Source: Nocardiopsis potens DSM 45234 | GTDB taxonomy: Bacteria; Actinomycetota; Actinomycetes; Streptosporangiales; Streptosporangiaceae | DNA: 64,000 nt | Reading direction: 5' to 3' | Assembly: GCF_000341105.1 (NCBI RefSeq) | Contig: NZ_ANBB01000024.1 | Location: 1 to 64,000, forward strand | In this document: piece after piece, positions 1-64,000 of the stretch | Position numbering within the stretch: the stretch's first letter is position 1 | Layout of the letters: each line of letters starts with the position of its first letter | The notes under the pieces: generated by a model | What the model was told of the DNA's origin: nothing | Database searches by the model: none | Seen by the model: only the letters and a program-made list of their open reading frames with translations | Translations under genes and position numbers: made by a program

Positions 1-989
1 CGGCGGGCCTGCAGCCGGAGCAGCGCCGCCACGGTCTGCAGGTTGTTCTTGACCCGGTGGTGGATCTCCCGGATGGTGGCGTCCTTGGTCATCAGCTCGC
101 GCTCGCGCCGGCGCAGCTCGGTGACGTCGCGGACCATGACCAGCGCGCCGACCCGCACCCCGTCGTTGACCAGCGGGATGGCGCGCAGCTGCACGGTGGA
201 GCCGCGCGCCTCCACCTCCGCCTCGCGCGGGGCCCGGCCGCCCGCGGTCCAGGTCAGCGACTCGTCCCGGGCGTCCCCGGCGGAGGCCAGGGCGAGCGTG
301 GTGCGGGCCAGGCTGGTGCCGTACAGGTCGGCGGTCAGCCCCAGCCTGCGGTAGGCCGAGAGCGCGTTGGGGCTGGCGTAGACCACGTCGCCGCCCTGGT
401 CCAGGCGGAGCAGCCCGTCGCCGACCCGCGGCGAGCGGACCATGAGCGGCTCCTGGTCGCTGAACGGGAACTGGCCCTCGGCGATCATCTGCGCCAGGTC
501 GCTGGCGCTCTGCAGGTAGGTGAGTTCGAGCCGGCTGGGGGTGCGCGCGGAGCTCAGGTTGGTGCTGCGCTGGATCACCCCGATGAGCTTGCCGTCCCGG
601 CGGACCGGGATGGCCTCCTCGCGCACCGGCACGCCGCCGGACCAGTCGGGGTCGCCCTCCCTGCGGATCCGGCCCTCCGCCCACGCCCCGTCGATCAGCT
701 CCAGGCGCGCGGTGATGCGGGGGCGGTCGGCCTCGTCGGCGGCGCGCGCGGTCTCCGCGGAGAGCTCCGTCTCCACCAGGTCGTCCTGGAAGGCGGTGGG
801 GCCGGTGGTGGGCCGCATCTGGGCGACCGAGACCCAGCCGGTGTCGTCGCGCATCCGCACCCACAGCACGAGGTCGGCGAAGGAGAGGTCGGCCAGCAGC
901 TGCCAGTCGGAGACCAGCGAGTGGAGCCACTCCAGGTCCGCGCTCTTGAGTGCGGTATAGCGTCGGATCAGGTCGCTGAGGTGAGGCAC
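1..989 (-). CDS. pdtaS: PdtaS-type sensor histidine kinase, 3' end beyond window start
   Basis: Partial gene: the start is in the window, while the C-terminal ATPase domain lies beyond base 1. The translation begins [20 protein letters not shown] and contains [17 protein letters not shown], the typical N-terminal GAF-like segment of actinobacterial PdtaS. A PAS-like middle follows, and at the window edge comes the HisKA_2 phosphoacceptor segment [20 protein letters not shown]. The family autophosphorylates this His and passes phosphate to an ANTAR response regulator (PdtaR), which acts on transcription termination through RNA. The GTG at 987-989 is the earliest possible start because an in-frame TGA directly precedes it; no strong ribosome site is seen. 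It is divergent from dasR. A REC-less ANTAR protein is encoded at 44864, but no PdtaR is in the window. Identity is strong; the symbol is by homology. Confidence 0.85.
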
Positions 990-1038
990 TCACAGATCAT
1001 CCCACGGGTGGAGGCATACTCGAGGAACGTACTCGACC

Positions 1039-1054
1039 AGTGGTCCACACCAGT
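1039..1054 (+). promoter_or_regulatory. dre-like operator upstream of dasR
   Basis: The sequence AGTGGTCCACACCAGT matches the known DasR-responsive element palindrome AGTGGTCTAGACCAGT at 14 of 16 positions. It lies about 40 bp upstream of the dasR start and within 50 bp of the divergent kinase start. Known biology: DasR binds dre sites and is released by glucosamine-6-phosphate. Inference: dasR autoregulation here, possibly also affecting the kinase gene. Confidence 0.7.
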
Positions 1055-1095
1055 GGGCCCGCGTGCACCGCGACGGCGGGTGGAGGCAGAACGAC

Positions 1096-1839
1096 GTGAC
1101 GGGTCAGCGAACGATCCGCGAGGATCCCCGGGTCCCCAAGTACTACCAGGTCAAAAAGCAGCTCCTGGAGCTGATCGAGACCATGTCCGCGGGCGAGCCC
1201 GTTCCTCCCGAGCGCACCCTCGCCGCGGAGTTCGGCACCTCCCGGACCACCGTGCGCCAGGCCCTCACCGAGATGGTGGTCGAGGGGCGGCTGCTGCGCA
1301 TCCAGGGCAAGGGCACCTTCGTCGCCCAGCCCAAGGTGGCCCAGGTGCTCCAGCTGCAGAGCTACACCCAGGAGATGCGCGCGCACGGCCTGCACCCGGC
1401 CACCCGGATCCTGGACGTCAGCTACATCAACGCCGACGACCAGCTGGCCGAGCTGCTGGCGATCCGCTCCGGCGGGCGGGTGCTGCGGATCGAGCGGCTC
1501 CGGCTGGCCAACGGCGAGCCGATGGCGGTGGAGACCGCGCACCTGGCGGCCCGCCGGTTCCCCGGGCTCCGCCGGCAGCTGGACCGGTACGCCTCGCTGT
1601 ACGAGGCGCTGGCCTCCGCCTACGAGGTGCGGCTGGCCGAGGCCGAGGCGACCATAGAGACGGTGCTGGCCACCCCGGACGAGGCGCGGCTGCTCGGCGT
1701 GGACGTCGGCCTGCCGCTGGTGCTCCACTGCCAGCACAGCTTCGACGCCGACGGGCACCCGGTGGAGTGGGTCCGCTCGCTGTACCGGGGCGACCGGTAC
1801 AAGTTCGTCACCCGGCTGCGCCCGCCGGACCGGGACTGA
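1096..1839 (+). CDS. dasR: GntR/HutC-family regulator DasR
   Basis: Winged-helix DNA-binding domain (about residues 8-75, including [11 protein letters not shown] and SRTTVRQAL, followed by [14 protein letters not shown]) plus a C-terminal UTRA effector domain ending [18 protein letters not shown]. As I recall the sequence, it follows Streptomyces DasR over nearly its whole length. DasR represses N-acetylglucosamine uptake and chitin genes and is relieved by glucosamine-6-phosphate, linking nutrients to development. The GTG at 1096 is chosen because a GGAGG lies at good spacing; the frame is open to an ATG at 1063 without a ribosome site. A dre-like palindrome at 1039-1054 supports both identity and autoregulation. 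No GlcNAc genes are in the window. Confidence 0.92.
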
Positions 1840-1933
1840 CCCCCGCCCCTCTTGTCCTGATGCGACGCGGATCACTACGGTTCTTTTGAACTCACCGGTA
1901 ACGTGACCGCGGACCAGGACAGCGAGGCAGGAC

Positions 1934-3592
1934 ATGGACACGCCCCCCTTCTCCGGGCGGATCGAGGGCCACGGCGGCGCGCACGCGGTGGCCGTCGCCC
2001 GGCACCACGGCGCCGACACGATGTTCACGCTGAGCGGCGGGCACGTGTTCCCGCTGTACGACGCCGCGGTCAAGCCGGAGCCGACGATGCGGCTGCTGGA
2101 CGTCCGGCACGAGCAGACCGCGGTCTTCGCCGCCGAGGGCGTCGGCAAGCTGACCCGGCGGGCCGGGCTGGCCGCGGTGACCGCCGGCCCCGGCGTCACC
2201 AACGCGGTCAGCGGCGTGGCCACCGCGCACTTCAACGGCTCCCCGATGGTGCTGATCGGCGGGCGCGCCCCGGAGGCCCGGTGGGGCCAGGGCCTGCTCC
2301 AGGAGCTGGACCAGCCGCCGCTGCTGGAGTCGGTCACCAAGCTCTCCCGGACCGCCCGCACCACCGGCTCGATCGCCGCCGAGGTGGACGAGGCGTTCCG
2401 CACCGCCAACGCCGCGCACCGCGGCCCGGTCTTCCTCGACGTGCCGATGGACGCCCTGTACGACCAGGCCTCGGTGGAGCCGGGCGGCGCCGCCGCGGAG
2501 CGCCCCGCCCCCGACCCCGGGGAGGTCTCCGCGGTGGCCCGGCTGATCTCCGAGGCCGAGCGGCCGGTGCTGGTGCTCGGCTCCGACGTGTGGCTGGACG
2601 GCGCCGAGGACGCCGCCCTGGAGACCGCCGAGGAGCTGGGCGTCCCGGTGGTCACCAACGGGCAGGGCCGCGGGCTGCTGCCGGGCGGCCACCCGCTGCT
2701 GGCCAACCGGGCCCGCGGCGCCGCCCTGGGCCGCGCCGACCTGGTGGTGGTCGTCGGCACCCCGCTGGACTTCCGGCTCGGCCACGGCCTGTTCGGCGGC
2801 AGGGACGGCGCGCCCCTGGCCAAGGTCGCGCACGTCGCCGACTCCCCCGGCCAGCTGGCCGCGCACATGGTCCCGGCCGCCACCGCCGCCGGCGACCTGT
2901 CCGCGGTGCTGCGCGGCATCGGTGACGAGGCCCGGCCGCGCCCGGAGGTCCGGGAGTGGCGCGCGGAGATCACCGCGGCGGCGGCGCGGGCCGCGGCCGC
3001 CGACGCGGAGGTGCTGGCCAGCGGCTCCGACCCGATCCACCCGGCGCGCGTCTACGGCGAGCTGAACAAGGTGCTGGCCGAGGACGCCGTGGTGATCGGG
3101 GACGGCGGCGACTTCGTCTCCTACGCGGGCAAGTACATCGAGCCGAAGCGCCCGGGCAACTGGCTGGACCCGGGGCCGTTCGGCTGCCTGGGCACCGGGA
3201 TGGGCTACTCGATCGCCGCCCGGCTGTCCCGCCCCTCCTCCCAGGTGGTGACCCTGCTCGGGGACGGCGCCGCCGGCTTCTCCCTGATGGACGTGGACAC
3301 CCTGGTCCGGCACCGGCTGCCGGTGGTCATGGTCTGCGGCAACAACGGCGTCTGGGGCCTGGAGAAGGCGCCGATGCGGATGCTCTACGGCTACGACGTG
3401 GCCGCCGAGCTCACCCCGCAGACCCGCTACGACGAGGTGGTCCGCGCCCTGGGCGGCGGGGGCGAGCTGGTGACCGACCCGGACGAGATCGGCCCGGCCC
3501 TGAAGCGCGCCTTCGACTCCGGGGTGCCCTACATGGTGAACGTGGCCACCGACCCGGACGACGTCTACCCGCGCAAGACCATGGGCGTCTGA
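1934..3592 (+). CDS. Acetolactate synthase-like ThDP-dependent enzyme (IlvG type)
   Basis: A 552-residue three-domain ThDP enzyme. The N-terminal PYR domain has the catalytic glutamate in RHEQTAVFAAEG (Glu60) and ends near PMVLIGGRAPE. The central domain includes VLVLGSDVWLDG. The C-terminal PP domain carries the ThDP/Mg motif GDGAAGFSLMD followed by the conserved NN of CGNNGVWGLEK. Overall it resembles mycobacterial IlvG rather than the biosynthetic IlvB, and no IlvN regulatory subunit is adjacent, so an accessory acetolactate synthase or another 2-oxoacid ligase/decarboxylase is possible. The ATG at 1934 has an AGGCAGG upstream. A single gene between dasR and a convergent thioesterase, separated from the latter by a palindrome. 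Confidence 0.85.
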   Translation: MDTPPFSGRIEGHGGAHAVAVARHHGADTMFTLSGGHVFPLYDAAVKPEPTMRLLDVRHEQTAVFAAEGVGKLTRRAGLAAVTAGPGVTNAVSGVATAHFNGSPMVLIGGRAPEARWGQGLLQELDQPPLLESVTKLSRTARTTGSIAAEVDEAFRTANAAHRGPVFLDVPMDALYDQASVEPGGAAAERPAPDPGEVSAVARLISEAERPVLVLGSDVWLDGAEDAALETAEELGVPVVTNGQGRGLLPGGHPLLANRARGAALGRADLVVVVGTPLDFRLGHGLFGGRDGAPLAKVAHVADSPGQLAAHMVPAATAAGDLSAVLRGIGDEARPRPEVREWRAEITAAAARAAAADAEVLASGSDPIHPARVYGELNKVLAEDAVVIGDGGDFVSYAGKYIEPKRPGNWLDPGPFGCLGTGMGYSIAARLSRPSSQVVTLLGDGAAGFSLMDVDTLVRHRLPVVMVCGNNGVWGLEKAPMRMLYGYDVAAELTPQTRYDEVVRALGGGGELVTDPDEIGPALKRAFDSGVPYMVNVATDPDDVYPRKTMGV

Positions 3593-3621
3593 CCCGCCCC
3601 CGGGGTCCCGGGCCCCGCCCC

Positions 3622-3685
3622 CGATGATCTTGACGTTGCGGGGGTATCAGAGCGCTCTGCTGCCCCCGCAACGTCAAGATCATCG
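3622..3685. repeat. Intergenic palindrome family, copy 1
   Basis: 64-bp, nearly perfect inverted repeat with ends CGATGATC and GATCATCG, a stem containing TTGACGTTGCGGGGG and centre AGAGCGCTCT. It lies between convergent 3' ends (ThDP enzyme and thioesterase). Five related palindromes occur in the window. As RNA it would form a long hairpin on either strand without a U-tract. Confidence 0.85.
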
Positions 3686-3707
3686 CCCAAGGGCGCGGCC
3701 GGAGCGC

Positions 3708-4115
3708 TCAGCCGGCCGCGGAGGCGATGAAGCGCTCCCGGTCGACCACGACCCGCTCCACGGTCCCGTCGGCGACCACCCGGCCGCCGCCGGGGCCGCC
3801 CTCCTGCACCGCTTCGACGGCGAAGACCAGCCGGCGGCCGTCGGCCTCGCGCAGCTCGGCGCGGACCCGGACGCGCGCGCCCACCGGGCTGGCCGCGAGG
3901 TGGCGCAGGCCGACCGAGGTGCCCACCGTGGTCCTGCCCGGCTCCAGGCGGCCGGCCAGCGCCGCCACCGTCGCCTCCTCGGCCAGCGCGAGCACCCGCG
4001 GCGTGCCGAGCACCGGCACGTCGCCGCTGCCCAGCGCCTGCGCGGTGTCGGCGGGGCCCACTTCGAGCCGGGCCTCCCCGGTGAGGCCGGGACGCGGTTC
4101 CTCGATATCGCTCAT
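3708..4115 (-). CDS. FlK-like hotdog-fold thioesterase
   Basis: A 135-residue single-domain hotdog protein. The pattern VPVLGTPRVLALAEEATVAA, then GRTTVGTSVGLRHLAASPVG, then VRVRAELREADGRRLVFAVEA matches the fluoroacetyl-CoA thioesterase (FlK)-like family, with conserved Thr, His and Glu-type positions (LAEEA, RHLAA). Family members hydrolyse short acyl-CoA thioesters; most actinobacterial homologues have no known substrate and fluoroacetyl-CoA is not implied. Starts at an ATG preceded by GGTTTCCGGACC, without a clear ribosome site. It is flanked by palindromes on both sides (3622-3685 and 4173-4236), so it is probably a monocistronic unit. Confidence 0.75.
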   Translation of the reverse strand: MSDIEEPRPGLTGEARLEVGPADTAQALGSGDVPVLGTPRVLALAEEATVAALAGRLEPGRTTVGTSVGLRHLAASPVGARVRVRAELREADGRRLVFAVEAVQEGGPGGGRVVADGTVERVVVDRERFIASAAG

Positions 4116-4172
4116 GGTCCGGAAACCTACCCGGGGGCTGTTCGGCGGCGGCGGGCAGGCCCCTCCCGTTCC

Positions 4173-4236
4173 CGATGATCGTGACGTTGCGGCCCCGTCG
4201 GCGCGCGTCGACGGGGCCGCAACGTCACGATCATCG
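4173..4236. repeat. Intergenic palindrome family, copy 2
   Basis: 64-bp near-perfect inverted repeat with CGATGATC / GATCATCG ends and stem GTGACGTTGCGGCCCCGTCG. Relative to copy 1, the TTGACG arm is GTGACG here and the opposite arm changes from CGTCAA to CGTCAC, which keeps the base pairs. The centre is GCGCGC rather than GAGCGCTC. It lies after the 3' end of the HD-domain gene and before the thioesterase start. Confidence 0.85.
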
Positions 4237-4247
4237 GCCGGGGCGGG

Positions 4248-5540
4248 CTACCAGCGCGGCCGGGCCCGGTGCAGGGCGCGCGCCGCGGCCTCGACCACCT
4301 CGGGGTCGTACTCGCCGCCGGAGTCCATCCGCAGCCGCTCCAGCACCGCCTCGCCGCGGTCCGGGTCGACCGACTCGCCGACCAGGTCGTCGAAGGCGTT
4401 GGCCACCTTGATGATCCTGCTGCCCAGCGGCGGCGGCCCGGCGGCGCCGTCGCCCTCGCACCCCTCGCACTGCCGGCGGACCAGCTCGGCCACCGGGTCG
4501 AGCACCCCGGTCTCCCGGATGATCGCCGAGCCCAGCTCCGCGATGCGGCGCTGCTCGCGCGGGGCGGCCAGCACGGTGGCGCCGCTGGCGATCGGGTCGC
4601 GCAGGGACAGCTGGCCGATGTCGTGCATCAGCGCCGCGTACTCCAGCTCGCGCAGCTCCGACTCGCGCATGCCCAGCTCGCAGCCGATCGCGGTGGCCAG
4701 TTCGGAGACCCGGCGGGAGTGGCCGGCCTCCACGTAGCCGCCGACCTCGGTGACCCGGGACAGCGCGCGCACGGTCTGCAGGTAGGTCAGCCGGATGTCG
4801 GCGAACCGGCGGAACGCCACCTGGGTGACGAGCAGCGGCGCGATGAACACCAGCAGGCCGACCAGGCCGGTGGCGGTGCAGGCCAGCGAGATCAGGATGC
4901 CGGTGGCGCCGATCGCCATGCCGATGCCGAACTGGGCGCGGAACTCGTCGCGCAGCGCCACCGAGATGCGGGTGCCCACCCGCTCGGCGCGGATCAGCGC
5001 GGCCAGGGCGGCGTCCACGCACCAGGCGGCCAGGACCAGCGCGATCATCACCGCCAGGGTCAGCCACCAGTCGCGCGGCGCCGGGGAGAGCAGGTCGGCG
5101 AAGGGGCGGAAGGCGGCGGCCAGGGCCACCGCCGTCAGCAGGCGCCGGGAGAGGTCGCTCCAGCGCGGGCCGCGCCCCACCGCGATGTGCGGCAGCTCGC
5201 CCAGGGCCAGCCCGAGCGCGACCACCGCCACCACCTGCTCGGCGGAGTGGTGCACCGGCCGGCCGCCGATGTCGGCGAGGAGCGCGTAGCCGATCGCGCC
5301 GGCCGAGGCGATGGGCGCGGTCTCCCGGCGGCCCGGCAGGGTGATCCGGACCAGCTCGCCGACCGCGATGAGCACGCCGAAGGCGAGCGCGACCTGGGTG
5401 TCGGCGAACCCCGCGGCCAGCGTCCAGACCAGTGCGCCCAGCCCGCAGACCACCGCGGCGGCGATCACCCACATCCGGACCGGGTCGATGCGGGTCGGCC
5501 CTCCGCGGCCGCGCAGCGGGCTCCTCGCCCCCTGGGCCAT
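4248..5540 (-). CDS. Membrane HD-domain protein lacking the GYP signature
   Basis: A 430-residue protein: about eight hydrophobic segments in residues 10-240 (MWVIAAAVVCGLGALVWTLA onward), then an HD hydrolase domain with GHSRRVSELATAIGCEL and ALMHDIGQLSLRD. The HD pair is present, but where HD-GYP phosphodiesterases have HHE and GYP this protein has RRQCEGCEGDGAA, so cyclic-di-GMP hydrolysis by the canonical mechanism is doubtful. It starts at an ATG that shares one base with the TGA of the upstream HD-GYP gene, which implies translational coupling and a joint function. The open frame continues upstream to 6491, but that part is the other gene read out of frame. Confidence 0.8.
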   Translation of the reverse strand: MAQGARSPLRGRGGPTRIDPVRMWVIAAAVVCGLGALVWTLAAGFADTQVALAFGVLIAVGELVRITLPGRRETAPIASAGAIGYALLADIGGRPVHHSAEQVVAVVALGLALGELPHIAVGRGPRWSDLSRRLLTAVALAAAFRPFADLLSPAPRDWWLTLAVMIALVLAAWCVDAALAALIRAERVGTRISVALRDEFRAQFGIGMAIGATGILISLACTATGLVGLLVFIAPLLVTQVAFRRFADIRLTYLQTVRALSRVTEVGGYVEAGHSRRVSELATAIGCELGMRESELRELEYAALMHDIGQLSLRDPIASGATVLAAPREQRRIAELGSAIIRETGVLDPVAELVRRQCEGCEGDGAAGPPPLGSRIIKVANAFDDLVGESVDPDRGEAVLERLRMDSGGEYDPEVVEAAARALHRARPRW

Positions 5541-6904
5541 CACCGGTCGCCCTCCCCGGCGACGCGCAGCGGGACGCTCGGGTCGTCGTGGTCCTGCTGG
5601 GCGACGTCGGCGCCGTCGTCCGGCGGCTCGATGTCGACCGGCGGGTCCCAGCCGTCCCGCTCGACCGCCCGGACCAGCGCCTCCACCATCCGCGGGTCGA
5701 ACTGCTCGCCGGCGCAGCGGCGCAGCTCGGCGACGGCCTCCTCGACCGAGCGGGCCTTGCGGTAGGAGCGGGTGGAGGTGATGCAGTCGAAGACGTCGGC
5801 GACCGAGACGATCCGGGCGCACTCGGGGATGTCCTCCCCGGCCAGGCCCATCGGGTAGCCGCGGCCGTTCATCTTCTCGTGGTGGTGCATGATTCCGGCC
5901 AGCGCCTCGTCGAGGAAGCCGATCTCGCGGACGATCTCGTAGCCGCGCATCGGGTGCAGCTGGATCGCGGCGAACTCCTCCTCGGTGAGCCCGCCCGACT
6001 TCTGCAGCACCTTGGTGGGGACGCCCAGCTTGCCGATGTCGTGCAGCATTCCGGCATAGCGGACGTTGCGCACCCGCTCGGCGCTGAGGCCGAGCTCCTG
6101 GGCGATCATCCCGGACGCCTTGGAGACCCGCATGCAGTGGCCGCGGGTGTAGTAGTCCTTGGTCTCCACCGCCTGGGCCAGGGTGGCCAGGGTGGCGTCG
6201 TGCGCGTGCTGCTCGGCGACGTACTGGTAGAACGCCCAGCGCGCGATGAACAGCGGCAGCAGCACCAGGAGCACCGCGAACAGCCCGACCAGGTCCCAGA
6301 TGGCGGCGATGAGCAGGCCGAGCATGGCGTAGCCGAGGGAGGCCAGCTCCAGGCCGACCACCGGGCGCCAGCGCATCCGGCCGGGCCGGCGCAGCTGCAG
6401 CACGCCCAGGCAGCGCAGCAGGCCGGCGATGAGCGCGCCGTTGACCGCGGTGTGCACCAGGATCGCCGCCGTGTAGGGCAGCACGATCCACGGGAAGTCA
6501 TCCCGGTCCGGGACCCCCATCCGCCCGCCCAGCAGCAGGTAGGCGTGGCCGGCCGCGTAGCCGGCCAGGGCGAACTGGGCGCCGTTGAAGAACCGCTTGA
6601 CCAGGTTCTGCCGGCGCAGCACCACCAGGACCGAGCAGAACCCGACCACGGCGGCGCCGACCGGACCGGTGAGCACGACGGCGGCCAGGGCCGCCGAGGA
6701 GCTCGGCGAGATGCCGGTCCGGTCGCCCTCGCCGCCGCCGTTGTCGACCATCGTGCTGATCGACTCGGCCACCAGGAACAGGACCGCGAGGAGGACCAGG
6801 GTGACCGGTTCGATCCCGGAGTAGGGTCCGGCGGCCAGCACCGCGAGGGCGCTCAGGACGACGAGGCCGACGTACAACCGCGCCGCTACCGGCAGCGAAC
6901 GCAA
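5540..6904 (-). CDS. Membrane HD-GYP domain phosphodiesterase
   Basis: A 454-residue protein with six to eight transmembrane segments (residues about 8-225) and a C-terminal HD-GYP domain: HDIGKLGVP (His288-Asp289), HHHEKMNGRGYP (His340-His342, GYP at 349-351) and DVFDCITSTRSYR. HD-GYP proteins hydrolyse cyclic di-GMP or related cyclic dinucleotides at a di- or trimetal centre; the residues are intact here. The TTG at 6902-6904 is chosen because AGGAGG stands ideally upstream. The stop overlaps the start of the next HD gene by one base. A 28-codon membrane peptide lies 58 bp upstream on the same strand, so the three probably form one operon. Confidence 0.85.
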   Translation of the reverse strand: MRSLPVAARLYVGLVVLSALAVLAAGPYSGIEPVTLVLLAVLFLVAESISTMVDNGGGEGDRTGISPSSSAALAAVVLTGPVGAAVVGFCSVLVVLRRQNLVKRFFNGAQFALAGYAAGHAYLLLGGRMGVPDRDDFPWIVLPYTAAILVHTAVNGALIAGLLRCLGVLQLRRPGRMRWRPVVGLELASLGYAMLGLLIAAIWDLVGLFAVLLVLLPLFIARWAFYQYVAEQHAHDATLATLAQAVETKDYYTRGHCMRVSKASGMIAQELGLSAERVRNVRYAGMLHDIGKLGVPTKVLQKSGGLTEEEFAAIQLHPMRGYEIVREIGFLDEALAGIMHHHEKMNGRGYPMGLAGEDIPECARIVSVADVFDCITSTRSYRKARSVEEAVAELRRCAGEQFDPRMVEALVRAVERDGWDPPVDIEPPDDGADVAQQDHDDPSVPLRVAGEGDR

Positions 6905-6962
6905 TTCTCCGTACCTCCTGCCCCATTGCCGACCGAACCGTCATGATTTCATCGTTTCCGTT

Positions 6963-7049
6963 CTACCACCAGGACCAGCCTCCCGCTGCGTTGACCAGCA
7001 AGAGAGCGGCCACCATCAGCGTGTGCAGCAGTGCGATGATCCCCGTCAT
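6963..7049 (-). CDS. 28-residue hydrophobic small protein upstream of HD-GYP gene
   Basis: Not recognised. An ATG preceded by a GGAGGCGGAGG ribosome site opens a 28-codon frame, MTGIIALLHTLMVAALLLVN followed by a short tail ending WSWW. It is one predicted transmembrane helix with a Trp-rich end. It lies 58 bp upstream of the HD-GYP start on the same strand, which suggests cotranscription and possibly a membrane partner of that protein. The strong ribosome site and hydrophobicity support it; its short length is the main doubt. Confidence 0.5.
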   Translation of the reverse strand: MTGIIALLHTLMVAALLLVNAAGGWSWW

Positions 7050-7640
7050 GTCGCCTCCGCCTCCCTCGGTTCCGGCCGCCGCCCCCTGCGACCCGGCACG
7101 GATCCCCCCTCGGGGGCGGCAAGCGAATTACCCCAAACGGTCGATATGGCGGCCAGTTTAACGGCCTGTTCGAGGGCCCCGATTTCCGCGGACCGAACCG
7201 TGAGCCAACCGTGAGAAACGGTGTTCATCCCCGTTCCGGAATGCGAAACTACGAATCCGTTTCGAATTCCATTCAACTACTCGGAGTGATTATGGGCGCC
7301 GCCCCCGGCCTTCGCCGACCACCTGTCCGCGCGGAGCATTCGGCAGGTCACGGCGGAGATGAGGCGTCTACCGGCGACGGAGAGTCACGGCCCCGGCGGC
7401 CGCGCCGGCCAATGGGCCCCTTGCCCGCCTTCCGGGAGGCCGGATAAAAATTGATTCGACCATCGGGCGTGTCGACCGGCCACCGTTCCACCCATCCCCC
7501 ATTTCACCGCCATTCGCGAATAACGACCGCTTGACACCGTTACATGCCGAATGCCGCACATCACGAAAATTCACGGGGGATGAGGTGAATCGCAGGAGAA
7601 CGCACCGGTCGTCCCGGAAGGTCCCCGGGGTGCGGGCACG
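7050..7640. other. Gene-free stretch upstream of the HD operon
   Basis: About 590 bp with lower G+C than the neighbours. No frame has a convincing start, ribosome site and codon bias. It contains an inverted repeat CGAAAC-N9-GTTTCG at 7244-7264, a possible operator. The promoter of the minus-strand HD operon must lie here, but I cannot place it. Confidence 0.5.
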
Positions 7641-7642
7641 GA

Positions 7643-7672
7643 AAAAGCGGCGCCCCGCAGCTGCGGAACACC
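7643..7672 (-). terminator. Intrinsic terminator of sigR-rsrA
   Basis: On the minus strand a 13-bp stem (GCGGTGTTCCGCA paired with TGCGGGGCGCCGC, some G-U pairs) is followed by CTTTTTCC. It begins about 36 bp after the rsrA stop. A true U-tract is unusual in this window. Confidence 0.7.
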
Positions 7673-7707
7673 GCTTCCGGGCGGCCCCGGCCGGGCCGGG
7701 CTCGCGG

Positions 7708-7988
7708 TCACTCCACCGCGCCCTCCCGCTCGACCAGGTCGGTCCGGGCCGCCTCCAGCCGGAACAGCACCTTGCTGCGCAGGTCGTCCGGGACCGGGTC
7801 GCAGCCGCAGCACTTGGCCACCAGCTTCTTGACGACCTCCTCCAACCCGTACTCCTCCAGGCAGGGGCGGCACTCGTCGAGGTGGCGGCGGACCTCCTCG
7901 CAGCCGGCCTCGGCCAGCTCGCCGTCGATGTAGGTGTAGAGGTTCGCGAGAACCTCGCTGCACGGTGTCTCGTGCGTTCCTCCGCAGC

Positions 7989-7992
<4 letters not shown>
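7708..7992 (-). CDS. rsrA: Zinc-binding redox-sensing anti-sigma factor RsrA
   Basis: A 94-residue ZAS-type anti-sigma factor. The ligand set C11, H37, C41, C44 (H-L-D-E-C-R-P-C) has the same numbering as the zinc and disulfide residues known for Streptomyces RsrA. Under thiol oxidation a C11-C44 type disulfide forms, zinc is lost and SigR is released. A further CCGC cluster lies near residue 62. The ATG at 7990-7992 overlaps the sigR stop as ATGA, so the two are translationally coupled in the usual order sigR-rsrA. An intrinsic terminator follows at 7643-7672. Confidence 0.93.
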
Positions 7993-8657
<665 letters not shown>

Positions 8658-8930
8658 GCCCGCCTGCCTCCTTGTACTGGTGTGCCGTGGGGCAACCGTC
8701 GCCTCACGATACGACGCCCAAGGAGCGGACCGCACGTCCGGACCCGCAGGTCGCGCGGTGGAGGGCCGGTCGAGCACCGGATCCTCGGTCACAGTCGGCA
8801 TCGACCTCGCTGACCTCCTCTTCGACTTCCCGTTCCGATGCGTCCCCGGCGGGCCGGGCGCCCTGCCGGGACGATGAAGGTGCCAACAACGGCGCTCCCC
8901 CGCTGATTCCGGCGGCCGGACCGGCGCCGA

Positions 8931-8955
8931 AACCCGAGAACGCGACCGGAATTCC
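8931..8955 (-). promoter_or_regulatory. Candidate SigR-dependent promoter for sigR
   Basis: On the minus strand GGAAT (8951-8955) and GTT (8931-8933) are 17 bp apart, close to the SigR/SigH pattern GGAAT-N18-GTT. Transcripts from here would include the in-frame ATG at 8801 for a longer isoform. The one-base-short spacing lowers confidence. Confidence 0.4.
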
Positions 8956-9034
8956 TCGCACCGCCTGCCCCCACCGGGTGATGCGTGCAAGAGTGCGGGT
9001 AGAACCGTCAGCAAAGACGTGGGAGAGGAGTGTC

Positions 9035-9895
9035 GTGCGCCCGTCCTCCAGTTCCGCGGCCCGTGAGCAGGCGTCCCCCCGAGGCGATGCCGCCGCGGAG
9101 CCGCCACCGCCCCGGTCCCCCGCGGCGCACTTCGCCACCACCGATTCGCTCACCGCCTACTGGCGGTTCTACTGGGCCGTGGCCGGGACCCAGCTCGCCC
9201 GCTGGCTCCCGGAGGAGCCGGGCGTGCTGCTCGACATGTCCGCCCCGGACTTCCGCGGCGCGCCGCGCGCGCTGGCCGCCGGGCACGACGTGGTCACCCT
9301 GCTGCCCTCCGCCGAGACCGCGCCCCGCCGGACGCTCTCCCTGGTCAACGGGAGCGCCCAGGTACCGCGCCGGCGGCGCTCCCCCGGGCGGCTCCGCCCG
9401 GTCGTGGGCGACCCGGCCAACCTGGACGGCTTCGCCTCCGGGGCGTTCGACGGCGTCATCGCGGACAACAGGGTGCTCTCCCGGCAGCTGGCCACCGAGG
9501 CCTCGCTGGCCGAGATCGCGCGGGTGCTCCGGCCCGGCGGCCGCACCCTGATCTGCGTCGACTCGGTGGTGCTCGGCATGGCCCTCCTCGCCGAGCAGGA
9601 CTGCTGGCCGGAGCTGAGCTTCGCGCCCAGCGCCGACGTGCTGCTGGTGCCCTGGCCGGACGGCTCCATCACCCGGTGCTTCACCGCCGAGCAGCTCACC
9701 GAGCTGCTGGCCGGGGCCGGCCTGGAGGTGGAGTGGATCCGGCCGCGCACCGTACTGTCCGCCTCCACCGTGGAGCACATGGTCGAGTCCGACCCCCGGG
9801 CGCTCAACCGCCTGGTCGAGATGGAGCTGCGCGCCGAGGAGTCCGACGACTACGTGGGCGTGCACCTGCTGGCCAGCGCACGCAAGTCGGATTAG
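9035..9895 (+). CDS. SAM-dependent class I methyltransferase-like protein
   Basis: A 286-residue protein divergent from sigR. After a Ser/Pro/Ala-rich N-terminus, [20 protein letters not shown] leads into a Rossmann-like core with [20 protein letters not shown] (degenerate SAM-binding loop) and the typical late motif [20 protein letters not shown]. The reaction is not deducible: the classical E/DxGxGxG motif is absent, so SAM binding itself is not certain. The GTG at 9035 has GAGAGGAG just upstream; the frame is open further 5' without a better start. A palindrome (copy 3) follows the stop. In related actinomycetes a similar gene tends to sit beside sigR (my recollection). Confidence 0.7.
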
Positions 9896-9909
9896 GCCGC
9901 CGCCGACCG

Positions 9910-9968
9910 CGATGACCGCCGCGGCCCCGTCGGAGCGCTCCGGCGGGGCCGCGGCGCCGAGACCACGG
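9910..9968. repeat. Intergenic palindrome family, copy 3
   Basis: Inverted repeat with stem CCGCGGCCCC / GGGGCCGCGG around GTCGGAGCGCTCCGGC. The left end CGATGACC is conserved; the right end (GAGACCAC) has decayed, so this is the least perfect copy. It sits between convergent 3' ends (methyltransferase and thiC). Confidence 0.75.
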
Positions 9969-10099
9969 CGGAAGCGGGTGGACCGGGCGCCGCTCCCCGC
10001 TCGGCAGCGGCGCCCGAAGGGGGCCGGGGCCCGCCCGTCCTCCGCCGGGGCCTTCCGGCCCCGGCGCCGTCCGGCCGTCCTGCGGGCCCCGGGTGCGGC

Positions 10100-11876
<1,777 letters not shown>

Positions 11877-12049
11877 TATCGATTTGTCGAACCGCGCACC
11901 GCCGTCGCGGTGCGCGCCGCGCCGTCGCGCGGCGGATCATATGACCGGGGCCACCATACACAGAGCGCTACCGCCGCTCCACCCCCGCCCCTCCCCGCCC
12001 GGCGCCGGCCCCGGGGCGAGGGGGCGGGCCGCGGCCGGAAGCGCAGGGG

Positions 12050-12916
12050 TCAGAAGAGGGTGGCCGGCTCGGCCGCGGCGGCCTCCGCCGGGTCCGGCGG
12101 GTCCAGCAGCGCGGGGCCGTTGTTCTTGATGCTGTTGACCGCCGCGGAGACCTCGCGGAGCTCCAGGCCGCCGACGGGGGTGGCGTCCATCGCGCCGCGC
12201 ACCGCGTCCCAGCCGGAGGCGGGGTCGAGCCAGGCGTCCCACTCCTCCGGCGGCAGCACGATCGGCATCCGCTCGTGCACGCCGGCCAGATCGCCGCGGG
12301 CCTCGGTGGTGACCACGGTGCAGCTCCACACCCAGGCGGCGGGGTCGCCGTCGGGCCGCGCCGGGTCGCGCCAGCGCTCGAACAGCCCGGCCAGCGCCAG
12401 CGGCGAGCCGTCCGGGTAGGCGACGGAGAAGGGGCGCTTGCGCGACTTGGCCTTGCGCCTGCGGTGCCCGGGGTCGGTGGCGGGCGAGGTGCCCGCCTCG
12501 GCGGTGCCGGGGGCGGCGTCCGGCAGGTACTGCCACTCGTAGTAGGCGGTGGCGGGCAGCAGGCAGCGGCGGCGGCGCAGCGCGTCCCGGAAGGCGGGCT
12601 TGTCCGCCACGGTCTCGCTGCGCGCGTTGATCATCTTGTAGCCGACCGCGGCGTCCTTGGCCCAGGAGGGGATCAGGCCCCAGCGGAACGTGCCCATGCC
12701 CTGCGGCCCGCGCGGCGCGTCCGGCCCGCGGCGGCCCGGCGGCGTGCCGAGCACCGCCTGCACGCTCTTGCCCGGGGAGATGTTGTAGTCCGGCTCCAGC
12801 TCCTCCAGCGGCGGCATGGCCGGGCCGCCGCCGACCGGAGCGGGGGCGGCTCCGGGGATGTCGAAGGCCAGCTGGAGTCCATGCAGGTTGCGAGCCTGGG
12901 CGAAGCGTCCGCACAT
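12050..12916 (-). CDS. SRAP-domain protein (YedK/HMCES family)
   Basis: A 288-residue protein starting MCGRFAQARN, so the catalytic Cys2 is exposed after Met removal. Other family signatures are present: LEPDYNISPGKSV, FRWGLIPSWAK, NARSETVADKPAFRDAL, CLLPATAYYEW, AGLFERW and the C-terminal HERMPIVLP segment. SRAP proteins form a thiazolidine cross-link with abasic sites in single-stranded DNA and shield them from error-prone processing. The frame is open far upstream, but MCGRF fixes the start. Divergent from the DrrAB-like exporter; a weak TTGAAC-N4-ATTCAT palindrome in the shared region does not pass as an SOS box. Confidence 0.92.
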   Translation of the reverse strand: MCGRFAQARNLHGLQLAFDIPGAAPAPVGGGPAMPPLEELEPDYNISPGKSVQAVLGTPPGRRGPDAPRGPQGMGTFRWGLIPSWAKDAAVGYKMINARSETVADKPAFRDALRRRRCLLPATAYYEWQYLPDAAPGTAEAGTSPATDPGHRRRKAKSRKRPFSVAYPDGSPLALAGLFERWRDPARPDGDPAAWVWSCTVVTTEARGDLAGVHERMPIVLPPEEWDAWLDPASGWDAVRGAMDATPVGGLELREVSAAVNSIKNNGPALLDPPDPAEAAAAEPATLF

Positions 12917-13248
12917 GGGACGAGTCTGCCATCCCGCGCGGACCGCCCGCGCCGCGGCCGCCGGAAGGCCGGTCCGGGCCCGCGGGGCGGCATTCCGTGA
13001 ATCGATGCCCGTATTCCTCACCCCTCTTTCCCCGACATTCCGCCGACCTGGCGGACTTTTTCTTGAACATCGATTCATTTTTTCGCTTTTCCGCAGGTCA
13101 GAGCGAATATGAACAGACGTCTCATGTTTGCTTTCCGCCGTTCTCCGAGTAAGAATCGGGGGCTCCCAGCGGCCGACCCCGGAACCGGGCCCACGGCCAT
13201 GCCCGGATCCGGGCGCCGCCATTCCCACCGACACCCCGAGGAGGGGCC
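12917..13248. promoter_or_regulatory. Structured divergent leader between SRAP gene and ABC exporter
   Basis: 332 bp with an AT-richer core. A perfect 10-bp inverted repeat TGAATCGATG (12998-13007) / CATCGATTCA (13068-13077) encloses a plus-strand intrinsic terminator: stem TCCGCC-GACCT-GGCGGA at 13039-13055 followed by CTTTTT. A 47-codon frame (13109-13252, MNRRLMFAFRRSPSKNR...) overlaps the exporter ATG as ATGA. This suggests operators or attenuation of the exporter; both are inference. Confidence 0.45.
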
Positions 13249-14313
13249 ATGATCCATGCCCGCGGACTGACGCGGAGCTTCACCACCCAGCACGGAAGGG
13301 TGGACGCCGTGCGCGGCCTGGACCTGGACGTGGAGCCGGGGACGCTGGTCGCGTTCCTCGGCCCGAACGGGGCCGGGAAGAGCACCACCCTGCGGATGCT
13401 CACCACGCTGCTGCCGCCCACCTCGGGCACGGCGACCGTGGCCGGCGCCGACATCGCGACCGATCCGGCCGCGGTGCGCGCCCGGATCGGCTACATCAGC
13501 CAGAAGAGCAGCGCCGCGGACACCCAGCGGGTCGGCGACGAGCTGTTCTACCAGGGCCGGGCCTACGGGATGAGCCGGGGGCGGGCCCGCCGCCGGGCCG
13601 GCGAGCTGCTGGACCGGCTCGGCCTGGCCGACCTCGCCGACCGCAAACCGGTCTCGCTCTCCGGCGGCCAGCGCCGCCGGGTCGACATCGCCCTGGGGCT
13701 GGTGCACGGCCCGCCGCTGCTCTTCCTGGACGAGCCCTCCACCGGGCTCGACCCGCACAGCAGGGCGGAGATCTGGAGCACCATCCTGCGGCTGCGCGAG
13801 GAGACCTCGATGACGCTCTTCCTCACCACCCACTACCTGGAGGAGGCCGACAGCATGGCGGAGCGGGTGGTGATCATCGACCGGGGCCGCACCATCGCCG
13901 ACGGCACCGCCGAATCGCTCAAGGCCGAACTGGCCGGGGACCGGGTGACCGTCGCGCTGCACGAGGCGGACGACGCCGACCGGGCGGCGCGGGTCGCCGC
14001 CGGGTTCGCCACCGCCCCGGACCGGGTCTCCCGCCTCGCCCCGGGCGAGTCCGCGCCCGGCACCGCCGACGCGCTCAACGGCTCCCGGGACGGCGCCGCC
14101 CGGGTGACCGCGCAGGTCGCCGACGCCGACGCCGCGCTTCCGGTGCTGCTGAGCGCACTGGAGGCCGCCGGGGTGAAGACCGCGGCCGCGCGCGGCGCCC
14201 GCCCCACCCTCGACGACGTCTTCCTCTCCCTGACCGGCCGCAGCCTCACCGAGGAGCAGGCCGCCGACGACCCCCAGGCCCACCACCAGCCCGAGAAGGA
14301 GCCCTCCGCATGA
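13249..14313 (+). CDS. DrrA-type ABC exporter ATPase
   Basis: A 354-residue ABC ATPase: Walker A GPNGAGKST (about residue 40), Q-loop YISQKSSAADTQ, signature LSGGQRRRVDIALGL, Walker B LLFLDEPSTGLD and switch His in FLTTHYLEEAD. The C-terminal extension with PTLDDVFLSLTGRSL is typical of the daunorubicin-resistance (DrrA) family of drug and lipid exporters. GAGGAGG precedes the ATG. The stop overlaps the permease start as ATGA, forming a two-gene exporter. The substrate cannot be inferred, and no biosynthetic cluster adjoins. The leader holds a terminator hairpin and a small ORF (see 12917-13248). Confidence 0.9.
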   Translation: MIHARGLTRSFTTQHGRVDAVRGLDLDVEPGTLVAFLGPNGAGKSTTLRMLTTLLPPTSGTATVAGADIATDPAAVRARIGYISQKSSAADTQRVGDELFYQGRAYGMSRGRARRRAGELLDRLGLADLADRKPVSLSGGQRRRVDIALGLVHGPPLLFLDEPSTGLDPHSRAEIWSTILRLREETSMTLFLTTHYLEEADSMAERVVIIDRGRTIADGTAESLKAELAGDRVTVALHEADDADRAARVAAGFATAPDRVSRLAPGESAPGTADALNGSRDGAARVTAQVADADAALPVLLSALEAAGVKTAAARGARPTLDDVFLSLTGRSLTEEQAADDPQAHHQPEKEPSA

Positions 14314-15122
14314 CCGCCACCGCCCCGTCCGCCCCCTCCCCGGCCGGCGCCGGGTTCGCCCGCGACGTCGCCACCGTCTTCCAGCGCGAGATCCGCCCCT
14401 CCCTGCGCGAACCGCTGGGGCTGATCCTCTCCCTGGGGCAGCCGCTGCTCCTGCTGTTCTTCTTCGGCCCGCTGCTCGGCGGCGCCCAGGGGGTGGGCGC
14501 CCCGGGGGCCGGCGGCGACTCCTCCTGGCAGTGGTTCGTGCCCGGGGTGCTGGTGATGCTCTGCCTGTTCGGGCCGATGATGTCCGGCTACAACCTGCTC
14601 ACCGAGCTGCTCACCGGCTCGATGGAGCGGATGCTGGTCAGCCCGATCGACCGGAGCGCGATGCTGGTCGGCCGCACGCTGAAGGAGTTCGCGGTACTGC
14701 TCGCCCAGGCGGTGCTGATCATCGCCCTGGCGGTCCCGCTGGGCTTCCGGCTGCACCCGGCGGGCATCCTGGCCGGCCTGCTGCTGCTCGGCGTCTTCGG
14801 CATCGGCCTGGGCGCGTTCTCGTTCTTCCTGGCGATGAAGTCGACGCCGAGCGGGGAGCTGTTCTACGGCGTCACCCAGCTGGCGCTCTTCCCGCTGATG
14901 CTGCTCTCCGGGGTGCTGCTGCCGATGGACTTCGGCCCGCGCTGGCTGCAGATGGTCGCCCTGGCCAACCCGGTCAGCCACATCACCGACGGCGTCCGCG
15001 CCCTGTTCTCCGGCGCCTACACCGACCCCTCGGTCCTCTGGGGCTTCCTGGCCGCGGGGGCGATCGCCGCCGCCGGCCTCCTCCTCGGCAACCGCGCCAT
15101 CCGCAAGGGCGTCGGCGTCTGA
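14310..15122 (+). CDS. DrrB-type ABC-2 exporter permease
   Basis: A 270-residue ABC-2 permease with six predicted helices (LGQPLLLLFFFGPLLGG; FVPGVLVMLCLFGPMMSGYN; AVLLAQAVLIIALAVPLGF; AGILAGLLLLGVFGIGLGAF; LALFPLMLLSGVLLPMDFGP; FLAAGAIAAAGLLLGNRAI). The N-terminal RDVATVFQREIRPSLREP segment resembles the amphipathic entry helix of DrrB. With the preceding ATPase it should form a homodimeric membrane exporter. The start overlaps the ATPase stop by four bases. A strong hairpin follows. Confidence 0.9.
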   Translation: MTATAPSAPSPAGAGFARDVATVFQREIRPSLREPLGLILSLGQPLLLLFFFGPLLGGAQGVGAPGAGGDSSWQWFVPGVLVMLCLFGPMMSGYNLLTELLTGSMERMLVSPIDRSAMLVGRTLKEFAVLLAQAVLIIALAVPLGFRLHPAGILAGLLLLGVFGIGLGAFSFFLAMKSTPSGELFYGVTQLALFPLMLLSGVLLPMDFGPRWLQMVALANPVSHITDGVRALFSGAYTDPSVLWGFLAAGAIAAAGLLLGNRAIRKGVGV

Positions 15123-15154
15123 GAGAACCGGCGACGGCCCGGCCCCGGCCGGGC

Positions 15155-15184
15155 GCGGGCCCCGCCTCCCCCGGCGGGGCCCGC
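15155..15184. terminator. Hairpin between convergent exporter and OsmC genes
   Basis: Perfect 12-bp stem GCGGGCCCCGCC / GGCGGGGCCCGC with a 6-base loop, placed between convergent stops at 15122 and 15203. It has no U-tract, so it is a likely bidirectional terminator of the actinobacterial I-shaped kind. Confidence 0.65.
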
Positions 15185-15202
15185 GTTCGGGGGCGGGCGG
15201 GG

Positions 15203-15688
15203 TCAGGTCCCGGCGACCTCGATCACCGGTTCGTGGCGGACCGGGAAGTTCACCGAGCGGGCGATGAAGCAGGCGCGGCCGGCGGCCTCGTGCAGGTGCT
15301 CGGCCTTCTCCGCCATGGAGGCGTCGGCGACGGTGACCACCGGGTGCAGTACCGCCTCGGTGAACTCGCCGCCGGAGTCGGCGTGGGTGACCATGGTGGC
15401 GGTCGCGGTGTCCCGGTAGCCGACCACGTCCACCCCGGCGCCGACCGAGAGCGCCAGGTAGGACAGCATGTGGCACTCGCTCAGCGCGGCCAGCAGGAAG
15501 TCCTCCGGGTTCCAGCGCTCCGGGTCGCCGCGGAAGGCCTTGTCCGCGGAGCCCTTCAGGGTCGGCCGGCCGGGGGCGGAGACGTCGTGGTCGCGGCCGT
15601 AGCCGCGGTAGGTCGCGGTGCCGGTGCCCGTGTTCCCGGTCCACTCGACGCTGACCTCGTAGTGGTGGCTCTTGTCCTTGGCGTGCAC
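15203..15688 (-). CDS. OsmC-family peroxiredoxin-like protein
   Basis: A 161-residue OsmC/Ohr-family protein. Conserved pieces: GYGRDHDVSAPG, GDPERWNPEDFLLAALSECHMLSYL containing the first redox Cys, and ACFIARSVNFPV with the second Cys near the C-terminus. It also has GSADKAFRGD, seen in the OsmC-like subgroup that reduces organic hydroperoxides. The GTG at 15686-15688 is chosen because GGAGGA lies just upstream. Monocistronic and divergent from aroA. Confidence 0.85.
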   Translation of the reverse strand: MHAKDKSHHYEVSVEWTGNTGTGTATYRGYGRDHDVSAPGRPTLKGSADKAFRGDPERWNPEDFLLAALSECHMLSYLALSVGAGVDVVGYRDTATATMVTHADSGGEFTEAVLHPVVTVADASMAEKAEHLHEAAGRACFIARSVNFPVRHEPVIEVAGT

Positions 15689-15805
15689 GGCGGGCTCCTC
15701 CGGGGTCGGGGCGGCGCGGGCGTTCGGCGTCCAGTCTGGCACCGGGCCCGCGGCGGGGGCCGCGCGGCCGGGCGTTACCGGCGGGGCGGCCGCTAACCTG
15801 GGGGC

Positions 15806-17080
15806 ATGCCTGCTGACGCCCCGAACTGGCCTGCGCCGACCGCCTCCAGCGCCGTGGACGCCACGGTCGAACTGCCCGGCTCCAAGTCGATGACCAACCG
15901 CGCCCTGGTGCTGGCCGCGCTGTCGGAGACGCCGACCGCGGTCCGGCGCCCGCTGCGCAGCCGCGACACCGACCTGATGGCGGCGGCGCTGCGCGCGCTG
16001 GGCGCCCGGATCACCGAGGACGGCGGCGACTGGGCCGTCTCCCCCGCCCCGCTGCGCGGCCCGGCCCGGCTGGACGTGGGCAACGCCGGCACCGTGATGC
16101 GCTTCGTGCCGCCGCTGGCCGCGCTGGCCGACGGCGACGTGCACTTCGACGGCGACCCGCGCGCCCGGGAGCGGCCGGTCGGGCCGCTGCTGGAGGCGCT
16201 GCGCGCGCTCGGCGCCGGCATCGACGACGAGGGGCGCGGCGCGCTCCCGCTGACCGTCCGCGGCACCGGGGCGCTGCGCGGCGGCCGGGTCGTACTGGAC
16301 GCCTCCGGTTCCTCCCAGTTCGTCTCCGCGCTGCTGCTCGCCGGGGCGCGGTTCACCGAGGGCGTCGAGGTCCGGCACGAGGGCCCGCCGGTGCCCTCCC
16401 GGCCGCACCTGGACATGACCGTGCAGATGCTGCGCGAGGCCGGGGTGTCGGTCGACGACTCCGAGCGGGACGTGTGGCGGGTCGCCCCCGGCCCGGTGAA
16501 GGCCGCCGAGATCGCGGTCGAGCCGGACCTGTCCAACGCCGCCCCGTTCCTCGCCGCCGCGCTGGTCGCCGGCGGCCGGGTCACCGTGGCGGGCTGGCCG
16601 CGCCGCACCGCCCAGCCCGGGGACGCGCTGCGCGACCTGTTCTCCCGGATGGGCGGGGAGGTCTCCTTCGACGACGCCGGCCTCACCCTGCGCGGCACCG
16701 GGGCGGTGCACGGCATCACCGCCGACCTGCGCGAGGTCGGCGAGCTGACCCCGACCATCGCGGCGGTGGCGGCGCTGGCCGACTCGCCGTCCCGGCTGAC
16801 CGGCATCGCGCACCTGCGCCGGCACGAGACCGACCGGATCGCCGCGCTGGCCCGGGAGGTCAACCGGCTCGGCGGCGACGCCGAGGAGCTCCCGGACGGC
16901 CTGGTGATCCGCCCGCGCCCGCTGCACGGCGGCGTGTTCCGCAGCTACGAGGACCACCGGATGGCGACGTCCGGCGCCGTGATCGGGCTCGCGGTGCCCG
17001 GGGTGGAGGTGGAGGACATCGCCACCACCGGCAAGACGCTGCCGGACTTCCCCGCGCTCTGGTCGGAGGTGGTGGCGTGA
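15806..17080 (+). CDS. aroA: 3-phosphoshikimate 1-carboxyvinyltransferase (EPSP synthase)
   Basis: A 424-residue AroA, the sixth shikimate pathway step: transfer of the enolpyruvyl group of PEP to shikimate-3-phosphate. Signatures: [93 protein letters not shown] and the C-terminal [15 protein letters not shown]. Both PEP- and S3P-contact Arg/Lys motifs are present. The stop overlaps the GTG of rsgA (GTGA), as commonly seen for the aroA-rsgA pair of actinobacteria. Confidence 0.95.
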
Positions 17081-18075
17081 GGGGCGGCGGCCGGCACCTG
17101 GACGAGGACGACATCCGCGTCCGGGCGCGCGGCGGCTCCCGCCCCCGCACCCGGATCCGCCCCAAGCACGAGAACGCCCGGGTCGGCATGGTGCTCACCG
17201 TCGACCGGGGCCGCTACCGGTGCCTGGTCGACGGCCGGCAGGTCAGCGCGATGAAGGCCCGGGAGCTGGGCCGCGGCCGGATCGTGGTGGGCGACCGGGT
17301 GGCCCTGGTCGGCGACCTGTCCGGGGTTCCGGACACGCTGGCCCGGATCGTCCGGGTGGAGGAGCGCTCCTCGGTGCTGCGCCGCACCGCCGACGACACC
17401 GACCCGGTGGAGCGGGTCATCGTCGCCAACGCCGACCAGCTCGTCATCGTGTGCGCGCTGGCCGACCCCGAGCCGCAGCCGCGGTTCATCGACCGCTGCC
17501 TGGTCGCCGCCTACGACGCCGGGCTGGAGCCGCTGCTCTGCCTGACCAAGGCCGACCTGGCCGGCCCCGAGGAGCTGCTGGCCGGCTACGCGGCGCTGGA
17601 CCTGCGCGCGGTGGTCACCGACCACCGCGGCGACCTGACCGAGCTGCGCGGCCTGCTCGAAGGGCGGGCCAGCGTGCTCGTCGGCTCCTCCGGGGTGGGC
17701 AAGTCGACGCTGGTCAACCGGATCGTCCCGGAGGCCGAGCGGGCCGTCGGCCGGGTCAACCCGGTGACCGGGCGGGGCCGGCACACCTCGACGTCGGCGG
17801 TGGCGCTGCCGCTGGACGAGGGCTGGATCATCGACACCCCGGGGGTGCGCAGCTTCGGCCTGGCGCACATCGCCCCGGACGACGTGGTGGCGGGCTTCCC
17901 CGACCTGGAGGAGGCGGTGGAGGAGTGCCCGCCCGGCTGCCCGCACGCCGAGGGCGCCGACGGGTGCGCGCTGGACGCCTGGCTGGACGCGGGCCGGCTG
18001 GGCCCGGCCCGCGTCGGTTCGCTGCGCCGGCTGCTGGCCGGCCGGGCCGGCGAGGAGGAGGCCGTCACCGGCTGA
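17077..18075 (+). CDS. rsgA: Ribosome small-subunit biogenesis GTPase RsgA
   Basis: A 332-residue circularly permuted GTPase that acts in 30S maturation. Order seen: OB-fold N-terminus ([18 protein letters not shown]), G4-like LTKAD, then G1 [13 protein letters not shown]2-region [11 protein letters not shown]3 [10 protein letters not shown], and a C-terminal zinc finger with Cys/His ([15 protein letters not shown]). The GTG at 17077-17079 overlaps the aroA stop and has GGAGG seven bases upstream. A basic N-terminal extension ([16 protein letters not shown]) is typical of actinobacterial forms. Confidence 0.93.
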
Positions 18076-18097
18076 CCCCCGCCGGGGGCGGCCCGGC

Positions 18098-19411
18098 TCA
18101 GCAGACGCCGTCGCCCGGCTTCGGGTTGGCCAGTCCGAACAGGGTGCGGGCGCGCAGGCCCGCCCAGGTGCCGGCCAGCGCCGCCACCGCCCACAGCCAG
18201 CCGTGCAGGCTGCCCGAGGCGATCCCGGCCAGGTAGGCGCCGATGTTGCAGCCGCCGGCCAGCCGGGCGCCGATGCCCATCAGCACCCCGCCGATCAGGC
18301 CGGCGGCGGCGGTGTTCCAGGCGAGTCCGGTGTGCAGGCGCCAGGACCCGGCCGCGGCGGCGGCGATCGCCGCGCCGAGGATGATGCCGATGTCGGTGAG
18401 GCTGGTCTTGTCGGCCAGGACCGGCCCGGCGAGCTGCGCGGCCTGCTCCGGCCGGCTCCAGAACGCCCACTCCTCCGGGTGCGCGCCGAGCAGCTGGAGC
18501 AGCTTGGCGCCCCACAGGTTGAACGCCGAGGTGATGCCCCAGGCGCCGCCGGAGACCAGCAGCACCGCGCCGCCCAGCACGGCCAGCGCCGCCGCCCCGG
18601 CCGTCATCGGCCAGCCGCCCCGGATGACCCGCAGCGCCCCGGAGGCGGTGGGCACCGCGCCGACCGGCGGCGGGACCCGGCGGTTCTGCACCGCGCGGGT
18701 GCCCACCACCACGGCGAGCAGCACGGCCACGGTGATCGCCCAGGAGCCGGCCCAGCCGACGTACTCGGAGAGCAGGAGCGGCGGCAGGGCGGGCAGGTCG
18801 GCGACGAGCGGCCAGGCGGCGCTGTAGACCACCGAGCCGATGACGAACCCGGCCAGGGTGACGAGGATGGCCGACTGGCCCGAGCCGACCGCGAAGAGCG
18901 TCCCCGAGGCGCACGCGCCGCCCAGCTGCATGCCGACGCCGAAGAGGAACGCGCCGAGGAGGAGCGCGATGCCGATGGGCCCGGCCGACGGCTGCGGGTC
19001 GCTGCCGAACAGCCCGGTCCCGGTGCCGATGATCAGGGCGAACAGGGTCGCGGTGGTGCCCAGCAGCAGGGCGTGGGCGCGCAGCCCGGCGCCGTTGCCG
19101 ACGGCGATGAGCTGCCGCCAGGCCGAGGTGAAGCCGAACCTGGAGTGGAACAGCGCCACCCCGAGCCCGGTGCCGAGCAGCAGCAGGACGGCGGGGAGCG
19201 CCCCGTGCACGGCGCCCGTGTAGGCGGCGAGCGCGGCGGCGGCCGCCAGGGCGACGGCCAGCGGGCCGCGGCGGACCGGGCCGAGGCCGGGCGGCCGGGG
19301 CGGGGGCGCGGACAGGGCGGGCGGCCGGTTCAGCGCGAGCAGGGGTGCCGGGGCGGCGGGCCCGGCTCCGGGCCCGCCCGCCGGTGCGGGGTCGGCGGAT
19401 CTCGATGTCAC
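18098..19411 (-). CDS. YeeE/YedE-family sulfur (thiosulfate-type) transporter
   Basis: A membrane protein of 437 residues with about ten to twelve helices. The two Cys-containing family motifs are present: MQLGGACASGTLFAVGSGQ in the N-half and ARLAGGCNIGAYLAGIASG in the C-half. In known YeeE (TsuA) such cysteines pass thiosulfate through the membrane. No TusA/YeeD partner is adjacent. The GTG at 19409-19411 is preferred because CTGGAGAGA precedes it; the frame is open to 19477. A Cys-containing 25-codon ORF lies about 160 bp upstream (19574-19651), a candidate sulfur-status leader peptide. Confidence 0.85.
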   Translation of the reverse strand: MTSRSADPAPAGGPGAGPAAPAPLLALNRPPALSAPPPRPPGLGPVRRGPLAVALAAAAALAAYTGAVHGALPAVLLLLGTGLGVALFHSRFGFTSAWRQLIAVGNGAGLRAHALLLGTTATLFALIIGTGTGLFGSDPQPSAGPIGIALLLGAFLFGVGMQLGGACASGTLFAVGSGQSAILVTLAGFVIGSVVYSAAWPLVADLPALPPLLLSEYVGWAGSWAITVAVLLAVVVGTRAVQNRRVPPPVGAVPTASGALRVIRGGWPMTAGAAALAVLGGAVLLVSGGAWGITSAFNLWGAKLLQLLGAHPEEWAFWSRPEQAAQLAGPVLADKTSLTDIGIILGAAIAAAAAGSWRLHTGLAWNTAAAGLIGGVLMGIGARLAGGCNIGAYLAGIASGSLHGWLWAVAALAGTWAGLRARTLFGLANPKPGDGVC

Positions 19412-19573
19412 GGCGTCTCTCTCCAGGGGATCGCGGGCGGCCTCCGGGGCCGGCTGCGGGCGGCGGGAAGAACGCACCGGTACCGCCGCCGTGCGCGGCG
19501 CGGGGAACCCGCGGGTCAGGGAGGCCGGAACGCCCCGGTGGAGGGGCCCGGCCGGGAGAGGGGTCGCCCGGTG

Positions 19574-19651
19574 TCAGCGCACGCTTCGACGGCACCGGCG
19601 GCGACAGAGGCCGTCATCGGTGCTCGTCAGCGACATGGAGATGAGCACCAT
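19574..19651 (-). CDS. Candidate Cys-rich leader peptide ahead of sulfur transporter
   Basis: A 25-codon frame starting ATG at 19651 (or the internal ATG at codon 6) and ending DDGLCRRRCRRSVR. It lies upstream of the YeeE/YedE gene on the same strand. Actinobacterial sulfur genes often have short leader peptides with clustered Cys codons that sense cysteine supply. The usual RHVDL-type consensus is absent and no strong ribosome site is seen, so this is a hypothesis. The rest of the 19412-19781 gap holds no other gene that I can support. Confidence 0.3.
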   Translation of the reverse strand: MVLISMSLTSTDDGLCRRRCRRSVR

Positions 19652-19781
19652 GCGCAGGAACCGAGTCGGACCGGACATGTTTCGCAATGGTACGCGCCCG
19701 GTCCCGGCCCGGTCCGCCCGGGGCCTCCCCGGTGGAGCGGGGCGGAGGCCGCTTCGGAACCGGGGCGGCGCCCCGGCCCGC

Positions 19782-20363
19782 TCAGACGTCGACGGTGCCG
19801 CCGCAGCGCCAGTAGCGGGAGCCGTCGCGGTCGAGGAAGCCCTCGTCGACCAGGGAGCGGCGGAGCAGGGCGTGGTCGGAGTAGAAGGCCCGCAGCATCG
19901 CGTTGACCTCGGGCTCGGTGTAGCGCAGGCCGGGTTCGAAGGCGCGGGCCACGTGGTCGAGCAGGATGAGCCGCTTGGCCCGCTGGACCGGCAGGGTGAG
20001 GATGCGGCCGTCCCGGGTGAAGGAGCGGAGCACCCGGGCCTGGTCGGCGGGGGTGCCCTCGGGGACGGGGGCCGCGGAGCGGTCCTCGGCGGCGGCGGTG
20101 ACCGCGGCCCGGAGCGTCTCCGGGCGGGGCGACCACCGCCCCTCCGCGGAGCGGGCCGCGATGCCGCCGCGCTCCAGCTGGTCCAGGGCGCGCAGCGCGT
20201 CCTTCACCGGCAGGCCGGAGCGGAGCGCGACCTCCTCGCCGGTTCCGGCCCCCAGGACCAGGGCGGAGAAGGCGCGCAGCCGTTCGGGGGCGCTGAGCAG
20301 GCCGAGCAGGCGCAGGGCGTCGGGGTCGGACATGACCGCCATGCAACCAGAGGTCTCCGCCAT
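19782..20363 (-). CDS. ArsR-like HTH regulator with DUF2087 domain
   Basis: A 193-residue protein. The N-terminal winged helix (RLLGLLSAPERLRAFSALVL, GEEVALRSGLPVKDALRALD) resembles ArsR-type folds but has no metal-binding Cys cluster. The C-terminal DUF2087 segment contains YTEPEVNAMLRAFYSDHALL and RRSLVDEGFLDRDGSRYWRCG. DUF2087 regulators are widespread and mostly uncharacterised. AAGGAGG stands six bases before the ATG. It follows the HAD hydrolase gene by 51 bp, so the two are likely cotranscribed. Confidence 0.8.
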   Translation of the reverse strand: MAETSGCMAVMSDPDALRLLGLLSAPERLRAFSALVLGAGTGEEVALRSGLPVKDALRALDQLERGGIAARSAEGRWSPRPETLRAAVTAAAEDRSAAPVPEGTPADQARVLRSFTRDGRILTLPVQRAKRLILLDHVARAFEPGLRYTEPEVNAMLRAFYSDHALLRRSLVDEGFLDRDGSRYWRCGGTVDV

Positions 20364-20414
20364 CCGTCGCCTCCTTTCCGGCCGGGCGCCGGCGGGCTCC
20401 GGGCCGGCGGCGGG

Positions 20415-21134
20415 TCAGCCGCCCTCCTCCGCCCCGCGGACGCCCAGCTCGTCCAGGCGCGCGAGCAGCTCGGCGGGGTCGGCGTAGACCCGGTAGGCGC
20501 CCGCACGCTCCAGTTCGTCCCTGCCGTACCCGCCGGAGAGCACTCCGACGCCCAGCGCGCCGGCCCGGCGGGCGGCGAGCATGTCCCACACGCTGTCGCC
20601 GACGACGACCGTGTGCCGCGGGTCGACGCCGAGGTGCGCGGCGGCGGCCAGGAACAGGTCGGGGTCGGGCTTGGCGAACCGGACCTGGTCCCGGGTGACC
20701 ATCGGGGTGTCCTCGGGCAGGCCGAGGAGCTCCAGGGCGTGCCCGGCGGTGCGGCGCTGGCCGCTGGTGGCGATGGCCCAGGAGATGCCGCGGGCGCTGA
20801 GCGTGCGCAGCAGCTCGGTGGCGCCGGGCAGCGGGACGACCGACGAGTGCTGGCGAAGGTACTCCACGGCGTGGTCCTCCACCGCCTCGGCCACCTGCTC
20901 GGTGGAGAGCCGCAGCCCGGTCTCGCGCATCAGCGCGTTGACGAACAGGCCGCCGCTCATCCCGATCCGGCGGTGGATCCGCCACACCGACAGCTCGATG
21001 TCGGCCTTGGCCAGGGCGTTGCGCCAGGCGATGACGTGCTGGTAGACGCTGTCGATCAGGGTGCCGTCCAGGTCGAACAGCAGGGCCGGTGCGACGGGCT
21101 CGGGGAAGGCCGCGGTGGTGCTCGATTCGCTCAC
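20415..21134 (-). CDS. HAD-superfamily hydrolase (beta-phosphoglucomutase/Gph-like)
   Basis: A 239-residue HAD phosphatase: motif I LLFDLDGTLIDSVYQ, motif II ATSGQ, motif III Lys in VRFAKPDPDLFL and motif IV VVGDSVWDMLAARRAGA. The helical cap after motif I is typical of subfamily IA (phosphoglycolate phosphatase / beta-phosphoglucomutase-like). The substrate is unknown. The GTG at 21132-21134 is chosen because the conserved N-terminus follows shortly; the frame extends to 21179 without ribosome-site support. First gene of a probable operon with the DUF2087 regulator. Confidence 0.85.
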   Translation of the reverse strand: MSESSTTAAFPEPVAPALLFDLDGTLIDSVYQHVIAWRNALAKADIELSVWRIHRRIGMSGGLFVNALMRETGLRLSTEQVAEAVEDHAVEYLRQHSSVVPLPGATELLRTLSARGISWAIATSGQRRTAGHALELLGLPEDTPMVTRDQVRFAKPDPDLFLAAAAHLGVDPRHTVVVGDSVWDMLAARRAGALGVGVLSGGYGRDELERAGAYRVYADPAELLARLDELGVRGAEEGG

Positions 21135-21215
21135 CCCGCCAGTCTCGCCCCGGGGCCGGGCCGTTGGAAAGCGGCGCACCGGAGGTTCCCCTGAGGTTCA
21201 CCCGCCCCATGCGCA

Positions 21216-21250
21216 CCGGCCCGGCCGGGGCGCGGACCCGGCCGGGCCGG
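21216..21250. terminator. Hairpin downstream of NmrA-like gene
   Basis: Perfect 14-bp stem CCGGCCCGGCCGGG / CCCGGCCGGGCCGG with a 7-base loop, immediately 3' of the reductase gene on the minus strand. A probable terminator without a U-tract. Confidence 0.55.
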
Positions 21251-21258
21251 GCCGGGCG

Positions 21259-22101
21259 TCAGGGCGCGCCCGCCCGTCCGCGCCCGGCGAGCGCGGCGGC
21301 GACCACCTCCGTGAACGGCCGCGGCGCGTGCCCGGTGAGGTCCGCGACGACGGTGGTGGTCCGGTCCTCCGCGCCGGCCGCGATCGCCGTGTCCAGGCCG
21401 GCGAGGAGGCCGGCGTACTCGGCCGGGAGGCCCGCCTCGGCCAGTCCGGCGGCCAGTTCGCCGGCGCCGACGGAGCGGTGCCGCACCGGCCGCCCGAGGG
21501 CCGCGCCGAGGATCGCGGCGACCTCGTCGTGGCTCAGCGCCTCCGGTCCGGTGATGATGTGGTCGGTGTTGTGCGGCTCGGGGTCGGTGAGGGCCGCCGC
21601 GGCCACGTCGGCGATGTCGTCGGCAGCGACGAAGGCGACCCGCCCCCGCCCCGCGGCGGTGACGATCTCGCCCCGCTCGCGGGCGCTCCGGGCGTGCGGG
21701 TGGTCGCCGGTGAAGTTCTCCATGAACCAGGACGGCCGGAGCACCGCCCACTCGCCGAAGAGCTCGCCCAGCCGGGTCTGGACGGCGCCCAGGCCGGGCG
21801 CTCCCGGTTCGATCGCGGACGAGCCGAGCAGGACGGCGCGGCGGACGCCCGTCCGCGCGGCGAGTTCGAGGAACGGCCGCATGACCGGTTCCGGGTCGGG
21901 GTCGCCGACCGGTGCGAGCAGGTAGACGGCGGTGGCGCCCGCCAGCGCAGCGCGGTGGGTGGCGGCGTCGTACCAGTCGAAGCGGGCCCGGCCGCCGGCG
22001 CCGCTCCTGGAGGCGGCCCGGACCGGCAGGCCCCGGTCGGCCAGTCTGCGGGCGATCCGGCTTCCGGTGGTCCCGGTGCCGCCGGTGACGAGGATGCTCA
22101 T
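21259..22101 (-). CDS. NmrA-like NAD(P)-binding reductase
   Basis: A 280-residue atypical short-chain dehydrogenase: Rossmann glycine motif VTGGTGTTGSRIARRL at the N-terminus, VYLLAPVGDPDPEPVM, VLLGSSAIEPG, LRPSWFMENF and VAADDIADVAAAAL. Members include quinone reductase-like and regulatory (NmrA) proteins; the catalytic YxxxK is absent, so sensor or azoreductase-like roles are both possible. The ATG overlaps the stop of a 47-codon ORF as ATGA. It is divergent from a TetR gene with twin operators, which suggests it is that regulator's target. Confidence 0.8.
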   Translation of the reverse strand: MSILVTGGTGTTGSRIARRLADRGLPVRAASRSGAGGRARFDWYDAATHRAALAGATAVYLLAPVGDPDPEPVMRPFLELAARTGVRRAVLLGSSAIEPGAPGLGAVQTRLGELFGEWAVLRPSWFMENFTGDHPHARSARERGEIVTAAGRGRVAFVAADDIADVAAAALTDPEPHNTDHIITGPEALSHDEVAAILGAALGRPVRHRSVGAGELAAGLAEAGLPAEYAGLLAGLDTAIAAGAEDRTTTVVADLTGHAPRPFTEVVAAALAGRGRAGAP

Positions 22102-22241
22102 CGGGCGCCCCCTCCGTCCGCCGCCGGGAAGGGGGAGAGCGGGTTCCGGTGGCCGCGGCGGCGGCCGATGAAGCCGGCCGCGTCCTTGGCGGGGAGGGGC
22201 CGCAGGCCCCGTGGGAAGAGCTCGGCCGGGTCTTCTGGCAT
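22098..22241 (-). CDS. 47-residue hypothetical ORF coupled to NmrA-like gene
   Basis: Not recognised. MPEDPAELFPRGLRPLPAKD opens a 47-codon frame that ends in an ATGA overlap with the NmrA-like start. It is Arg/Pro/Gly-rich with no domain. GAGAGG lies a little upstream. It could be a real small protein or a translated leader that couples initiation of the reductase. Confidence 0.4.
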   Translation of the reverse strand: MPEDPAELFPRGLRPLPAKDAAGFIGRRRGHRNPLSPFPAADGGGAR

Positions 22242-22282
22242 GGGTGCGCCTCTCACTGTCCGGACCCCGGCCCGCTATGATG

Positions 22283-22323
22283 CGGACCAGCGGTCCGGTT
22301 CAACTTAACGGACCGATGGTCCG
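22283..22323. promoter_or_regulatory. Twin TetR operators
   Basis: Two perfect palindromes, CGGACCAGCGGTCCG (22283-22297) and CGGACCGATGGTCCG (22309-22323), both CGGACC-N3-GGTCCG, with centres 26 bp apart. They sit between the divergent NmrA-like operon and the TetR gene (GTG at 22344). The classic layout for TetR autorepression and control of the divergent gene. Confidence 0.8.
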
Positions 22324-22343
22324 TTTATCAAGGAGGGTGCTCC

Positions 22344-22907
22344 GTGCGCGCAGACGCCGTGCGCAACCGGGAGGCCGTGCTGCGCGCCGCCGGCCGGCTC
22401 TTCGACGCCGCCGACGACCCGGAGCGGGTGTCGATGGACGACGTCGCCGCCGCGGCCGGCGTCGGCAAGGGCACCCTGTTCCGGCGGTTCGGCGACCGCG
22501 CCGGGCTGATCCGGGCGCTCTACGAGGAGCGGGCCGAGCGGCTGTACGCCTCCCTGGAGCCCGACCCCGGCCGCCCCGCCGCCGACGCCGTCGGCGACCT
22601 GATGAGCGCGCTGCTCCGGTTCAAGATCGAGAACCGGGCGCTGGCCCGCGCCTTCGAGAACGCGGGCGGCGGCCCGTACACCGCCTCCGGCTACGACCGC
22701 CTGCACTCCCGGCTCACCGGGCTGATGACCGAGGCGCGCGGCCCGGACTCCGCCGACTTCCTCGCCCACGCCCTGCTCGCCGGGGTCCGCAGCGACCTCG
22801 TCGAGCACCTCGGCGACTGGCCGGAGGAGCGCCTCCGGGCCGGGATGGCCGCCCTGGTGCGGTCGGTGCTGTCCGGCGGCGGCTCCCCCGGCCGGCCAGA
22901 GCGGTGA
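22344..22907 (+). CDS. TetR-family regulator controlling divergent NmrA-like operon
   Basis: A 187-residue TetR protein: helix-turn-helix RVSMDDVAAAAGVGKGTLFRRFGDRAGLI (described here as residues about 33-61), then an all-helical ligand domain. It starts at GTG with an AAGGAGG site. Two identical-type palindromes lie just upstream, so autoregulation and control of the divergent reductase are likely; the ligand is unknown. Its TGA stop lies inside the left arm of palindrome copy 4. Confidence 0.88.
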   Translation: MRADAVRNREAVLRAAGRLFDAADDPERVSMDDVAAAAGVGKGTLFRRFGDRAGLIRALYEERAERLYASLEPDPGRPAADAVGDLMSALLRFKIENRALARAFENAGGGPYTASGYDRLHSRLTGLMTEARGPDSADFLAHALLAGVRSDLVEHLGDWPEERLRAGMAALVRSVLSGGGSPGRPER

Positions 22908-22964
22908 TCCCGGTGCCGCGGCCCCCTCAGAGCGCTCCGGCGGGGCCGCGGCACCGGGATCACC
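22903..22964. repeat. Intergenic palindrome family, copy 4
   Basis: 62-bp near-perfect inverted repeat: GGTGATCCCGGTGCCGCGG / CCGCGGCACCGGGATCACC around CAGAGCGCTCCGG. It joins two convergent TetR genes; the TGA stops of both (22905-22907 and 22960-22962) lie within its arms. The stem sequence differs from copies 1-3, but pairing is kept. Confidence 0.85.
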
Positions 22965-23562
22965 GGGGAGGGGCCTCCCGGACCGGGGCCTCGGCGATGC
23001 CGGCGACCGCGGCGACGATGCGGTCCGCGGCGCGCTCCGGGTCGGTGGGCAGCAGCACGTAGGAGAGGCTGAGCCTGACCGCGACCTCGGTCATCGCCTC
23101 GCCCCGGCGGCCCAGGCCGGGGTGGTGGCGGCGCAGGTAGGCGTCGATCCGCTGCTCCAGCGCCACGTGCAGCGGCTCGGCCCTGGTGGTGAGCACCGGG
23201 AGGAGTTCGTCGTCACCGGTGATGATGGCGCGCAGCAGCGGGTCCTCGGCGGTGGTGGCCAGGGTCCAGCGGGCGGCCGCGGCCACCGTGCCGGCCGGCG
23301 TCCCCCGGTGGCCGGCCAGGATCCGCTCGACCCCGTCCAGGAACCGGTCCGCCTCGCGCAGCACCACGGCCTGGAGCAGCCCCTCCTTGGTGCCGAACTC
23401 GTTGTACAGGGTCTGCCGGGACACCGCGGCGGTCTGCGCGATGTCGGCCATCCGCATGCGCGACCAGCCCCCGGCCACGACCGCGCCGTAGGCGGCGTCC
23501 AGCAGCCGCTCGCGGACGCCGCCGGTGCGCGGGGGGCCGGGGTGTTCGGTTCGGGCCGTCAT
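22960..23562 (-). CDS. TetR-family regulator
   Basis: A 200-residue TetR protein: MADIAQTAAVSRQTLYNEFG gives the helix-turn-helix (residues about 38-57), followed by a helical C-terminal domain with VAVRLSLSYVLLPTDPERAA. SRQTLYNEFGTKEGLL is common in regulators of fatty acid or aldehyde genes, but no target is adjacent: it is divergent from hisN, separated by a strong palindrome at 23645-23684. The ligand is unknown. Confidence 0.85.
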   Translation of the reverse strand: MTARTEHPGPPRTGGVRERLLDAAYGAVVAGGWSRMRMADIAQTAAVSRQTLYNEFGTKEGLLQAVVLREADRFLDGVERILAGHRGTPAGTVAAAARWTLATTAEDPLLRAIITGDDELLPVLTTRAEPLHVALEQRIDAYLRRHHPGLGRRGEAMTEVAVRLSLSYVLLPTDPERAADRIVAAVAGIAEAPVREAPPR

Positions 23563-23644
23563 AGGGCCATCGTGTCAAAGATCCGGGCGGCCCCGGGCCG
23601 GACTCCGCGGAGGGCGGGGCGGATGAGACGGGTGGGGCGCACGG

Positions 23645-23684
23645 GGCACCCCCTGCCCGCCCGATCGGCCGGGCAGGGGGTGCC
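23645..23684. other. Perfect hairpin between divergent TetR and hisN
   Basis: 15-bp perfect stem GGCACCCCCTGCCCG / CGGGCAGGGGGTGCC with a 10-base loop. It is in a divergent promoter region, about 40 bp before hisN, so it is not an ordinary terminator. It could be an operator, an insulating terminator or a stray repeat. Confidence 0.6.
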
Positions 23685-23725
23685 GCCCTGTCTGAGCGCG
23701 CCCCGGAGCGGTACCGTTACACGCC

Positions 23726-24532
23726 ATGGCGGCCTTTGACGACGACCTGCGTCTGGCCCACGTCCTCGCGGACGCGGCCGACGACCTGTCCATGCAGCGC
23801 TTCCGCGCCCTCGACCTGCGTGTGGAGACCAAACCGGACCTGACCCCCGTGACCGAGGCCGACCAGGCGGTCGAGGAGACCCTGCGCAGCGTGCTCTCCC
23901 GGGCCCGCCCCCGGGACGCGGTGGTCGGCGAGGAGTACGGCAAGACCGGGAACAGCAGCCGGGTGTGGGTGCTCGACCCCATCGACGGCACCAAGAACTA
24001 CGTCCGCGGGGTGCCGGTCTGGGCCACCCTGATCGCCCTGCTGGAGCACGACCGCCCCGTGGTCGGCCTGGTGTCCGCCCCGGCGCTGCAGCGCCGCTGG
24101 TGGGCCTCGCTGGGCGGCGGCGCGTGGACCGGCCGCAGTCTGACCAAGGCGTCCCGCTGCTGGGTGTCGAAGGTGGCGGAGCTGGAGGACGCCTCGCTCT
24201 CCTTCTCCGAGATGTCGGAGTGGGAGGAGCAGGGGCGGCTGGAGTCCTTCCTCGGGCTGACCCGGAACGTGTGGCGGACCCGCGCCTACGGCGACTTCTG
24301 GTCGCACGTGATGGTCGCCGAGGGCGCGGTGGACATCGCCGCCGAACCGGAGCTGTCGCTGTGGGACGCCGCCCCGCTGCCGATCATCCTGGAGGAGGCC
24401 GGCGGCCGCGCCACCGACCTGCGCGGCCAGGCGTTCACCGACGGCGGCGCCCTGGTCTGCACCAACGGCGCCCTGCACGACAAGACCCTGATGTGGCTGA
24501 ACGGCGGGCCGACCCCGGTCCGCTCCGACTGA
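23726..24532 (+). CDS. hisN: Histidinol-phosphatase, inositol-monophosphatase family
   Basis: A 268-residue IMPase-fold phosphatase. The metal motifs are VVGEEYG, LDPIDGTKNYVRGVPVWATL and WDAAPLPIILEEAGG. ETKPDLTPVTEADQAVE and LSFSEMSEWEEQGR are typical of actinobacterial HisN, which dephosphorylates histidinol phosphate in the penultimate step of histidine synthesis. Other IMPases are hard to exclude by eye. TACCGT lies eight bases before the ATG and no ribosome site is seen, so the mRNA may be leaderless. A hairpin follows at 24553-24600. Confidence 0.82.
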   Translation: MAAFDDDLRLAHVLADAADDLSMQRFRALDLRVETKPDLTPVTEADQAVEETLRSVLSRARPRDAVVGEEYGKTGNSSRVWVLDPIDGTKNYVRGVPVWATLIALLEHDRPVVGLVSAPALQRRWWASLGGGAWTGRSLTKASRCWVSKVAELEDASLSFSEMSEWEEQGRLESFLGLTRNVWRTRAYGDFWSHVMVAEGAVDIAAEPELSLWDAAPLPIILEEAGGRATDLRGQAFTDGGALVCTNGALHDKTLMWLNGGPTPVRSD

Positions 24533-24552
24533 CCCTCCGAACCGCCCGCGCC

Positions 24553-24600
24553 CGCCCCGGCGCCGCGCCCCGGACCTCCCGGCGGCCCGGTGCCGGGGCG
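24553..24600 (+). terminator. Hairpin downstream of hisN
   Basis: Stem CGCCCCGGCGCCG with CGGTGCCGGGGCG (one G-U pair), loop 22 bases, about 20 bp after the hisN stop. A probable terminator without a U-tract. The rest of 24601-24944 (about 340 bp) holds no supportable gene; a TTGACG at about 24794 could be a -35 element for the export operon. Confidence 0.5.
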
Positions 24601-24944
24601 GAGCCGTGTCCGCCCCGCGCCGGACGCGCCCCGCCGGTGTGACACCGCTCTCCCCGGGCCGCGGAGGCCCCGCCCGCCCGCGCCGCGCCCCGGTCCGGCC
24701 GCCCCGCTCCGAACAGGGGCCGCGGCGCCCCGCCCGGCCGCGGAGCGGCCCGGAACCCCCGCCGCAGAGGGGTTTTCGGCCCCCTGCTCACTTTGACGAC
24801 ACACGTCCCTTACGCGACGCTGATGCGCACTGGGGCACAGTGGCATCCCGGACCACTCCGGTCACCCGGGGCGCCCCCGCCCCTCCCATCCGCCCCCCGG
24901 GTGCGCCGCCCGCACCCCGTACACGCCGGGGAAGAGGCCGACGC

Positions 24945-26180
24945 TTGCTGCGCTCACTCATCTCGGGCCTGGTCCTGGCCTTCGCCGGTTCCCGAGCCAA
25001 CATCTCGCGGACGATCCTGTCCTGCGCCGGCATCGTGGTCGGCGTCGGCGCGCTGATCGCGGTGGTGACCGCCGGGCACGTCGGCCAGACCTACGCCAAG
25101 GCCTACGGCGAGGCCAACACGGGCGTGGCCGCCACCTACGAGGTCACCTCGCCGGCCCCGGTCGACGACGTCGAGGCCTTCGAGGAGGACATGCTCCGGG
25201 CCGGCGGCGAGGCCGTCGCCCTGCAGCAGCCCCTGGACTCCGCCGGGATCCAGCTCCGCCAAGGCACCTCGGTGTTCAAGGACCCGACGGTCTTCTACAC
25301 CGACCCGTCGCTCTCCGACATCCGGCGGATGAACCTGGTCGAGGGGCGCTGGTTCACCGAGGCCGACAAGGGGTCGCTGGCCCCCGTGGTGGTGCTGAGC
25401 GAGAACCTCGCCGAGCAGCTGGACCCCTCCGGCGGCTACGCCGACCTGCAGATCGGGAACAGCGAGTGGCTGCGGGCGCGGGTGGCCGGCGTGGTCGAGG
25501 GCACCGCGATGGACGACTGGGGCGGCTCGGGCACGGTCTACCTGATGCGCTCGCCGGCCACCGAGGAGATGGCCTTCCCCGCCGGGATCGGCGCCGCCGA
25601 CGAGATGGGCATGGGGCTGACCTACCGGGTCCGGGTCTCCCCCGACGGGAGCCCGGGCGAGGAGGCGTTCACCGAGCGGCTCGCCGGCACCTCCTGGCGG
25701 TGGGGCCCCCAGGCCGACACGGAGATGCTCATCGTCTTCCGGGCGGACAGCTTCGAGGAGATCGAGGAGGTGCTGGGCTACCTCTCCCTCGGGCTGTTCG
25801 GGATCGCCGGCATCACCCTCACCACCGGCATGCTCGGGGTGCTCAACGTCGGGCTGGTGACGGTCCGGGAGCGCCGCCGCGAACTGGCCACCTACAGGGC
25901 GCTCGGCGCCGACCGGTTCGCCATGTTCGTCGTGGTGGTCGCCGAGGCGGTGGTGGTCTCGGTGGTGGCCGGGCTGATCGCGCTGCTGGGGTGCTACGGG
26001 ATCGCCGGGGGCGTCCAGGCGTTCGTCGGGGACATGCTCCCCGCGGGCGTCTCGGTGACCGTTCCCCTGCAGGGGGTCCTCGTCGGACTGGGCAGTGCCG
26101 CCGCGGTCGGCCTGCTCGCCGGGGTCATCCCGGCGTGGCGGGCGCTGCGCACCTCGGTGGTGGCCGGATTGCGGGAATAG
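24945..26180 (+). CDS. MacB/FtsX-type ABC permease
   Basis: A 411-residue protein with the MacB layout: helix near residues 18-40 (ILSCAGIVVGVGALIAVVTA), a large extracytoplasmic domain (residues about 45-270), then three C-terminal helices (LFGIAGITLTTGMLGVLNVG; FVVVVAEAVVVSVVAGLIAL; LVGLGSAAAVGLLAGVIPAW). The RERRRELATYRALGA segment before helix 3 is the FtsX-superfamily signature. The start is uncertain: TTG at 24945 follows GGGGAAGAGG; the frame remains open upstream to 24606. Next genes are an adaptor (gap 14 bp) and the ATPase, making a MacAB-like mechanotransmission export operon. Confidence 0.82.
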   Translation: MLRSLISGLVLAFAGSRANISRTILSCAGIVVGVGALIAVVTAGHVGQTYAKAYGEANTGVAATYEVTSPAPVDDVEAFEEDMLRAGGEAVALQQPLDSAGIQLRQGTSVFKDPTVFYTDPSLSDIRRMNLVEGRWFTEADKGSLAPVVVLSENLAEQLDPSGGYADLQIGNSEWLRARVAGVVEGTAMDDWGGSGTVYLMRSPATEEMAFPAGIGAADEMGMGLTYRVRVSPDGSPGEEAFTERLAGTSWRWGPQADTEMLIVFRADSFEEIEEVLGYLSLGLFGIAGITLTTGMLGVLNVGLVTVRERRRELATYRALGADRFAMFVVVVAEAVVVSVVAGLIALLGCYGIAGGVQAFVGDMLPAGVSVTVPLQGVLVGLGSAAAVGLLAGVIPAWRALRTSVVAGLRE

Positions 26181-26194
26181 GAGCGGAAGAACCC

Positions 26195-27258
26195 TTGAAG
26201 AAGTGGATCATCACGGCGGCCGTCCTGGTCGTCCTGGCCGCCGCCGGCGGCACCGGCTGGTTCCTGCTGCGCGGCGGTGGGGGCGACGCGCCCCCCGACG
26301 ACATCGCCGTGGGGGCCGAGGAGGCCGCCCCCGTCCCGGTGGAGTACGGCTCGATCACCGACGAGGTCGTCCTGGACGCGCAGGTCGAGGAGGACCCGGC
26401 GAAGAAGGTGGTGTCCAAGCGCGGCGGCACCGTCACCCGGGTGTGGGTGGGCGACGGCCAGGAGGTCCAGGAGGGCGCGCCGATCGTCTCGGTGCGCTCC
26501 GAGGACCCCGGCGCCGCCCCGGAGGCGGGCGGCGCCGGGGACGGCGGCGACGGCGGTGAGGGGGCCGGGGCCGATCGGCCCGCGGCGACCGAGGTCACCG
26601 TCACCGCCCCGGTCTCCGGCAAGGTCCGCGGGCTGGACGGGCTCGCCGCGGGCGACCCGGTGGAGCAGGGCGCATCGGTCGCCTCGATCAGCCTGGAGCG
26701 GTTCCGCGCGGTCGCCCCGATCCCCGCCAACGACCTGTACCGGTTCTACGACGACCCCGAGGAGATCACCCTCAAGATCGACAAGGGCCCGCCCGCCCAG
26801 GCCTGCAGGTTCCTCTCCATCGGCGAGTCCGAGGAGTCCGGCGACGGGGGCGGCTCCGCCCCCGAGGAGGACATGGGCATGCCCGGCGGCGGAGAAGGAG
26901 GCGGCGGCACCGGGGCCACCTCGCGGATCTCCTGCCGGGTCCCCGAGGACCTGCAGGTCTTCCCCGGCGTCACCGGGAAGATGTCGATCGTCACCGGAAG
27001 CGCCGACCGGGCGCTGCTCGTCCCGGTGACCGCGGTGCGCGGCGGGTTCGAGGAGGGCGAGGTCATCGTCGTCGGCGACGGCGGCGGGCAGGAGACCCGC
27101 CGGGTGGAGCTGGGCATCACCGACGGGGACCGGATCCAGGTCGTCGAGGGGCTCGACGAGGGCGAGCAGGTCCTGGACCCGATCCCGCTGGAGGAGGGCT
27201 TCGACGCGCCCGGTTCCGGCGGCGAGGAGGAGTCCTCCGAAGAAGGGGTGATGTTCTA

Positions 27259-27259
<1 letters not shown>
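26195..27259 (+). CDS. MacA/HlyD-like membrane-fusion adaptor
   Basis: A 354-residue protein with an N-terminal membrane anchor (KKWIITAAVLVVLAAAGGTG), a split biotinyl-lipoyl hairpin (GGTVTRVWVGDGQEVQEGAP and later VTVTAPVSGKVRGLDGLAAGD), a Gly/Asp/Glu-rich linker between the halves and a beta-barrel-type C-terminus (VLDPIPLEEG). This is the Gram-positive version of periplasmic adaptor proteins that work with MacB-type permeases. TTG start at 26195 after AGGAG. The stop shares a base with the GTG of the ATPase (TAGTG). Substrates of such systems include peptides and antibiotics; none can be named here. Confidence 0.82.
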
Positions 27260-27999
<740 letters not shown>

Positions 28000-28089
28000 G
28001 CGGCCCCGCCCGGCCGGGCCCGCCGCTGCTCCGGGCCCGCCGGGGCGGCGGGCGGGAGAGGCCGCTGCGCGGCGCCCGGGAAAGGCGAA

Positions 28090-28119
28090 GGGCCCGGCAC
28101 TCTTCCGAGTACCGGGCCC
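28090..28119 (-). terminator. Terminator of initiator tRNA copy 1
   Basis: On the minus strand GGGCCCGGTACTC / GAGTGCCGGGCCC with a GGAA loop, followed by a TTCGCCTTT stretch, six bases after the CCA end. Confidence 0.75.
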
Positions 28120-28125
28120 CTGCTC

Positions 28126-28202
28126 TGGTAGCGGGGACAGGATTTGAACCTGCGACCTCTGGGTTATGAGCCCAGCGAGCTACCGAACTGCTCCACCCCG
28201 CG
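28126..28202 (-). tRNA. Initiator tRNA-fMet (CAU), copy 1
   Basis: 77-base tRNA with encoded CCA and anticodon CAT in GGGCTCATAACCC. Initiator features: unpaired C1 opposite U72 and three G-C pairs at the base of the anticodon stem. D-loop TTCGGTAGCTC, T-arm GCAGGTTCAAATCCTGT. Promoter upstream: TTGGCA (28241-28246) - 18 bp - TAGGGT (28217-28222). Confidence 0.95.
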
Positions 28203-28216
28203 TCGTTGTGTTCACA

Positions 28217-28246
28217 ACCCTAGCGCCCCGCGACCACCAGTGCCAA
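28217..28246 (-). promoter_or_regulatory. Promoter of initiator tRNA copy 1
   Basis: TTGGCA - N18 - TAGGGT on the minus strand, TAGGGT being 14 bases before the tRNA 5' end. The identical arrangement occurs at 28923-28952 for copy 3. Confidence 0.7.
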
Positions 28247-28516
28247 CTCGGCGCCGCACCGCCCCGGAGCGTCCCTCGGGGCCGGCCCCGCCCCCTTCCT
28301 TGAGGGCGGCGGAGGCGGCCCCGCGCACCGCCCGCCGTCCGCGAGGGCGCGGCTCCGCCCCACCGCCGGGAGCAGGGCGCACACGGCCCGCAGGGCGCAC
28401 GGGAGGCGGGAGCCGGCACCGGAGGAGCGCGGCGGGGCGGGGCCGTGCCCGGAGGCCTCGACCGAGCGGAGGGCACCGGGGCCGCCGAGAGGGCGGACCC
28501 GCCGGGAAAAGCGCGG

Positions 28517-28546
28517 AGGCCGGGCACTCTTCCGAGTACCCGGCCT
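28517..28546 (-). terminator. Terminator of initiator tRNA copy 2
   Basis: AGGCCGGGTACTC / GAGTGCCCGGCCT with a GGAA loop on the minus strand. Same architecture as copies 1 and 3, but with compensatory differences in the stem. Confidence 0.7.
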
Positions 28547-28552
28547 CTGCTC

Positions 28553-28629
28553 TGGTAGCGGGGACAGGATTTGAACCTGCGACCTCTGGGTTATGAGCCC
28601 AGCGAGCTACCGAACTGCTCCACCCCGCG
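28553..28629 (-). tRNA. Initiator tRNA-fMet (CAU), copy 2
   Basis: Mature sequence identical to the other two copies as far as I can read, 77 bases with CCA. The flanks differ: it has its own promoter TTGGTG (28666-28671) - 17 bp - TAAGCT (28643-28648). Confidence 0.95.
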
Positions 28630-28642
28630 TCGATGTGCCTTC

Positions 28643-28671
28643 AGCTTAGCGGTTCCCGCTCCCAGCACCAA
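28643..28671 (-). promoter_or_regulatory. Promoter of initiator tRNA copy 2
   Basis: TTGGTG - N17 - TAAGCT on the minus strand, the -10 element 13 bases before the tRNA 5' end. Confidence 0.65.
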
Positions 28672-28707
28672 ATCGTTTCCCGCAGGGGCACCGCCGCCCC
28701 CCAGGGA

Positions 28708-28773
28708 CGATGATCTCGACGGCGCGGGGGTGCCGCGGAGCGCTCCGGCAGGGCCGCAACGCCGAGAGCATCG
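28708..28773. repeat. Intergenic palindrome family, copy 5
   Basis: 66-bp imperfect inverted repeat with CGATGATC and GAGCATCG ends, stem CTCGACGGCGCGG against GGGCCGCAACGCCGAG (with mismatches) and centre GGAGCGCTCC. It lies between tRNA copies 2 and 3, downstream of copy 3's terminator. Confidence 0.8.
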
Positions 28774-28795
28774 CGAGAGGGGCGGGAAAGGCGAA

Positions 28796-28825
28796 GGGCC
28801 CGGCACTCTTCCGAGTACCGGGCCC
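28796..28825 (-). terminator. Terminator of initiator tRNA copy 3
   Basis: GGGCCCGGTACTC / GAGTGCCGGGCCC hairpin, identical to the terminator of copy 1. Confidence 0.75.
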
Positions 28826-28831
28826 CTGCTC

Positions 28832-28908
28832 TGGTAGCGGGGACAGGATTTGAACCTGCGACCTCTGGGTTATGAGCCCAGCGAGCTACCGAACTGCTCC
28901 ACCCCGCG
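28832..28908 (-). tRNA. Initiator tRNA-fMet (CAU), copy 3
   Basis: Same 77-base sequence as copies 1 and 2, with encoded CCA. Promoter, gene and terminator match copy 1 exactly. Confidence 0.95.
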
Positions 28909-29073
28909 TCGTTGTGTTCACAACCCTAGCGCCCCGCGACCACCAGTGCCAACTCGGCGCCGCACCGCCCCGCGGGCCCTGGAACGCGCCCCGGAACGCG
29001 CCGCGGGGCGGGGGTCGCACACCCCCGCCCCGCAGTGGACTCCGCCGGCCGGACCGGACCGGGAAGGGCCGCC

Positions 29074-32000
29074 CTACTCGCCCTGCTCCTCGCGCGCCTT
29101 CTCCGCGCGCTCCAGAGCCTTGCCCAGCTCGTCGACGGCCTTGCCGTAGGCCTCCCAGTCGCCGTTCTTCATGGCCTCCTGGCTGTCCTCGTAGGCCTTG
29201 GCCGCGTCGTCCAGCGCCTGGGTCAGGGCATCGCCGTCGCCGCCACCGCCGTCGCCGCCGTCCTGGCCGTCCTCCTTCGGCTGCTCCTCCTCGAGCGGGC
29301 CCTCGCCGCCCTCGAACAGGTTGTTGAGCGCCTCCTGGAGGTTGCCGCCGATGGCGACCTCCTCACCGAAGCCGACCATGACCTGCTGGAGCAGCGGGTA
29401 GGAGGCGTCTCCTCCGCCGCCGGCCTGCACGTACAGCGGTTCGACGTAGAGCAGCCCGTCGCCGAACGGCAGGGTGAGCAGATTGCCGTAGGTGACCTCC
29501 GCCGAGCTCTGCTCCAGCGGGAGCAGCACCTCTCGGACGTTCGCGTCGGACTGGAAGGCGTTCTGCACCTGGCCGGGGCCGAGGATCACCGTGCTGCGCG
29601 GCAGCTCCAGCATCCGGATCTTGCCGTACTCCTCGGACTCCACGTCGCTGACCACCGACATGAACGCCGCCAGGTTGTCCCTGCCCCTCGGCACGAACGT
29701 GGAGGTGAGGGCGAAGCTCGCCTCCTCGTCCCCGGGGTAGCGCAGGGTCTGCCGGTACGGCGGCTCCGGGCTGTCCCCCTCCTTCGTCGGGTCGGAGGGG
29801 ATGTCCCAGAAGTCCTGGCCGCCGTAGAAGGCGTCCGGGTCGGTGATGTGGTAGCGCTTGAGGATCTCCCGCTGCACCTTGAACAGGTCGTCCGGGTAGC
29901 GCAGGTGCCGCTGGAGCTCGTCGCTGATGTCCTCCTTGCTGGTGACCACCCCGGGGAACGCCTCGGACCAGGTCTTGAGGACCGGGTCCTTCTCGTCCCA
30001 GCCGTAGACGGTGACCGTGCCGTCGTAGGCGTCGACGGTGGCCTTCACCGAGTTCCGGATGTAGTTGACCTGGTTGCCGGGGATCGTCGTGGCCGAGTCG
30101 GTGCCCTGGCTGAAGGTGTCCTCGGTGGCCCGGGCGAAGTCGATCGGCGTCGAGTAGGGGTAGTGCGAGCTCGTGGTGTAGGCGTCCACGATCCACTGCA
30201 CCCGGCCGTCGACCACCGCCGGGTAGGGCTTGCCGTCCACGGTGAGGAACGGCGCGACCTTCTCCACCCGGTCGGACGGGTCCCGGTCGTAGAGGATCTT
30301 CGACTCGCTGGTGATCGCGGTGTTGAGCAGGATGTCCGGCTCGCTGTACTTCAGCGCGTACAGGATGCGGTCGAAGAACGAGCTGAGCTGGACGCCGCCG
30401 TCGCCGTCGTAGTGGTTGGTGGCCTGGCTGCCGCCGCCTTCGCCACCGCCTTCGCCGCCGCCTTCGGTGGCCTCGGGGCTCTCCTCGGTCGCCTCGGGGC
30501 TCTCCTCCGGGGAGGGCGAGGCGTCGGCCTCGGCCTCGGCGCCGTCCGCCGGCGGCCGGGCCTCGTCGGCGCCGCCCTGGCCCTCGACGTCCTCGCTGGT
30601 GGTGATCTCCTCGTTGTCGCCGCCGCCGGAGTCGAGCGGGTAGTCGTACTCCGGCTCGGCGTTGACGATGACGTAGTCGGCGCCCTGCTGGCCGTAGTAG
30701 ATGCGCGGCTCGTACTCGCCGTTCACCTCGGAGAGCTCACCGGTGGGCGGGATGTTGTACTGGGTGAAGACCGGCCGCCCCTCGGCGTCGACCTGGTTGC
30801 CGGCCGCCGCCACGATGCCGAACCCGTGGGTGTAGACGGTGTGCCGGGTCAGCCAGTTGTCCTGGCCCTCCGGCGGCCCGTCCAGCTCGCGGGCGGCGAT
30901 GATGGTGTCGACGGTGTTGCCCTCGGCGTCCTCGTACCGGTCCACGTCGAGCACTTCGGGGAACTGGTAGAAGCCGCGGACCTGCTGCATCTGCTGGAAG
31001 GTCTGCGAGACGACGGAGGGGTCGACCAGCCGGACGCTGGGGATGGTGGAGGCCTCGTCCGCCAGCTGCTCGGGGGTGAGCTCGGTCTTGGCGTCGTAGG
31101 TCTCGCTCTCCGCCTCGGCGATGCCGTAGGCGCCGCGGGTCGCCTCGATGTTCCGCGCGATGTAGGGCTTCTCCTCGCGCTGCTCGTTCGGGCTGACCGT
31201 GAACTGCTGGACCAGCTGCGGGTAGACGCCGCCGATCAGCACCGCCGAGAGCACCAGCAGGCCCAGGCTGACCATCGGCACCATGGCGTTCTTGAAGTAG
31301 ATGTTGGCGAAGAACAGCAGCGCGCAGACGACCGCGATGATCGCCAGGATGACCTTGGCGGTGAGCACCGCGTTCACGTCGGTGTAGGAGGCGCCGAAGG
31401 TGTAGCCCCGGGTGGAGAAGACCAGGCCGTACTGGTCGAGCCAGTAGGCGGCGGCCTTCAGCAGCACGAACAGGCCGAGCAGCACCGACAGGTGCACCCG
31501 CGCCGCCGGAGTGGCGCGCTGCCCCTGGGACTGCAGCCGGACCCCGCCGAACAGGTAGTGCACCACGACCGCGGCGATGAAGGCGAGCACCACGGCGGCG
31601 AACAGGTAGCCGAGCACCACCCGCAGGAACGGGTAGGTGAACGCGAAGAACGAGATGTCGATCCCGAACTGCGGGTCGGTCTGGCCGAACGGGTTCCGGT
31701 TGGCGTACTGCAGGTAGGTGCCCCACTCGGCGCTGGCCGAGGCGCCGGTGAGCAGACCCAGGCCGCCGGCGATCAGCCAGAAGAAGAGCTTCCGGTGCGG
31801 CTCGATCGCCATCCGGTAGCGGTCCAGGCCCTGCTGCTCCAGGCTCATCGGCCGGGTCAGCGGGCGGGACCGGTAGGCGAAGTAGATGCTGGCACCGACG
31901 ATGAGCATCATCAGCAGCGCCGCGCCCACGAAGAGCATGGCGCGGGTGCGCAGCTCGGTCAGGAAGACCGATGTGTAGCCGACCGACTCGTACCACTTGT

Positions 32001-32130
32001 AGTCGGTCACGAAATTCGCGGCGACCAGAAGGCCCGCGACGATGACGACGACGACCGCTGCGACGGGCGCGAGCAGCCGGGATCGTCGAGGCATGCGCGC
32101 GGTTGGAGCGCCGGGCGATCGGAAGCTCAC
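29074..32130 (-). CDS. UPF0182-family large membrane protein
   Basis: A 1018-residue protein with about seven transmembrane helices in the first 320 residues (LLAPVAAVVVVIVAGLLVAA; AMLFVGAALLMMLIVGASIY; LFFWLIAGGLGLLTGA; LGYLFAAVVLAFIAAVVVHY and others), followed by a large extracytoplasmic part. An acidic Gly/Ser/Glu/Pro low-complexity stretch lies at about 500-560, and a second near 960 precedes a Lys/Glu-rich terminal helix. It matches the UPF0182 family found next to ylbL in many actinobacteria; the function is unknown. GTG start after GAGGGGGAGG. The antisense strand is open over the same length, a composition artefact. Confidence 0.92.
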   Translation of the reverse strand: MSFRSPGAPTARMPRRSRLLAPVAAVVVVIVAGLLVAANFVTDYKWYESVGYTSVFLTELRTRAMLFVGAALLMMLIVGASIYFAYRSRPLTRPMSLEQQGLDRYRMAIEPHRKLFFWLIAGGLGLLTGASASAEWGTYLQYANRNPFGQTDPQFGIDISFFAFTYPFLRVVLGYLFAAVVLAFIAAVVVHYLFGGVRLQSQGQRATPAARVHLSVLLGLFVLLKAAAYWLDQYGLVFSTRGYTFGASYTDVNAVLTAKVILAIIAVVCALLFFANIYFKNAMVPMVSLGLLVLSAVLIGGVYPQLVQQFTVSPNEQREEKPYIARNIEATRGAYGIAEAESETYDAKTELTPEQLADEASTIPSVRLVDPSVVSQTFQQMQQVRGFYQFPEVLDVDRYEDAEGNTVDTIIAARELDGPPEGQDNWLTRHTVYTHGFGIVAAAGNQVDAEGRPVFTQYNIPPTGELSEVNGEYEPRIYYGQQGADYVIVNAEPEYDYPLDSGGGDNEEITTSEDVEGQGGADEARPPADGAEAEADASPSPEESPEATEESPEATEGGGEGGGEGGGSQATNHYDGDGGVQLSSFFDRILYALKYSEPDILLNTAITSESKILYDRDPSDRVEKVAPFLTVDGKPYPAVVDGRVQWIVDAYTTSSHYPYSTPIDFARATEDTFSQGTDSATTIPGNQVNYIRNSVKATVDAYDGTVTVYGWDEKDPVLKTWSEAFPGVVTSKEDISDELQRHLRYPDDLFKVQREILKRYHITDPDAFYGGQDFWDIPSDPTKEGDSPEPPYRQTLRYPGDEEASFALTSTFVPRGRDNLAAFMSVVSDVESEEYGKIRMLELPRSTVILGPGQVQNAFQSDANVREVLLPLEQSSAEVTYGNLLTLPFGDGLLYVEPLYVQAGGGGDASYPLLQQVMVGFGEEVAIGGNLQEALNNLFEGGEGPLEEEQPKEDGQDGGDGGGGDGDALTQALDDAAKAYEDSQEAMKNGDWEAYGKAVDELGKALERAEKAREEQGE

Positions 32131-32392
32131 GCCTCCCCCTCGTCATGACTGTCGTTGAACGCGAGGAGCGTGGCCGCCCCTCTGTATCGGCAACTTATTG
32201 GCTCTGCCACGGGTTCCCGAAACCCCGCGCCGGTGCGGTGACAACATCACATCGGAGCGGCATCGGCGGGGGCTCGGCGGAGCCCGCACGTCGACCCTAG
32301 CGCCCGCGGCGGGCGCGTCCGCAGGGGATCGGGGAGGCCGGCCCGCGGCCTCAGAGGACCGCCGGGGGCCGGGTTTCGGGCACCATGGAGGG

Positions 32393-32914
32393 GTGACCTA
32401 TCTGATCCGCGACGCCGTCATGGACCTGGAGCGCCACGCCTCGGAGCAGGGCTGGGACCAGCCGCCCCGGGTGTACGCCCTCGTCCCCACCGCCGAGCTG
32501 GCCCGCCAGGAGCCGGCGCTGGCCTCGATGCTCGGGCTGGACCCGTCCGCCGACCCCGCCGAGCTGACCCCGGTCGAGCAGGAGGCGCTGCCCGACGGCG
32601 TCCCGCTGGAGGAGGCCCTGGGCAGCATCGCCTGGCCGGAGGCGGTGGCCGGGTGCGCCCTGGTGCTGGAGCGGCTGGTGCTGAAGGGGTCGGACGCGAC
32701 CCTGGACCCGCCGCGCGGCGCCGACACCGGGGAGTGGGCCAAGGCCCAGGACGGCAGCGAGGAGATCCGGATGGTCGCCGGCGTGCTGCGGGACGGCGGC
32801 CGGCACGCGGCGCTGCGGATGCGCTCGCACGACAGCGACGACCAGGTGCTCAACGGGGAGGACCTGGTGCCCGCGCTCACCTCGGCGCTGGCGCTGACCT
32901 TCGAGGAGGAGTGA
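32393..32914 (+). CDS. PPA1309-family conserved protein
   Basis: A 173-residue protein of the actinobacterial PPA1309 family, recognised by GWDQPPRVYALVPTAELARQ, the IAWPEAVAGCALVLERL core and a C-terminal DLVPALTSALALTFEE. The function is unknown. It is conserved between UPF0182 and ylbL in many actinomycetes, as here. The start is uncertain: GTG at 32393 overlaps a GGAGG too closely, so leaderless translation or the ATG at 32420 are alternatives. Confidence 0.8.
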   Translation: MTYLIRDAVMDLERHASEQGWDQPPRVYALVPTAELARQEPALASMLGLDPSADPAELTPVEQEALPDGVPLEEALGSIAWPEAVAGCALVLERLVLKGSDATLDPPRGADTGEWAKAQDGSEEIRMVAGVLRDGGRHAALRMRSHDSDDQVLNGEDLVPALTSALALTFEEE

Positions 32915-32961
32915 CCGCTCCCCCGCGCCCTTCCGGCCGCCGGCGGGAAGGCCCGCCGAGG

Positions 32962-33025
32962 CGATGGCCGTGGCGCCGCGGCCCTGCCAGAGCGCTCTGA
33001 CGAGGCCGCGGCGCCACGGTCATCG
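32962..33025. repeat. Intergenic palindrome family, copy 6
   Basis: 64-bp inverted repeat: CGATGGCCGTGGCGCCGCGG / CCGCGGCGCCACGGTCATCG with centre CAGAGCGCTCTGA. It lies between convergent PPA1309 and ylbL genes. Confidence 0.85.
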
Positions 33026-33060
33026 GGGCGGGGCGCCGGGTCCGGCGGGCGCCGCCGGGC

Positions 33061-34149
33061 TCAGCCGGCCTGGCCGGACTGGCCGGGCTCGCAGCGCGGC
33101 AGCTCGGACAGGCCCTCGCCGGTCTTGATCGCCTCCAGCGCGCGGACCGCGTCGGAGAGCTCGGCGACCTTGAACACCTCGATGTCGCCGGTGGCGGCCG
33201 ACTCGAAGGTCTGCGCGCAGCTCTCCTCGGCGACCAGGAAGTACTCGGCGCCCAGGTCGCGCGCGCTGACCATCTTCTGCGCGACGCCGCTGACCCCGCC
33301 GACCCTGCCCTCGGTGTCGATGGTGCCGGTGCCGGCGACCTGCTCCCCGCCGGTCAGCCCGTCCGGGTCGAGGCGGTCCATGATGCCCAGCGCGAACATC
33401 ATCCCGGCGCTGGGGCCGCCGATGTCGCCGACCTGGAACTCGACGTCGAAGGGGAAGTCCGGGTCGTCGGCGATCATGATGCCGACGACGGCCCCGCCCT
33501 CGTCGCTCTCCTCGGTGGTGAGCTTCAGGGCGGTCTCGTCCGCGCCCTTCTCCGCGGCGCGGTCCACGGTGAGCTCGACCTCGTCGCCGGGGTCGCGGTC
33601 GCCGACCCGCTCGGCGGCCTCGGCCTTGTCCCCCACCGGCTCGCCGTCGACCTCCAGGATGACGTCGCCCTGCTCCAGCTCGCCCTCGGCGGGGGCGCCC
33701 TCCTGCACCCCGGCGACCATGGGGCGCAGCCCGTAGTCGACGCCGAGCTCGTTGAGGGCGGCCGCGGTCGCCGTGGTCTGCGAGTCGTCCATGGCCAGGG
33801 TCTGGCTCTCGGTGACGTCCTCGATGCTGCGGTCCGGCGGGAAGAGCGCCGCCTCGGGCAGCACCGCCTGGGTCGGGGAGAGCCAGGCGCCGATCACGGA
33901 GAGGATGTTCAGCCGGGCGTCCGGCCCGCCGGAGTACTGCACGGTGACCATGGAGAGCCCGCCGTCGTGCCGGTACTCCTCGGTGCCCTCGATGTGGATC
34001 ACCGGGTCGCCCTCGGAGTTGTCGCCGAGGGTGTTCAGCGCGAGGCCGGGCGAGGCCACCAGGTAGGGGACCGGCAGGTAGGCCGCGCCCACGGCCAGTG
34101 CGCACAGCACGATGAGTGCCGCGAGGAGGGTCTTGACACGACGGAGCAT
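33061..34149 (-). CDS. YlbL-type PDZ/Lon-like membrane serine protease
   Basis: A 362-residue protein: one N-terminal helix (LLAALIVLCALAVGAAYLPV), an extracytoplasmic PDZ domain (VQEGAPAEGELEQGDVILEV, residues about 145-215), and a C-terminal Lon-like protease domain with catalytic Ser in GGPSAGMMFALGIMD and Lys in GVAQKMVSARDLGA. YlbL proteins cleave membrane or secreted regulators (in Bacillus, a cell-division inhibitor after DNA damage). Starts at ATG. Downstream of moaE on the same strand (gap 75 bp), with palindrome copy 6 after the stop. Confidence 0.9.
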   Translation of the reverse strand: MLRRVKTLLAALIVLCALAVGAAYLPVPYLVASPGLALNTLGDNSEGDPVIHIEGTEEYRHDGGLSMVTVQYSGGPDARLNILSVIGAWLSPTQAVLPEAALFPPDRSIEDVTESQTLAMDDSQTTATAAALNELGVDYGLRPMVAGVQEGAPAEGELEQGDVILEVDGEPVGDKAEAAERVGDRDPGDEVELTVDRAAEKGADETALKLTTEESDEGGAVVGIMIADDPDFPFDVEFQVGDIGGPSAGMMFALGIMDRLDPDGLTGGEQVAGTGTIDTEGRVGGVSGVAQKMVSARDLGAEYFLVAEESCAQTFESAATGDIEVFKVAELSDAVRALEAIKTGEGLSELPRCEPGQSGQAG

Positions 34150-34224
34150 GGGGCACAGCCTACGGCCCGCGCAGTTCCGGACGTTCCCGGCATGCCGCGG
34201 CGGGCCGCCGCGCCCCGGGGCCGG

Positions 34225-34671
34225 TCAGCCCTCGGCGCCGACCCACTCCGCGCCGCCGTCGCCGAAGGTCTGGTGCTTCCAGATCGGCACCTCGGCCTTG
34301 ATGTCGTCGATCAGCCGGCGGCAGGCCTCGAAGGCCTCCGCGCGGTGGCCGGCGGCCGCGGCGACCACCACCGCCGTGTCGCCGATCTCCAGGTCGCCGA
34401 CGCGGTGCAGCGCCGCCGCCCGGCGGACCGGGCGCCCGTCCCCGGAGGCGTCGGCGACGACCTTCTCCATCACCTCGCGCATCCGCTCCTCGGCGCTGGG
34501 GTGCGCCGAGTAGGCCAGCCGGGCGACGCCGCGCCCCTGGTCGTGGTCGCGGACGGTGCCGATGAAGAAGGCGGTCCCGCCGGCGCGCGGGTCCTCGACC
34601 GCTGCGAGGACCTCGTCGACGGAGATCGGGGTGTCCCGAATGCTTGCAAGAGTGATGGCTTCCACATCCAT
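34225..34671 (-). CDS. moaE: Molybdopterin synthase catalytic subunit MoaE
   Basis: A 148-residue MoaE: GGTAFFIGTVRDHDQGRGVA, LAYSAHPSAEERM, ALHRVGDLEIGDTAVVVAAA and VPIWKHQTFGDGGAEWVG (the conserved IWKxE-like loop with the active-site Lys; Gln replaces the usual Glu). It converts precursor Z to molybdopterin using the thiocarboxylated MoaD. No moaD is next to it; MoeZ, which activates MoaD-like proteins, is encoded at 62826. The gap to the upstream SDR gene is 40 bp. The ATG has no visible ribosome site. Confidence 0.88.
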   Translation of the reverse strand: MDVEAITLASIRDTPISVDEVLAAVEDPRAGGTAFFIGTVRDHDQGRGVARLAYSAHPSAEERMREVMEKVVADASGDGRPVRRAAALHRVGDLEIGDTAVVVAAAAGHRAEAFEACRRLIDDIKAEVPIWKHQTFGDGGAEWVGAEG

Positions 34672-34711
34672 GACCGTACCAACGCCCTGTTCCGACCCCG
34701 CCGGGCCGCGC

Positions 34712-35863
34712 TCACCCCCGGCGGCGCTTGCGCAGGTGGCGGACTGCCGCGGCGGTGCCGATCGCGGCGACCGCGGCGCCGGCCGCGCTCGCCGCGGTGA
34801 TGGTGGCCTCCTTGCGGCCCAGGGTCCGCCCGACCAGGGCGTGCTTGCCGCCGCGCGCCTCCAGCAGCGCCCGCAGCGCCTCGGCGTTGGTGTAGGACGG
34901 CCGCCACCCGGCCTCGCGCAGCGTGGCGCAGTCCACCACGCACGGGTAGACGAGGAACTTCAGCTCGCCGGCGGAGGCCGGGGTGATCCCGGCCCGGTGC
35001 AGCCGCTGGGTGGCGCCGAAGGCGAGGTTGGCCGGGACCTCGAAGCGGCGCAGCCCGGCGATCTCCTCGGCCTCCTCCTGGCCGAGCGACCCGTCGCAGC
35101 CGACCGCGAGCGCCCCCTCCTTGCCGTCCAGCCCCCGCACCGCGACCAGTTCCAGCGCGCCGGCCAGGTCGTCCACGTGGCAGAACTGCCAGCGCTGCTC
35201 GGTCCCCTTGACCGAGATGAGCCGGGGCGCGGCGAAGTGCCGGGTGAGCACGGTGTCCAGCTCCGGCCCGACCAGGGGGGCGGGCCGGACCACGGTGACC
35301 GACAGGCCGGGGTGCGCCCGGCGGGCCTTGCGGGCCAGGTCCTCCACCTCCGCGAAGTCGCCGACCAGGCCGACCCCGCCCTCGACGGCGACCTCGCCGT
35401 CCTCGCTCAGCGGGACCGGGTTGTCCGGGGCCGCGCCGTAGACCATGGTGCTGGTGACCAGGACCACCCGGGAGACCCGGGCCGCCGCGGCCGCGGTGAG
35501 CAGGGTCTGGGCGGCGCGCACCGCGGCCGCCCTGCGCTCCCGGTGCGAGGCGTCCGCGCTCCGCTCCGCCTCGGTGTGCACCAGCACGTCCACCCCGGCG
35601 AGCCGGGAGGCGACCAGCGGGTCGCGGATGTCGGCGGCGCACCACTCCACCCCGCCGCCCTGCGGGAAGGGCTCGGAGCCGTCCTCGCCCGCCGGGGCCG
35701 CGTCGATCCCGACGACGCGCGCGACGCCCCCGGAACCCGCGGCGGCCCGCAGACGTTCGACCAGCAGTCGGCCCACACCGGAGGCGGCGCCCGTGACCGC
35801 GATCACGGGGCCGTCGCCGTCCGGGCTGTGCTGTGGGCGAACCTGGCCGTTTTCAGTACTCAC
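34712..35863 (-). CDS. NAD-dependent epimerase/SDR-family protein with C-terminal anchor
   Basis: A 383-residue extended SDR: glycine motif VTGAASGVGRLLVERL, VLVHTEAERSADASHRERRA, VLVTSTMVYGAAPDNPVP (the family's S and Y; the expected YxxxK Lys is not present at the usual spacing), and VVRPAPLVGPELDT. It ends with a hydrophobic helix ITAASAAGAAVAAIGTAAAV and a basic tail, so it may be membrane-tethered. The substrate is unknown; catalysis is doubtful. GTG start, divergent from the DUF2342 protease gene. Confidence 0.78.
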   Translation of the reverse strand: MSTENGQVRPQHSPDGDGPVIAVTGAASGVGRLLVERLRAAAGSGGVARVVGIDAAPAGEDGSEPFPQGGGVEWCAADIRDPLVASRLAGVDVLVHTEAERSADASHRERRAAAVRAAQTLLTAAAAARVSRVVLVTSTMVYGAAPDNPVPLSEDGEVAVEGGVGLVGDFAEVEDLARKARRAHPGLSVTVVRPAPLVGPELDTVLTRHFAAPRLISVKGTEQRWQFCHVDDLAGALELVAVRGLDGKEGALAVGCDGSLGQEEAEEIAGLRRFEVPANLAFGATQRLHRAGITPASAGELKFLVYPCVVDCATLREAGWRPSYTNAEALRALLEARGGKHALVGRTLGRKEATITAASAAGAAVAAIGTAAAVRHLRKRRRG

Positions 35864-35924
35864 TCCGGGCTGCTCCCAGCTAACGTGACAGTGGAGACAT
35901 TCCTATCCTGCCTGAGGTCTAATC

Positions 35925-37358
35925 GTGAGTGACCTGCCTTTTGGTTTCAGCATGCCGAACGACCCCGACGACGAGTCCGGGCGCGGCTCGGGCGGCTCCG
36001 GCCCGGGCGCCGGCAGCGGCGGCCCAGGCGGTGGGACTCCCGGGCCGGGCGACTTCCCCTTCGGGGACCCGCAGCAGATGGCCCAGATGCTCCGCCAGTT
36101 CGCCGACATGATGGCGGCGGCGCCCGCGCCGGGCTCCGCCGGCCCCGGTGACACCGGCAGCGGCATCAACTGGGACATGGCCAAGAACATCGCCCGGCAC
36201 ACCGTCTCCCAGCAGGGCGACGCCAGCATCGGCCCGCTGCAGTACGCGCAGGTCTCCGAGGCGCTCCGGCTGGCCGACCTGTGGCTGAACGAGGCCACCC
36301 CGCTGCCGTCCGGCGTGCAGACCACCGAGGCGTGGAGCCGTGCCGAGTGGGTGGAGCGGACCATGTCCACCTGGACCCGGCTGTGCGACCCGCTCACCTC
36401 CCGGATCGTCACCTCCATGGGGCAGAACATGCCCGAGGAGATGCAGTCCGTGGCGGGCCCGCTGATGGGCATGATGCAGCAGATGGGCGGCATGCTCGTC
36501 GGGCAGCAGGCCGGGCAGGCCATCGGCGAGCTGGCCGGCGAGGTGATCGGCTCCACCGACGTGGGGCTGCCGCTGGCCGGCGAGGGCCGCGCCGCGCTGC
36601 TCCCGCACGGCGTGGAGAAGTTCGGCGAGGGGCTGCAGATCCCCGAAGAGGAGGTCCGCCTCTACCTGGCCGCCCGCGAGGCCGCCCTGCACCGGCTCTA
36701 CGCGCACGTGCCGTGGCTCCGCTCGCACGTCCTCGGCCTGGTCGAGGAGTACGCCGCCGGGATGTCCTTCGATATGAGCGGCCTGGAGGAGCGGCTCGGC
36801 GGGATCGACGTGTCCGACCCGGCGGCCCTGCAGGAGGCGCTCTCCGGCGGCGAGGGCCTCTTCCAGCCGGAGGACACCCCGCAGCAGAAGGCCTCGCTGT
36901 CCCGGCTGGAGACCTCCCTCGCGCTGGTCGAGGGGTGGGTCTCGGTGGTGGTGGACGAGGCGGTGCGCGACCGCCTGCCGCAGGCCGGCGCGCTGGCCGA
37001 GGCCACCCGGCGGCGCCGTGCGACCGGCGGCCCGGCCGAGCACACCTTCGCCACCCTGGTCGGCCTGGAGCTGCGCCCGCGCCGGCTGCGCGAGGCCGCC
37101 GCGCTGTGGAGCGCGCTGACCGAGGCGCGCGGCGGCGAGGGCCGCGACGCCCTGTGGGAGCACCCCGACCTGATGCCCTCCGGCTCCGACCTGGACGACC
37201 CCGAGGGGTTCGTCTCCGGTGCCGGCTCCGGCGGCGACCAGCTCGACCTGGACATCTCCCGGTTCACCGAGGGCCTTGAGGACGGCGGGAAGGACGACGA
37301 GAAGGGCGGCGGGGAGAAGGGCGACGGCCCGGAGAGCGGTCCGCGGGACGGCGCATGA
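35925..37358 (+). CDS. DUF2342 family putative zinc-dependent protein
   Basis: A 477-residue protein with a Gly/Pro/Ser-rich N-terminus (residues 10-45), then a helical core: NWDMAKNIARHTVSQQGD, MGMMQQMGGMLVGQQAGQAI, REAALHRLYAHVPWLRSHVL and ALVEGWVSVVVDEAV. This is the actinobacterial DUF2342 (often named zinc-dependent metalloprotease) family; EGWVSVVVDE stands where family members have a conserved metal-type motif, but an HEXXH is not visible, so protease activity is unproven. A Lys/Asp/Glu/Gly-rich tail ends the protein. GTG start; its stop overlaps the NUDIX start as ATGA. Confidence 0.8.
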   Translation: MSDLPFGFSMPNDPDDESGRGSGGSGPGAGSGGPGGGTPGPGDFPFGDPQQMAQMLRQFADMMAAAPAPGSAGPGDTGSGINWDMAKNIARHTVSQQGDASIGPLQYAQVSEALRLADLWLNEATPLPSGVQTTEAWSRAEWVERTMSTWTRLCDPLTSRIVTSMGQNMPEEMQSVAGPLMGMMQQMGGMLVGQQAGQAIGELAGEVIGSTDVGLPLAGEGRAALLPHGVEKFGEGLQIPEEEVRLYLAAREAALHRLYAHVPWLRSHVLGLVEEYAAGMSFDMSGLEERLGGIDVSDPAALQEALSGGEGLFQPEDTPQQKASLSRLETSLALVEGWVSVVVDEAVRDRLPQAGALAEATRRRRATGGPAEHTFATLVGLELRPRRLREAAALWSALTEARGGEGRDALWEHPDLMPSGSDLDDPEGFVSGAGSGGDQLDLDISRFTEGLEDGGKDDEKGGGEKGDGPESGPRDGA

Positions 37359-37906
37359 GCCTGGCCGACGACGCCCGCGCCGAGCTGTCCGCCTGGCCGG
37401 CCCCGGACGCCGGGCAGGAGCGGCTGCGCCGCGCCTACCTGGAGCACATCGACGCCCACCCGGACGCCCTGCACCGCTCCTGCACCGCCGGCCACATCAC
37501 CGCCAGCGCCGCGGTGCTCGACCCGAGCGGGACCAAGGGCGTGCTCACCCTGCACGGCAGGATCGGGCTGTGGCTGCAGACCGGCGGCCACTGCGAGGAG
37601 ACCGACGCCACCCTGCTCGGCGCCGCGCTGCGCGAGGCCGAGGAGGAGTCCGGCATCGCCGGCCTGCGCCCGGTGCCCGGCCCGGTCCGCCTCGACCGGC
37701 ACCGGGTCCCCTGCGCCGGCGGGACCTGGCACCTGGACGTGCAGTACGCGGTGATCGCCCCGGACGGCGCGGCGCTCTCCATCGACCCCGACGAATCCGC
37801 CGACCTGGGCTGGTTCCCCGTCGACGACCTCCCCGAGCCGACCGACGACGCCTGCCGCGCCCTGTTCGCCGCGGCCTCCGCCGCGGTCCGCGCCCACTCC
37901 GGCTGA
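37355..37906 (+). CDS. NUDIX hydrolase
   Basis: A 183-residue NUDIX protein. The NUDIX box is GGHCEETDATLLGAALREAE, continuing EESGI. The REAEEES core that binds metal is complete; the upstream Glu of the consensus is Asp, as often in actinobacteria. VDRHRVPCAGGTWHLDVQYA-like strands follow (seen as LDRHRVPCAGGTWHLDVQY). The substrate is unknown. Translationally coupled to the DUF2342 gene by an ATGA overlap. Confidence 0.87.
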   Translation: MSLADDARAELSAWPAPDAGQERLRRAYLEHIDAHPDALHRSCTAGHITASAAVLDPSGTKGVLTLHGRIGLWLQTGGHCEETDATLLGAALREAEEESGIAGLRPVPGPVRLDRHRVPCAGGTWHLDVQYAVIAPDGAALSIDPDESADLGWFPVDDLPEPTDDACRALFAAASAAVRAHSG

Positions 37907-38027
37907 GAGACCGTCGGGTGTGCGGGTGGTCACCCGGCCGGGCCCCTAGGCTGGTGGGGGTTTTCCGCCCGCCACGGAGCCCCGGCCCTCCCTGACCCCC
38001 GCACCGCGGCGCTGCCTCATCGAGGGC

Positions 38028-38705
38028 TCAACGAGGTGGCGCTGTGCCGCGGGGCGCTACGGCGCTGCGGGCCGTGGCGGCCGGGCCCTCCAGTAGGGCG
38101 CGGGTGCACTCCCAGCCCTCCAGGCCGGGGTCGAGGCGGGCCGTGTCGGCGGGGGTGCGCAGCCGGTGCCAGCCGGGGACCAGGGCCAGTGCGGAGCGGG
38201 ACGGGCGTGCGGCGGTGAGCGCCGCCACCGCGTCCGGGGCGTCCAGTCCGATTCCGGAGGTCCAGGCCGGGGCGGGCAGCCGGGCGGCGAAGGCGGCGAG
38301 CCCGCCGCCGTCGGCCGGGCTCACCGCGGCCTCGGCCCGGCCCAGGGCGCGGAAGAGCTTGGCCATGAGCAGCGGCGGGAAGTCGGGGGCGTCGGCCGCC
38401 AGTACCGCGGCCAGCCCGGTGCCGCGCCGGTGCAGCTCCGCCAGGAGCGCGTCCAGCGCCGAGGGTCCGCCCAGCCTCAGCACCGGGGTTCCGGGCCAGG
38501 TCAGGCCGGCCGCGCGGGACTCCAGCAGGGCGGCCCGCCCCGGGTCGGGCGCCCAGACCGCCAGCGCCGCACCGCACCGCTCCAGCCCGGCGGCCACCTC
38601 GTAGGCGTCCTCGGTGAGCGCGTCGGCGAAGGCGCCCGGGGCGATCCCGGGAGGGGGCGCGGCCCCCGTCTCACCGGTCATGAGCACGGCGGCCGTCCTC
38701 TGCAC
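38028..38705 (-). CDS. Hypothetical protein with GT-A/DUF2064-like features
   Basis: A 225-residue protein, not firmly recognised. LAAVLAADAPDFPPLLMAKL followed by FRALGRAEAAVSPADGGGLA recalls the nucleotide-binding half of DUF2064/MobA-type GT-A fold transferases (ADAPxxPP, VxPADGGG), but the N-terminal signature loop of true transferases is missing. GTG at 38703-38705 is chosen for the GGAAGGGG upstream; ATG at 38681 is the alternative. Downstream of the YgjP-like metallopeptidase (gap 55 bp), same strand. Confidence 0.6.
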   Translation of the reverse strand: MQRTAAVLMTGETGAAPPPGIAPGAFADALTEDAYEVAAGLERCGAALAVWAPDPGRAALLESRAAGLTWPGTPVLRLGGPSALDALLAELHRRGTGLAAVLAADAPDFPPLLMAKLFRALGRAEAAVSPADGGGLAAFAARLPAPAWTSGIGLDAPDAVAALTAARPSRSALALVPGWHRLRTPADTARLDPGLEGWECTRALLEGPAATARSAVAPRGTAPPR

Positions 38706-38760
38706 CCGCGGGTCCCCTTCCTCTGCGTCCGCGTCCACTCCGTCCGGCCCGGCCGCCGGC

Positions 38761-39315
38761 TCAGTCGACGACGTCGTCCTCGTCCTCGCCGAGCGGGGCG
38801 GTCCCGTCGCCGGGGAGCCGGGAGGCGGCGCTGACCCCCTCAAGGTAGCCGCGGGCCCGCTCGGCCTTGGGGTAGCGGCGCACCATCGCCCAGAACTCCG
38901 GTCCGTGGTTGGGGATGATCAGGTGGACCAGTTCGTGCAGGAGGACGTAGTCCACCACCCAGGCGGGCATGCCGGACAGGCGCTTGGAGAGGCGGATGGC
39001 CCCGGTGTCGGGGGTGCACGAGCCCCAGCGCGTGTTCTGGTTGTCGACCCATCGGACGCTGGAGGGGCGGGCGAGGCCGCCGAGGTAGCGGTCGGCGAGT
39101 TCCACGGCGCGGTCGTGCAGTGCCGCGTCCCCCGGTCGGCGCCGCACGTCGCGCGCCTGGAGCCGACCCAGCATCCGGTCGACCCACTGCTCTTCTTCGG
39201 CGCGGGAGAACGTGGCTGGCACGAGGACGACCGTCTTGTCCCCGTCGCGGTAGGCGGAGACCGTCCGCCGCCGGCGGGGACTTCGGCGTACCTCGACTTC
39301 TGTGTTCTGAGGCAC
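38761..39315 (-). CDS. YgjP/M48-like zinc metallopeptidase
   Basis: A 184-residue protein with WGSCTPDTGAIRLSKRLSGM and VDYVLLHELVHLIIPNHGPE: the HELVH zinc motif plus the third ligand region (NHGPEFW) define the YgjP-like (DUF45) metallopeptidase family. The N-terminal SPRRRRTVSAYRDGDKTVV is typical. The GTG start lies six bases after TAACGT, a good -10 element, and no ribosome site is visible, so the mRNA is probably leaderless. The biological substrate is unknown. Confidence 0.87.
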   Translation of the reverse strand: MPQNTEVEVRRSPRRRRTVSAYRDGDKTVVLVPATFSRAEEEQWVDRMLGRLQARDVRRRPGDAALHDRAVELADRYLGGLARPSSVRWVDNQNTRWGSCTPDTGAIRLSKRLSGMPAWVVDYVLLHELVHLIIPNHGPEFWAMVRRYPKAERARGYLEGVSAASRLPGDGTAPLGEDEDDVVD

Positions 39316-39690
39316 AAAGCCACGTTATCCCACCGGTGCGACACTCCCCAGAGGCCGATCTCGCTTTTTGGCGATGAAGCACACCATTTCCCCGGCCGGA
39401 ACGGCCGCTCCCCGGGCCCGCTCCCCCGGGCGGCGGAGGTGAGCCCGTGCCCCGGCGCCCCCGGCGGTCCCGGGCGCCCCGCACCCGGCGGCGGATGCTG
39501 GCCGGATCCGGCCACCGGCCGGCGCGGCCCCGCTGGCCGGGGCCGCTCCCCCCGCCGAACGCCCGGGGAACGCGGCCCGGACGGCGGGTGTCCGCCCCTC
39601 CCCCGGGGGCTCCGGGACCGGCCGCCCCGGGAGGGCGACGGCCGCCGGAGGCGGCCGGAGGGCCCGGAAAGGCCGGAGGGCCCGGAAAGT
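39316..39690. other. Gene-free stretch with short tandem repeat
   Basis: No supportable gene. It contains two perfect tandem copies of the 18-mer GGCCGGAGGGCCCGGAAA (39653-39670, 39671-39688) and a partial third that runs into the terminator hairpin at 39691. The promoter of the metallopeptidase is at its left edge. Confidence 0.6.
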
Positions 39691-39727
39691 CCGGAGGGCC
39701 GGCGCCCGGCGGGCGCCGGCCCTCCGG
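39691..39727. terminator. Strong hairpin after whiB7-downstream gene
   Basis: Perfect 16-bp stem CCGGAGGGCCGGCGCC / GGCGCCGGCCCTCCGG with a 5-base loop, 17 bp after the stop of the 58-residue ORF on the minus strand. It probably terminates the whiB7 transcript. Confidence 0.65.
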
Positions 39728-39743
39728 ACCGGGGTTCAGGCCG

Positions 39744-39920
39744 TCAACACAGCCGCGACCACGCTATTTCCATGATCGCGCGCTCCTGGCGCTCGCGTTC
39801 GCGCAGCTCGGCGCGGAGCCGGCGGGCGGAGAGCCTGCGCCGCTCCCGATCGCCGGCCTCGGCGGATTCGGCGGTGCGGACGGGCTTGAGCAGTTCCAGC
39901 ATGGTGTGCATGTCCATCAT
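39744..39920 (-). CDS. 58-residue charged helical protein downstream of whiB7
   Basis: Not recognised. MMDMHTMLELLKPVRTAESA opens a 58-codon frame that continues with an Arg/Glu-rich amphipathic helix (GDRERRRLSARRLRAELRER) and ends EIAWSRLC. A GAGAGACACGCGAAGG stretch precedes the ATG pair. It lies 93 bp downstream of whiB7 and ends just before a strong hairpin, which supports it as the last gene of the whiB7 unit. It might be a WhiB7-coregulated small protein; the function is unknown. Confidence 0.55.
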   Translation of the reverse strand: MMDMHTMLELLKPVRTAESAEAGDRERRRLSARRLRAELRERERQERAIMEIAWSRLC

Positions 39921-40013
39921 TCCTTCGCGTGTCTCTCCGGTACCGGGCCCTTCACGTGTCCGCGCGGGCCGGGCGGGTTCTGCTTCTTCTTCTCGGGGCG
40001 GGTGCGGACCGGG

Positions 40014-40292
40014 TCAGGCCGCGACCGGGCGGGGGTGCTTGCGCGGGCGGCCGCGGGGCCGCTTGCGGGCCACGACCTTCCCGGCGACGAGCAGCTCACC
40101 GCCCCAGACGCCCCACGGCTCCCGGCGCTCCAGGGCGTCGGCCAGGCAGCTCTCCTTGAACGGGCAGCTCTGGCAGACGACCTTGGCCGCCTCGACATCG
40201 GCCGGGGCCTCGGCGAAGAAGAGGTCCGGCTCCCGACGGCAGGGAACCTCCTCCTCCGCGAGCCACGGGGTCTCCAGGACCGACGCGAGCAT
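40014..40292 (-). CDS. whiB7: WhiB7 antibiotic-resistance regulator
   Basis: A 92-residue WhiB protein. Iron-sulfur ligands are Cys18, Cys40, Cys43 and Cys49 (VVCQSCPFKESC), followed by the GVWGGE turn and, uniquely to WhiB7, a C-terminal AT-hook RPRGRPRKHPRP. WhiB7 binds the primary sigma factor and AT-rich DNA next to -35 elements and activates intrinsic resistance genes, including itself. ATG at 40290-40292 with GGGAGGAC upstream; an open frame to 40460 runs through a terminator hairpin and is not the start. A 580-base leader with its own ORF and terminator lies upstream. Confidence 0.93.
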   Translation of the reverse strand: MLASVLETPWLAEEEVPCRREPDLFFAEAPADVEAAKVVCQSCPFKESCLADALERREPWGVWGGELLVAGKVVARKRPRGRPRKHPRPVAA

Positions 40293-40429
40293 CGGTGTCC
40301 TCCCTGATTCGTTCGTCCTCGGCGTTACGACTCGGATCTTCGATCGGGGCCGGACTGATCGGACGCTCCACGAAGACCGGCCATGCCTCGGACGAGGCTG
40401 GAAACGGGCTTCTGCGGAGGAACGAGAAA

Positions 40430-40457
40430 GCCGCGGCCCCTCAGTGAGGGCCGCGGC
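40430..40457 (-). terminator. Terminator/attenuator in the whiB7 leader
   Basis: On the minus strand GCCGCGGCCCTC-ACT-GAGGGGCCGCGGC (one bulged base) followed by TTTCTCG. It stands 25 bases after the stop of the leader ORF and about 140 bases before whiB7. Known biology: mycobacterial and streptomycete whiB7 is controlled by ribosome-mediated attenuation; this hairpin fits that role. Confidence 0.75.
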
Positions 40458-40481
40458 CACGGGAGGTCGTCCCGGCTGGAG

Positions 40482-40802
40482 TTAAGCCGGTGCGCTCCGT
40501 GGACACACCCCCACCGCGCCCTTGGGGCGCTGGGTTTCTGCGTGTGCGAGCAGCTGAATCGGTCCGCTATCGGCGGTGTGCTCCGGCCGGCCCTCGCCAT
40601 AGCCGGCCTTCGAGCGGACGCCGCCGGACATACCGGTGGTGCTCTCATTGCCGGACGCATTGGCGAGGATCAGGGCGGCGGCGCTCAGGGCGCCGGCCTG
40701 GTCGCCGGTGGACACGCGAGCGCCGCGCTGGGTGCCCCACTCGCCGGAAACGAGCACGGCGAAGCGCACGGCGCTACCGAAATCGCTCTTCATCTCCGTC
40801 AT
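40482..40802 (-). CDS. 106-codon upstream ORF in whiB7 leader
   Basis: Begins MTEMKSDFGSAVRFAVLVSG with an AAGGAGGTG ribosome site and keeps a coding-like G/C third-position bias; it ends at a TAA 25 bases before the terminator hairpin. The product is not recognised. Two readings: (1) it is the regulatory upstream ORF, longer than those I know for whiB7; (2) it is an independent small gene with its own terminator and whiB7 has another promoter. The AT-rich WhiB7-type promoter upstream favours the first. Confidence 0.55.
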   Translation of the reverse strand: MTEMKSDFGSAVRFAVLVSGEWGTQRGARVSTGDQAGALSAAALILANASGNESTTGMSGGVRSKAGYGEGRPEHTADSGPIQLLAHAETQRPKGAVGVCPRSAPA

Positions 40803-40874
40803 CGGATTGGGACACCTCCTTCTGATCGGGCCTGCGGCTCTCGCCGCCTGCCTGCGCGGGCGCTGACGAAGTCA

Positions 40875-40913
40875 ACTGTAGAGTGGTCCGCCGAAAACCG
40901 GCAACCTATTTTT
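40875..40913 (-). promoter_or_regulatory. WhiB7-type autoregulated promoter
   Basis: On the minus strand AAAAATAGG is followed directly by TTGCCG (-35, 40899-40904), 18 bp, and TACAGT (-10, 40875-40880). Established knowledge: WhiB7 activates promoters with an AT-rich element just upstream of the -35 hexamer. The transcript would begin near 40868 and include the leader ORF. Confidence 0.65.
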
Positions 40914-40989
40914 GACCTGCGTTTTCGTCCGGACCCGGCCGGGATTTCCGGGAACCGCGGGCGGTCCGGGAACGTCAGGGGCCGGGACC

Positions 40990-41018
40990 GCGGCGCCGGC
41001 CTCGTCCGCCGGCGCCGC
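40990..41018. terminator. Hairpin downstream of acyl-CoA thioesterase
   Basis: Perfect 11-bp stem GCGGCGCCGGC / GCCGGCGCCGC, loop 7 bases, just after the tesB stop on the minus strand. Confidence 0.6.
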
Positions 41019-41027
41019 CCCTCGGCG

Positions 41028-41975
41028 TCACCCCTCGGCGGGGTCGCCGACCACCCGGATCAGCCCCTCCTGCACCACCGAGCAGACCAGGTCGCCGCCG
41101 CGGGTGTACACCAGGCCGCGGGCCAGCCCGCGGGCGCCCGAGGCGCTCGGCGTCTCCTGGGCGTAGAGCAGCCAGTCGTCGGCGCGGAACGGCCGGTGGA
41201 ACCACATGGCGTGGTCCAGGCTGGCCATCGAGATCCCGGCGAACGAGCGGCCGTGCCGGAGCAGCACGGTGTCCAGCAGGGTCATGTCCGAGGCGTAGGT
41301 CATCAGGCAGACGTGCAGCAGCGGGTCGTCCGGGAGCTCCCCGTCGACCTTGAGCCAGACCAGGTTCTCCGTGGTGCTCAGCGACGGGTCCCGCTCCACC
41401 TCGAAGGAGAGCGGGCCCACCGGGCGCAGCTCGATCGGGTGCCAGCCGGCGAACCGGGGCACCTTGCCGAAGGCGGCCTGCAGCCGCTCCCGCATGCCGG
41501 CCAGCTCCTCCGGGCCGGGCACCTCGGGCATGGCGATCCGGTGCTCCAGGCCGGGCTCGGCCTTGTGGAACGAGGCCGACAGGGTGAAGATCGCCCGGCC
41601 GTGCTGGACCGCGGTCACCCGGCGGGTGGTGAAGGAGCGGCCGTCGCGGACCCGGTCCACCTCGTAGACGATCGGCACCGAGGGGTCGCCGGGCCGGATG
41701 AAGTAGGCGTGCAGCGAGTGCACCCGGCGCTCGGCGGGCACGGTCCGCCCCGCCGCCACCAGGGCCTGGCCGGCCACCTGGCCGCCGAAGACCCGCTGCG
41801 GGCCGTCGTCCGGGCTGGAGCCGCGGAAGATGTCGTCCTCGATCCGCTCCAGGTCGAGGATGTCGAGCAGGGCGGCGAGGGTCTGCCTGCGGGCCGGGTC
41901 GGCCGGGGGCGCGCCGCCCGGCTCGGCGGGCGGTTCGGGCGCCGCGGTCGCGGTCCGGCGGTCGTCACTCGTCAT
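41028..41975 (-). CDS. Acyl-CoA thioesterase II (TesB family)
   Basis: A 315-residue double-hotdog thioesterase: VFGGQVAGQALVAAGRTVPA, SLHAYFIRPGDPSVPIVYEV, RDGRSFTTRRVTAVQHGRAI in the first half and AGISMASLDHAMWFHRPFRA (catalytic Asp in SLDHAMWFHR) in the second. It hydrolyses medium- or long-chain acyl-CoA. The ATG overlaps the end of uvrD2 by 11 bp and has GGGGGAG upstream, so it is coupled to the helicase gene, a pairing I do not see functionally explained. Confidence 0.88.
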   Translation of the reverse strand: MTSDDRRTATAAPEPPAEPGGAPPADPARRQTLAALLDILDLERIEDDIFRGSSPDDGPQRVFGGQVAGQALVAAGRTVPAERRVHSLHAYFIRPGDPSVPIVYEVDRVRDGRSFTTRRVTAVQHGRAIFTLSASFHKAEPGLEHRIAMPEVPGPEELAGMRERLQAAFGKVPRFAGWHPIELRPVGPLSFEVERDPSLSTTENLVWLKVDGELPDDPLLHVCLMTYASDMTLLDTVLLRHGRSFAGISMASLDHAMWFHRPFRADDWLLYAQETPSASGARGLARGLVYTRGGDLVCSVVQEGLIRVVGDPAEG

Positions 41976-44151
41976 CCGGCTCCCCCACTCCGTCCGGTGC
42001 CGGGGGCTCCTCCCCCGCGCACAGGGCCAGCACGGCCTCACCGTAGCGGTCCAGCTTCACCGCGCCGACACCGGATATCCGGGACAGCTGCGCGGTGCTG
42101 CTCGGCACGTGCTCCGCGACGGCCTGCAGGGTGGCGTCGGTGAACACCACGTAGGCGGGGACCTTCTGCGCGGCCGCGGTGGTCCTGCGCCACTCCCGGA
42201 GCCGCTCCAGCAGCTCCTCGTCGTAGTCGGCGGGGCAGGTCAGGCAGCGGGCCAGCTTCCGCTCGGCGGCCTCGGTCAGGGTGTTCCCGCAGATCCGGCA
42301 GCGCACCGTCTTCGCCGAGCGGGACCGGTCCCGGCGGCCGGCCGCCAGCGACGGGGAGGCCGGGCGCAGGCCGTCCAGGAACCGGCTGGGCTTGCGGGTC
42401 CTGCGGCCGCCCGGGGAGCGCGCCAGCGACCAGGAGGCGGACAGGTACTCGCGGGCCCGGGTGACGCCCACGTAGAACAGCCGGCGCTCCTCCTCGACCT
42501 GCTCGTCGGTCTCGGCGTAGATGATCGGCATCATGCCCTCGGTGAGGCCGACCAGGAAGACCGCGTCCCACTCCAGGCCCTTGGCGGCGTGCAGCGAGGC
42601 GAGGGTGACGCCCTCCATCTCCGGCGCGTGCTCGGTGGCGACCCGGGCGTCCAGCTCCTCGGCGAAGTCGTCCAGGGTTGCGGTGTAGGGGCGGCCGCAG
42701 GCGCAGTTCTCGCCCAGCGGCGCGTTCTGCGGCCGGTCCGCGGCGCCCCCGCCGTCCAGGCCGCACTCGCCGCGGTGCCGCTCGGCCGCGATGTCGTCGG
42801 CGAGCTGGGCCAGCGCCGCCAGCGACTCCCAGCGCTCCCTGGCCTGGCGGCCCTCGGGGGCGGCCGCGGTCAGCCCGAGGGGGGCGAGCAGGTGCCGGAC
42901 CGTGCCGGTGATCGGGTCGGAGCCGCCGCCCTGGCGGGCGCCGCGCAGCGTGTGCACGGCCTGCTTGATCTCGGGGCGGTCGAAGAACCGGGTGGCGCCG
43001 CGGACGGTGAACGCGATCCCGGCGTCGGCCAGCGCCTGCTCGTAGGCGGCCGACTGGGAGTTGGTGCGGAACAGCACGGCGATCTCGCGGGCGGGGGTGC
43101 CGGTCTCGATCAGCGCGGCGATCCGGCGGGCCACCGAGGTGGCCTCGGCGGGCTCGTCGTCGTACTCGGTGTAGGACGGGTCGGGGCCGTCCGGCCGCTG
43201 CGCGACCAGCTCCAGGCCGGCCTCGGCGCCGCCGGCCGCCGGCCGGGCGCGGCGCAGCACCTCGTTGGCGACCCGCACCACCTGCGGGGTGGAGCGGTAG
43301 TCCCGGACCAGGCGGACCAGGGTGGCGTGCGGGTAGGCGGCGGCGAACCGGGTGAGGTAGGAGGGCGTCGCGCCGGCGAAGGAGTAGATGGTCTGGCTGG
43401 GGTCGCCGACCACGCACAGGTCGTCCCGGTCGCCGAGCCAGGCGTCCAGCAGCAGCTTCTGCAGCGGGTTGACGTCCTGGAACTCGTCGACGACGAAGTA
43501 GCGGTACTGGCTGCGGACCCGCTCGGCGATCTCCGGCCGCTCCAGCAGCATCGCGGCGGTCAGCTCCAGCATCGACTCGAAGTCGAGCAGGTTCCGCTCC
43601 CGGCGGATCTCCTCGTAGCCCTCGAAGACCCGGGCCACCTCGCCGGCCTGCATCGGCGGGGTGCGGCCCGCCTTGGCCACCGCCTTCTCGTACTCGGCCG
43701 GGCGGACCTGGGTGACCTTGGCCCACTCGATCTCGGAGGCGAGGTCGCGCAGCCCGGTGCGGTCGGCGTCGACCCCGCAGGCGTGCGCGGCGCGCGCCAC
43801 CGCCTGGATCTTGCTGTCGATCAGGGTGGGCTGGGGGCCGCCGACCGCCTGCGGCCAGAAGAAGGAGAGCTGGCGCAGGGCCGCCGCGTGGAAGGTGCGG
43901 GCCTGCACCCGGGGGGCGCCCAGGGCGCGGAGCCGGCCGCGCATCTCGCCGGCGGCGCGGGTGGTGAAGGTGACCGCGAGGATCTGCTGCTCGGCCGCCA
44001 CCCCCGAGGCGACCGCGTGCGCGATGCGGTGGGTGATCGCCCGGGTCTTGCCGGTTCCGGCGCCCGCGAGGATGCACACCGGCCCCCGCAGCGCGCGCGC
44101 CGCCTCCAGCTGCTCCGGGTCGAGCCCTTCCAGCACGCGGTCGGGGTCCAT
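41965..44151 (-). CDS. uvrD2: UvrD2-type superfamily 1 DNA helicase
   Basis: A 728-residue helicase: motif I GAGTGKTRAI, II VVDEFQDVNPLQKLLLDAWL, III GDPSQTIYSFAGA, IV LVRDYRSTPQVV, V TLASLHAAKGLEWDAVFLVG and VI RRLFYVGVTRAREYL. The C-terminal tetracysteine CRICGNTLTEAAERKLARC-LTC (CX2C-X14-CX2C) and an HRDC-like end (AEHVPSSTAQLSRISGVGAV) identify the actinobacterial UvrD2, a 3'-5' helicase essential in mycobacteria. ATG at 44149-44151 after GGAGG. Divergent from mycoredoxin, as in Mycobacterium. Confidence 0.92.
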   Translation of the reverse strand: MDPDRVLEGLDPEQLEAARALRGPVCILAGAGTGKTRAITHRIAHAVASGVAAEQQILAVTFTTRAAGEMRGRLRALGAPRVQARTFHAAALRQLSFFWPQAVGGPQPTLIDSKIQAVARAAHACGVDADRTGLRDLASEIEWAKVTQVRPAEYEKAVAKAGRTPPMQAGEVARVFEGYEEIRRERNLLDFESMLELTAAMLLERPEIAERVRSQYRYFVVDEFQDVNPLQKLLLDAWLGDRDDLCVVGDPSQTIYSFAGATPSYLTRFAAAYPHATLVRLVRDYRSTPQVVRVANEVLRRARPAAGGAEAGLELVAQRPDGPDPSYTEYDDEPAEATSVARRIAALIETGTPAREIAVLFRTNSQSAAYEQALADAGIAFTVRGATRFFDRPEIKQAVHTLRGARQGGGSDPITGTVRHLLAPLGLTAAAPEGRQARERWESLAALAQLADDIAAERHRGECGLDGGGAADRPQNAPLGENCACGRPYTATLDDFAEELDARVATEHAPEMEGVTLASLHAAKGLEWDAVFLVGLTEGMMPIIYAETDEQVEEERRLFYVGVTRAREYLSASWSLARSPGGRRTRKPSRFLDGLRPASPSLAAGRRDRSRSAKTVRCRICGNTLTEAAERKLARCLTCPADYDEELLERLREWRRTTAAAQKVPAYVVFTDATLQAVAEHVPSSTAQLSRISGVGAVKLDRYGEAVLALCAGEEPPAPDGVGEPDDE

Positions 44152-44405
44152 GCACGTCCTCCGTTTCCGTTCCTGCTTCTGCGGCCCGGGGCCGCCTCCG
44201 GCCACACCGTGCACCGGACCGCACACCGAGTCTCTCAAGTATCGGTGACCGGACCGCCGGATTCGGCGTGTTCGCACCGGTCCTGTGGACGGCCGCGGCC
44301 CGACCGGTCGGGCCGGAACCGGCCGCGCGCACCGCCCGCACCGGGCGGGACGGCGGGAACCAGGTCGCATCCGGCGGCGTCCCACGAGGTGACGGAGACC
44401 TCCCC

Positions 44406-44432
44406 GGGAAGCCGGGAGCGGTCCGGTGCGTT
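44406..44432 (+). promoter_or_regulatory. Candidate SigR-type promoter of mycoredoxin
   Basis: GGGAAG (44406-44411) - 18 bp - GTT (44430-44432) differs from the SigR/SigH consensus GGGAAT-N18-GTT by one base. It is about 80 bp upstream of the mycoredoxin ATG. The remainder of the 44152-44513 gap holds no supportable gene apart from a 21-codon frame (44452-44517) ending in an ATGA overlap with mycoredoxin. Confidence 0.5.
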
Positions 44433-44513
44433 GTCACTAGGCGGTGTTCTCATGGCACGCGAGCGGCGTGAGGCGTTCGCGACGGCCCGGACGATAAGGA
44501 GAGACGAGACCCG

Positions 44514-44774
44514 ATGACCACCCCCAGCGCCGCCCCGATCACGATGTACAGCACCCCGTGGTGCGGCTTCTGCAAGCGGCTGAAGAGCCAGCTCTCGCGC
44601 GAGGGCATCGCGATCGACGAGATCGACATCGAGCAGGACCCGGCGGCGGCCGAGTACGTGATGAAGGTCAACGGCGGGAACCAGACGGTCCCGACGGTTT
44701 TGTTCGGCGACGGGACCGCACTGACCAACCCGTCGCTCAAGCAGGTCAAGGAGAAGATCGCCGAGCTGTCGTAG
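44514..44774 (+). CDS. mrx1: Mycoredoxin (glutaredoxin-fold)
   Basis: An 86-residue thioredoxin-fold protein with active site CGFC (Cys17, Cys20), cis-Pro in QTVPTVLFGDGTAL and the GT.LTNPS loop. Actinobacterial mycoredoxin reduces mycothiol-protein mixed disulfides, with electrons from mycothiol and mycothione reductase. AAGGAGA precedes the ATG. A SigR-type promoter is predicted upstream, consistent with the sigR-rsrA locus at 8 kb. The order whiB7-uvrD2-mrx-nudC is conserved with mycobacteria. Confidence 0.9.
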   Translation: MTTPSAAPITMYSTPWCGFCKRLKSQLSREGIAIDEIDIEQDPAAAEYVMKVNGGNQTVPTVLFGDGTALTNPSLKQVKEKIAELS

Positions 44775-44813
44775 GTGCCCGCGCCGCCCGCACCCCGCGG
44801 GCGGCGCCGGCAC
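44775..44813 (+). terminator. Hairpin downstream of mycoredoxin
   Basis: Stem GTGCCCGCGCCGCCCGC / GCGGGCGGCGCCGGCAC with a short loop, starting at the mycoredoxin stop codon. No U-tract. Confidence 0.65.
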
Positions 44814-44863
44814 CTCGGCCCGCGCCCCGCACCGGGGCGCACGGGGCGACGGAGAAGTAGGGG

Positions 44864-45358
44864 ATGCACGTGGCAGCAGAGAGCACGATCCGAGACGGCG
44901 ACGGCGGCACGCCCGCCGCGGGCAGCATCATGCGGACGCCCGGAGGGTGGCGCGTGCACGGCGGCGAGGAGCTCCCGGACCTGCTCAACGCCATGGTCCT
45001 CGCCGATCTGCTGATGGCGGAGGAGGGCGGGGTCCCGGCGCCGGGCCCGGCCCCTTCGCGCGCCCCGGAGGACGCCTCCGAGGTGGAGCGGCTGCGCGCC
45101 ACGGTCGCGCAGCTGGAGCACGCCCTGCAGACGCGGATCGTCGTGGAGCAGGCCATCGGGGTCCTCGCCGAGCGGCACAGGCTCGCCCCGCGCAAGGCCT
45201 TCGAGCTGCTGCGCACGGCGGCCCGGTCGCGCGGCCGCAAGGTCGCCGACCTCTCCCGGGACGTCGTCGCCAGCTGCAGCAACCCGCTCACCGCGCTCCC
45301 CGGCGAACTCGCCGGGGAGAGCACCGCGGCGCAGAGCGCCCCTTCCCCCCGCGGCTGA
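44864..45358 (+). CDS. REC-less ANTAR-domain RNA-binding regulator
   Basis: A 164-residue protein. Residues about 70-90 form a coiled coil (SEVERLRATVAQLEHALQTR) leading into an ANTAR domain, RIVVEQAIGVLAERHRLAPR then KAFELLRTAARSRGRKVADL. ANTAR domains bind twin hexaloop RNA hairpins and prevent termination. There is no receiver or GAF domain; the first 60 residues (with GGWRVHGGEELPDLLNAMV) match nothing I know. Input may come from a partner. A PdtaS-type kinase is at the window start, but without REC no phosphotransfer to this protein is expected. Confidence 0.82.
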   Translation: MHVAAESTIRDGDGGTPAAGSIMRTPGGWRVHGGEELPDLLNAMVLADLLMAEEGGVPAPGPAPSRAPEDASEVERLRATVAQLEHALQTRIVVEQAIGVLAERHRLAPRKAFELLRTAARSRGRKVADLSRDVVASCSNPLTALPGELAGESTAAQSAPSPRG

Positions 45359-45375
45359 CCGCGGCGGGGAAGGGG
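45339..45375. terminator. Bidirectional terminator between ANTAR gene and nudC
   Basis: CCCCTTCCCCCCGCGG pairs with CCGCGGCGGGGAAGGGG (one bulge), the ANTAR stop TGA being in the loop. It lies between convergent stops. Confidence 0.65.
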
Positions 45376-45379
45376 GAGG

Positions 45380-46360
45380 TCACCGGTCGCCGGGCAGTTC
45401 CCCGCCGTACCAGTGCTCGATGAGCAGCCGCGCGATGGAGAGCCGCCCGGGGAGCAGCACCTCGCCCGAGCCGGTCGCGGCGCGCAGCTCCTCGCGGGTG
45501 AACCAGCGCAGGTCGGCGAGTTCCTCGGTGTCGGTGCGCTCGGCCTCGCCGACGGCGCGCGCGGTGAAGCCCAGCATCAGGCTGCGCGGGAACGGCCAGG
45601 GCTGGGAGGACAGGTAGCGGGGGTCGGCCACGGCGACGCCGGCCTCCTCCGCGACCTCGCGGACCACCGCGCTCTCCAGCGACTCGCCCGGTTCGACGAA
45701 GCCCGCCAGCACCGAGTAGCGGTTCTCCGGCCAGGCCGGGTTGTGCCCGAGCAGGCACTGCTCGTCCGCCCCGGAGCCGCGGTGCACCAGCATGATGACG
45801 GCCGGGTCCATCCGCGGGAACTGCTCGGTGCCCTCCCGCTCGCAGATCCGGACGTGGCCGGCGGACTCCGCCCGGGTGGGCGAGCCGCAGCCGGGGCAGA
45901 AGGCGTGCGAGGCGTTCCAGTTGGCCACCGCGACCGCGTGCACCAGCAGCCCGGAGTCGCGGGCGCCGAGCAGCGGGCCGACCTCGCGCAGCGACGCCGC
46001 CCGGCCCCGGCCGGCCTGCTCGGCCTCGAGGAACGGCTCCCGGTCCGGCTCGGCGCGGACCGCGAAGTAGGCCCGGCCGTCGCCGTCGGCGCCGAGCAGG
46101 TAGCGCTCCCCCGGCGGCGCCTCGGCGGGCGCGGTGAAGACCAGCCGCGCCGCGCCGTCCTCCTCGGCGACCAGCGCCCGCGACTGCCGCGCCAGCAGCC
46201 CCTTCCAGCCGTAGGCGACGGGGTCGCCGCCCTCCAGGACCAGTACCCGGGTGCGGGGGTCGGCCCAGGCCTTCTCCAGCCACTCCCGGTCGGCCCGCCG
46301 GTGGCCGGCCATGTCGACCGTGCTGCGGGAGAGCAGGGGCGTCGCTTCGTTCGGGGTCAT
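45380..46360 (-). CDS. nudC: NAD(H) pyrophosphatase NudC
   Basis: A 326-residue NUDIX enzyme that cleaves NAD(H) and can remove NAD caps from RNA. NUDIX box: GFVEPGESLESAVVREVAEE then AGV; the NudC hallmark SQPWPFPRSLMLGF follows. The zinc ribbon is incomplete: FCPGCGSPT supplies two Cys, but the second pair is ICEREG, with Glu in place of the last Cys, so zinc binding may be altered or lost. An N-terminal NUDIX-like domain is present. Isolated on the minus strand, convergent with the ANTAR gene. Confidence 0.9.
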   Translation of the reverse strand: MTPNEATPLLSRSTVDMAGHRRADREWLEKAWADPRTRVLVLEGGDPVAYGWKGLLARQSRALVAEEDGAARLVFTAPAEAPPGERYLLGADGDGRAYFAVRAEPDREPFLEAEQAGRGRAASLREVGPLLGARDSGLLVHAVAVANWNASHAFCPGCGSPTRAESAGHVRICEREGTEQFPRMDPAVIMLVHRGSGADEQCLLGHNPAWPENRYSVLAGFVEPGESLESAVVREVAEEAGVAVADPRYLSSQPWPFPRSLMLGFTARAVGEAERTDTEELADLRWFTREELRAATGSGEVLLPGRLSIARLLIEHWYGGELPGDR

Positions 46361-46421
46361 CGCGTCTTCTCTCGTGCCGGATGGGGCGTGCCGGGGCGGG
46401 CGCGGGCGCCGCCCGGGCGGG

Positions 46422-47810
46422 TCAGGCCTGCTCGGCCAGGGACTCCCAGAGGTAGGCGATGCTCTCCGCGCCCTTCAGCAGCAGCGGCACCTCCACCTTC
46501 TCGTTGGGGGCGTGGATGCGGTCATCGTCGAGGCCGACGGCGACGAAGACGAGCGGGGCGCCGAGCGCCTCGGCCAGGTCGGCCTCGGGGCCGCTGCCGC
46601 CCTCCCGGGTGTAGAGCACGTCGGTGCCGAAGGCGCGCCGCATGGCGTCCCGGGCCGCGCGCACCGCGGGCGAGGAGAGGTCGGAGGCGCACGGGCGGAC
46701 GCCGGGGCCGGCGAACTCCACCTCGGCGCGGACCCCGTCGGGAACGGCGGAGCGCACGTAGGCCCGGACCGCCTCCTGGATGCGCAGCGGGTCCTGGTCG
46801 GGCACCAGCCGGAAGCTGACCTTGGCGTGCGCGGACTTCGGCACGATGGTCTTGCTCCCGGCGCCGGTGTGCCCGCTCCACATCCCGTTCACCTCGGCGG
46901 TGGGGCGCACCCAGATCCGCTCCAGGGTGCTGCGGCCGGCCTCGCCCGCCGCCGCGGCGGCGCCGGCGGTGCGCAGCCACTCCGCCTCGTCGAACGGGAG
47001 CCGGGCGAGCAGCGCGCGCTCCTCCTCGCCGATCTCCAGCACGTCGTCGTAGAAGCCCGGCACGGCGATGCGGCCGTCGTCGGCGTGGAGGCCGGCGAGC
47101 AGCCGGGCCATCGCGGCGGCCGGGTTGGGCACGGCGCCGCCGAAGGAGCCGCTGTGCAGATCGCGGTCGAGGGCGTACAGGTCGATCCGGCAATCCGTGA
47201 GGCCGCGCATGCCGACGCACATCGACGGGGTGTCCGCGGACCACATGGTGGTGTCGGAGATGACGGTGACGTCGCAGCCGAGCCGGTCGCGGCGGGTCTT
47301 GAGCAGCTCCGCGAAGTTCGGCGACCCGGACTCCTCCTCCCCTTCCACCAGCAGCTTCAGGGTGACCGGCGGGGCGTCGGCGCCGGAGGCGGCCAGTCCG
47401 GCGCGCACCCCCAGGAGGTGGAAGAGGACCTGGCCCTTGTCGTCGGAGGCGCCCCGGCCGACCAGCCGGTCGCCGCGCTCGACCGGGTCGAACGGGTCGG
47501 TCTCCCACTCTTCGACGGGGTCGACCGGCTGCACGTCGTGGTGGCCGTAGACGAGGACGGTGGGCGCCTGCGGGTCGCGGGCGGGCCACTCGGCGAAGAC
47601 CGCCGGCATCCCTCCGGTCTCCCACACCTCGACGGTGGGGAAGCCCGCCGCGGACAGGCGGCCGGCCAGCCACTCGGCGGAGCGTCGCACGTCGGGGTGG
47701 CGCTCCGGATCGGCCGAGACCGACGGGATCGCCAGCCACTCCTTCAGTTCGGCGACGAACTCGTCCCGGTGGTCTTCGATGTAGGTACGCACGTCCATGA
47801 CCGGCGGCAC
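46422..47810 (-). CDS. M20-family dipeptidase
   Basis: A 462-residue metallopeptidase of the CNDP/ArgE-DapE M20 family: VYGHHDVQPVDP (His/Asp metal ligands), GRGASDDKGQ (bridging Asp), LLVEGEEESGSPN (catalytic and ligand Glu pair), DRDLHSGSFGGAVPNPA (dimerisation-lid His) and the final ligand His in DDDRIHAPNEKVEV. It most likely cleaves short peptides. GTG at 47808-47810 has GGAAGGG close upstream; the ATG four codons later lacks it. Upstream is a divergent kinase gene and a large palindrome. Confidence 0.88.
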   Translation of the reverse strand: MPPVMDVRTYIEDHRDEFVAELKEWLAIPSVSADPERHPDVRRSAEWLAGRLSAAGFPTVEVWETGGMPAVFAEWPARDPQAPTVLVYGHHDVQPVDPVEEWETDPFDPVERGDRLVGRGASDDKGQVLFHLLGVRAGLAASGADAPPVTLKLLVEGEEESGSPNFAELLKTRRDRLGCDVTVISDTTMWSADTPSMCVGMRGLTDCRIDLYALDRDLHSGSFGGAVPNPAAAMARLLAGLHADDGRIAVPGFYDDVLEIGEEERALLARLPFDEAEWLRTAGAAAAAGEAGRSTLERIWVRPTAEVNGMWSGHTGAGSKTIVPKSAHAKVSFRLVPDQDPLRIQEAVRAYVRSAVPDGVRAEVEFAGPGVRPCASDLSSPAVRAARDAMRRAFGTDVLYTREGGSGPEADLAEALGAPLVFVAVGLDDDRIHAPNEKVEVPLLLKGAESIAYLWESLAEQA

Positions 47811-47931
47811 CGTTGCCCTTCCGTTTCCGACTCCGGCCTCGTGGGCCGGTAACGAGCCTAATGCTCCCCGGAAACCGGGATGCCCGGTGGTCGGACCTTC
47901 CGCCGGCCGGCGGGACGCCTCTTCGGCGTCG

Positions 47932-47985
47932 ATCCCGGCGTCGCCGCCGTCTCATCCGGCGTTGAGGCGGCGGCGACGCCGGGAT
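47932..47985. other. Large palindrome in divergent region upstream of kinase gene
   Basis: Perfect 18-bp arms ATCCCGGCGTCGCCGCCG / CGGCGGCGACGCCGGGAT around an 18-base centre that itself can pair (CTCA / TGAG). It lies between the M20 peptidase and the histidine kinase, which diverge. Unlike the six-copy family in sequence. Possible operator or orphan terminator. Confidence 0.6.
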
Positions 47986-48106
47986 GGCGCCCGGCGGGGT
48001 CACTCCCCGGTCGTACACCGGGTCCCTCCGTGGCGGGATGGCCGGGCGGCCGACCGGCCAATACGGTTGAGGTCCGCCGGGGCGGCGGCAGCAGCACGGG
48101 AGGACC

Positions 48107-50470
48107 ATGGCCACTGAGACACCCGGTCCGGCGGACGGCGGCGGGGCCGGGCCGGAGCAGGCCGAGCAGCGCGGCGGGGGCACCGTGCGGCTGGGCCGGA
48201 TGCTGTACGCCCTGCTCTGGCAGGCGCCCTCGGAGCTGCCCCGGCTGCTGCCCGCGGTGCCGGAGCGCCCGGTGCCCCGGCCGCTGCTGGGCGGGGTGTT
48301 CGCCGAGTCCGCCGCGCGCTCCGGGCGGCCGGTGCGGCGGGTCCGCATACTGGCCGCGGTCACCGTCGTCCCGCTGCTGCTCTACCCGGTGCTGTGGGCG
48401 GTGCACGCCGCGGGCCGCCCCTGGGCGACCGGGCGGGCCGCCGCCAACCGGATGCTGATCCTCTCCGCCGCCGCCCTGCTCACCGGGGCGGACGCCGCCA
48501 CCGAGATGTCCGCGCAGGGGTCCGTCCTGGTGCACGGGTTCCCTCCGCCGGACGGGCTCCCTCCCGCGGTGGCGATCCCGCTCGGCGCCGCCGTGGGGCT
48601 GCCGCTCCTCCTGCTGGCGAGCTCCCCGCTGCTGGCCTGGCGGCTGATGACCGCGGCGGTGGTGCTGACCTCGCTGGTGCCGAGCGGCGACGGGCCCAAC
48701 GACACCGTCGTGCTGGGCACCGCGCTCCCCGGCTACCTCGTGGTGCTGTTCGTGGTGGCGAGCCAGTACCGGGTCTCGGTGACGGCCGGGGTGGGGGCGG
48801 TGACCGCCGGGCTGCTCCTCCTGGCCACCGCCTACCCCTACACGAGCTGGGTGCTGCTGACGCTGGCCATGGCGCTGGCCGCCCTGTTCGCCGGGGACAA
48901 CCTGCGCACCCGGCGCGAGGAGGAGGGGCGCGGCCTGCCGCTGCCGGGCCGGCCCCCGCGGCCGCGGCCGGACGGGTCGCCGCTGTCCCCCGTGGACGGC
49001 GTGGTCGACGCCGCCTGGCGGGAGCGGGTGGCCCGGCCCGGCGGGCCGGTCCGGCTCCTGCGCGGCCTGCGGCGGCCGCGCGGCACCCGGCTGCTCGGCG
49101 GGGTCTGCGCCGCCCTGGCCGGCGATTCCCGGCGGCTCCGGGTGGTGCTGCGGCTGGCCGCCGTCCTGCTGCTGCCCGGGACGGCGCTGGCGGCCTACCC
49201 GGTGCTGTGGCTGCTGCTGCCCTCGGAGGGCGACCCGCCGCCGCGCGCCCTGGAGGAGGACCCCGACCCGCCGGTGACCGGGCGGGAGTGGACGGCCTGG
49301 GCGCTGCTGGCGGTGGTCTCCGGGCTCGCCGCGCTGGGCGCGGGCGGGCAGCTGTTCGGCTTCCACGGGCTGGGGCTGCCGCTCGCCGCGGCGCTGGGCG
49401 CGCTCTGCGCCCTGCCGCTGGCGCTGGTCCCGGTCGCCCCGCTGCTCGGCTGGCGGATCGCGGCCGGCGGGCTCGCGCTGACCGTGCTGCTGGTCGCCTC
49501 GGAGGGGTCGGCCCCCAACGACCTGTGGCCGTGGCCAGCGGCGGGCCTCCTGGTGATGGCGGTGCTGCTGTACGCGGTGGCGGCCGCGCACCCGGGCCGA
49601 GTGGCGGGCGGCGCGGCCGCGATCACCGCGCTCCTCTGCTTCGCGCCCGCGCCCGCGGTGGCGGGCACCCCGTTCGGCCAGCCGCTGTGGATCTCCGCGG
49701 TCGCGGTGGGCGTCGCCGTGCTCGGCGCGAGCGTGCGCGGCCGCCGCTCGGCCCAGCGCGAGCTGGCCCGGGAGAGCGAGCTGCGCCGCCGCGACCAGGA
49801 GCGCAAGGCCGCGGCCGAGGAGCGCTCCCGGATCGCCCGGGAGCTGCACGACGTGGTCTCGCACCACATGTCGATGATCGCGATCCAGGCGGAGGCGGCG
49901 CCCTACAAGTACCCGGACCTCCCGCCGGGGGCCGCGGAGACGTTCGGCACCATCCGGGACGCGGCCCGCGGCGCGCTGTCCGAGATGCGCCGGGTGGTGG
50001 GGCTCCTGCGCGAGCAGGGCGAGGAGGCCGAGCGCACCCCGCAGCCCGGGCTGGAGCGCCTGGCCGACCTGGTGGACGGCGCCCGGCAGGCGGGCATGCG
50101 GGTGGACCTGGAGGACCGGTCGGCGGAGGCGGCGCCGCCGGACGCGGTGGGGCGCTCGGCCTACCGGATCGTGCAGGAGGCGCTGAGCAACGCCGCCCGG
50201 CACGCCCACGGCGCCCCGGTCCGGGTCCGGCTCGCCCCGGAGGGCGGCGCGCTGGAGGTGTGCGTCTCCAACGGCCCGGTCCCGGACGGCTCCGGGCCCG
50301 CTCCGCGCGCCGAGGAGGACGGCCCCCGGGGCGGGCACGGCCTGGTCGGCATGCGGGAGCGCGCTGCGGTCCTCGGCGGCACCCTGGAGGCCGGCCCCGC
50401 CCCCGGCGGCGGCTTCCGGGTCCGCGCCCTGCTCCCCCTCACCGACCGCGCCCCGGGCCGGGCGGAGTGA
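48107..50470 (+). CDS. Membrane histidine kinase with internal PspC domain
   Basis: A 787-residue protein. An N-terminal multi-helix part (residues about 75-270) is followed by a PspC domain (GTRLLGGVCAALAGDSRRLR, VVLRLAAVLLLPGTALAAYP), a second multi-helix block (residues about 395-540), a coiled coil, then the HisKA_3 dimerisation box RIARELHDVVSHHMSMIAIQ with the phosphoacceptor His, and a HATPase (AYRIVQEALSNAARHAHGAP; GGHGLVGMRERAAVLGG). Placing a PspC domain between two membrane blocks suggests cell-envelope stress sensing. Partner: the LuxR-type regulator at 50780. ATG start. Confidence 0.87.
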   Translation: MATETPGPADGGGAGPEQAEQRGGGTVRLGRMLYALLWQAPSELPRLLPAVPERPVPRPLLGGVFAESAARSGRPVRRVRILAAVTVVPLLLYPVLWAVHAAGRPWATGRAAANRMLILSAAALLTGADAATEMSAQGSVLVHGFPPPDGLPPAVAIPLGAAVGLPLLLLASSPLLAWRLMTAAVVLTSLVPSGDGPNDTVVLGTALPGYLVVLFVVASQYRVSVTAGVGAVTAGLLLLATAYPYTSWVLLTLAMALAALFAGDNLRTRREEEGRGLPLPGRPPRPRPDGSPLSPVDGVVDAAWRERVARPGGPVRLLRGLRRPRGTRLLGGVCAALAGDSRRLRVVLRLAAVLLLPGTALAAYPVLWLLLPSEGDPPPRALEEDPDPPVTGREWTAWALLAVVSGLAALGAGGQLFGFHGLGLPLAAALGALCALPLALVPVAPLLGWRIAAGGLALTVLLVASEGSAPNDLWPWPAAGLLVMAVLLYAVAAAHPGRVAGGAAAITALLCFAPAPAVAGTPFGQPLWISAVAVGVAVLGASVRGRRSAQRELARESELRRRDQERKAAAEERSRIARELHDVVSHHMSMIAIQAEAAPYKYPDLPPGAAETFGTIRDAARGALSEMRRVVGLLREQGEEAERTPQPGLERLADLVDGARQAGMRVDLEDRSAEAAPPDAVGRSAYRIVQEALSNAARHAHGAPVRVRLAPEGGALEVCVSNGPVPDGSGPAPRAEEDGPRGGHGLVGMRERAAVLGGTLEAGPAPGGGFRVRALLPLTDRAPGRAE

Positions 50471-50779
50471 CCGCCCCGGCCTCCGCACCGGGGGCGGCCG
50501 CCCTGTCCTGCCCGGACCGCCCCGCCGGCCGGCGGGGCGCCGGGCCGCACGGAACCGCGGCCCCGCCGGGCCGCCTGCACGGACGCCGGGGCCGGACCCG
50601 GGCCGCCTCCCGGCAGGCCGCGGACGCGGGCGGCGGGCCCCCGGGGCCGACGGGGAACGAACGGGGGGAGGGACGCCGGCTCCGCACCGCCGAGGCGGGC
50701 CTCTCCGGGGTCCTCCGGGGCGGGCCGGCGGGGCCGGGAGGCCCTGCGGCGGACCGGTTCCGGGCAGTAAGGTGGCCTG
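50471..50779. other. Gene-free stretch between kinase and response regulator
   Basis: About 310 bp of very GC-rich sequence with no frame I can support. At its right end TAAGGT (50768-50773) stands six bases before the regulator GTG, suggesting a separate promoter and leaderless mRNA for the regulator. Confidence 0.5.
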
Positions 50780-51457
50780 GTGCCGATCACCGTGATAGTC
50801 GCCGACGACCAAGCGATGGTGCGCGACGGCATCGCCACGCTCCTCGGGGCCGCGGACGACATCGACGTCGTCGCGCAGGCCCGGGACGGGAGCGAGGCGG
50901 TGCGGCTCGCCGCCGAGCACCGTCCCGACGTCGTCGTGATGGACGTCCGCATGCCGGTCATGGACGGCCTGGAGGCCACCCGGGAGATCACCGCGCCCGC
51001 CGGCGGGGCGTCGGCCGGGGAGGGCGCCGACGGCCCCAGGGTCCTCGTGCTGACCACCTTCGACCTGGACGAGTACGTCTACGAGGCGCTGGGCGCCGGG
51101 GCCAGCGGGTTCCTGCTCAAGGACGCCCCGGTGGACGACCTGCGCGCGGCGGTCCGCACCGTCGCCCGGGGCGACGCGCTGCTCGCCCCGTCGGTCACCA
51201 AGCGGCTCATCGCCGACATCGCCGCCCGCCGCCGCGACCGGGTGCACGCCCGCCCCGAGGCCTACGCCGACCTCACCCCGCGCGAGGCCGACGTGCTGCG
51301 GCTGGTGGCCCGCGGCCTGTCCAACGCCGAGATCGCCGCGGAGCTGGTCGTCTCGGAGCAGACGGTCAAGACCCACGTCGGCCGCATCCTGATGAAGCTC
51401 GACCTGCGCGACCGCACCCAGGCCGTGGTCTTCGCCTACGAGAACGGCGTCGTCTGA
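50780..51457 (+). CDS. NarL/LuxR-family response regulator
   Basis: A 225-residue regulator. Receiver: acidic pair in VIVADDQAMVRDGIA, phosphoacceptor Asp in PDVVVMDVRMPVMDG, Thr in VLVLTTFDLDEYVYEA and Lys in GFLLKDAPVDDL. C-terminal LuxR helix-turn-helix LTPREADVLRLVARGLSNAE followed by VSEQTVKTHVGRILMKLDLR. Works with the PspC-type kinase encoded upstream. The GTG start is directly downstream of a -10-like TAAGGT with no ribosome site, so probably leaderless. Confidence 0.92.
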   Translation: MPITVIVADDQAMVRDGIATLLGAADDIDVVAQARDGSEAVRLAAEHRPDVVVMDVRMPVMDGLEATREITAPAGGASAGEGADGPRVLVLTTFDLDEYVYEALGAGASGFLLKDAPVDDLRAAVRTVARGDALLAPSVTKRLIADIAARRRDRVHARPEAYADLTPREADVLRLVARGLSNAEIAAELVVSEQTVKTHVGRILMKLDLRDRTQAVVFAYENGVV

Positions 51458-51559
51458 CCCGGAGCGGAACCGCTCCGGAGGTCCCCCTCCGGGGGCAGTC
51501 CCGGGTTCACCTTGCGGGGGGACGACCGGGTATGAGCCGGATCCGTAGCTTCTCGGAGC

Positions 51560-52399
51560 ATGCTCCAGCGCGCCCTCACCCTGCTCCTCGTCCTGACCGT
51601 CGCCGCCGCCGGGCTCGCCGCCGGGTGGTGGTCGCCCGCGGCCGAGGCCCGCGAAGCCGCCGACCCCCTCCGCTACTCGCAGGTCCGGGAGGCCGGCTCC
51701 GGCCGGACGCTGCTCGCCGACGACCCGGGGACCGGGCGGATCGTGGAGGTCATCGGCGACCTGGACGGCGCCGAGAACGTCGCCGTGGTCGTCCCGGGGA
51801 CCGGGCAGAACCGGGGGAACTTCCGCACCAGCGACCGGGGCGCCGGAACCGTCCCGGTGCAGAACGGGGAGGCGCTCTACGCGGAGATGCGCGAGCGCTC
51901 CGACCGGGTCGCCGTCGTCGTGTGGCTGGGCTACCGGCCGCCGCAGGACCTGAACGCCACCGCCTACCGGCTGGACTCCGCGCGCGAGGGCGCCGACGAG
52001 CTGACCCGGCTCACCCGGGACGCGCTGCCCCGCGACGCGCACGTCACCCTCGCCTGCCACAGCTACGGGGCCTCGGTGTGCGGCCTGGCCGCGCGGCGCC
52101 CCGGGGTCGCCGACGACGTCGTCGCGCTGGGCGCGCCGGGGATGGGCGTCGGCTCCGCCTCGGAGATCGACGCGCGGGTCTGGGCCACCCGGGCCGGCGA
52201 CGACTGGATCCGGTTCGTCCCCGGCATGCGCCTGGGCGGCTTCGGGCTGGGGCCCGAACCGGTCTCCGACGGTTTCGGCGCCACCGTCTTCACCGACGAC
52301 CGGATCAGCGGGCATGAACAGTACTACCAGGAGGGCAGCGCGTCCCTGTCCGCCATCGCCGACATCGCCGTGGACGGCGCCGCGGCTCCGGCCTCCTGA
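51560..52399 (+). CDS. Secreted alpha/beta hydrolase (DUF1023-like)
   Basis: A 279-residue protein with a Sec-type signal peptide (LQRALTLLLVLTVAAAGLAA, then an Ala-rich cleavage zone near AEA-RE). The alpha/beta hydrolase core has NVAVVVPGTGQNRGNF (oxyanion strand), nucleophile Ser in LACHSYGASVCGLAA and a late SGHEQYYQEGS with the likely catalytic His. DUF1023 members are actinobacterial secreted or wall-associated hydrolases of unknown substrate. ATG start shortly after the response regulator gene (gap about 100 bp, same strand), so it may be a target or operon partner. Confidence 0.82.
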   Translation: MLQRALTLLLVLTVAAAGLAAGWWSPAAEAREAADPLRYSQVREAGSGRTLLADDPGTGRIVEVIGDLDGAENVAVVVPGTGQNRGNFRTSDRGAGTVPVQNGEALYAEMRERSDRVAVVVWLGYRPPQDLNATAYRLDSAREGADELTRLTRDALPRDAHVTLACHSYGASVCGLAARRPGVADDVVALGAPGMGVGSASEIDARVWATRAGDDWIRFVPGMRLGGFGLGPEPVSDGFGATVFTDDRISGHEQYYQEGSASLSAIADIAVDGAAAPAS

Positions 52400-53009
52400 A
52401 CGGCCGGACCGGAAAGGCCGAGCGCATGTTCCAGCACCATTTGCACTCCGGACCGCGTCCCGCCCCGGCGAAGGGCGGGGGGCCGAACCGGCACGGTGCC
52501 CTCCGGCCCTCCGAGGCCCTCCCGGGCCGCGTCTCCGGGTTCCGCCGCGGAGTCCGGCCGGGGGAACGGGCCGCCCAGGCCCCTCCGGCCCTCCGTGCAG
52601 GCCTCCGGGCGCCGGGAAGGGAGAACCGCCCGCCGTTCCCGCCCGGAGAACCCCGGGACCGGGCGGAGCAGCGCCCGGGAGAACACCTCCCCGGCCGCGC
52701 CGCGGAGCCCTTCGGCGCCCCTCCGCCCGGACTCCGCGACGCCTCCGGCGCTCCGGCGGCCCCGACCGGCTCTGAGGCGGGGAGAACGGCACGTACCCCG
52801 CGCCAAGAGGCGTCCGGACGGCTCCAGGGCCCGGCGGAACCGCGTCCGCGGGGCCGCGGAGAACACCCCTCCGACCGCGCGGTGGAGCCCCTCGGCGCCG
52901 CCGCCGTCCGGGTGGGGCGGACCGCCGGCGGAGCGGCGGGGGGCGGTCCCGGGCTGCGGGGAGCGGTACTCCGCCGCGCCGGGGCGGCCGGGGGCGCGGT
53001 CCGGCGGGG
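52400..53009. other. 610-bp gene-free stretch with degenerate 180-bp-offset repeat
   Basis: No frame is convincing on either strand. Segments beginning GAACACC at 52681 and 52861, exactly 180 bp apart, stay similar for about 45 bp (GCGGAGCCCTTCGGCGCC versus GTGGAGCCCCTCGGCGCC). Other GGAGAAC pieces recur around 52620-52660. Either a decayed duplicated gene or GC-rich filler. Confidence 0.45.
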
Positions 53010-54272
53010 GTGGTCCCGGTGACCGTCGTAGCGGCGAAGGGGACCGGGCCGCTGGGGCTGATCGGGGTGGCGGCGCGGCTGCTGGACGCGGCGACCCCGC
53101 CCGATCGCGAGCGGGCCGTCGACGGGCTGCGGGCGGTGGCGATCTGCGGGGTGGTGCTCGGGCACTGGCTGGTGACGGCCACCGTGCTGTGGGGCGACGG
53201 CGGGCTGCGCATCTCCAGCCCGCTGCGGGCGCTGCCCGAGCTCGCCGCCGCGACCTGGCTGTTCCAGGCGCTGACCCTGTTCTTCCTGGTCGGCGGGTAC
53301 GTCTCCGCCCGCGGGCTGGAGCGCTCCCGGGCCCGGGGCGAAGCCGACCGGGCGTGGCTGCGCGCCCGGCTGCTCCGCCTGGGCCGCCCGGTGCTGGCCG
53401 TGGCGGCGGTGTGGGGCGCCGCCGCCCCGGTCCTGCTCGCCGCCGGGGTGCCCGAGGCGAGCGTGCGCAGCGCGCTGCTGCTGGTGCTGCAGCCGCTCTG
53501 GTTCATCGGCGTGTACGCGGCCGCGACCGCGCTCACCCCCTGGCTCCTGGCCGCGGAGCGGCGGCTGGGCCCCGCCGCCGCGCTGGCGGCCGTGCTGCTC
53601 ACCGCCGGGGTGGACCTGCTCCGCTTCGGCCCGTGGAGCGGCCAGGTGCCCGAGTGGGCCGGGCTCGCCAACGTGCTGCCCGCCTGGTTCTTCGGCTACC
53701 TGCTGGGCATCTCCTGGGCGCGGGGGCGGCTGCGCCGGCCGTTCGCCGCCGCCCTGCTGGCCGGCGGTGCGGTGCTGCTCGCGGTGCTGGTCACCCGGCT
53801 GGGGTACCCGGTGAGCGCGGTGGGGGTGCCGGGGATGGAGCGGAGCAACTCCAACCCGCCGTCGCTGTTCGTGCCGGCGCTGGGCGCGGTGCAGGCCGGG
53901 GCGGCGGTGCTGCTGGCCGCCCCGCTGGAGCGGCTGCTGCACCGCCCGCTCGTGTGGGCGTGCGCGGTCCGGCCCAACCTGAACGCGCTCACCCTGTTCT
54001 GCTGGCACCAGACCGCGCTGCTCGCGGTGGCGCTGCCCGCCTCCGCGCTGCCGGTGCCGCTGCCCGGCCTGACCTCGGCCGTCGACGGCGCGGCCTGGCT
54101 CGGCGCCCGGCTGCTCTGGCTTCCGGTGCTCGCCGCGGTGCTGGCGGCGCTGTGCGCGGCGCTCCGCCGCTTCGAGCCGCCGTGGACCGGCCTGGCCGCC
54201 ACCCTTCCGGGGCGCACCGCCGCGGCCCTGGGCGCCGCCGCCTGCGTCGGCACGGCCGTGCTGCTGGTCTGA
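53010..54272 (+). CDS. OafA/YrhL-type membrane acyltransferase
   Basis: A 420-residue protein with about ten helices. Motifs of the acyltransferase_3 family: RERAVDGLRAVAICGVVLGH (conserved Arg and His of the active site), FQALTLFFLVGGYVSARGLE and FCWHQTALLAVALPASALPV. Such enzymes O-acylate exopolysaccharides, peptidoglycan, lipids or natural products. Start uncertain: GTG at 53010, with a second GTG shortly after; upstream is the 610-bp gene-free stretch. Monocistronic, convergent with adnB. The antisense strand is open over the whole gene, an artefact of composition. Confidence 0.85.
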   Translation: MVPVTVVAAKGTGPLGLIGVAARLLDAATPPDRERAVDGLRAVAICGVVLGHWLVTATVLWGDGGLRISSPLRALPELAAATWLFQALTLFFLVGGYVSARGLERSRARGEADRAWLRARLLRLGRPVLAVAAVWGAAAPVLLAAGVPEASVRSALLLVLQPLWFIGVYAAATALTPWLLAAERRLGPAAALAAVLLTAGVDLLRFGPWSGQVPEWAGLANVLPAWFFGYLLGISWARGRLRRPFAAALLAGGAVLLAVLVTRLGYPVSAVGVPGMERSNSNPPSLFVPALGAVQAGAAVLLAAPLERLLHRPLVWACAVRPNLNALTLFCWHQTALLAVALPASALPVPLPGLTSAVDGAAWLGARLLWLPVLAAVLAALCAALRRFEPPWTGLAATLPGRTAAALGAAACVGTAVLLV

Positions 54273-54303
54273 CCCGCACCCGGCCCCCGCGGGGCGCCGG
54301 TCG

Positions 54304-54347
54304 CGGCGCCGCCGCGGTCTCGACGCCGGCCGAGACCGCGGGGCGCC
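54304..54347. terminator. Hairpin between convergent acyltransferase and adnB
   Basis: CGCGGTCTCG / CGAGACCGCG with 8-base loop, extended by GGCGCC on both sides. Convergent stops at 54272 and 54352. Confidence 0.65.
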
Positions 54348-54351
54348 GGGA

Positions 54352-57300
54352 TCAGCGCGGTTCGGGGCGGTCCGGCCCGGAGCGGCCCGGTCCGGGCCGG
54401 TCCGGTTCGGGGACGCGGTCCAGCAGGGCCGCCAGGCCCGCCTCGTCGAGGAGGTCGGCGGGGCGGACGGTGACGTCGGCGCGGACGTAGTGGAAGGCGG
54501 CGCCGACCCGGTCGAGGGGCACGCCGGTGAGGTCGGCCCAGGCGACGCGGTACGCGGCGAGCTGCACCGCCACCGCGTCCCGCTCCCGGGCGCTGCGCGG
54601 CGGCCGGCCGGTCTTCCAGTCCACCACGTCGTAGCGGTCCCCGACCGGGTCGTGGAAGACCGCGTCCATCCGGCCGCGCACCAGCCGGTCGCCGATGACC
54701 GTCTCGAACGGCACCTCCACGTCCAGCGGGACGCGCGGGCCCCACTCGCTCGCCTCGAAGAGCCGGCGCAGCTCCTCCAGGTCCTCGTCGCCGCCGGCGC
54801 CGTCGTCCGCCGCGCCGGGCAGCTCGTCCGGGCCGAGCAGGGTCTCCTGGCCGTGCCGGCGCTCCAGCCAGCCGTGGAACGCGGTGCCCCGTCGGGTGTG
54901 CGGGGCGGGCGGGCGCGGCATCGGGCGGCGGATCCGCTGCGCCAGGGCGGCCGGGTCGCGGGCCAGGGTGACCAGGGAGGAGACCGTCAGGTGCTCGGGC
55001 AGGTCCACCTCGGCCGGGCCGCCGGAGCGCTCGCCGGCGGCGTCCCGGTGCGCGAGCAGCAGCTCGGCGTCGCGCGCCCAGCCGTCCAGCCGGCGGCGCA
55101 TCGACGCCGGCATCGACGCCCGCTCCAGGGTCTCCAGCCAGCGCCCGCCGTCCTCGCGGGCCTGCTCGACCAGGGCCGCGCCGGCCGCGATCTCCCGGTG
55201 CCGCTCGGCCGCCGCCCCGGTCTCCTCCTCCGGCGGGAGCGGCCAGTCGACCGGCTCCTCCCCGGAGGTCTGCGGGTTCTCCTCGCCCTCCTCCGGCGGC
55301 GGCGCCCAGACCGCGACCCGGCCGCCGCCGGCCTCGCAGGCCTCGCGCACCTCCTCCAGGAACGGGGAGGGGCCGCGCCGGGTGGCGCTGTCCCTGCCCC
55401 ACCAGTGCCCGGTGCACAGCAGCGCGTAGGAGGCCCGGGTGACGGCGACGTAGGCGAGCCGCCGCTCCTCCATCAGGTGCCGGGCCTTGTCCGCGGCGAG
55501 GAACTCCTTGACCCCGTCCTTGTCGACGTCGTCCAGCCGGGGCAGGCCGGCCGCGTCGCCGCGGAGCGGGAACGGCAGCTGGTGCGCGTGGCGCACCCAC
55601 GACCCGGCGTCCCGCGGGCTGGTGGGGAAGACCGAGGAGCGCCCGCCGTCCCCGGACAGCCCGGGGACCACCACCAGCGGCCACTCCAGGCCCTTGGCGG
55701 CGTGCACGGTCATCAGCTTGACCGTGTCGGTGGAGCCGACCCGCTCGCCGGGGGCGAGCCCGCGCTCGGCGTCCTCGGCCGAGCGCAGGTAGGTGAGGAA
55801 CGCCGCCAGGGTGGGGTCGTCGGTGCTGCCGGCGAAGCGGACCGCGGCGTCGGTGAAGGCGTCCAGGTCGGCGCGGGCGGCGAGCGGGTCGCGGCCGGGC
55901 CGGGCGGCCACCTCGATGTCCAGGCCCAGCACCCGCTCGGTCTCGGCGATCAGGTCGGGCAGCGGCTGCCCGGCGAGCTTGCGCAGGCCGCGCAGGTCGG
56001 CGGCGAGCATCGCCAGCCGCTCGTAGCCCGCCTCGGAGTACCGCTCGGCGGGCCCCAGGTCGTCCAGGGCGTCGACCAGGCTGCCGCTCTCCGCGGTCAG
56101 GTCGAGCACGGTGCTGCGGAGCAGGTCCTCGCTGTCGCCGGGGGCGCCGTCCGCGCCGGGCTCCGCGGCGCCCTCGGCCGCTTCGGCTCCCTGGCCGACG
56201 AGGTCGCGGCGGGACTCGCGGACCAGTTCGGAGGCGCGCTCGCCGAGCGCCACCAGGTCGCGCGGGCCGAGCCGGAGCCGCGGCCCGGTGAGCAGCCGGG
56301 CCAGCTCGTTGCCTGCGGCCGGGTCGTGCACCACCCGCAGCGCGGCGATGACGTCGCGCACCTCGGGCACGGTCATCAGCCCGCCGATGCCGACCACCTC
56401 GACCGGGATGCCGCGCGCCTCCAGCGCCTCGCGCATCGCGGAGAACTGGGCCCGCTTGCGGCAGAGCACCGCCACTCCGCCCGGGGTGAGCGGGCCGTCC
56501 TCGCCGGCGGGGCGGACCAGGCCGTCGGGGGCGAGGTCCTCGCGCTGGTCCAGGGCGGCGTGCACGGTGCGGGCGATCCACTCGGCCTCTTCGGTCTCGG
56601 TGCTCAGCAGCGCGCAGCCGACCGCGCCGCGACCGCGCCGGTTCGGCCCCGGGTGCAGCACCGGCACCTCGGCCCGGCCGCCGGCCGGCTCCCGGCCCCC
56701 GTCCCCGCCGGTGCGCAGCGGTTCGGAGATCCGGGTGGCGACGTCCAGGATCCGCTCGCCGTTGCGGAAGCTGGTGGAGAGCGCGTGCAGCGGCGCGGGC
56801 CGGCCGGGGGCCTCGGGGAAGTCGGTGGGGAAGGTGGTGAGGCCGCCGGCGCTGGCGCCGCGCCAGCCGTAGATCGACTGACAGGGGTCGCCGACCGCGG
56901 TGACCGGGTGGCCGCCGCCGAACAGCTCGCGCAGCAGGGTGAGCTGGGCGTGGCTGGTGTCCTGGTACTCGTCGAGCAGGACCACCCGGTAGCGGCTGCG
57001 CTCGGTCATGCCGACCTCGGGGTGGCGGGAGGCGATCCGCGCGGCCAGCGCCACCTGGTCGCCGAAGTCCATCACCTCGCGCGCGGCCTTGGCCGCGATG
57101 TACCGCTCCACCAGCGGCAGCAGCTGCTCGCGCATGCGCTGCGCGCCGACCAGCCGCCCGGTGGTCTCCTTGGTCTTCCGCTTGGCGGGCAGGGCGGCGG
57201 CGCGGTCGTCGATCCAGCGGCCGACGCCGCGCACGTCCTCGGGGGTGCGCAGGTGGTCGGAGAGGTCGCCGGCGAGTGCCAGCACCCGCTCGACCACGGT

Positions 57301-57828
57301 CTGCGGGCCGAGGTCGACGGCGTCCATCGGGCCGTCGTAGGTCTCCACGATGTGCGCGGCGAGCTGCCAGGACTGCCCCTGGCTGAGCAGCCGGGTGCCG
57401 GGCTCGATCGCCTCGCGCAGCGCGTGGTCGCCGACCAGCCGGGCGGCGTAGGAGTTGTAGGTGGAGACCTCCGGTTCGCCGTCGAGGACCTCGGCGGGGA
57501 CCTGCTCGGTGCCGCGCAGCTGGCCCAGCCGGGTGCGGACCCGCTCGGCGAGCTCGGCGACGGCCTTGCGGGTGAAGGTGAGGCCGAGCACCTGCTCGGG
57601 GCGGACGAAGCCGTTGGCGACCAGCCACACCACCCGGCCGGCCATGGTCTCGCTCTTGCCCGACCCGGCGCCCGCCACGACCACCGAGGGCCCCAGCGGC
57701 GCCGCGATCACCCGCGCCTGCTCGGGGGTGGGCTCCGGGCGGCCCAGCATCCGGGCGATCTCGGCGGGCGTGAGCACCCGCCGGGGGCGCTCCCCGTCCC
57801 CGGTCCCCCATGCGGCCCGATCGGTCAC
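54352..57828 (-). CDS. adnB: AdnB-type helicase-nuclease subunit
   Basis: A 1158-residue UvrD-like helicase fused to a RecB-family nuclease: motif I GAGSGKSETMAGRVVWL, II VVLLDEYQDTSHAQLTLLRE, III GDPCQSIYGWRGASA, IV STSFRNGERILDVATRI, V LMTVHAAKGLEWPLVVVPGL, VI RRLAYVAVTRASYALLC, then nuclease motifs GRMDAVFHD and DVVDWKTGRPP, DAVAVQLAAYR. AdnA-AdnB is the actinobacterial dimer that resects double-strand breaks. GTG at 57826-57828 has GGAGGAGG upstream; a GTG at 57879 does not. It follows adnA by 64 bp. A Pro/Gly/Arg-rich tail ends the protein. Confidence 0.92.
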   Translation of the reverse strand: MTDRAAWGTGDGERPRRVLTPAEIARMLGRPEPTPEQARVIAAPLGPSVVVAGAGSGKSETMAGRVVWLVANGFVRPEQVLGLTFTRKAVAELAERVRTRLGQLRGTEQVPAEVLDGEPEVSTYNSYAARLVGDHALREAIEPGTRLLSQGQSWQLAAHIVETYDGPMDAVDLGPQTVVERVLALAGDLSDHLRTPEDVRGVGRWIDDRAAALPAKRKTKETTGRLVGAQRMREQLLPLVERYIAAKAAREVMDFGDQVALAARIASRHPEVGMTERSRYRVVLLDEYQDTSHAQLTLLRELFGGGHPVTAVGDPCQSIYGWRGASAGGLTTFPTDFPEAPGRPAPLHALSTSFRNGERILDVATRISEPLRTGGDGGREPAGGRAEVPVLHPGPNRRGRGAVGCALLSTETEEAEWIARTVHAALDQREDLAPDGLVRPAGEDGPLTPGGVAVLCRKRAQFSAMREALEARGIPVEVVGIGGLMTVPEVRDVIAALRVVHDPAAGNELARLLTGPRLRLGPRDLVALGERASELVRESRRDLVGQGAEAAEGAAEPGADGAPGDSEDLLRSTVLDLTAESGSLVDALDDLGPAERYSEAGYERLAMLAADLRGLRKLAGQPLPDLIAETERVLGLDIEVAARPGRDPLAARADLDAFTDAAVRFAGSTDDPTLAAFLTYLRSAEDAERGLAPGERVGSTDTVKLMTVHAAKGLEWPLVVVPGLSGDGGRSSVFPTSPRDAGSWVRHAHQLPFPLRGDAAGLPRLDDVDKDGVKEFLAADKARHLMEERRLAYVAVTRASYALLCTGHWWGRDSATRRGPSPFLEEVREACEAGGGRVAVWAPPPEEGEENPQTSGEEPVDWPLPPEEETGAAAERHREIAAGAALVEQAREDGGRWLETLERASMPASMRRRLDGWARDAELLLAHRDAAGERSGGPAEVDLPEHLTVSSLVTLARDPAALAQRIRRPMPRPPAPHTRRGTAFHGWLERRHGQETLLGPDELPGAADDGAGGDEDLEELRRLFEASEWGPRVPLDVEVPFETVIGDRLVRGRMDAVFHDPVGDRYDVVDWKTGRPPRSARERDAVAVQLAAYRVAWADLTGVPLDRVGAAFHYVRADVTVRPADLLDEAGLAALLDRVPEPDRPGPGRSGPDRPEPR

Positions 57829-57892
57829 CTGCTCCTCCTCCGTCTTCCGCTCCGCTCCGCCTTGCCGTCCGCGCCGCACCCTCCGGGGCCGG

Positions 57893-60800
57893 TCACAGCC
57901 GCCTCCCCTCGTCGTGGGCGGGGCAGCTGGACCGGACCGGGCAGCGGCCGCACCGGTCGTTGCGGGTGGCGGAGAACCGGGCGCCGGACATGCCCTCGGC
58001 GGTCTCCAGGACGAGCCGGCCGGCCCACTCCGGGTCGGGGTCGCCGCCGAGCGGCCCCTGCTCCTGCTCCTTGGGGTTCTTCAGCGACCCGCCGACCTGG
58101 ACCAGCGAGGCCCCGCCCGGTTCGGTGAGGCCGAGGCCGGCGAAGGCGCCCTTGAGCACCGCGAGCTGGTAGACGCCCAGCTGCGGGAGGCGGCCCAGCT
58201 CGTCCTTGCCGGGCATGCTGCCGCCGGTCTTGATGTCGACGACGAAGCCGCGCCCCTGCTCGTCCCGCTCCAGGCGGTCCACCCGGCCGGTGATCTCCAC
58301 CCCGCCCACGTCGACCTTGAACCCCTCCTCGGTGACGACCAGTTCGCGCGGGTCGGCGCGGTGCCAGGCGATGAGCTTGCGCACCATCTCGTCGGTCTTC
58401 TCCCGCTGGCGGCCGGCGTACCAGGGGCCTCCGAAGTCCATCTCCGACCAGATCTCGTCCAGCCGGTGGTCGATCTCCTCCTTGGTGACGCCCTCGGCGA
58501 CCAGCACCGCCACCGCGTGCACGATGCTGCCGAGCGCCGAGGCGGTCTCCGTCCCGGAGGCACCGGCGCCCTTCTCCAGCAGCCAGCGGAGCCGGCAGGT
58601 GCTGAACGTCTCCACCTGGGACGGCGAGACCCGGATGCCCTCGCCCTCCTCGGCCAGCGGCCGGTCGTCGGAGATCGGCGTCAGCGCGTGCCATTCGGCG
58701 GGGTCGGCGCCGCGCTCGCCGGCGGCGGCCAGCCGGGCCAGGTGCGCGGCGGCGGCGCGGCGCAGCGGGTCGGGCCGGCCGGGGTCGGTCGCCACCGAGC
58801 GCAGGTCGGCGACGAGCGCCGGCAGCGACAGCCAGCGCCGCCCGGTGCCGACCCGCTCCGGTTCGCCCAGGCCCAGCTCGGCCAGGAAGCGCGACGGGCG
58901 CTCCTCGGTCTCCTCCCCGCCCACGGCGGTGACGACGAGCCGGCGGCGGGCCCGGGTCACCGCCACGTAGAACAGCCGGCGCTCCTCGTCGAGGAGCTTG
59001 GAGGCGACGGCCGCCCCCGCGGCGGAGGACTCCGGAGCGAACCCCGAGGCGGTGTCGACCAGCTCCTCCACCCCGAGCAGCGAGCCGCGCAGCCGCAGGT
59101 CGGGCCAGTCCCCCTCCTGCACCCCGGCGACGACCGCCAGGTCCCACTCCAGCCCTTTGGAGCGGTGCGCGGTGAGGATCCGCACCGACTCGCCCTCGGG
59201 GGCGTGCTCGGCGAGGGTGTCGCCGGGGATCTCCTGGGCCTCCAGGTCCTCCAGGAACCCCTCGGGGGCCCCGGGGGGCAGCCGGTCGCAGTAGCGGGCG
59301 GCGTTCTCGAACAGCGCCACCACCGCGTCCAGGTCCCGGTCGGCGGCGGCGCCGCGCCTGCCGCCGGCCTGGCTGGCGCGGAGCAGCCGGTCGCCCAGGC
59401 CGCTCGCCTTCCACACCTCCCAGAGCACGTCCTCGGCGCTGCCGCCGCGGGCGGCGGTGTCGGTGACGGTGGCGAGCAGCCGGGCCACCCGCCGGGCCGG
59501 CTCGGCCACGGCCGGGTCCACCAGGGTGAGTTCGCGCGGGTCGCGCAGCGCGTCGGCGATGAGCACCGCCGAGGAGCGCGGGCGGCGCCGCCCGCCGCCG
59601 GGCTCCTCCCCTTCGCCGTCCCCGGCGCCGCCTCCGGTGCCGCTCTCCGCCGCCTCCGCCGAGCTCTGCTCCGGGCCCCGCTCCGAACTCCGCTCCGCGC
59701 CGCCGTCCGCGGCGAAGGCGTCCAGCTCCAGCCGGCGCAGCGCCCTGCCGAGCCGGCGCAGCCGGACCGTGTCGGCCTCGCCGAACGGGGAGACCAGCAG
59801 CTCGTGCGCGGTGTCCGGGTCGAGCGAGTCCGGGTGCAGCCCGCAGCGCAGGAGCAGCAGCAGCGGGCGGACCACCGGCTCGGCGGCCAGCGGCAGCTCG
59901 TCGCGGGCCACCGCGACCGGCACGCCGGCCGCCAGCAGCGCCCGGCGCAGCACCGGGACCTGGCGGGTGGCCGAGCGGACCAGCACCGCCATCCGGGACC
60001 AGGGCAGGCCGTCCACCAGGTGGGCGCGGCGCAGCACGTCGGCGATGACCGCGGCCTCCTGGGTGGGGCTCTCCATGGCGAGCACCCGCACCTCGCCCTC
60101 CGGGGCGTCCGGCACCGGGGCCAGTTCGCGGTGGGCGTTGACCGGGCCGCCGTCCGGGGAGGGCGCCGCGGGCAGCCGCCGGGCCACCCCGCGCGAGGCG
60201 CGCAGCAGCGCCGGGCCGCTGCGCCGGCAGGTGCGCAGCGCGACCACCGGCGCGGGCTCGCCGGCGGCGTCCGGGAACCGCTGCGGGAAGTCGAGGATGC
60301 CGCGCACGTCGGCGCCGCGGAATCCGTAGATGGACTGGTCGGGGTCGCCGACGGCGATCAGGTCCCGGCCGTCGCCGGCCAGCGCGCGCAGCAGCTCCTC
60401 CTGCGCGGGGTCGGTGTCCTGGTACTCGTCGACGAAGACGACCTCCCGGGCGGCCCGCTCCCGGGCCAGCACGTCGGGGTCGGAGAGCAGGTTCGCGGCG
60501 ACCCGGACCAGTTCGGCGTAGTCGAGCGTGGGCACCGGCGCGACGTCGAACCGGCCGGTGTAGCGGTCCAGGAAGCCGCCGGCGGCCGCCCAGTCGTCCC
60601 GGCCCCGCTCGCGGCCCATCCGCTCCAGGTCGGCGGAGCCCAGGCCGCGCTCCTGGGCGCGCATCAGGAAGTCGCGCAGCTCCTCGGCGAAGCCGCGGGT
60701 GGCCAGGGCCGGGCGGAGCCGCTCCGGCCACCCCTGGGCCCCGTCCTCCAGCTCGCCGGCGAGCAGCTCGCGCACCTCCATCAGCTGCTCGGGGCCGGAG

Positions 60801-61171
60801 AGCAGCCGGGGCGGCAGGTCGCCGAGGCGCTGGAACTCTCGGCGGATCAGCGCATAGGCGTAGCTGTGGAAGGTGAGGGCGAGCGGTTCGCGGGTGGTCC
60901 GGCGCAGCCGCGAGGTGATGCGGTGCCGCAGCTCCTCGGCGGCCTTGCGGCTGAAGGTCAGCACCAGGACGGAGCGGGGGTCGGCGCCGCGGTTCTCGAT
61001 CCGGTCGACGACGGCCTCGACGATCGTGGTGGTCTTGCCGGTGCCGGGGCCCGCCAGGACCAGCAGCGGCCCGCCCTTGTGCGCCACCACCCGGCGCTGG
61101 GCGCCGTCGAGCACCGGCGGCGGTGCGGCGCGGCGCGCACGCCTGACGAGCCGGTACGGGGATGGGTTCAC
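57893..61171 (-). CDS. adnA: AdnA-type helicase-nuclease subunit
   Basis: A 1092-residue protein with an SF1 helicase N-half (motif I LVLAGPGTGKTTTIVEAVVD; II VVFVDEYQDTDPAQEELLRA; III GDPDQSIYGFRGADV; V TAHRSKGLEWDLAVVAG; VI RRLFYVAVTRARRRLV) and a C-terminal RecB-like nuclease with GRVDRLERD, VVDIKTGGSMP, and an iron-sulfur cysteine set (FSTCRLRWLL plus CGRCPVRSSC). An acidic Gly/Glu/Ser insertion lies near residues 500-540. The GTG at 61169-61171 is the start; a LexA-like box lies at 61217-61232. First gene of the adnA-adnB operon. Confidence 0.92.
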   Translation of the reverse strand: MNPSPYRLVRRARRAAPPPVLDGAQRRVVAHKGGPLLVLAGPGTGKTTTIVEAVVDRIENRGADPRSVLVLTFSRKAAEELRHRITSRLRRTTREPLALTFHSYAYALIRREFQRLGDLPPRLLSGPEQLMEVRELLAGELEDGAQGWPERLRPALATRGFAEELRDFLMRAQERGLGSADLERMGRERGRDDWAAAGGFLDRYTGRFDVAPVPTLDYAELVRVAANLLSDPDVLARERAAREVVFVDEYQDTDPAQEELLRALAGDGRDLIAVGDPDQSIYGFRGADVRGILDFPQRFPDAAGEPAPVVALRTCRRSGPALLRASRGVARRLPAAPSPDGGPVNAHRELAPVPDAPEGEVRVLAMESPTQEAAVIADVLRRAHLVDGLPWSRMAVLVRSATRQVPVLRRALLAAGVPVAVARDELPLAAEPVVRPLLLLLRCGLHPDSLDPDTAHELLVSPFGEADTVRLRRLGRALRRLELDAFAADGGAERSSERGPEQSSAEAAESGTGGGAGDGEGEEPGGGRRRPRSSAVLIADALRDPRELTLVDPAVAEPARRVARLLATVTDTAARGGSAEDVLWEVWKASGLGDRLLRASQAGGRRGAAADRDLDAVVALFENAARYCDRLPPGAPEGFLEDLEAQEIPGDTLAEHAPEGESVRILTAHRSKGLEWDLAVVAGVQEGDWPDLRLRGSLLGVEELVDTASGFAPESSAAGAAVASKLLDEERRLFYVAVTRARRRLVVTAVGGEETEERPSRFLAELGLGEPERVGTGRRWLSLPALVADLRSVATDPGRPDPLRRAAAAHLARLAAAGERGADPAEWHALTPISDDRPLAEEGEGIRVSPSQVETFSTCRLRWLLEKGAGASGTETASALGSIVHAVAVLVAEGVTKEEIDHRLDEIWSEMDFGGPWYAGRQREKTDEMVRKLIAWHRADPRELVVTEEGFKVDVGGVEITGRVDRLERDEQGRGFVVDIKTGGSMPGKDELGRLPQLGVYQLAVLKGAFAGLGLTEPGGASLVQVGGSLKNPKEQEQGPLGGDPDPEWAGRLVLETAEGMSGARFSATRNDRCGRCPVRSSCPAHDEGRRL

Positions 61172-61216
61172 CCCGCCAAGTTCACCACATCCCCACGGGG
61201 ATCGCCGCCATTCGGA

Positions 61217-61232
61217 TCGAACATTTGTACGT
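61217..61232. promoter_or_regulatory. LexA (SOS)-like box upstream of adnAB
   Basis: TCGAACATTTGTACGT matches the actinobacterial SOS palindrome TCGAACATATGTTCGA at 13 of 16 positions; the left half is perfect, the right half has two changes. About 46-61 bp upstream of the adnA GTG. The remaining region up to 61365 contains imperfect GC-rich inverted repeats only. Confidence 0.45.
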
Positions 61233-61365
61233 GATCTTCACACGGTTCCCGCTGGGCGACCGCCCGGACCCGCTCGGTGAGCGGCCCCGGCACCGAGCGC
61301 GCTGCCGCGGTCACCCCGCGTCCCCGCGGCGCCGGGATCGCCGCCCTGGGAGGGCGCTGCTCCCG

Positions 61366-61881
61366 TCAGCGGCCCGACGGGGCCCGGAGCAGGTATTCGA
61401 GGTGCGGGCGGCCGTAGGCCTCCACCTCGCGGGAGAAGGCGAAGCCCAGCTTCTCCAGCACCCGGGACGAGGCCGGGTTGGCCGGGTCCACCACCCCGGT
61501 GAGCAGGGGGAGACCCAGCTCGCCGAAGGCCGCGGCGGTACAGAGCCGCCCGGCCTCGGTGGCCAGGCCGCGCCCCCACCACGCGCGCGCCAGGGTGTAG
61601 CCGAACTCGGCGCCCTCCTCCCGGGCCTCGAAGCCGGCGTCGCCGATGACCGCGCCGGTGGCGGCGTCCTCCACCGCCCAGAAGGCGTAGCCGTGCTCTT
61701 CCTGGTGCCAGATGTACCCGGCGACCATCTCGGCGGTCTCGGCGGCCGCGGCCGGCTTTCCGTGGGCGACGTGGCGCATCACCTCGGGGTCGCCGTAGAC
61801 CTCGTGGACGGCGTCCCGGTCGCCGTCCCGGAACGGGCGCAGTCGGATCCGGTCGCTCTGCAAGGGGAATCGGATGCTCAC
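61366..61881 (-). CDS. GNAT-family N-acetyltransferase (RimJ/RimL-like)
   Basis: A 171-residue GNAT protein: QSDRIRLRPFRDGDRDAV at the N-terminus, AVIGDAGFEAREEGAEFGYT (strand 4) and the acetyl-CoA loop RAWWGRGLATEAG, then DPANPASSRVLEKLGFAF. RimJ/RimL-like subgroup, which acetylates protein N-termini, antibiotics or small molecules; the substrate here is unknown. The GTG at 61879-61881 follows GGAAGGGTGG. Downstream of the ATL gene on the same strand (gap 68 bp). Confidence 0.86.
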   Translation of the reverse strand: MSIRFPLQSDRIRLRPFRDGDRDAVHEVYGDPEVMRHVAHGKPAAAAETAEMVAGYIWHQEEHGYAFWAVEDAATGAVIGDAGFEAREEGAEFGYTLARAWWGRGLATEAGRLCTAAAFGELGLPLLTGVVDPANPASSRVLEKLGFAFSREVEAYGRPHLEYLLRAPSGR

Positions 61882-61949
61882 GTGCGCCCACCCTTCCCGC
61901 GCCCCCGGCCCGCCGTCAACGCGTTTTCCCCGCGGCCGCGGCGCGCCCC

Positions 61950-62288
61950 TCAGCGCTCCGGCCCGTCCTCGGCGCCGGGGCCCTCCCAGCGGGCGCGGCG
62001 CATGTCGACCCGGTCGGCGCCGGGGCGCATCGGGGTCGCCTCCTCGGCGTAGCGGGCCAGGGCGCGCACCTCGTGGCCGGGCGGCGGGGTGCCGTCCGCG
62101 CGGATGACCCGCCACCACGGAACGCCGCCGCCCCAGGCCGCCATCGCCGCGCCGACCTGGCGCGGCCCGCCCTCCCCCAGGTACTCGGCGACGTCGCCGT
62201 AGGACATCACCCGGCCGGGCGGTATCCGCTCCACGAAGTCGAGCACGCGCTCGCCGTACTCGGTGGGGTGCGATTCGTATCGGGCCAT
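61950..62288 (-). CDS. Alkyltransferase-like protein (ATL, MGMT family)
   Basis: A 112-residue protein with the DNA-binding half of O6-methylguanine methyltransferases: ERIPPGRVMSYGDVAEYLGE, GPRQVGAAMAAW and VPWWRVIRADGT. The active-site PCHRV of MGMT is replaced by PWWRV, so the protein cannot accept an alkyl group. ATL proteins bind O6-alkylguanine and hand lesions to nucleotide-excision repair. ATG start. Mycobacteria carry a similar gene beside adnAB. Confidence 0.9.
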   Translation of the reverse strand: MARYESHPTEYGERVLDFVERIPPGRVMSYGDVAEYLGEGGPRQVGAAMAAWGGGVPWWRVIRADGTPPPGHEVRALARYAEEATPMRPGADRVDMRRARWEGPGAEDGPER

Positions 62289-62341
62289 GCCCCGACCCTA
62301 GACCGGCGCCGGCCGGACCGGGGCGGGGCCTCCGGGGCCGG

Positions 62342-62710
62342 TCAGTGCGCCACCGGGCGGCGGCCGCCGACGCCGCCGGGGCGGCCCACCTGGACGATGC
62401 CGGCGGCGCCGGCGATCATCACGACCGCACCGAGGATCCACGCCGTCCAGGCGGCGCCCGCGTTGGTCCCGGCGAAACCGGTCAGCCAGGGCGAGAGGAA
62501 GACCAGCGCGCCCAGGCCGAAGATGAACCCCTCGCCGGCGAGCATGCCCGGGTGGGTGATCGACATCGTCGATGCGAGCACGATGAGCAGGGCCAGTACG
62601 AACAGCGCCGCCTTCTGCGGCCCGAGCATCCCGTGCCAGATCCAGCTGACGGCGAGCAGCACGCCCGCGGTGATCGCCGCCCAGTCCTGCCAGCGTCCCT
62701 TGACCGTCAT
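62342..62710 (-). CDS. SPW-repeat small membrane protein
   Basis: A 122-residue four-helix membrane protein. KGRWQDWAAITAGVLLAVSW and a second repeat GALVFLSPWLTGFAGTNAGA-AWTAWILGAVV carry the W..W....G..L..SPW pattern of the SPW-repeat family; the first repeat has AVSWIW instead of LSPW. The function of the family is unknown. ATG at 62708-62710 with GGAGGAGG six bases upstream; the frame extends to 62782 without support. Confidence 0.85.
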   Translation of the reverse strand: MTVKGRWQDWAAITAGVLLAVSWIWHGMLGPQKAALFVLALLIVLASTMSITHPGMLAGEGFIFGLGALVFLSPWLTGFAGTNAGAAWTAWILGAVVMIAGAAGIVQVGRPGGVGGRRPVAH

Positions 62711-62783
62711 GGCAGACCTCCTCCGCACCGGCTCCGCCGCCGGCGCTGTCTGCCATATACCCGCTCCGGGCCCGGACGGCACG

Positions 62784-62814
62784 GCGCCCCGGCCGCGCGG
62801 GGCGGCCGGGGCGC
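62784..62814. terminator. Hairpin downstream of moeZ
   Basis: Perfect 13-bp stem GCGCCCCGGCCGC / GCGGCCGGGGCGC with a 5-base loop, 12 bp after the moeZ stop on the minus strand. Confidence 0.6.
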
Positions 62815-62825
62815 ACGGGGGCCGG

Positions 62826-64000
62826 TCAGTAGGTCGGCAGGCTGGGGTCGACCTGGTTGATCCAGGCCAGCACGCCGCCGCCGACGTGCACCGCGTCGGA
62901 GAACCCGGCGCCCTTGAGCGCCGCCAGGGCCTCCGCGGAGCGGGCGCCGGACTTGCAGTGCAGGACGATCTTCTTGTCCTGGGGCAGCTTGGCGAAGGCC
63001 TCGCCGTTCAGGAACTCGCCCTTGGGGATGAGCACCGAGCCGGGGATGCTGACGATCTCGTACTCGTTCTTCTCCCGGACGTCGACCAGCTGGAAGTCCT
63101 CGCCGCCGTCGATCATCCGCTTGAGCTCGCCGGCGGTGATCGTGGAGCCGGCCGCGGCCTCCTGGGCCTCCTCGGAGACGGTGCCGCAGAACGCCTCGTA
63201 GTCGATCAGCTCGGTGATCGTCGGGTTCTTGCCGCACAGCGGGCACTCGGGGTCCTTGCGGACCTTCAGCGCGCGGTAGTTCATCTCCAGGGCGTCGTAG
63301 GTCATCAGCCGGCCGACCAGCGGCTCGCCGAACCCGGCGATGAGCTTGATGGCCTCGTTGACCTGGATCGACCCGATGGAGGCGCAGAGCACGCCGAGCA
63401 CGCCGCCCTCGGCGCAGGAGGGGACCATCCCGGGCGGCGGGGGCTCCGGGTAGAGGCAGCGGTAGCAGGGGCCGTGGTCGGCCCAGAAGACCGAGGCCTG
63501 CCCGTCGAAGCGGTAGATCGAACCCCACACGTACGGCTTGCCCAGCAGCACGCAGGCGTCGTTCACCAGGTAGCGGGTGGCGAAGTTGTCGGTGCCGTCG
63601 ACGATGAGGTCGTACGGCTCGAAGATGCGGAAGGCGTTGTCGGAGTCGAGCCGCTCCTCGTGCAGCACCACCTCGGTGTTCGGGTTCACCTCGCGGACCG
63701 AGTCGCGCGCGGAGACGGCCTTGGGCCGGTCCACGTCGCTCTGCCCGTGGATGATCTGGCGCTGCAGGTTGGACTCGTCCACGACGTCGAAGTCGATGAT
63801 GCCGAGCGTGCCCACGCCCGCGGCGGCGAGGTAGAGCAGGGCCGGCGACCCCAGCCCGCCGGCGCCGACGACCAGCACCTTGGCGTTCTTCAGGCGCTTC
63901 TGACCGTCCATGCCCACGTCGGGGATGATCAGGTGGCGGGAGTAGCGGCGCACTTCGTCGACGGTCAGCTCGTCGGCTGGCTCGACCAGCGGCGGCAGCG
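62826..64000 (-). CDS. moeZ: MoeZ: E1-like adenylyltransferase fused to rhodanese, 5' end beyond window
   Basis: Partial: 391 codons are visible, and the first few residues lie past base 64000 (reading begins LPPLVEPADELTVDEVRRYS). E1-like domain: VLVVGAGGLGSPALLYLAAA (nucleotide loop), DFDVVDESNLQRQIIHG, DGTDNFATRYLVND and the zinc motif CYRCLYP with CPLCGK. C-terminal rhodanese: DVREKNEYEIVSIPGSVLIP and catalytic Cys in VLHCKSGARSAEAL. MoeZ adenylates and sulfurates MoaD- or ThiS-like carrier proteins for molybdopterin, thiamine or secondary-metabolite pathways, and so could serve MoaE (34225) and, through ThiS, thiamine synthesis with ThiC. Confidence 0.95.
   Translation of the reverse strand, partial: LPPLVEPADELTVDEVRRYSRHLIIPDVGMDGQKRLKNAKVLVVGAGGLGSPALLYLAAAGVGTLGIIDFDVVDESNLQRQIIHGQSDVDRPKAVSARDSVREVNPNTEVVLHEERLDSDNAFRIFEPYDLIVDGTDNFATRYLVNDACVLLGKPYVWGSIYRFDGQASVFWADHGPCYRCLYPEPPPPGMVPSCAEGGVLGVLCASIGSIQVNEAIKLIAGFGEPLVGRLMTYDALEMNYRALKVRKDPECPLCGKNPTITELIDYEAFCGTVSEEAQEAAAGSTITAGELKRMIDGGEDFQLVDVREKNEYEIVSIPGSVLIPKGEFLNGEAFAKLPQDKKIVLHCKSGARSAEALAALKGAGFSDAVHVGGGVLAWINQVDPSLPTY

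Follow-up and report, generated by a model that had tools for sequence, protein, structure and literature searches.

GATC-tagged 64-bp palindromes dispersed at gene 3' ends of Nocardiopsis potens, a probable family of REP/MITE-like elements

The first 33 kb of a 64,000-nt stretch of the Nocardiopsis potens DSM 45234 genome (contig NZ_ANBB01000024.1, positions 1 to 64,000; hereafter the window) carry six long intergenic palindromes that follow gene 3' ends, and an initial annotation proposed for them three functions: bidirectional terminators, a mobile palindrome of the REP/MITE type, or sites for nucleoid organization or recombination. Which of these accounts for the palindromes, and what maintains the symmetry of their arms? 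All six were recovered where they had been described, far beyond chance expectation: four of them are the top four 60-nt palindromes of the window, with 26-29 of 30 pairs, a level reached by none of 200 simulated 64-kb sequences of the same dinucleotide composition (maximum 24 pairs), and the two starting at 9906 and 28707 are weakly paired (21/30 and 20/30, respectively). The central GAGCGCTC is indeed present in five of the six copies, and our own gene calls likewise placed four of them (3621, 9906, 22901 and 32961) between convergent genes. The features were listed without strand and scored with a covariance model (CM R1). The copy at 3621-3686 (82.7 bits) lies between a TPP-enzyme gene (+) and a convergent FlK-like thioesterase gene (-), and the one at 4172-4237 (90.7 bits) lies amid tandem minus-strand genes, 10 nt past the 3' end of the minus-strand HD-domain gene 4248-5543. 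A decayed copy at 9906-9969 (40.4 bits, E 7.9e-8) separates an unassigned gene (9035-9895, +) from a convergent ThiC-family gene (10100-11728, -). The copy at 22901-22966 (74.6 bits) is flanked by convergent TetR-type genes, both of which overlap its ends with their final 7 nt, stop codons included. Another decayed copy, at 28707-28774 (44.7 bits, E 6.4e-9), separates the second from the third of three tRNA-Met genes (all -), 57 nt past a tRNA-Met 3' end, and the copy at 32961-33026 (76.3 bits) lies between convergent genes, its orthologous site in a close relative (G004) being devoid of a palindrome. The remaining 31 kb, described initially as free of copies, contain two weaker ones: a seventh at 47926-47990 (48.4 bits, E 7.3e-10), overlooked initially and located between divergent genes, and an eighth, the weakest, at 54294-54358 (31.5 bits, E 1.5e-5). 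Rfam, at gathering score over the whole window, returned three tRNAs only and matched none of the palindromes.

Past the end of the window, the retrieved part of this contig contained four further copies of at least 36 bits, and a wider search revealed a dispersed family, with 83 copies of at least 36 bits in the 2.06 Mb examined of the 6.9-Mb genome; by extrapolation, the whole genome would hold about 200-300. The element is 64 bp long and consists of two 32-bp arms placed back to back with no loop. The consensus arm reads CGATGATCTYGACGYTGCGG...YCAGAGC, followed by its complement, and CGATGATC is present at both ends of the family palindromes. The edge is sharp: in 81 copies, some of which come from G004 and all of which were gathered with a covariance model that rewards pairing, arm pairing is 0.86 at the 32nd base pair and 0.35 at the 33rd (0.42 expected), and sequence conservation ends at the same boundary. 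A half-site pattern allowing 2 mismatches gave counts of 321/330 in this genome, 280/292 in G004 and 91-132 in four other congeners; as the reversed control understates the background of this pattern and other large genomes also reach 150-300, it is a poor measure on its own, and the covariance model and the double-ended tag, the latter checked against its TGAAC control, were used instead. The density of copies was uneven, with 80 in 1.66 Mb and 3 in 0.40 Mb (contigs C8, C25 and C13).

The arms vary in concert. In an alignment of 25 of 28 copies (those at 9906 and 28707 and one from locus L016 were excluded), both members vary in 17 of 32 pairs, and none of 500 shuffles attained the covariation score, which upholds the paired substitutions described initially; the number of further pair types was reached by 23 of 500 shuffles of the same 25 copies. 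The covariation result is inflated because these copies were selected for being palindromic. In the set of 81 copies used for the edge, symmetric changes numbered 462 against 150.5 expected from independent arms, a threefold excess, and 53 of the 67 symmetric variants are common to at least two copies, in the manner of subfamily variants, with 14 private to a single copy. The view that structure rather than sequence is conserved calls for correction: paired change is real, but the ends are strongly conserved, most of the variants resemble subfamilies and the pairing gives no hint of acting at the RNA level. A structured RNA would tolerate wobble pairs on the transcribed strand; mismatches there comprised 43 G-U and 63 A-C in 44 tandem copies, and 46 G-U and 48 A-C in 42 convergent copies (G004 copies included; 5 of 94 copies, which have no clear symmetric axis, were dropped). 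RNA-level covariation was thus unsupported by this test. As the transcribed strand shows no G-U excess, the symmetry is kept at the DNA level, and is unlikely to be preserved through pairing in RNA.

The distribution of copies relative to genes was strongly skewed. Among the 83 copies, 38 lie in convergent regions (16.8 expected), 42 in tandem regions (43.2), 3 in divergent regions (22.9) and none in coding sequence (67.7). These counts omit matches below 36 bits, which made up 15 of 95 in one set (13 intergenic and 2 coding). In tandem regions of at least 110 bp, the copy occupies the half adjoining the upstream stop in 32 of 40 cases (p 1.8e-4), and 34 of 44 tandem copies lie within 35 nt of the stop codon. 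The palindromes are therefore REP-like in the wide sense, being high-copy, extragenic and biased towards 3' ends, and copies may persist where they are least harmful.

Positions of the copies differ between close relatives. For seven of the eight window copies, both flanks can be aligned with G004 at 87-96% identity, yet G004 lacks all seven; conversely, the three model matches of G004 in the aligned stretch are missing from this genome. Occupancy at orthologous sites is thus polymorphic, as for MITEs, although the empty sites are not clean since intergenic DNA at copy sites is mostly unalignable with G004, which leaves general intergenic turnover as an alternative. In the 61 of the 81 copies used for flank analyses, a perfect 3-nt direct repeat was found in 10 (5.3 expected), and the signal for direct repeats of 3-4 nt was weak (z 4.2).

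The REP-associated tyrosine transposase that had been suggested as a partner was not found: PF01797 (Y1_Tnp) is absent at E <= 0.001 from this genome and from the three contigs of G004; of 24 genomes tested, 17 bear the tag, and 16 of these have no Y1_Tnp match. Matches occurred in G413 and in four congeners with background half-site counts, two of these four matches being weak. A search for an autonomous parent, with arms 60-4000 bp apart, covered 2.06 Mb here and 0.22 Mb in G004 and found no transposase. The arms do recur at the ends of elements of 1.1-1.7 kb inside which no gene was called; 41 cores of such elements were counted in 2.06 Mb (leaving aside a short match of 194 bp), or about 140 in the genome by extrapolation. 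These mobile-looking elements seem to be placed in the middle of a palindrome. A coding origin of their core was rejected, as no codon periodicity was detected (the three frame positions diverge by 0.122, 0.116 and 0.123). Folding of the aligned core is more stable than that of its column-shuffled versions (-91 versus -63 kcal/mol on average); covariation support for the core as an RNA was not found, and Rfam gave a single match at four loci containing large elements, a raiA RNA located outside the elements.

Could the palindromes have been selected as bidirectional intrinsic terminators, whose very stable hairpin stops RNA polymerase from either side without a U-tract? GC-rich actinobacteria use U-tract-less bidirectional terminators made of strong hairpins just past stop codons, and the palindromes resemble them in forming strong hairpins (median predicted energy -57 kcal/mol) directly after stop codons, with an excess between convergent genes. 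Where a copy lies within 60 nt of a tandem 3' end, a second hairpin is also rarer (2/32 versus 130/575, p 0.027), but convergent 3' ends exhibit no such difference (8/36 versus 71/290); ends whose copy is farther off than 60 nt, which were excluded from this comparison, carry another hairpin in 6 of 14 cases when convergent and in 3 of 8 when tandem. There is no T tract: the 12 nt past a copy contain 0.82 T where 1.50 are expected (maximum 4), so that the T run that follows the hairpin of a canonical intrinsic terminator was not observed, and the absence of any G-U excess in transcribed strands also speaks against selection of this kind. Near-perfect symmetry over 64 bp, a conserved tag at the ends and a sharp edge are not needed for termination; in G004, the orthologous 3' ends do without the palindrome, and the known terminators are many unrelated hairpins whereas here one repeated sequence with sharp ends turns over between relatives. 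We regard selection as terminators as an unlikely origin of the family.

Rather improbable, too, is the proposal that template switching during replication (quasi-palindrome correction) keeps the palindromes perfect, with little mobility or function: the threefold excess of symmetric changes, the private variants and mismatches devoid of significant strand bias would fit, but the predominance of variants common to several copies is what subfamilies predict, and correction alone accounts neither for hundreds of copies of the same sequence nor for their sharp edge. Binding sites that selection had spread for a dimeric protein acting in the nucleoid, in segregation or in recombination would display dyad symmetry, a strongly conserved outer GATC segment and a dispersed distribution as seen here; the strong 3'-end bias, the turnover of positions between close relatives, a length of 64 bp that is long for a single dimer site, and interiors that vary between the genomes shown make this very improbable. 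The family is extremely unlikely to consist of ordinary REP elements mobilised by a RAYT (Y1_Tnp) transposase. REPs are also palindromic, extragenic and located mainly between convergent or unidirectional genes, according to a survey of the GTAG/CGTC superfamilies, which defines them as palindromes of 20-40 bp tagged at one end with GTAG or CGTC (PMC3733652). The palindromes share with REPs and REPINs a short size, a high copy number, an extragenic location mainly 3' of genes and in convergent or tandem regions, and a conserved tag near the end. However, they are 64 bp long, loopless and nearly perfectly symmetric with 32-bp arms, both ends carry the GATC-containing CGATGATC rather than one end GTAG or CGTC, and no Y1_Tnp (RAYT) gene accompanies them in this genome. 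The GTAG/CGTC survey cites the frequency of GT pairs in support of transcription (PMC3733652), an argument to which the absence of a G-U excess here stands in contrast.

Among the three functions proposed initially, the REP/MITE-like one is the best supported, owing to the many copies, the sharp edge and the presence or absence of copies between close relatives; termination is a possible role with weak support and the expected transposase was not found. The palindromes are probably non-autonomous, dispersed REP/MITE-like elements of 64 bp, tolerated at gene 3' ends and possibly terminating transcription there. MITEs, or miniature inverted-repeat transposable elements, are small and non-autonomous with inverted repeats at both ends. 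Like them, the palindromes are small, non-autonomous, intergenic, dispersed and polymorphic in occupancy; unlike them, they lack an interior altogether and show no clear target-site duplication, and no parent insertion sequence was found in the 2.06 of 6.9 Mb searched. Spreading would rely on an enzyme recognising the GATC-tagged ends or their hairpin, which in this genome would not be a recognisable Y1_Tnp/RAYT, and some surviving copies may then serve as U-tract-less bidirectional terminators.

The tag extends beyond this genome. Of 393 genomes sampled from the class, 47 by hand count contain at least 10 TGATCNTG...CANGATCA palindromes (10-163) and 25 contain at least 20, versus at most 4 of the control TGAACNTG...CANGTTCA, in which one tag letter is changed, in each of the same 393. 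Numbers differ even inside a single genus (g44), with 86 in one genome (G073) and 1 and 2 in two others (G050 and G091, respectively). Tag-bearing palindromes recur in 12 families of the class and their interiors differ among the genomes shown; the same end tag thus recurs with other interiors in other families. In a pattern-free check of 80 named loci, 7 of 28 palindromes with arms of at least 22 bp carry GATC near the outer end, all seven from Nocardiopsis or close genera. The exact double-arm pattern had no match among named genomes, a search whose coverage may not extend to the genome itself and its near relatives. Tag-bearing palindromes of different families may have one common mover. 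Some insertion sequences target REP palindromes, as one report describes (PMC1525189), and here too a larger mobile-looking element apparently sits in mid-palindrome, with the difference that no gene was found inside the guest, of 1.1-1.7 kb, and that its hosts are GATC-type palindromes. Tentatively, and with less confidence than for the REP/MITE-like nature of the family itself, GATC-tagged palindromes could form a separate class of mobile DNA spanning the actinobacterial class, in which each lineage would retain the TGATCNTG...CANGATCA ends and symmetrically rewrite the interior, a non-RAYT enzyme copying or cutting hairpins would ensure spreading, and the exact centre would act as a landing pad for the gene-less 1.1-1.7 kb fold-back elements.

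A GATC-tagged class of palindromes was not found in the literature searched, which included REP surveys and mostly lay outside subscription journals. REP biology has been linked to RAYT enzymes; if true, the reading proposed here would represent a second way of spreading palindromes, distinct from RAYT, and a gene common to tag-rich genomes is the target to search for. Strong hairpins after many genes may, moreover, shape transcription ends in these actinobacteria.

The six palindromes that the initial annotation placed between 3622 and 33025 of the window are present and were judged not to be due to chance, because in the top four 60-nt palindromes of the window, all among those six, 26-29 of 30 positions are paired, compared to a maximum of 24 in 200 simulated sequences matched for dinucleotide composition. 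A covariance model built from 25 copies of the family (R1) recovered all six and added copies at 47926-47990 and 54294-54358; the following 31 kb, described as free of copies, is therefore not. BLAST with a single copy scored 40 candidates, about 40 places, in the N. potens genome. A covariance-model search of the genome, as the initial annotation had proposed, gave at least 150 candidates, and all of the 150 scored were positive, every place being counted on both strands. Ninety-five distinct places were found at E 0.01 in 1.66 Mb of the genome, 80 of them at 36 bits or more, and the addition of a further 0.40 Mb gave 83 copies at that threshold in 2.06 Mb. Extrapolation to 6.9 Mb yields roughly 280 copies, with a wide error because contigs C8, C25 and C13 (L219-L238) carry only 3 copies in 0.40 Mb, compared to 80 in the remaining 1.66 Mb.

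In 81 centred copies, arm pairing is 0.72-0.99 per position across 32 bp and falls from 0.86 to 0.35 one base beyond the arm, where conservation also ends; the element is thus 64 bp long and loop-free, CGATGATC...GATCATCG. The left flank tends to be C-rich and the right flank G-rich, and direct repeats at the flanks give a weak 3-4 nt signal with few perfect ones. There are 462 symmetric changes from the consensus, compared to 150.5 expected if the arms varied independently, indicating that symmetry is maintained or inherited. Were pairing in RNA the cause, the transcribed strand would be expected to accept G-U but not A-C. The tandem copies (n=44), oriented by the upstream gene, show 43 G-U and 63 A-C (p 0.06, in the direction opposite to RNA pairing), and the convergent copies (n=42) show 46 and 48, respectively. 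These counts speak against RNA pairing as the cause of the symmetry, which therefore appears to act on the DNA. The 53 of 67 symmetric variants common to at least two copies fit subfamilies copied from perfect palindromes, and the 14 private ones leave room for hairpin-templated correction. A second palindrome family carries the same end tag (CGTTGATCTTGGACTTATCGACCGG...) with a loop of about 30 nt and paired changes between copies; it lies at 162303-162408 of C35 and 79902-79989 of C15 in N. potens, and at L212 6595-6684 and L202 19750-19838 in the close relative G004.

Genes were called with a codon-usage caller made for this analysis (82% of DNA coding), and expected positions were derived from the available space. 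None of the 83 copies lies inside a gene. Convergent genes flank 38 of them, compared to 16.8 expected (p 1.6e-7), and divergent genes flank 3, compared to 22.9 expected (p 2e-8); the other 42 are flanked by tandem genes (43.2 expected). Purifying selection against copies in promoter regions would account for part of this bias. Of 40 tandem regions large enough for the two halves to be distinguished, 32 have the copy in the half adjoining the stop of the upstream gene. In 34 of 44 tandem copies the distance to the stop is at most 35 nt, a tight spacing that suggests either target preference or terminator use. The predicted hairpins are extremely stable (median -57 kcal/mol), and no T tract was found after the copies. 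Tandem 3' ends that have a copy within 60 nt carry other hairpins less often (2/32 vs 130/575, p 0.027), and convergent ones show no such decrease (8/36 vs 71/290); use of some copies as terminators would thus be possible. Within the window, three minus-strand tRNA-Met (cat) genes lie within 800 bp (28126-28908), and a decayed palindrome separates the second from the third.

The window aligns with one stretch of G004, in which the family is also present. For seven of the eight window copies both flanks align there (87-96% identity) with no family match at E 0.01, a comparison to be taken with caution since at most sites the surrounding intergenic DNA does not itself align; for the copy at 22901 a single flank aligned. 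The clearest site is 32961, where both neighbouring genes align up to their stop codons and G004 lacks the palindrome. Conversely, the three R1 matches of the G004 stretch, one of which belongs to the looped family, are all at places empty in N. potens. A fluoroacetyl-CoA-thioesterase-like (FlK) gene at 3708-4115 has a palindrome on each side and is found in G004 without them. In the G004 orthologue of 9896-10029, a 50-60 bp unit is repeated in tandem about five times (by eye) downstream of the gene that is followed by a palindrome in N. potens.

Y1_Tnp (RAYT) proteins mobilise REP elements. The initial annotation had proposed to look for a linked transposase of this kind, and none matched at E 0.001 in N. 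potens or G004. A match occurs in 5 of 24 genomes tested, namely the four other congeners (two matches weak) and G413, which bears double-tagged palindromes; none was found in 16 of the 17 such tag-bearing genomes tested. As three tag-poor genomes (G050, G090, G091) also lack one, absence of Y1_Tnp alone does not track the tag. The search for a parent element with the arms of the family yielded intergenic fold-back elements of 1.1-1.7 kb with no gene called inside, in which inverted arrays of ~71-bp repeats surround a conserved 520-bp core that contains two almost invariant blocks. Examples lie at L173 16514-17937 (C35), L166 4948-6570 (C2), L189 8022-9754 (C41) and L125 9732-11041 (C27); L173 also carries a raiA RNA (RF03072, 11676-11939, 145 bits). 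The core occurs at 41 places in 2.06 Mb of N. potens, including the palindrome-poor contigs C8, C25 and C13, and at no fewer than 40 places in G004; none was found in ten other genomes searched.

Partnerless intergenic arms lie at or near the edges of these large elements in 19 of 22 cases (hand count). Of 42 cores, 14 have recognisable ends, 21 in total, and the other 28 have none. The 45 bases directly outside contain GATC at 17 of 21 ends and GATC, GGTC or GACC at 20 of 21, as counts uncorrected for chance. In 3 of 7 both-ended elements, left and right arms have a rare variant in common (CAACG in C41; GATGACC and GCGGGCCC in C35). The central CG is repeated at several junctions. From these shared variants and repeats we read the large elements as having probably inserted at the exact centre of existing palindromes with a 2-bp duplication; the opposite direction, in which the palindromes would be deletion products of large elements, could also apply.

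R1 matches in related genera include near-perfect palindromes with identical ends and other interiors, such as those of Murinocardiopsis flavida (L290) and Actinorugispora (L249). A search for the tag (TGATCNTG, 30-60 bases, CANGATCA) in 393 genomes of the class gave at least 10 matches in 47 genomes, spread over 12 families, and at least 20 in 25 (hand counts), with a maximum of 163; the reversed control never exceeded 1 per genome, and the control TGAACNTG...CANGTTCA never exceeded 4 in the same genomes. In the two genomes with matches listed at length (G073 and G105), the interiors form one family with paired substitutions, by eye. A pattern-free scan of 80 named loci found GATC near the outer end in 7 of 28 palindromes with arms of at least 22 bp, all seven from Nocardiopsis or close genera; a Rothia palindrome, the eighth with GATC, lacks such an end. 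Common descent of the tag-sharing families is a candidate reading. In the four other congeners half-site counts are at background, and weaker R1 matches number 4 (G001), 11 (G002), 57 (G003) and 6 (G005); those of G003 (best E 7.9e-8), found despite its background count, are possibly a diverged palindrome family. One window protein has its closest named matches in N. halophila, N. endophytica, N. chromatogenes and N. suaedae (81-83% identity), which suggests that N. potens belongs to the halophila group of the genus.

No description of GATC-tagged palindromes was found in the accessible portions of the literature searched, including PMC3733652, PMC12306157 and PMC1525189. As a REP/MITE-like palindromic repeat the family is of an ordinary kind; its unusual details are the GATC tag at both ends, the lack of a detected RAYT, the symmetry at the DNA level and the wide recurrence in the class.
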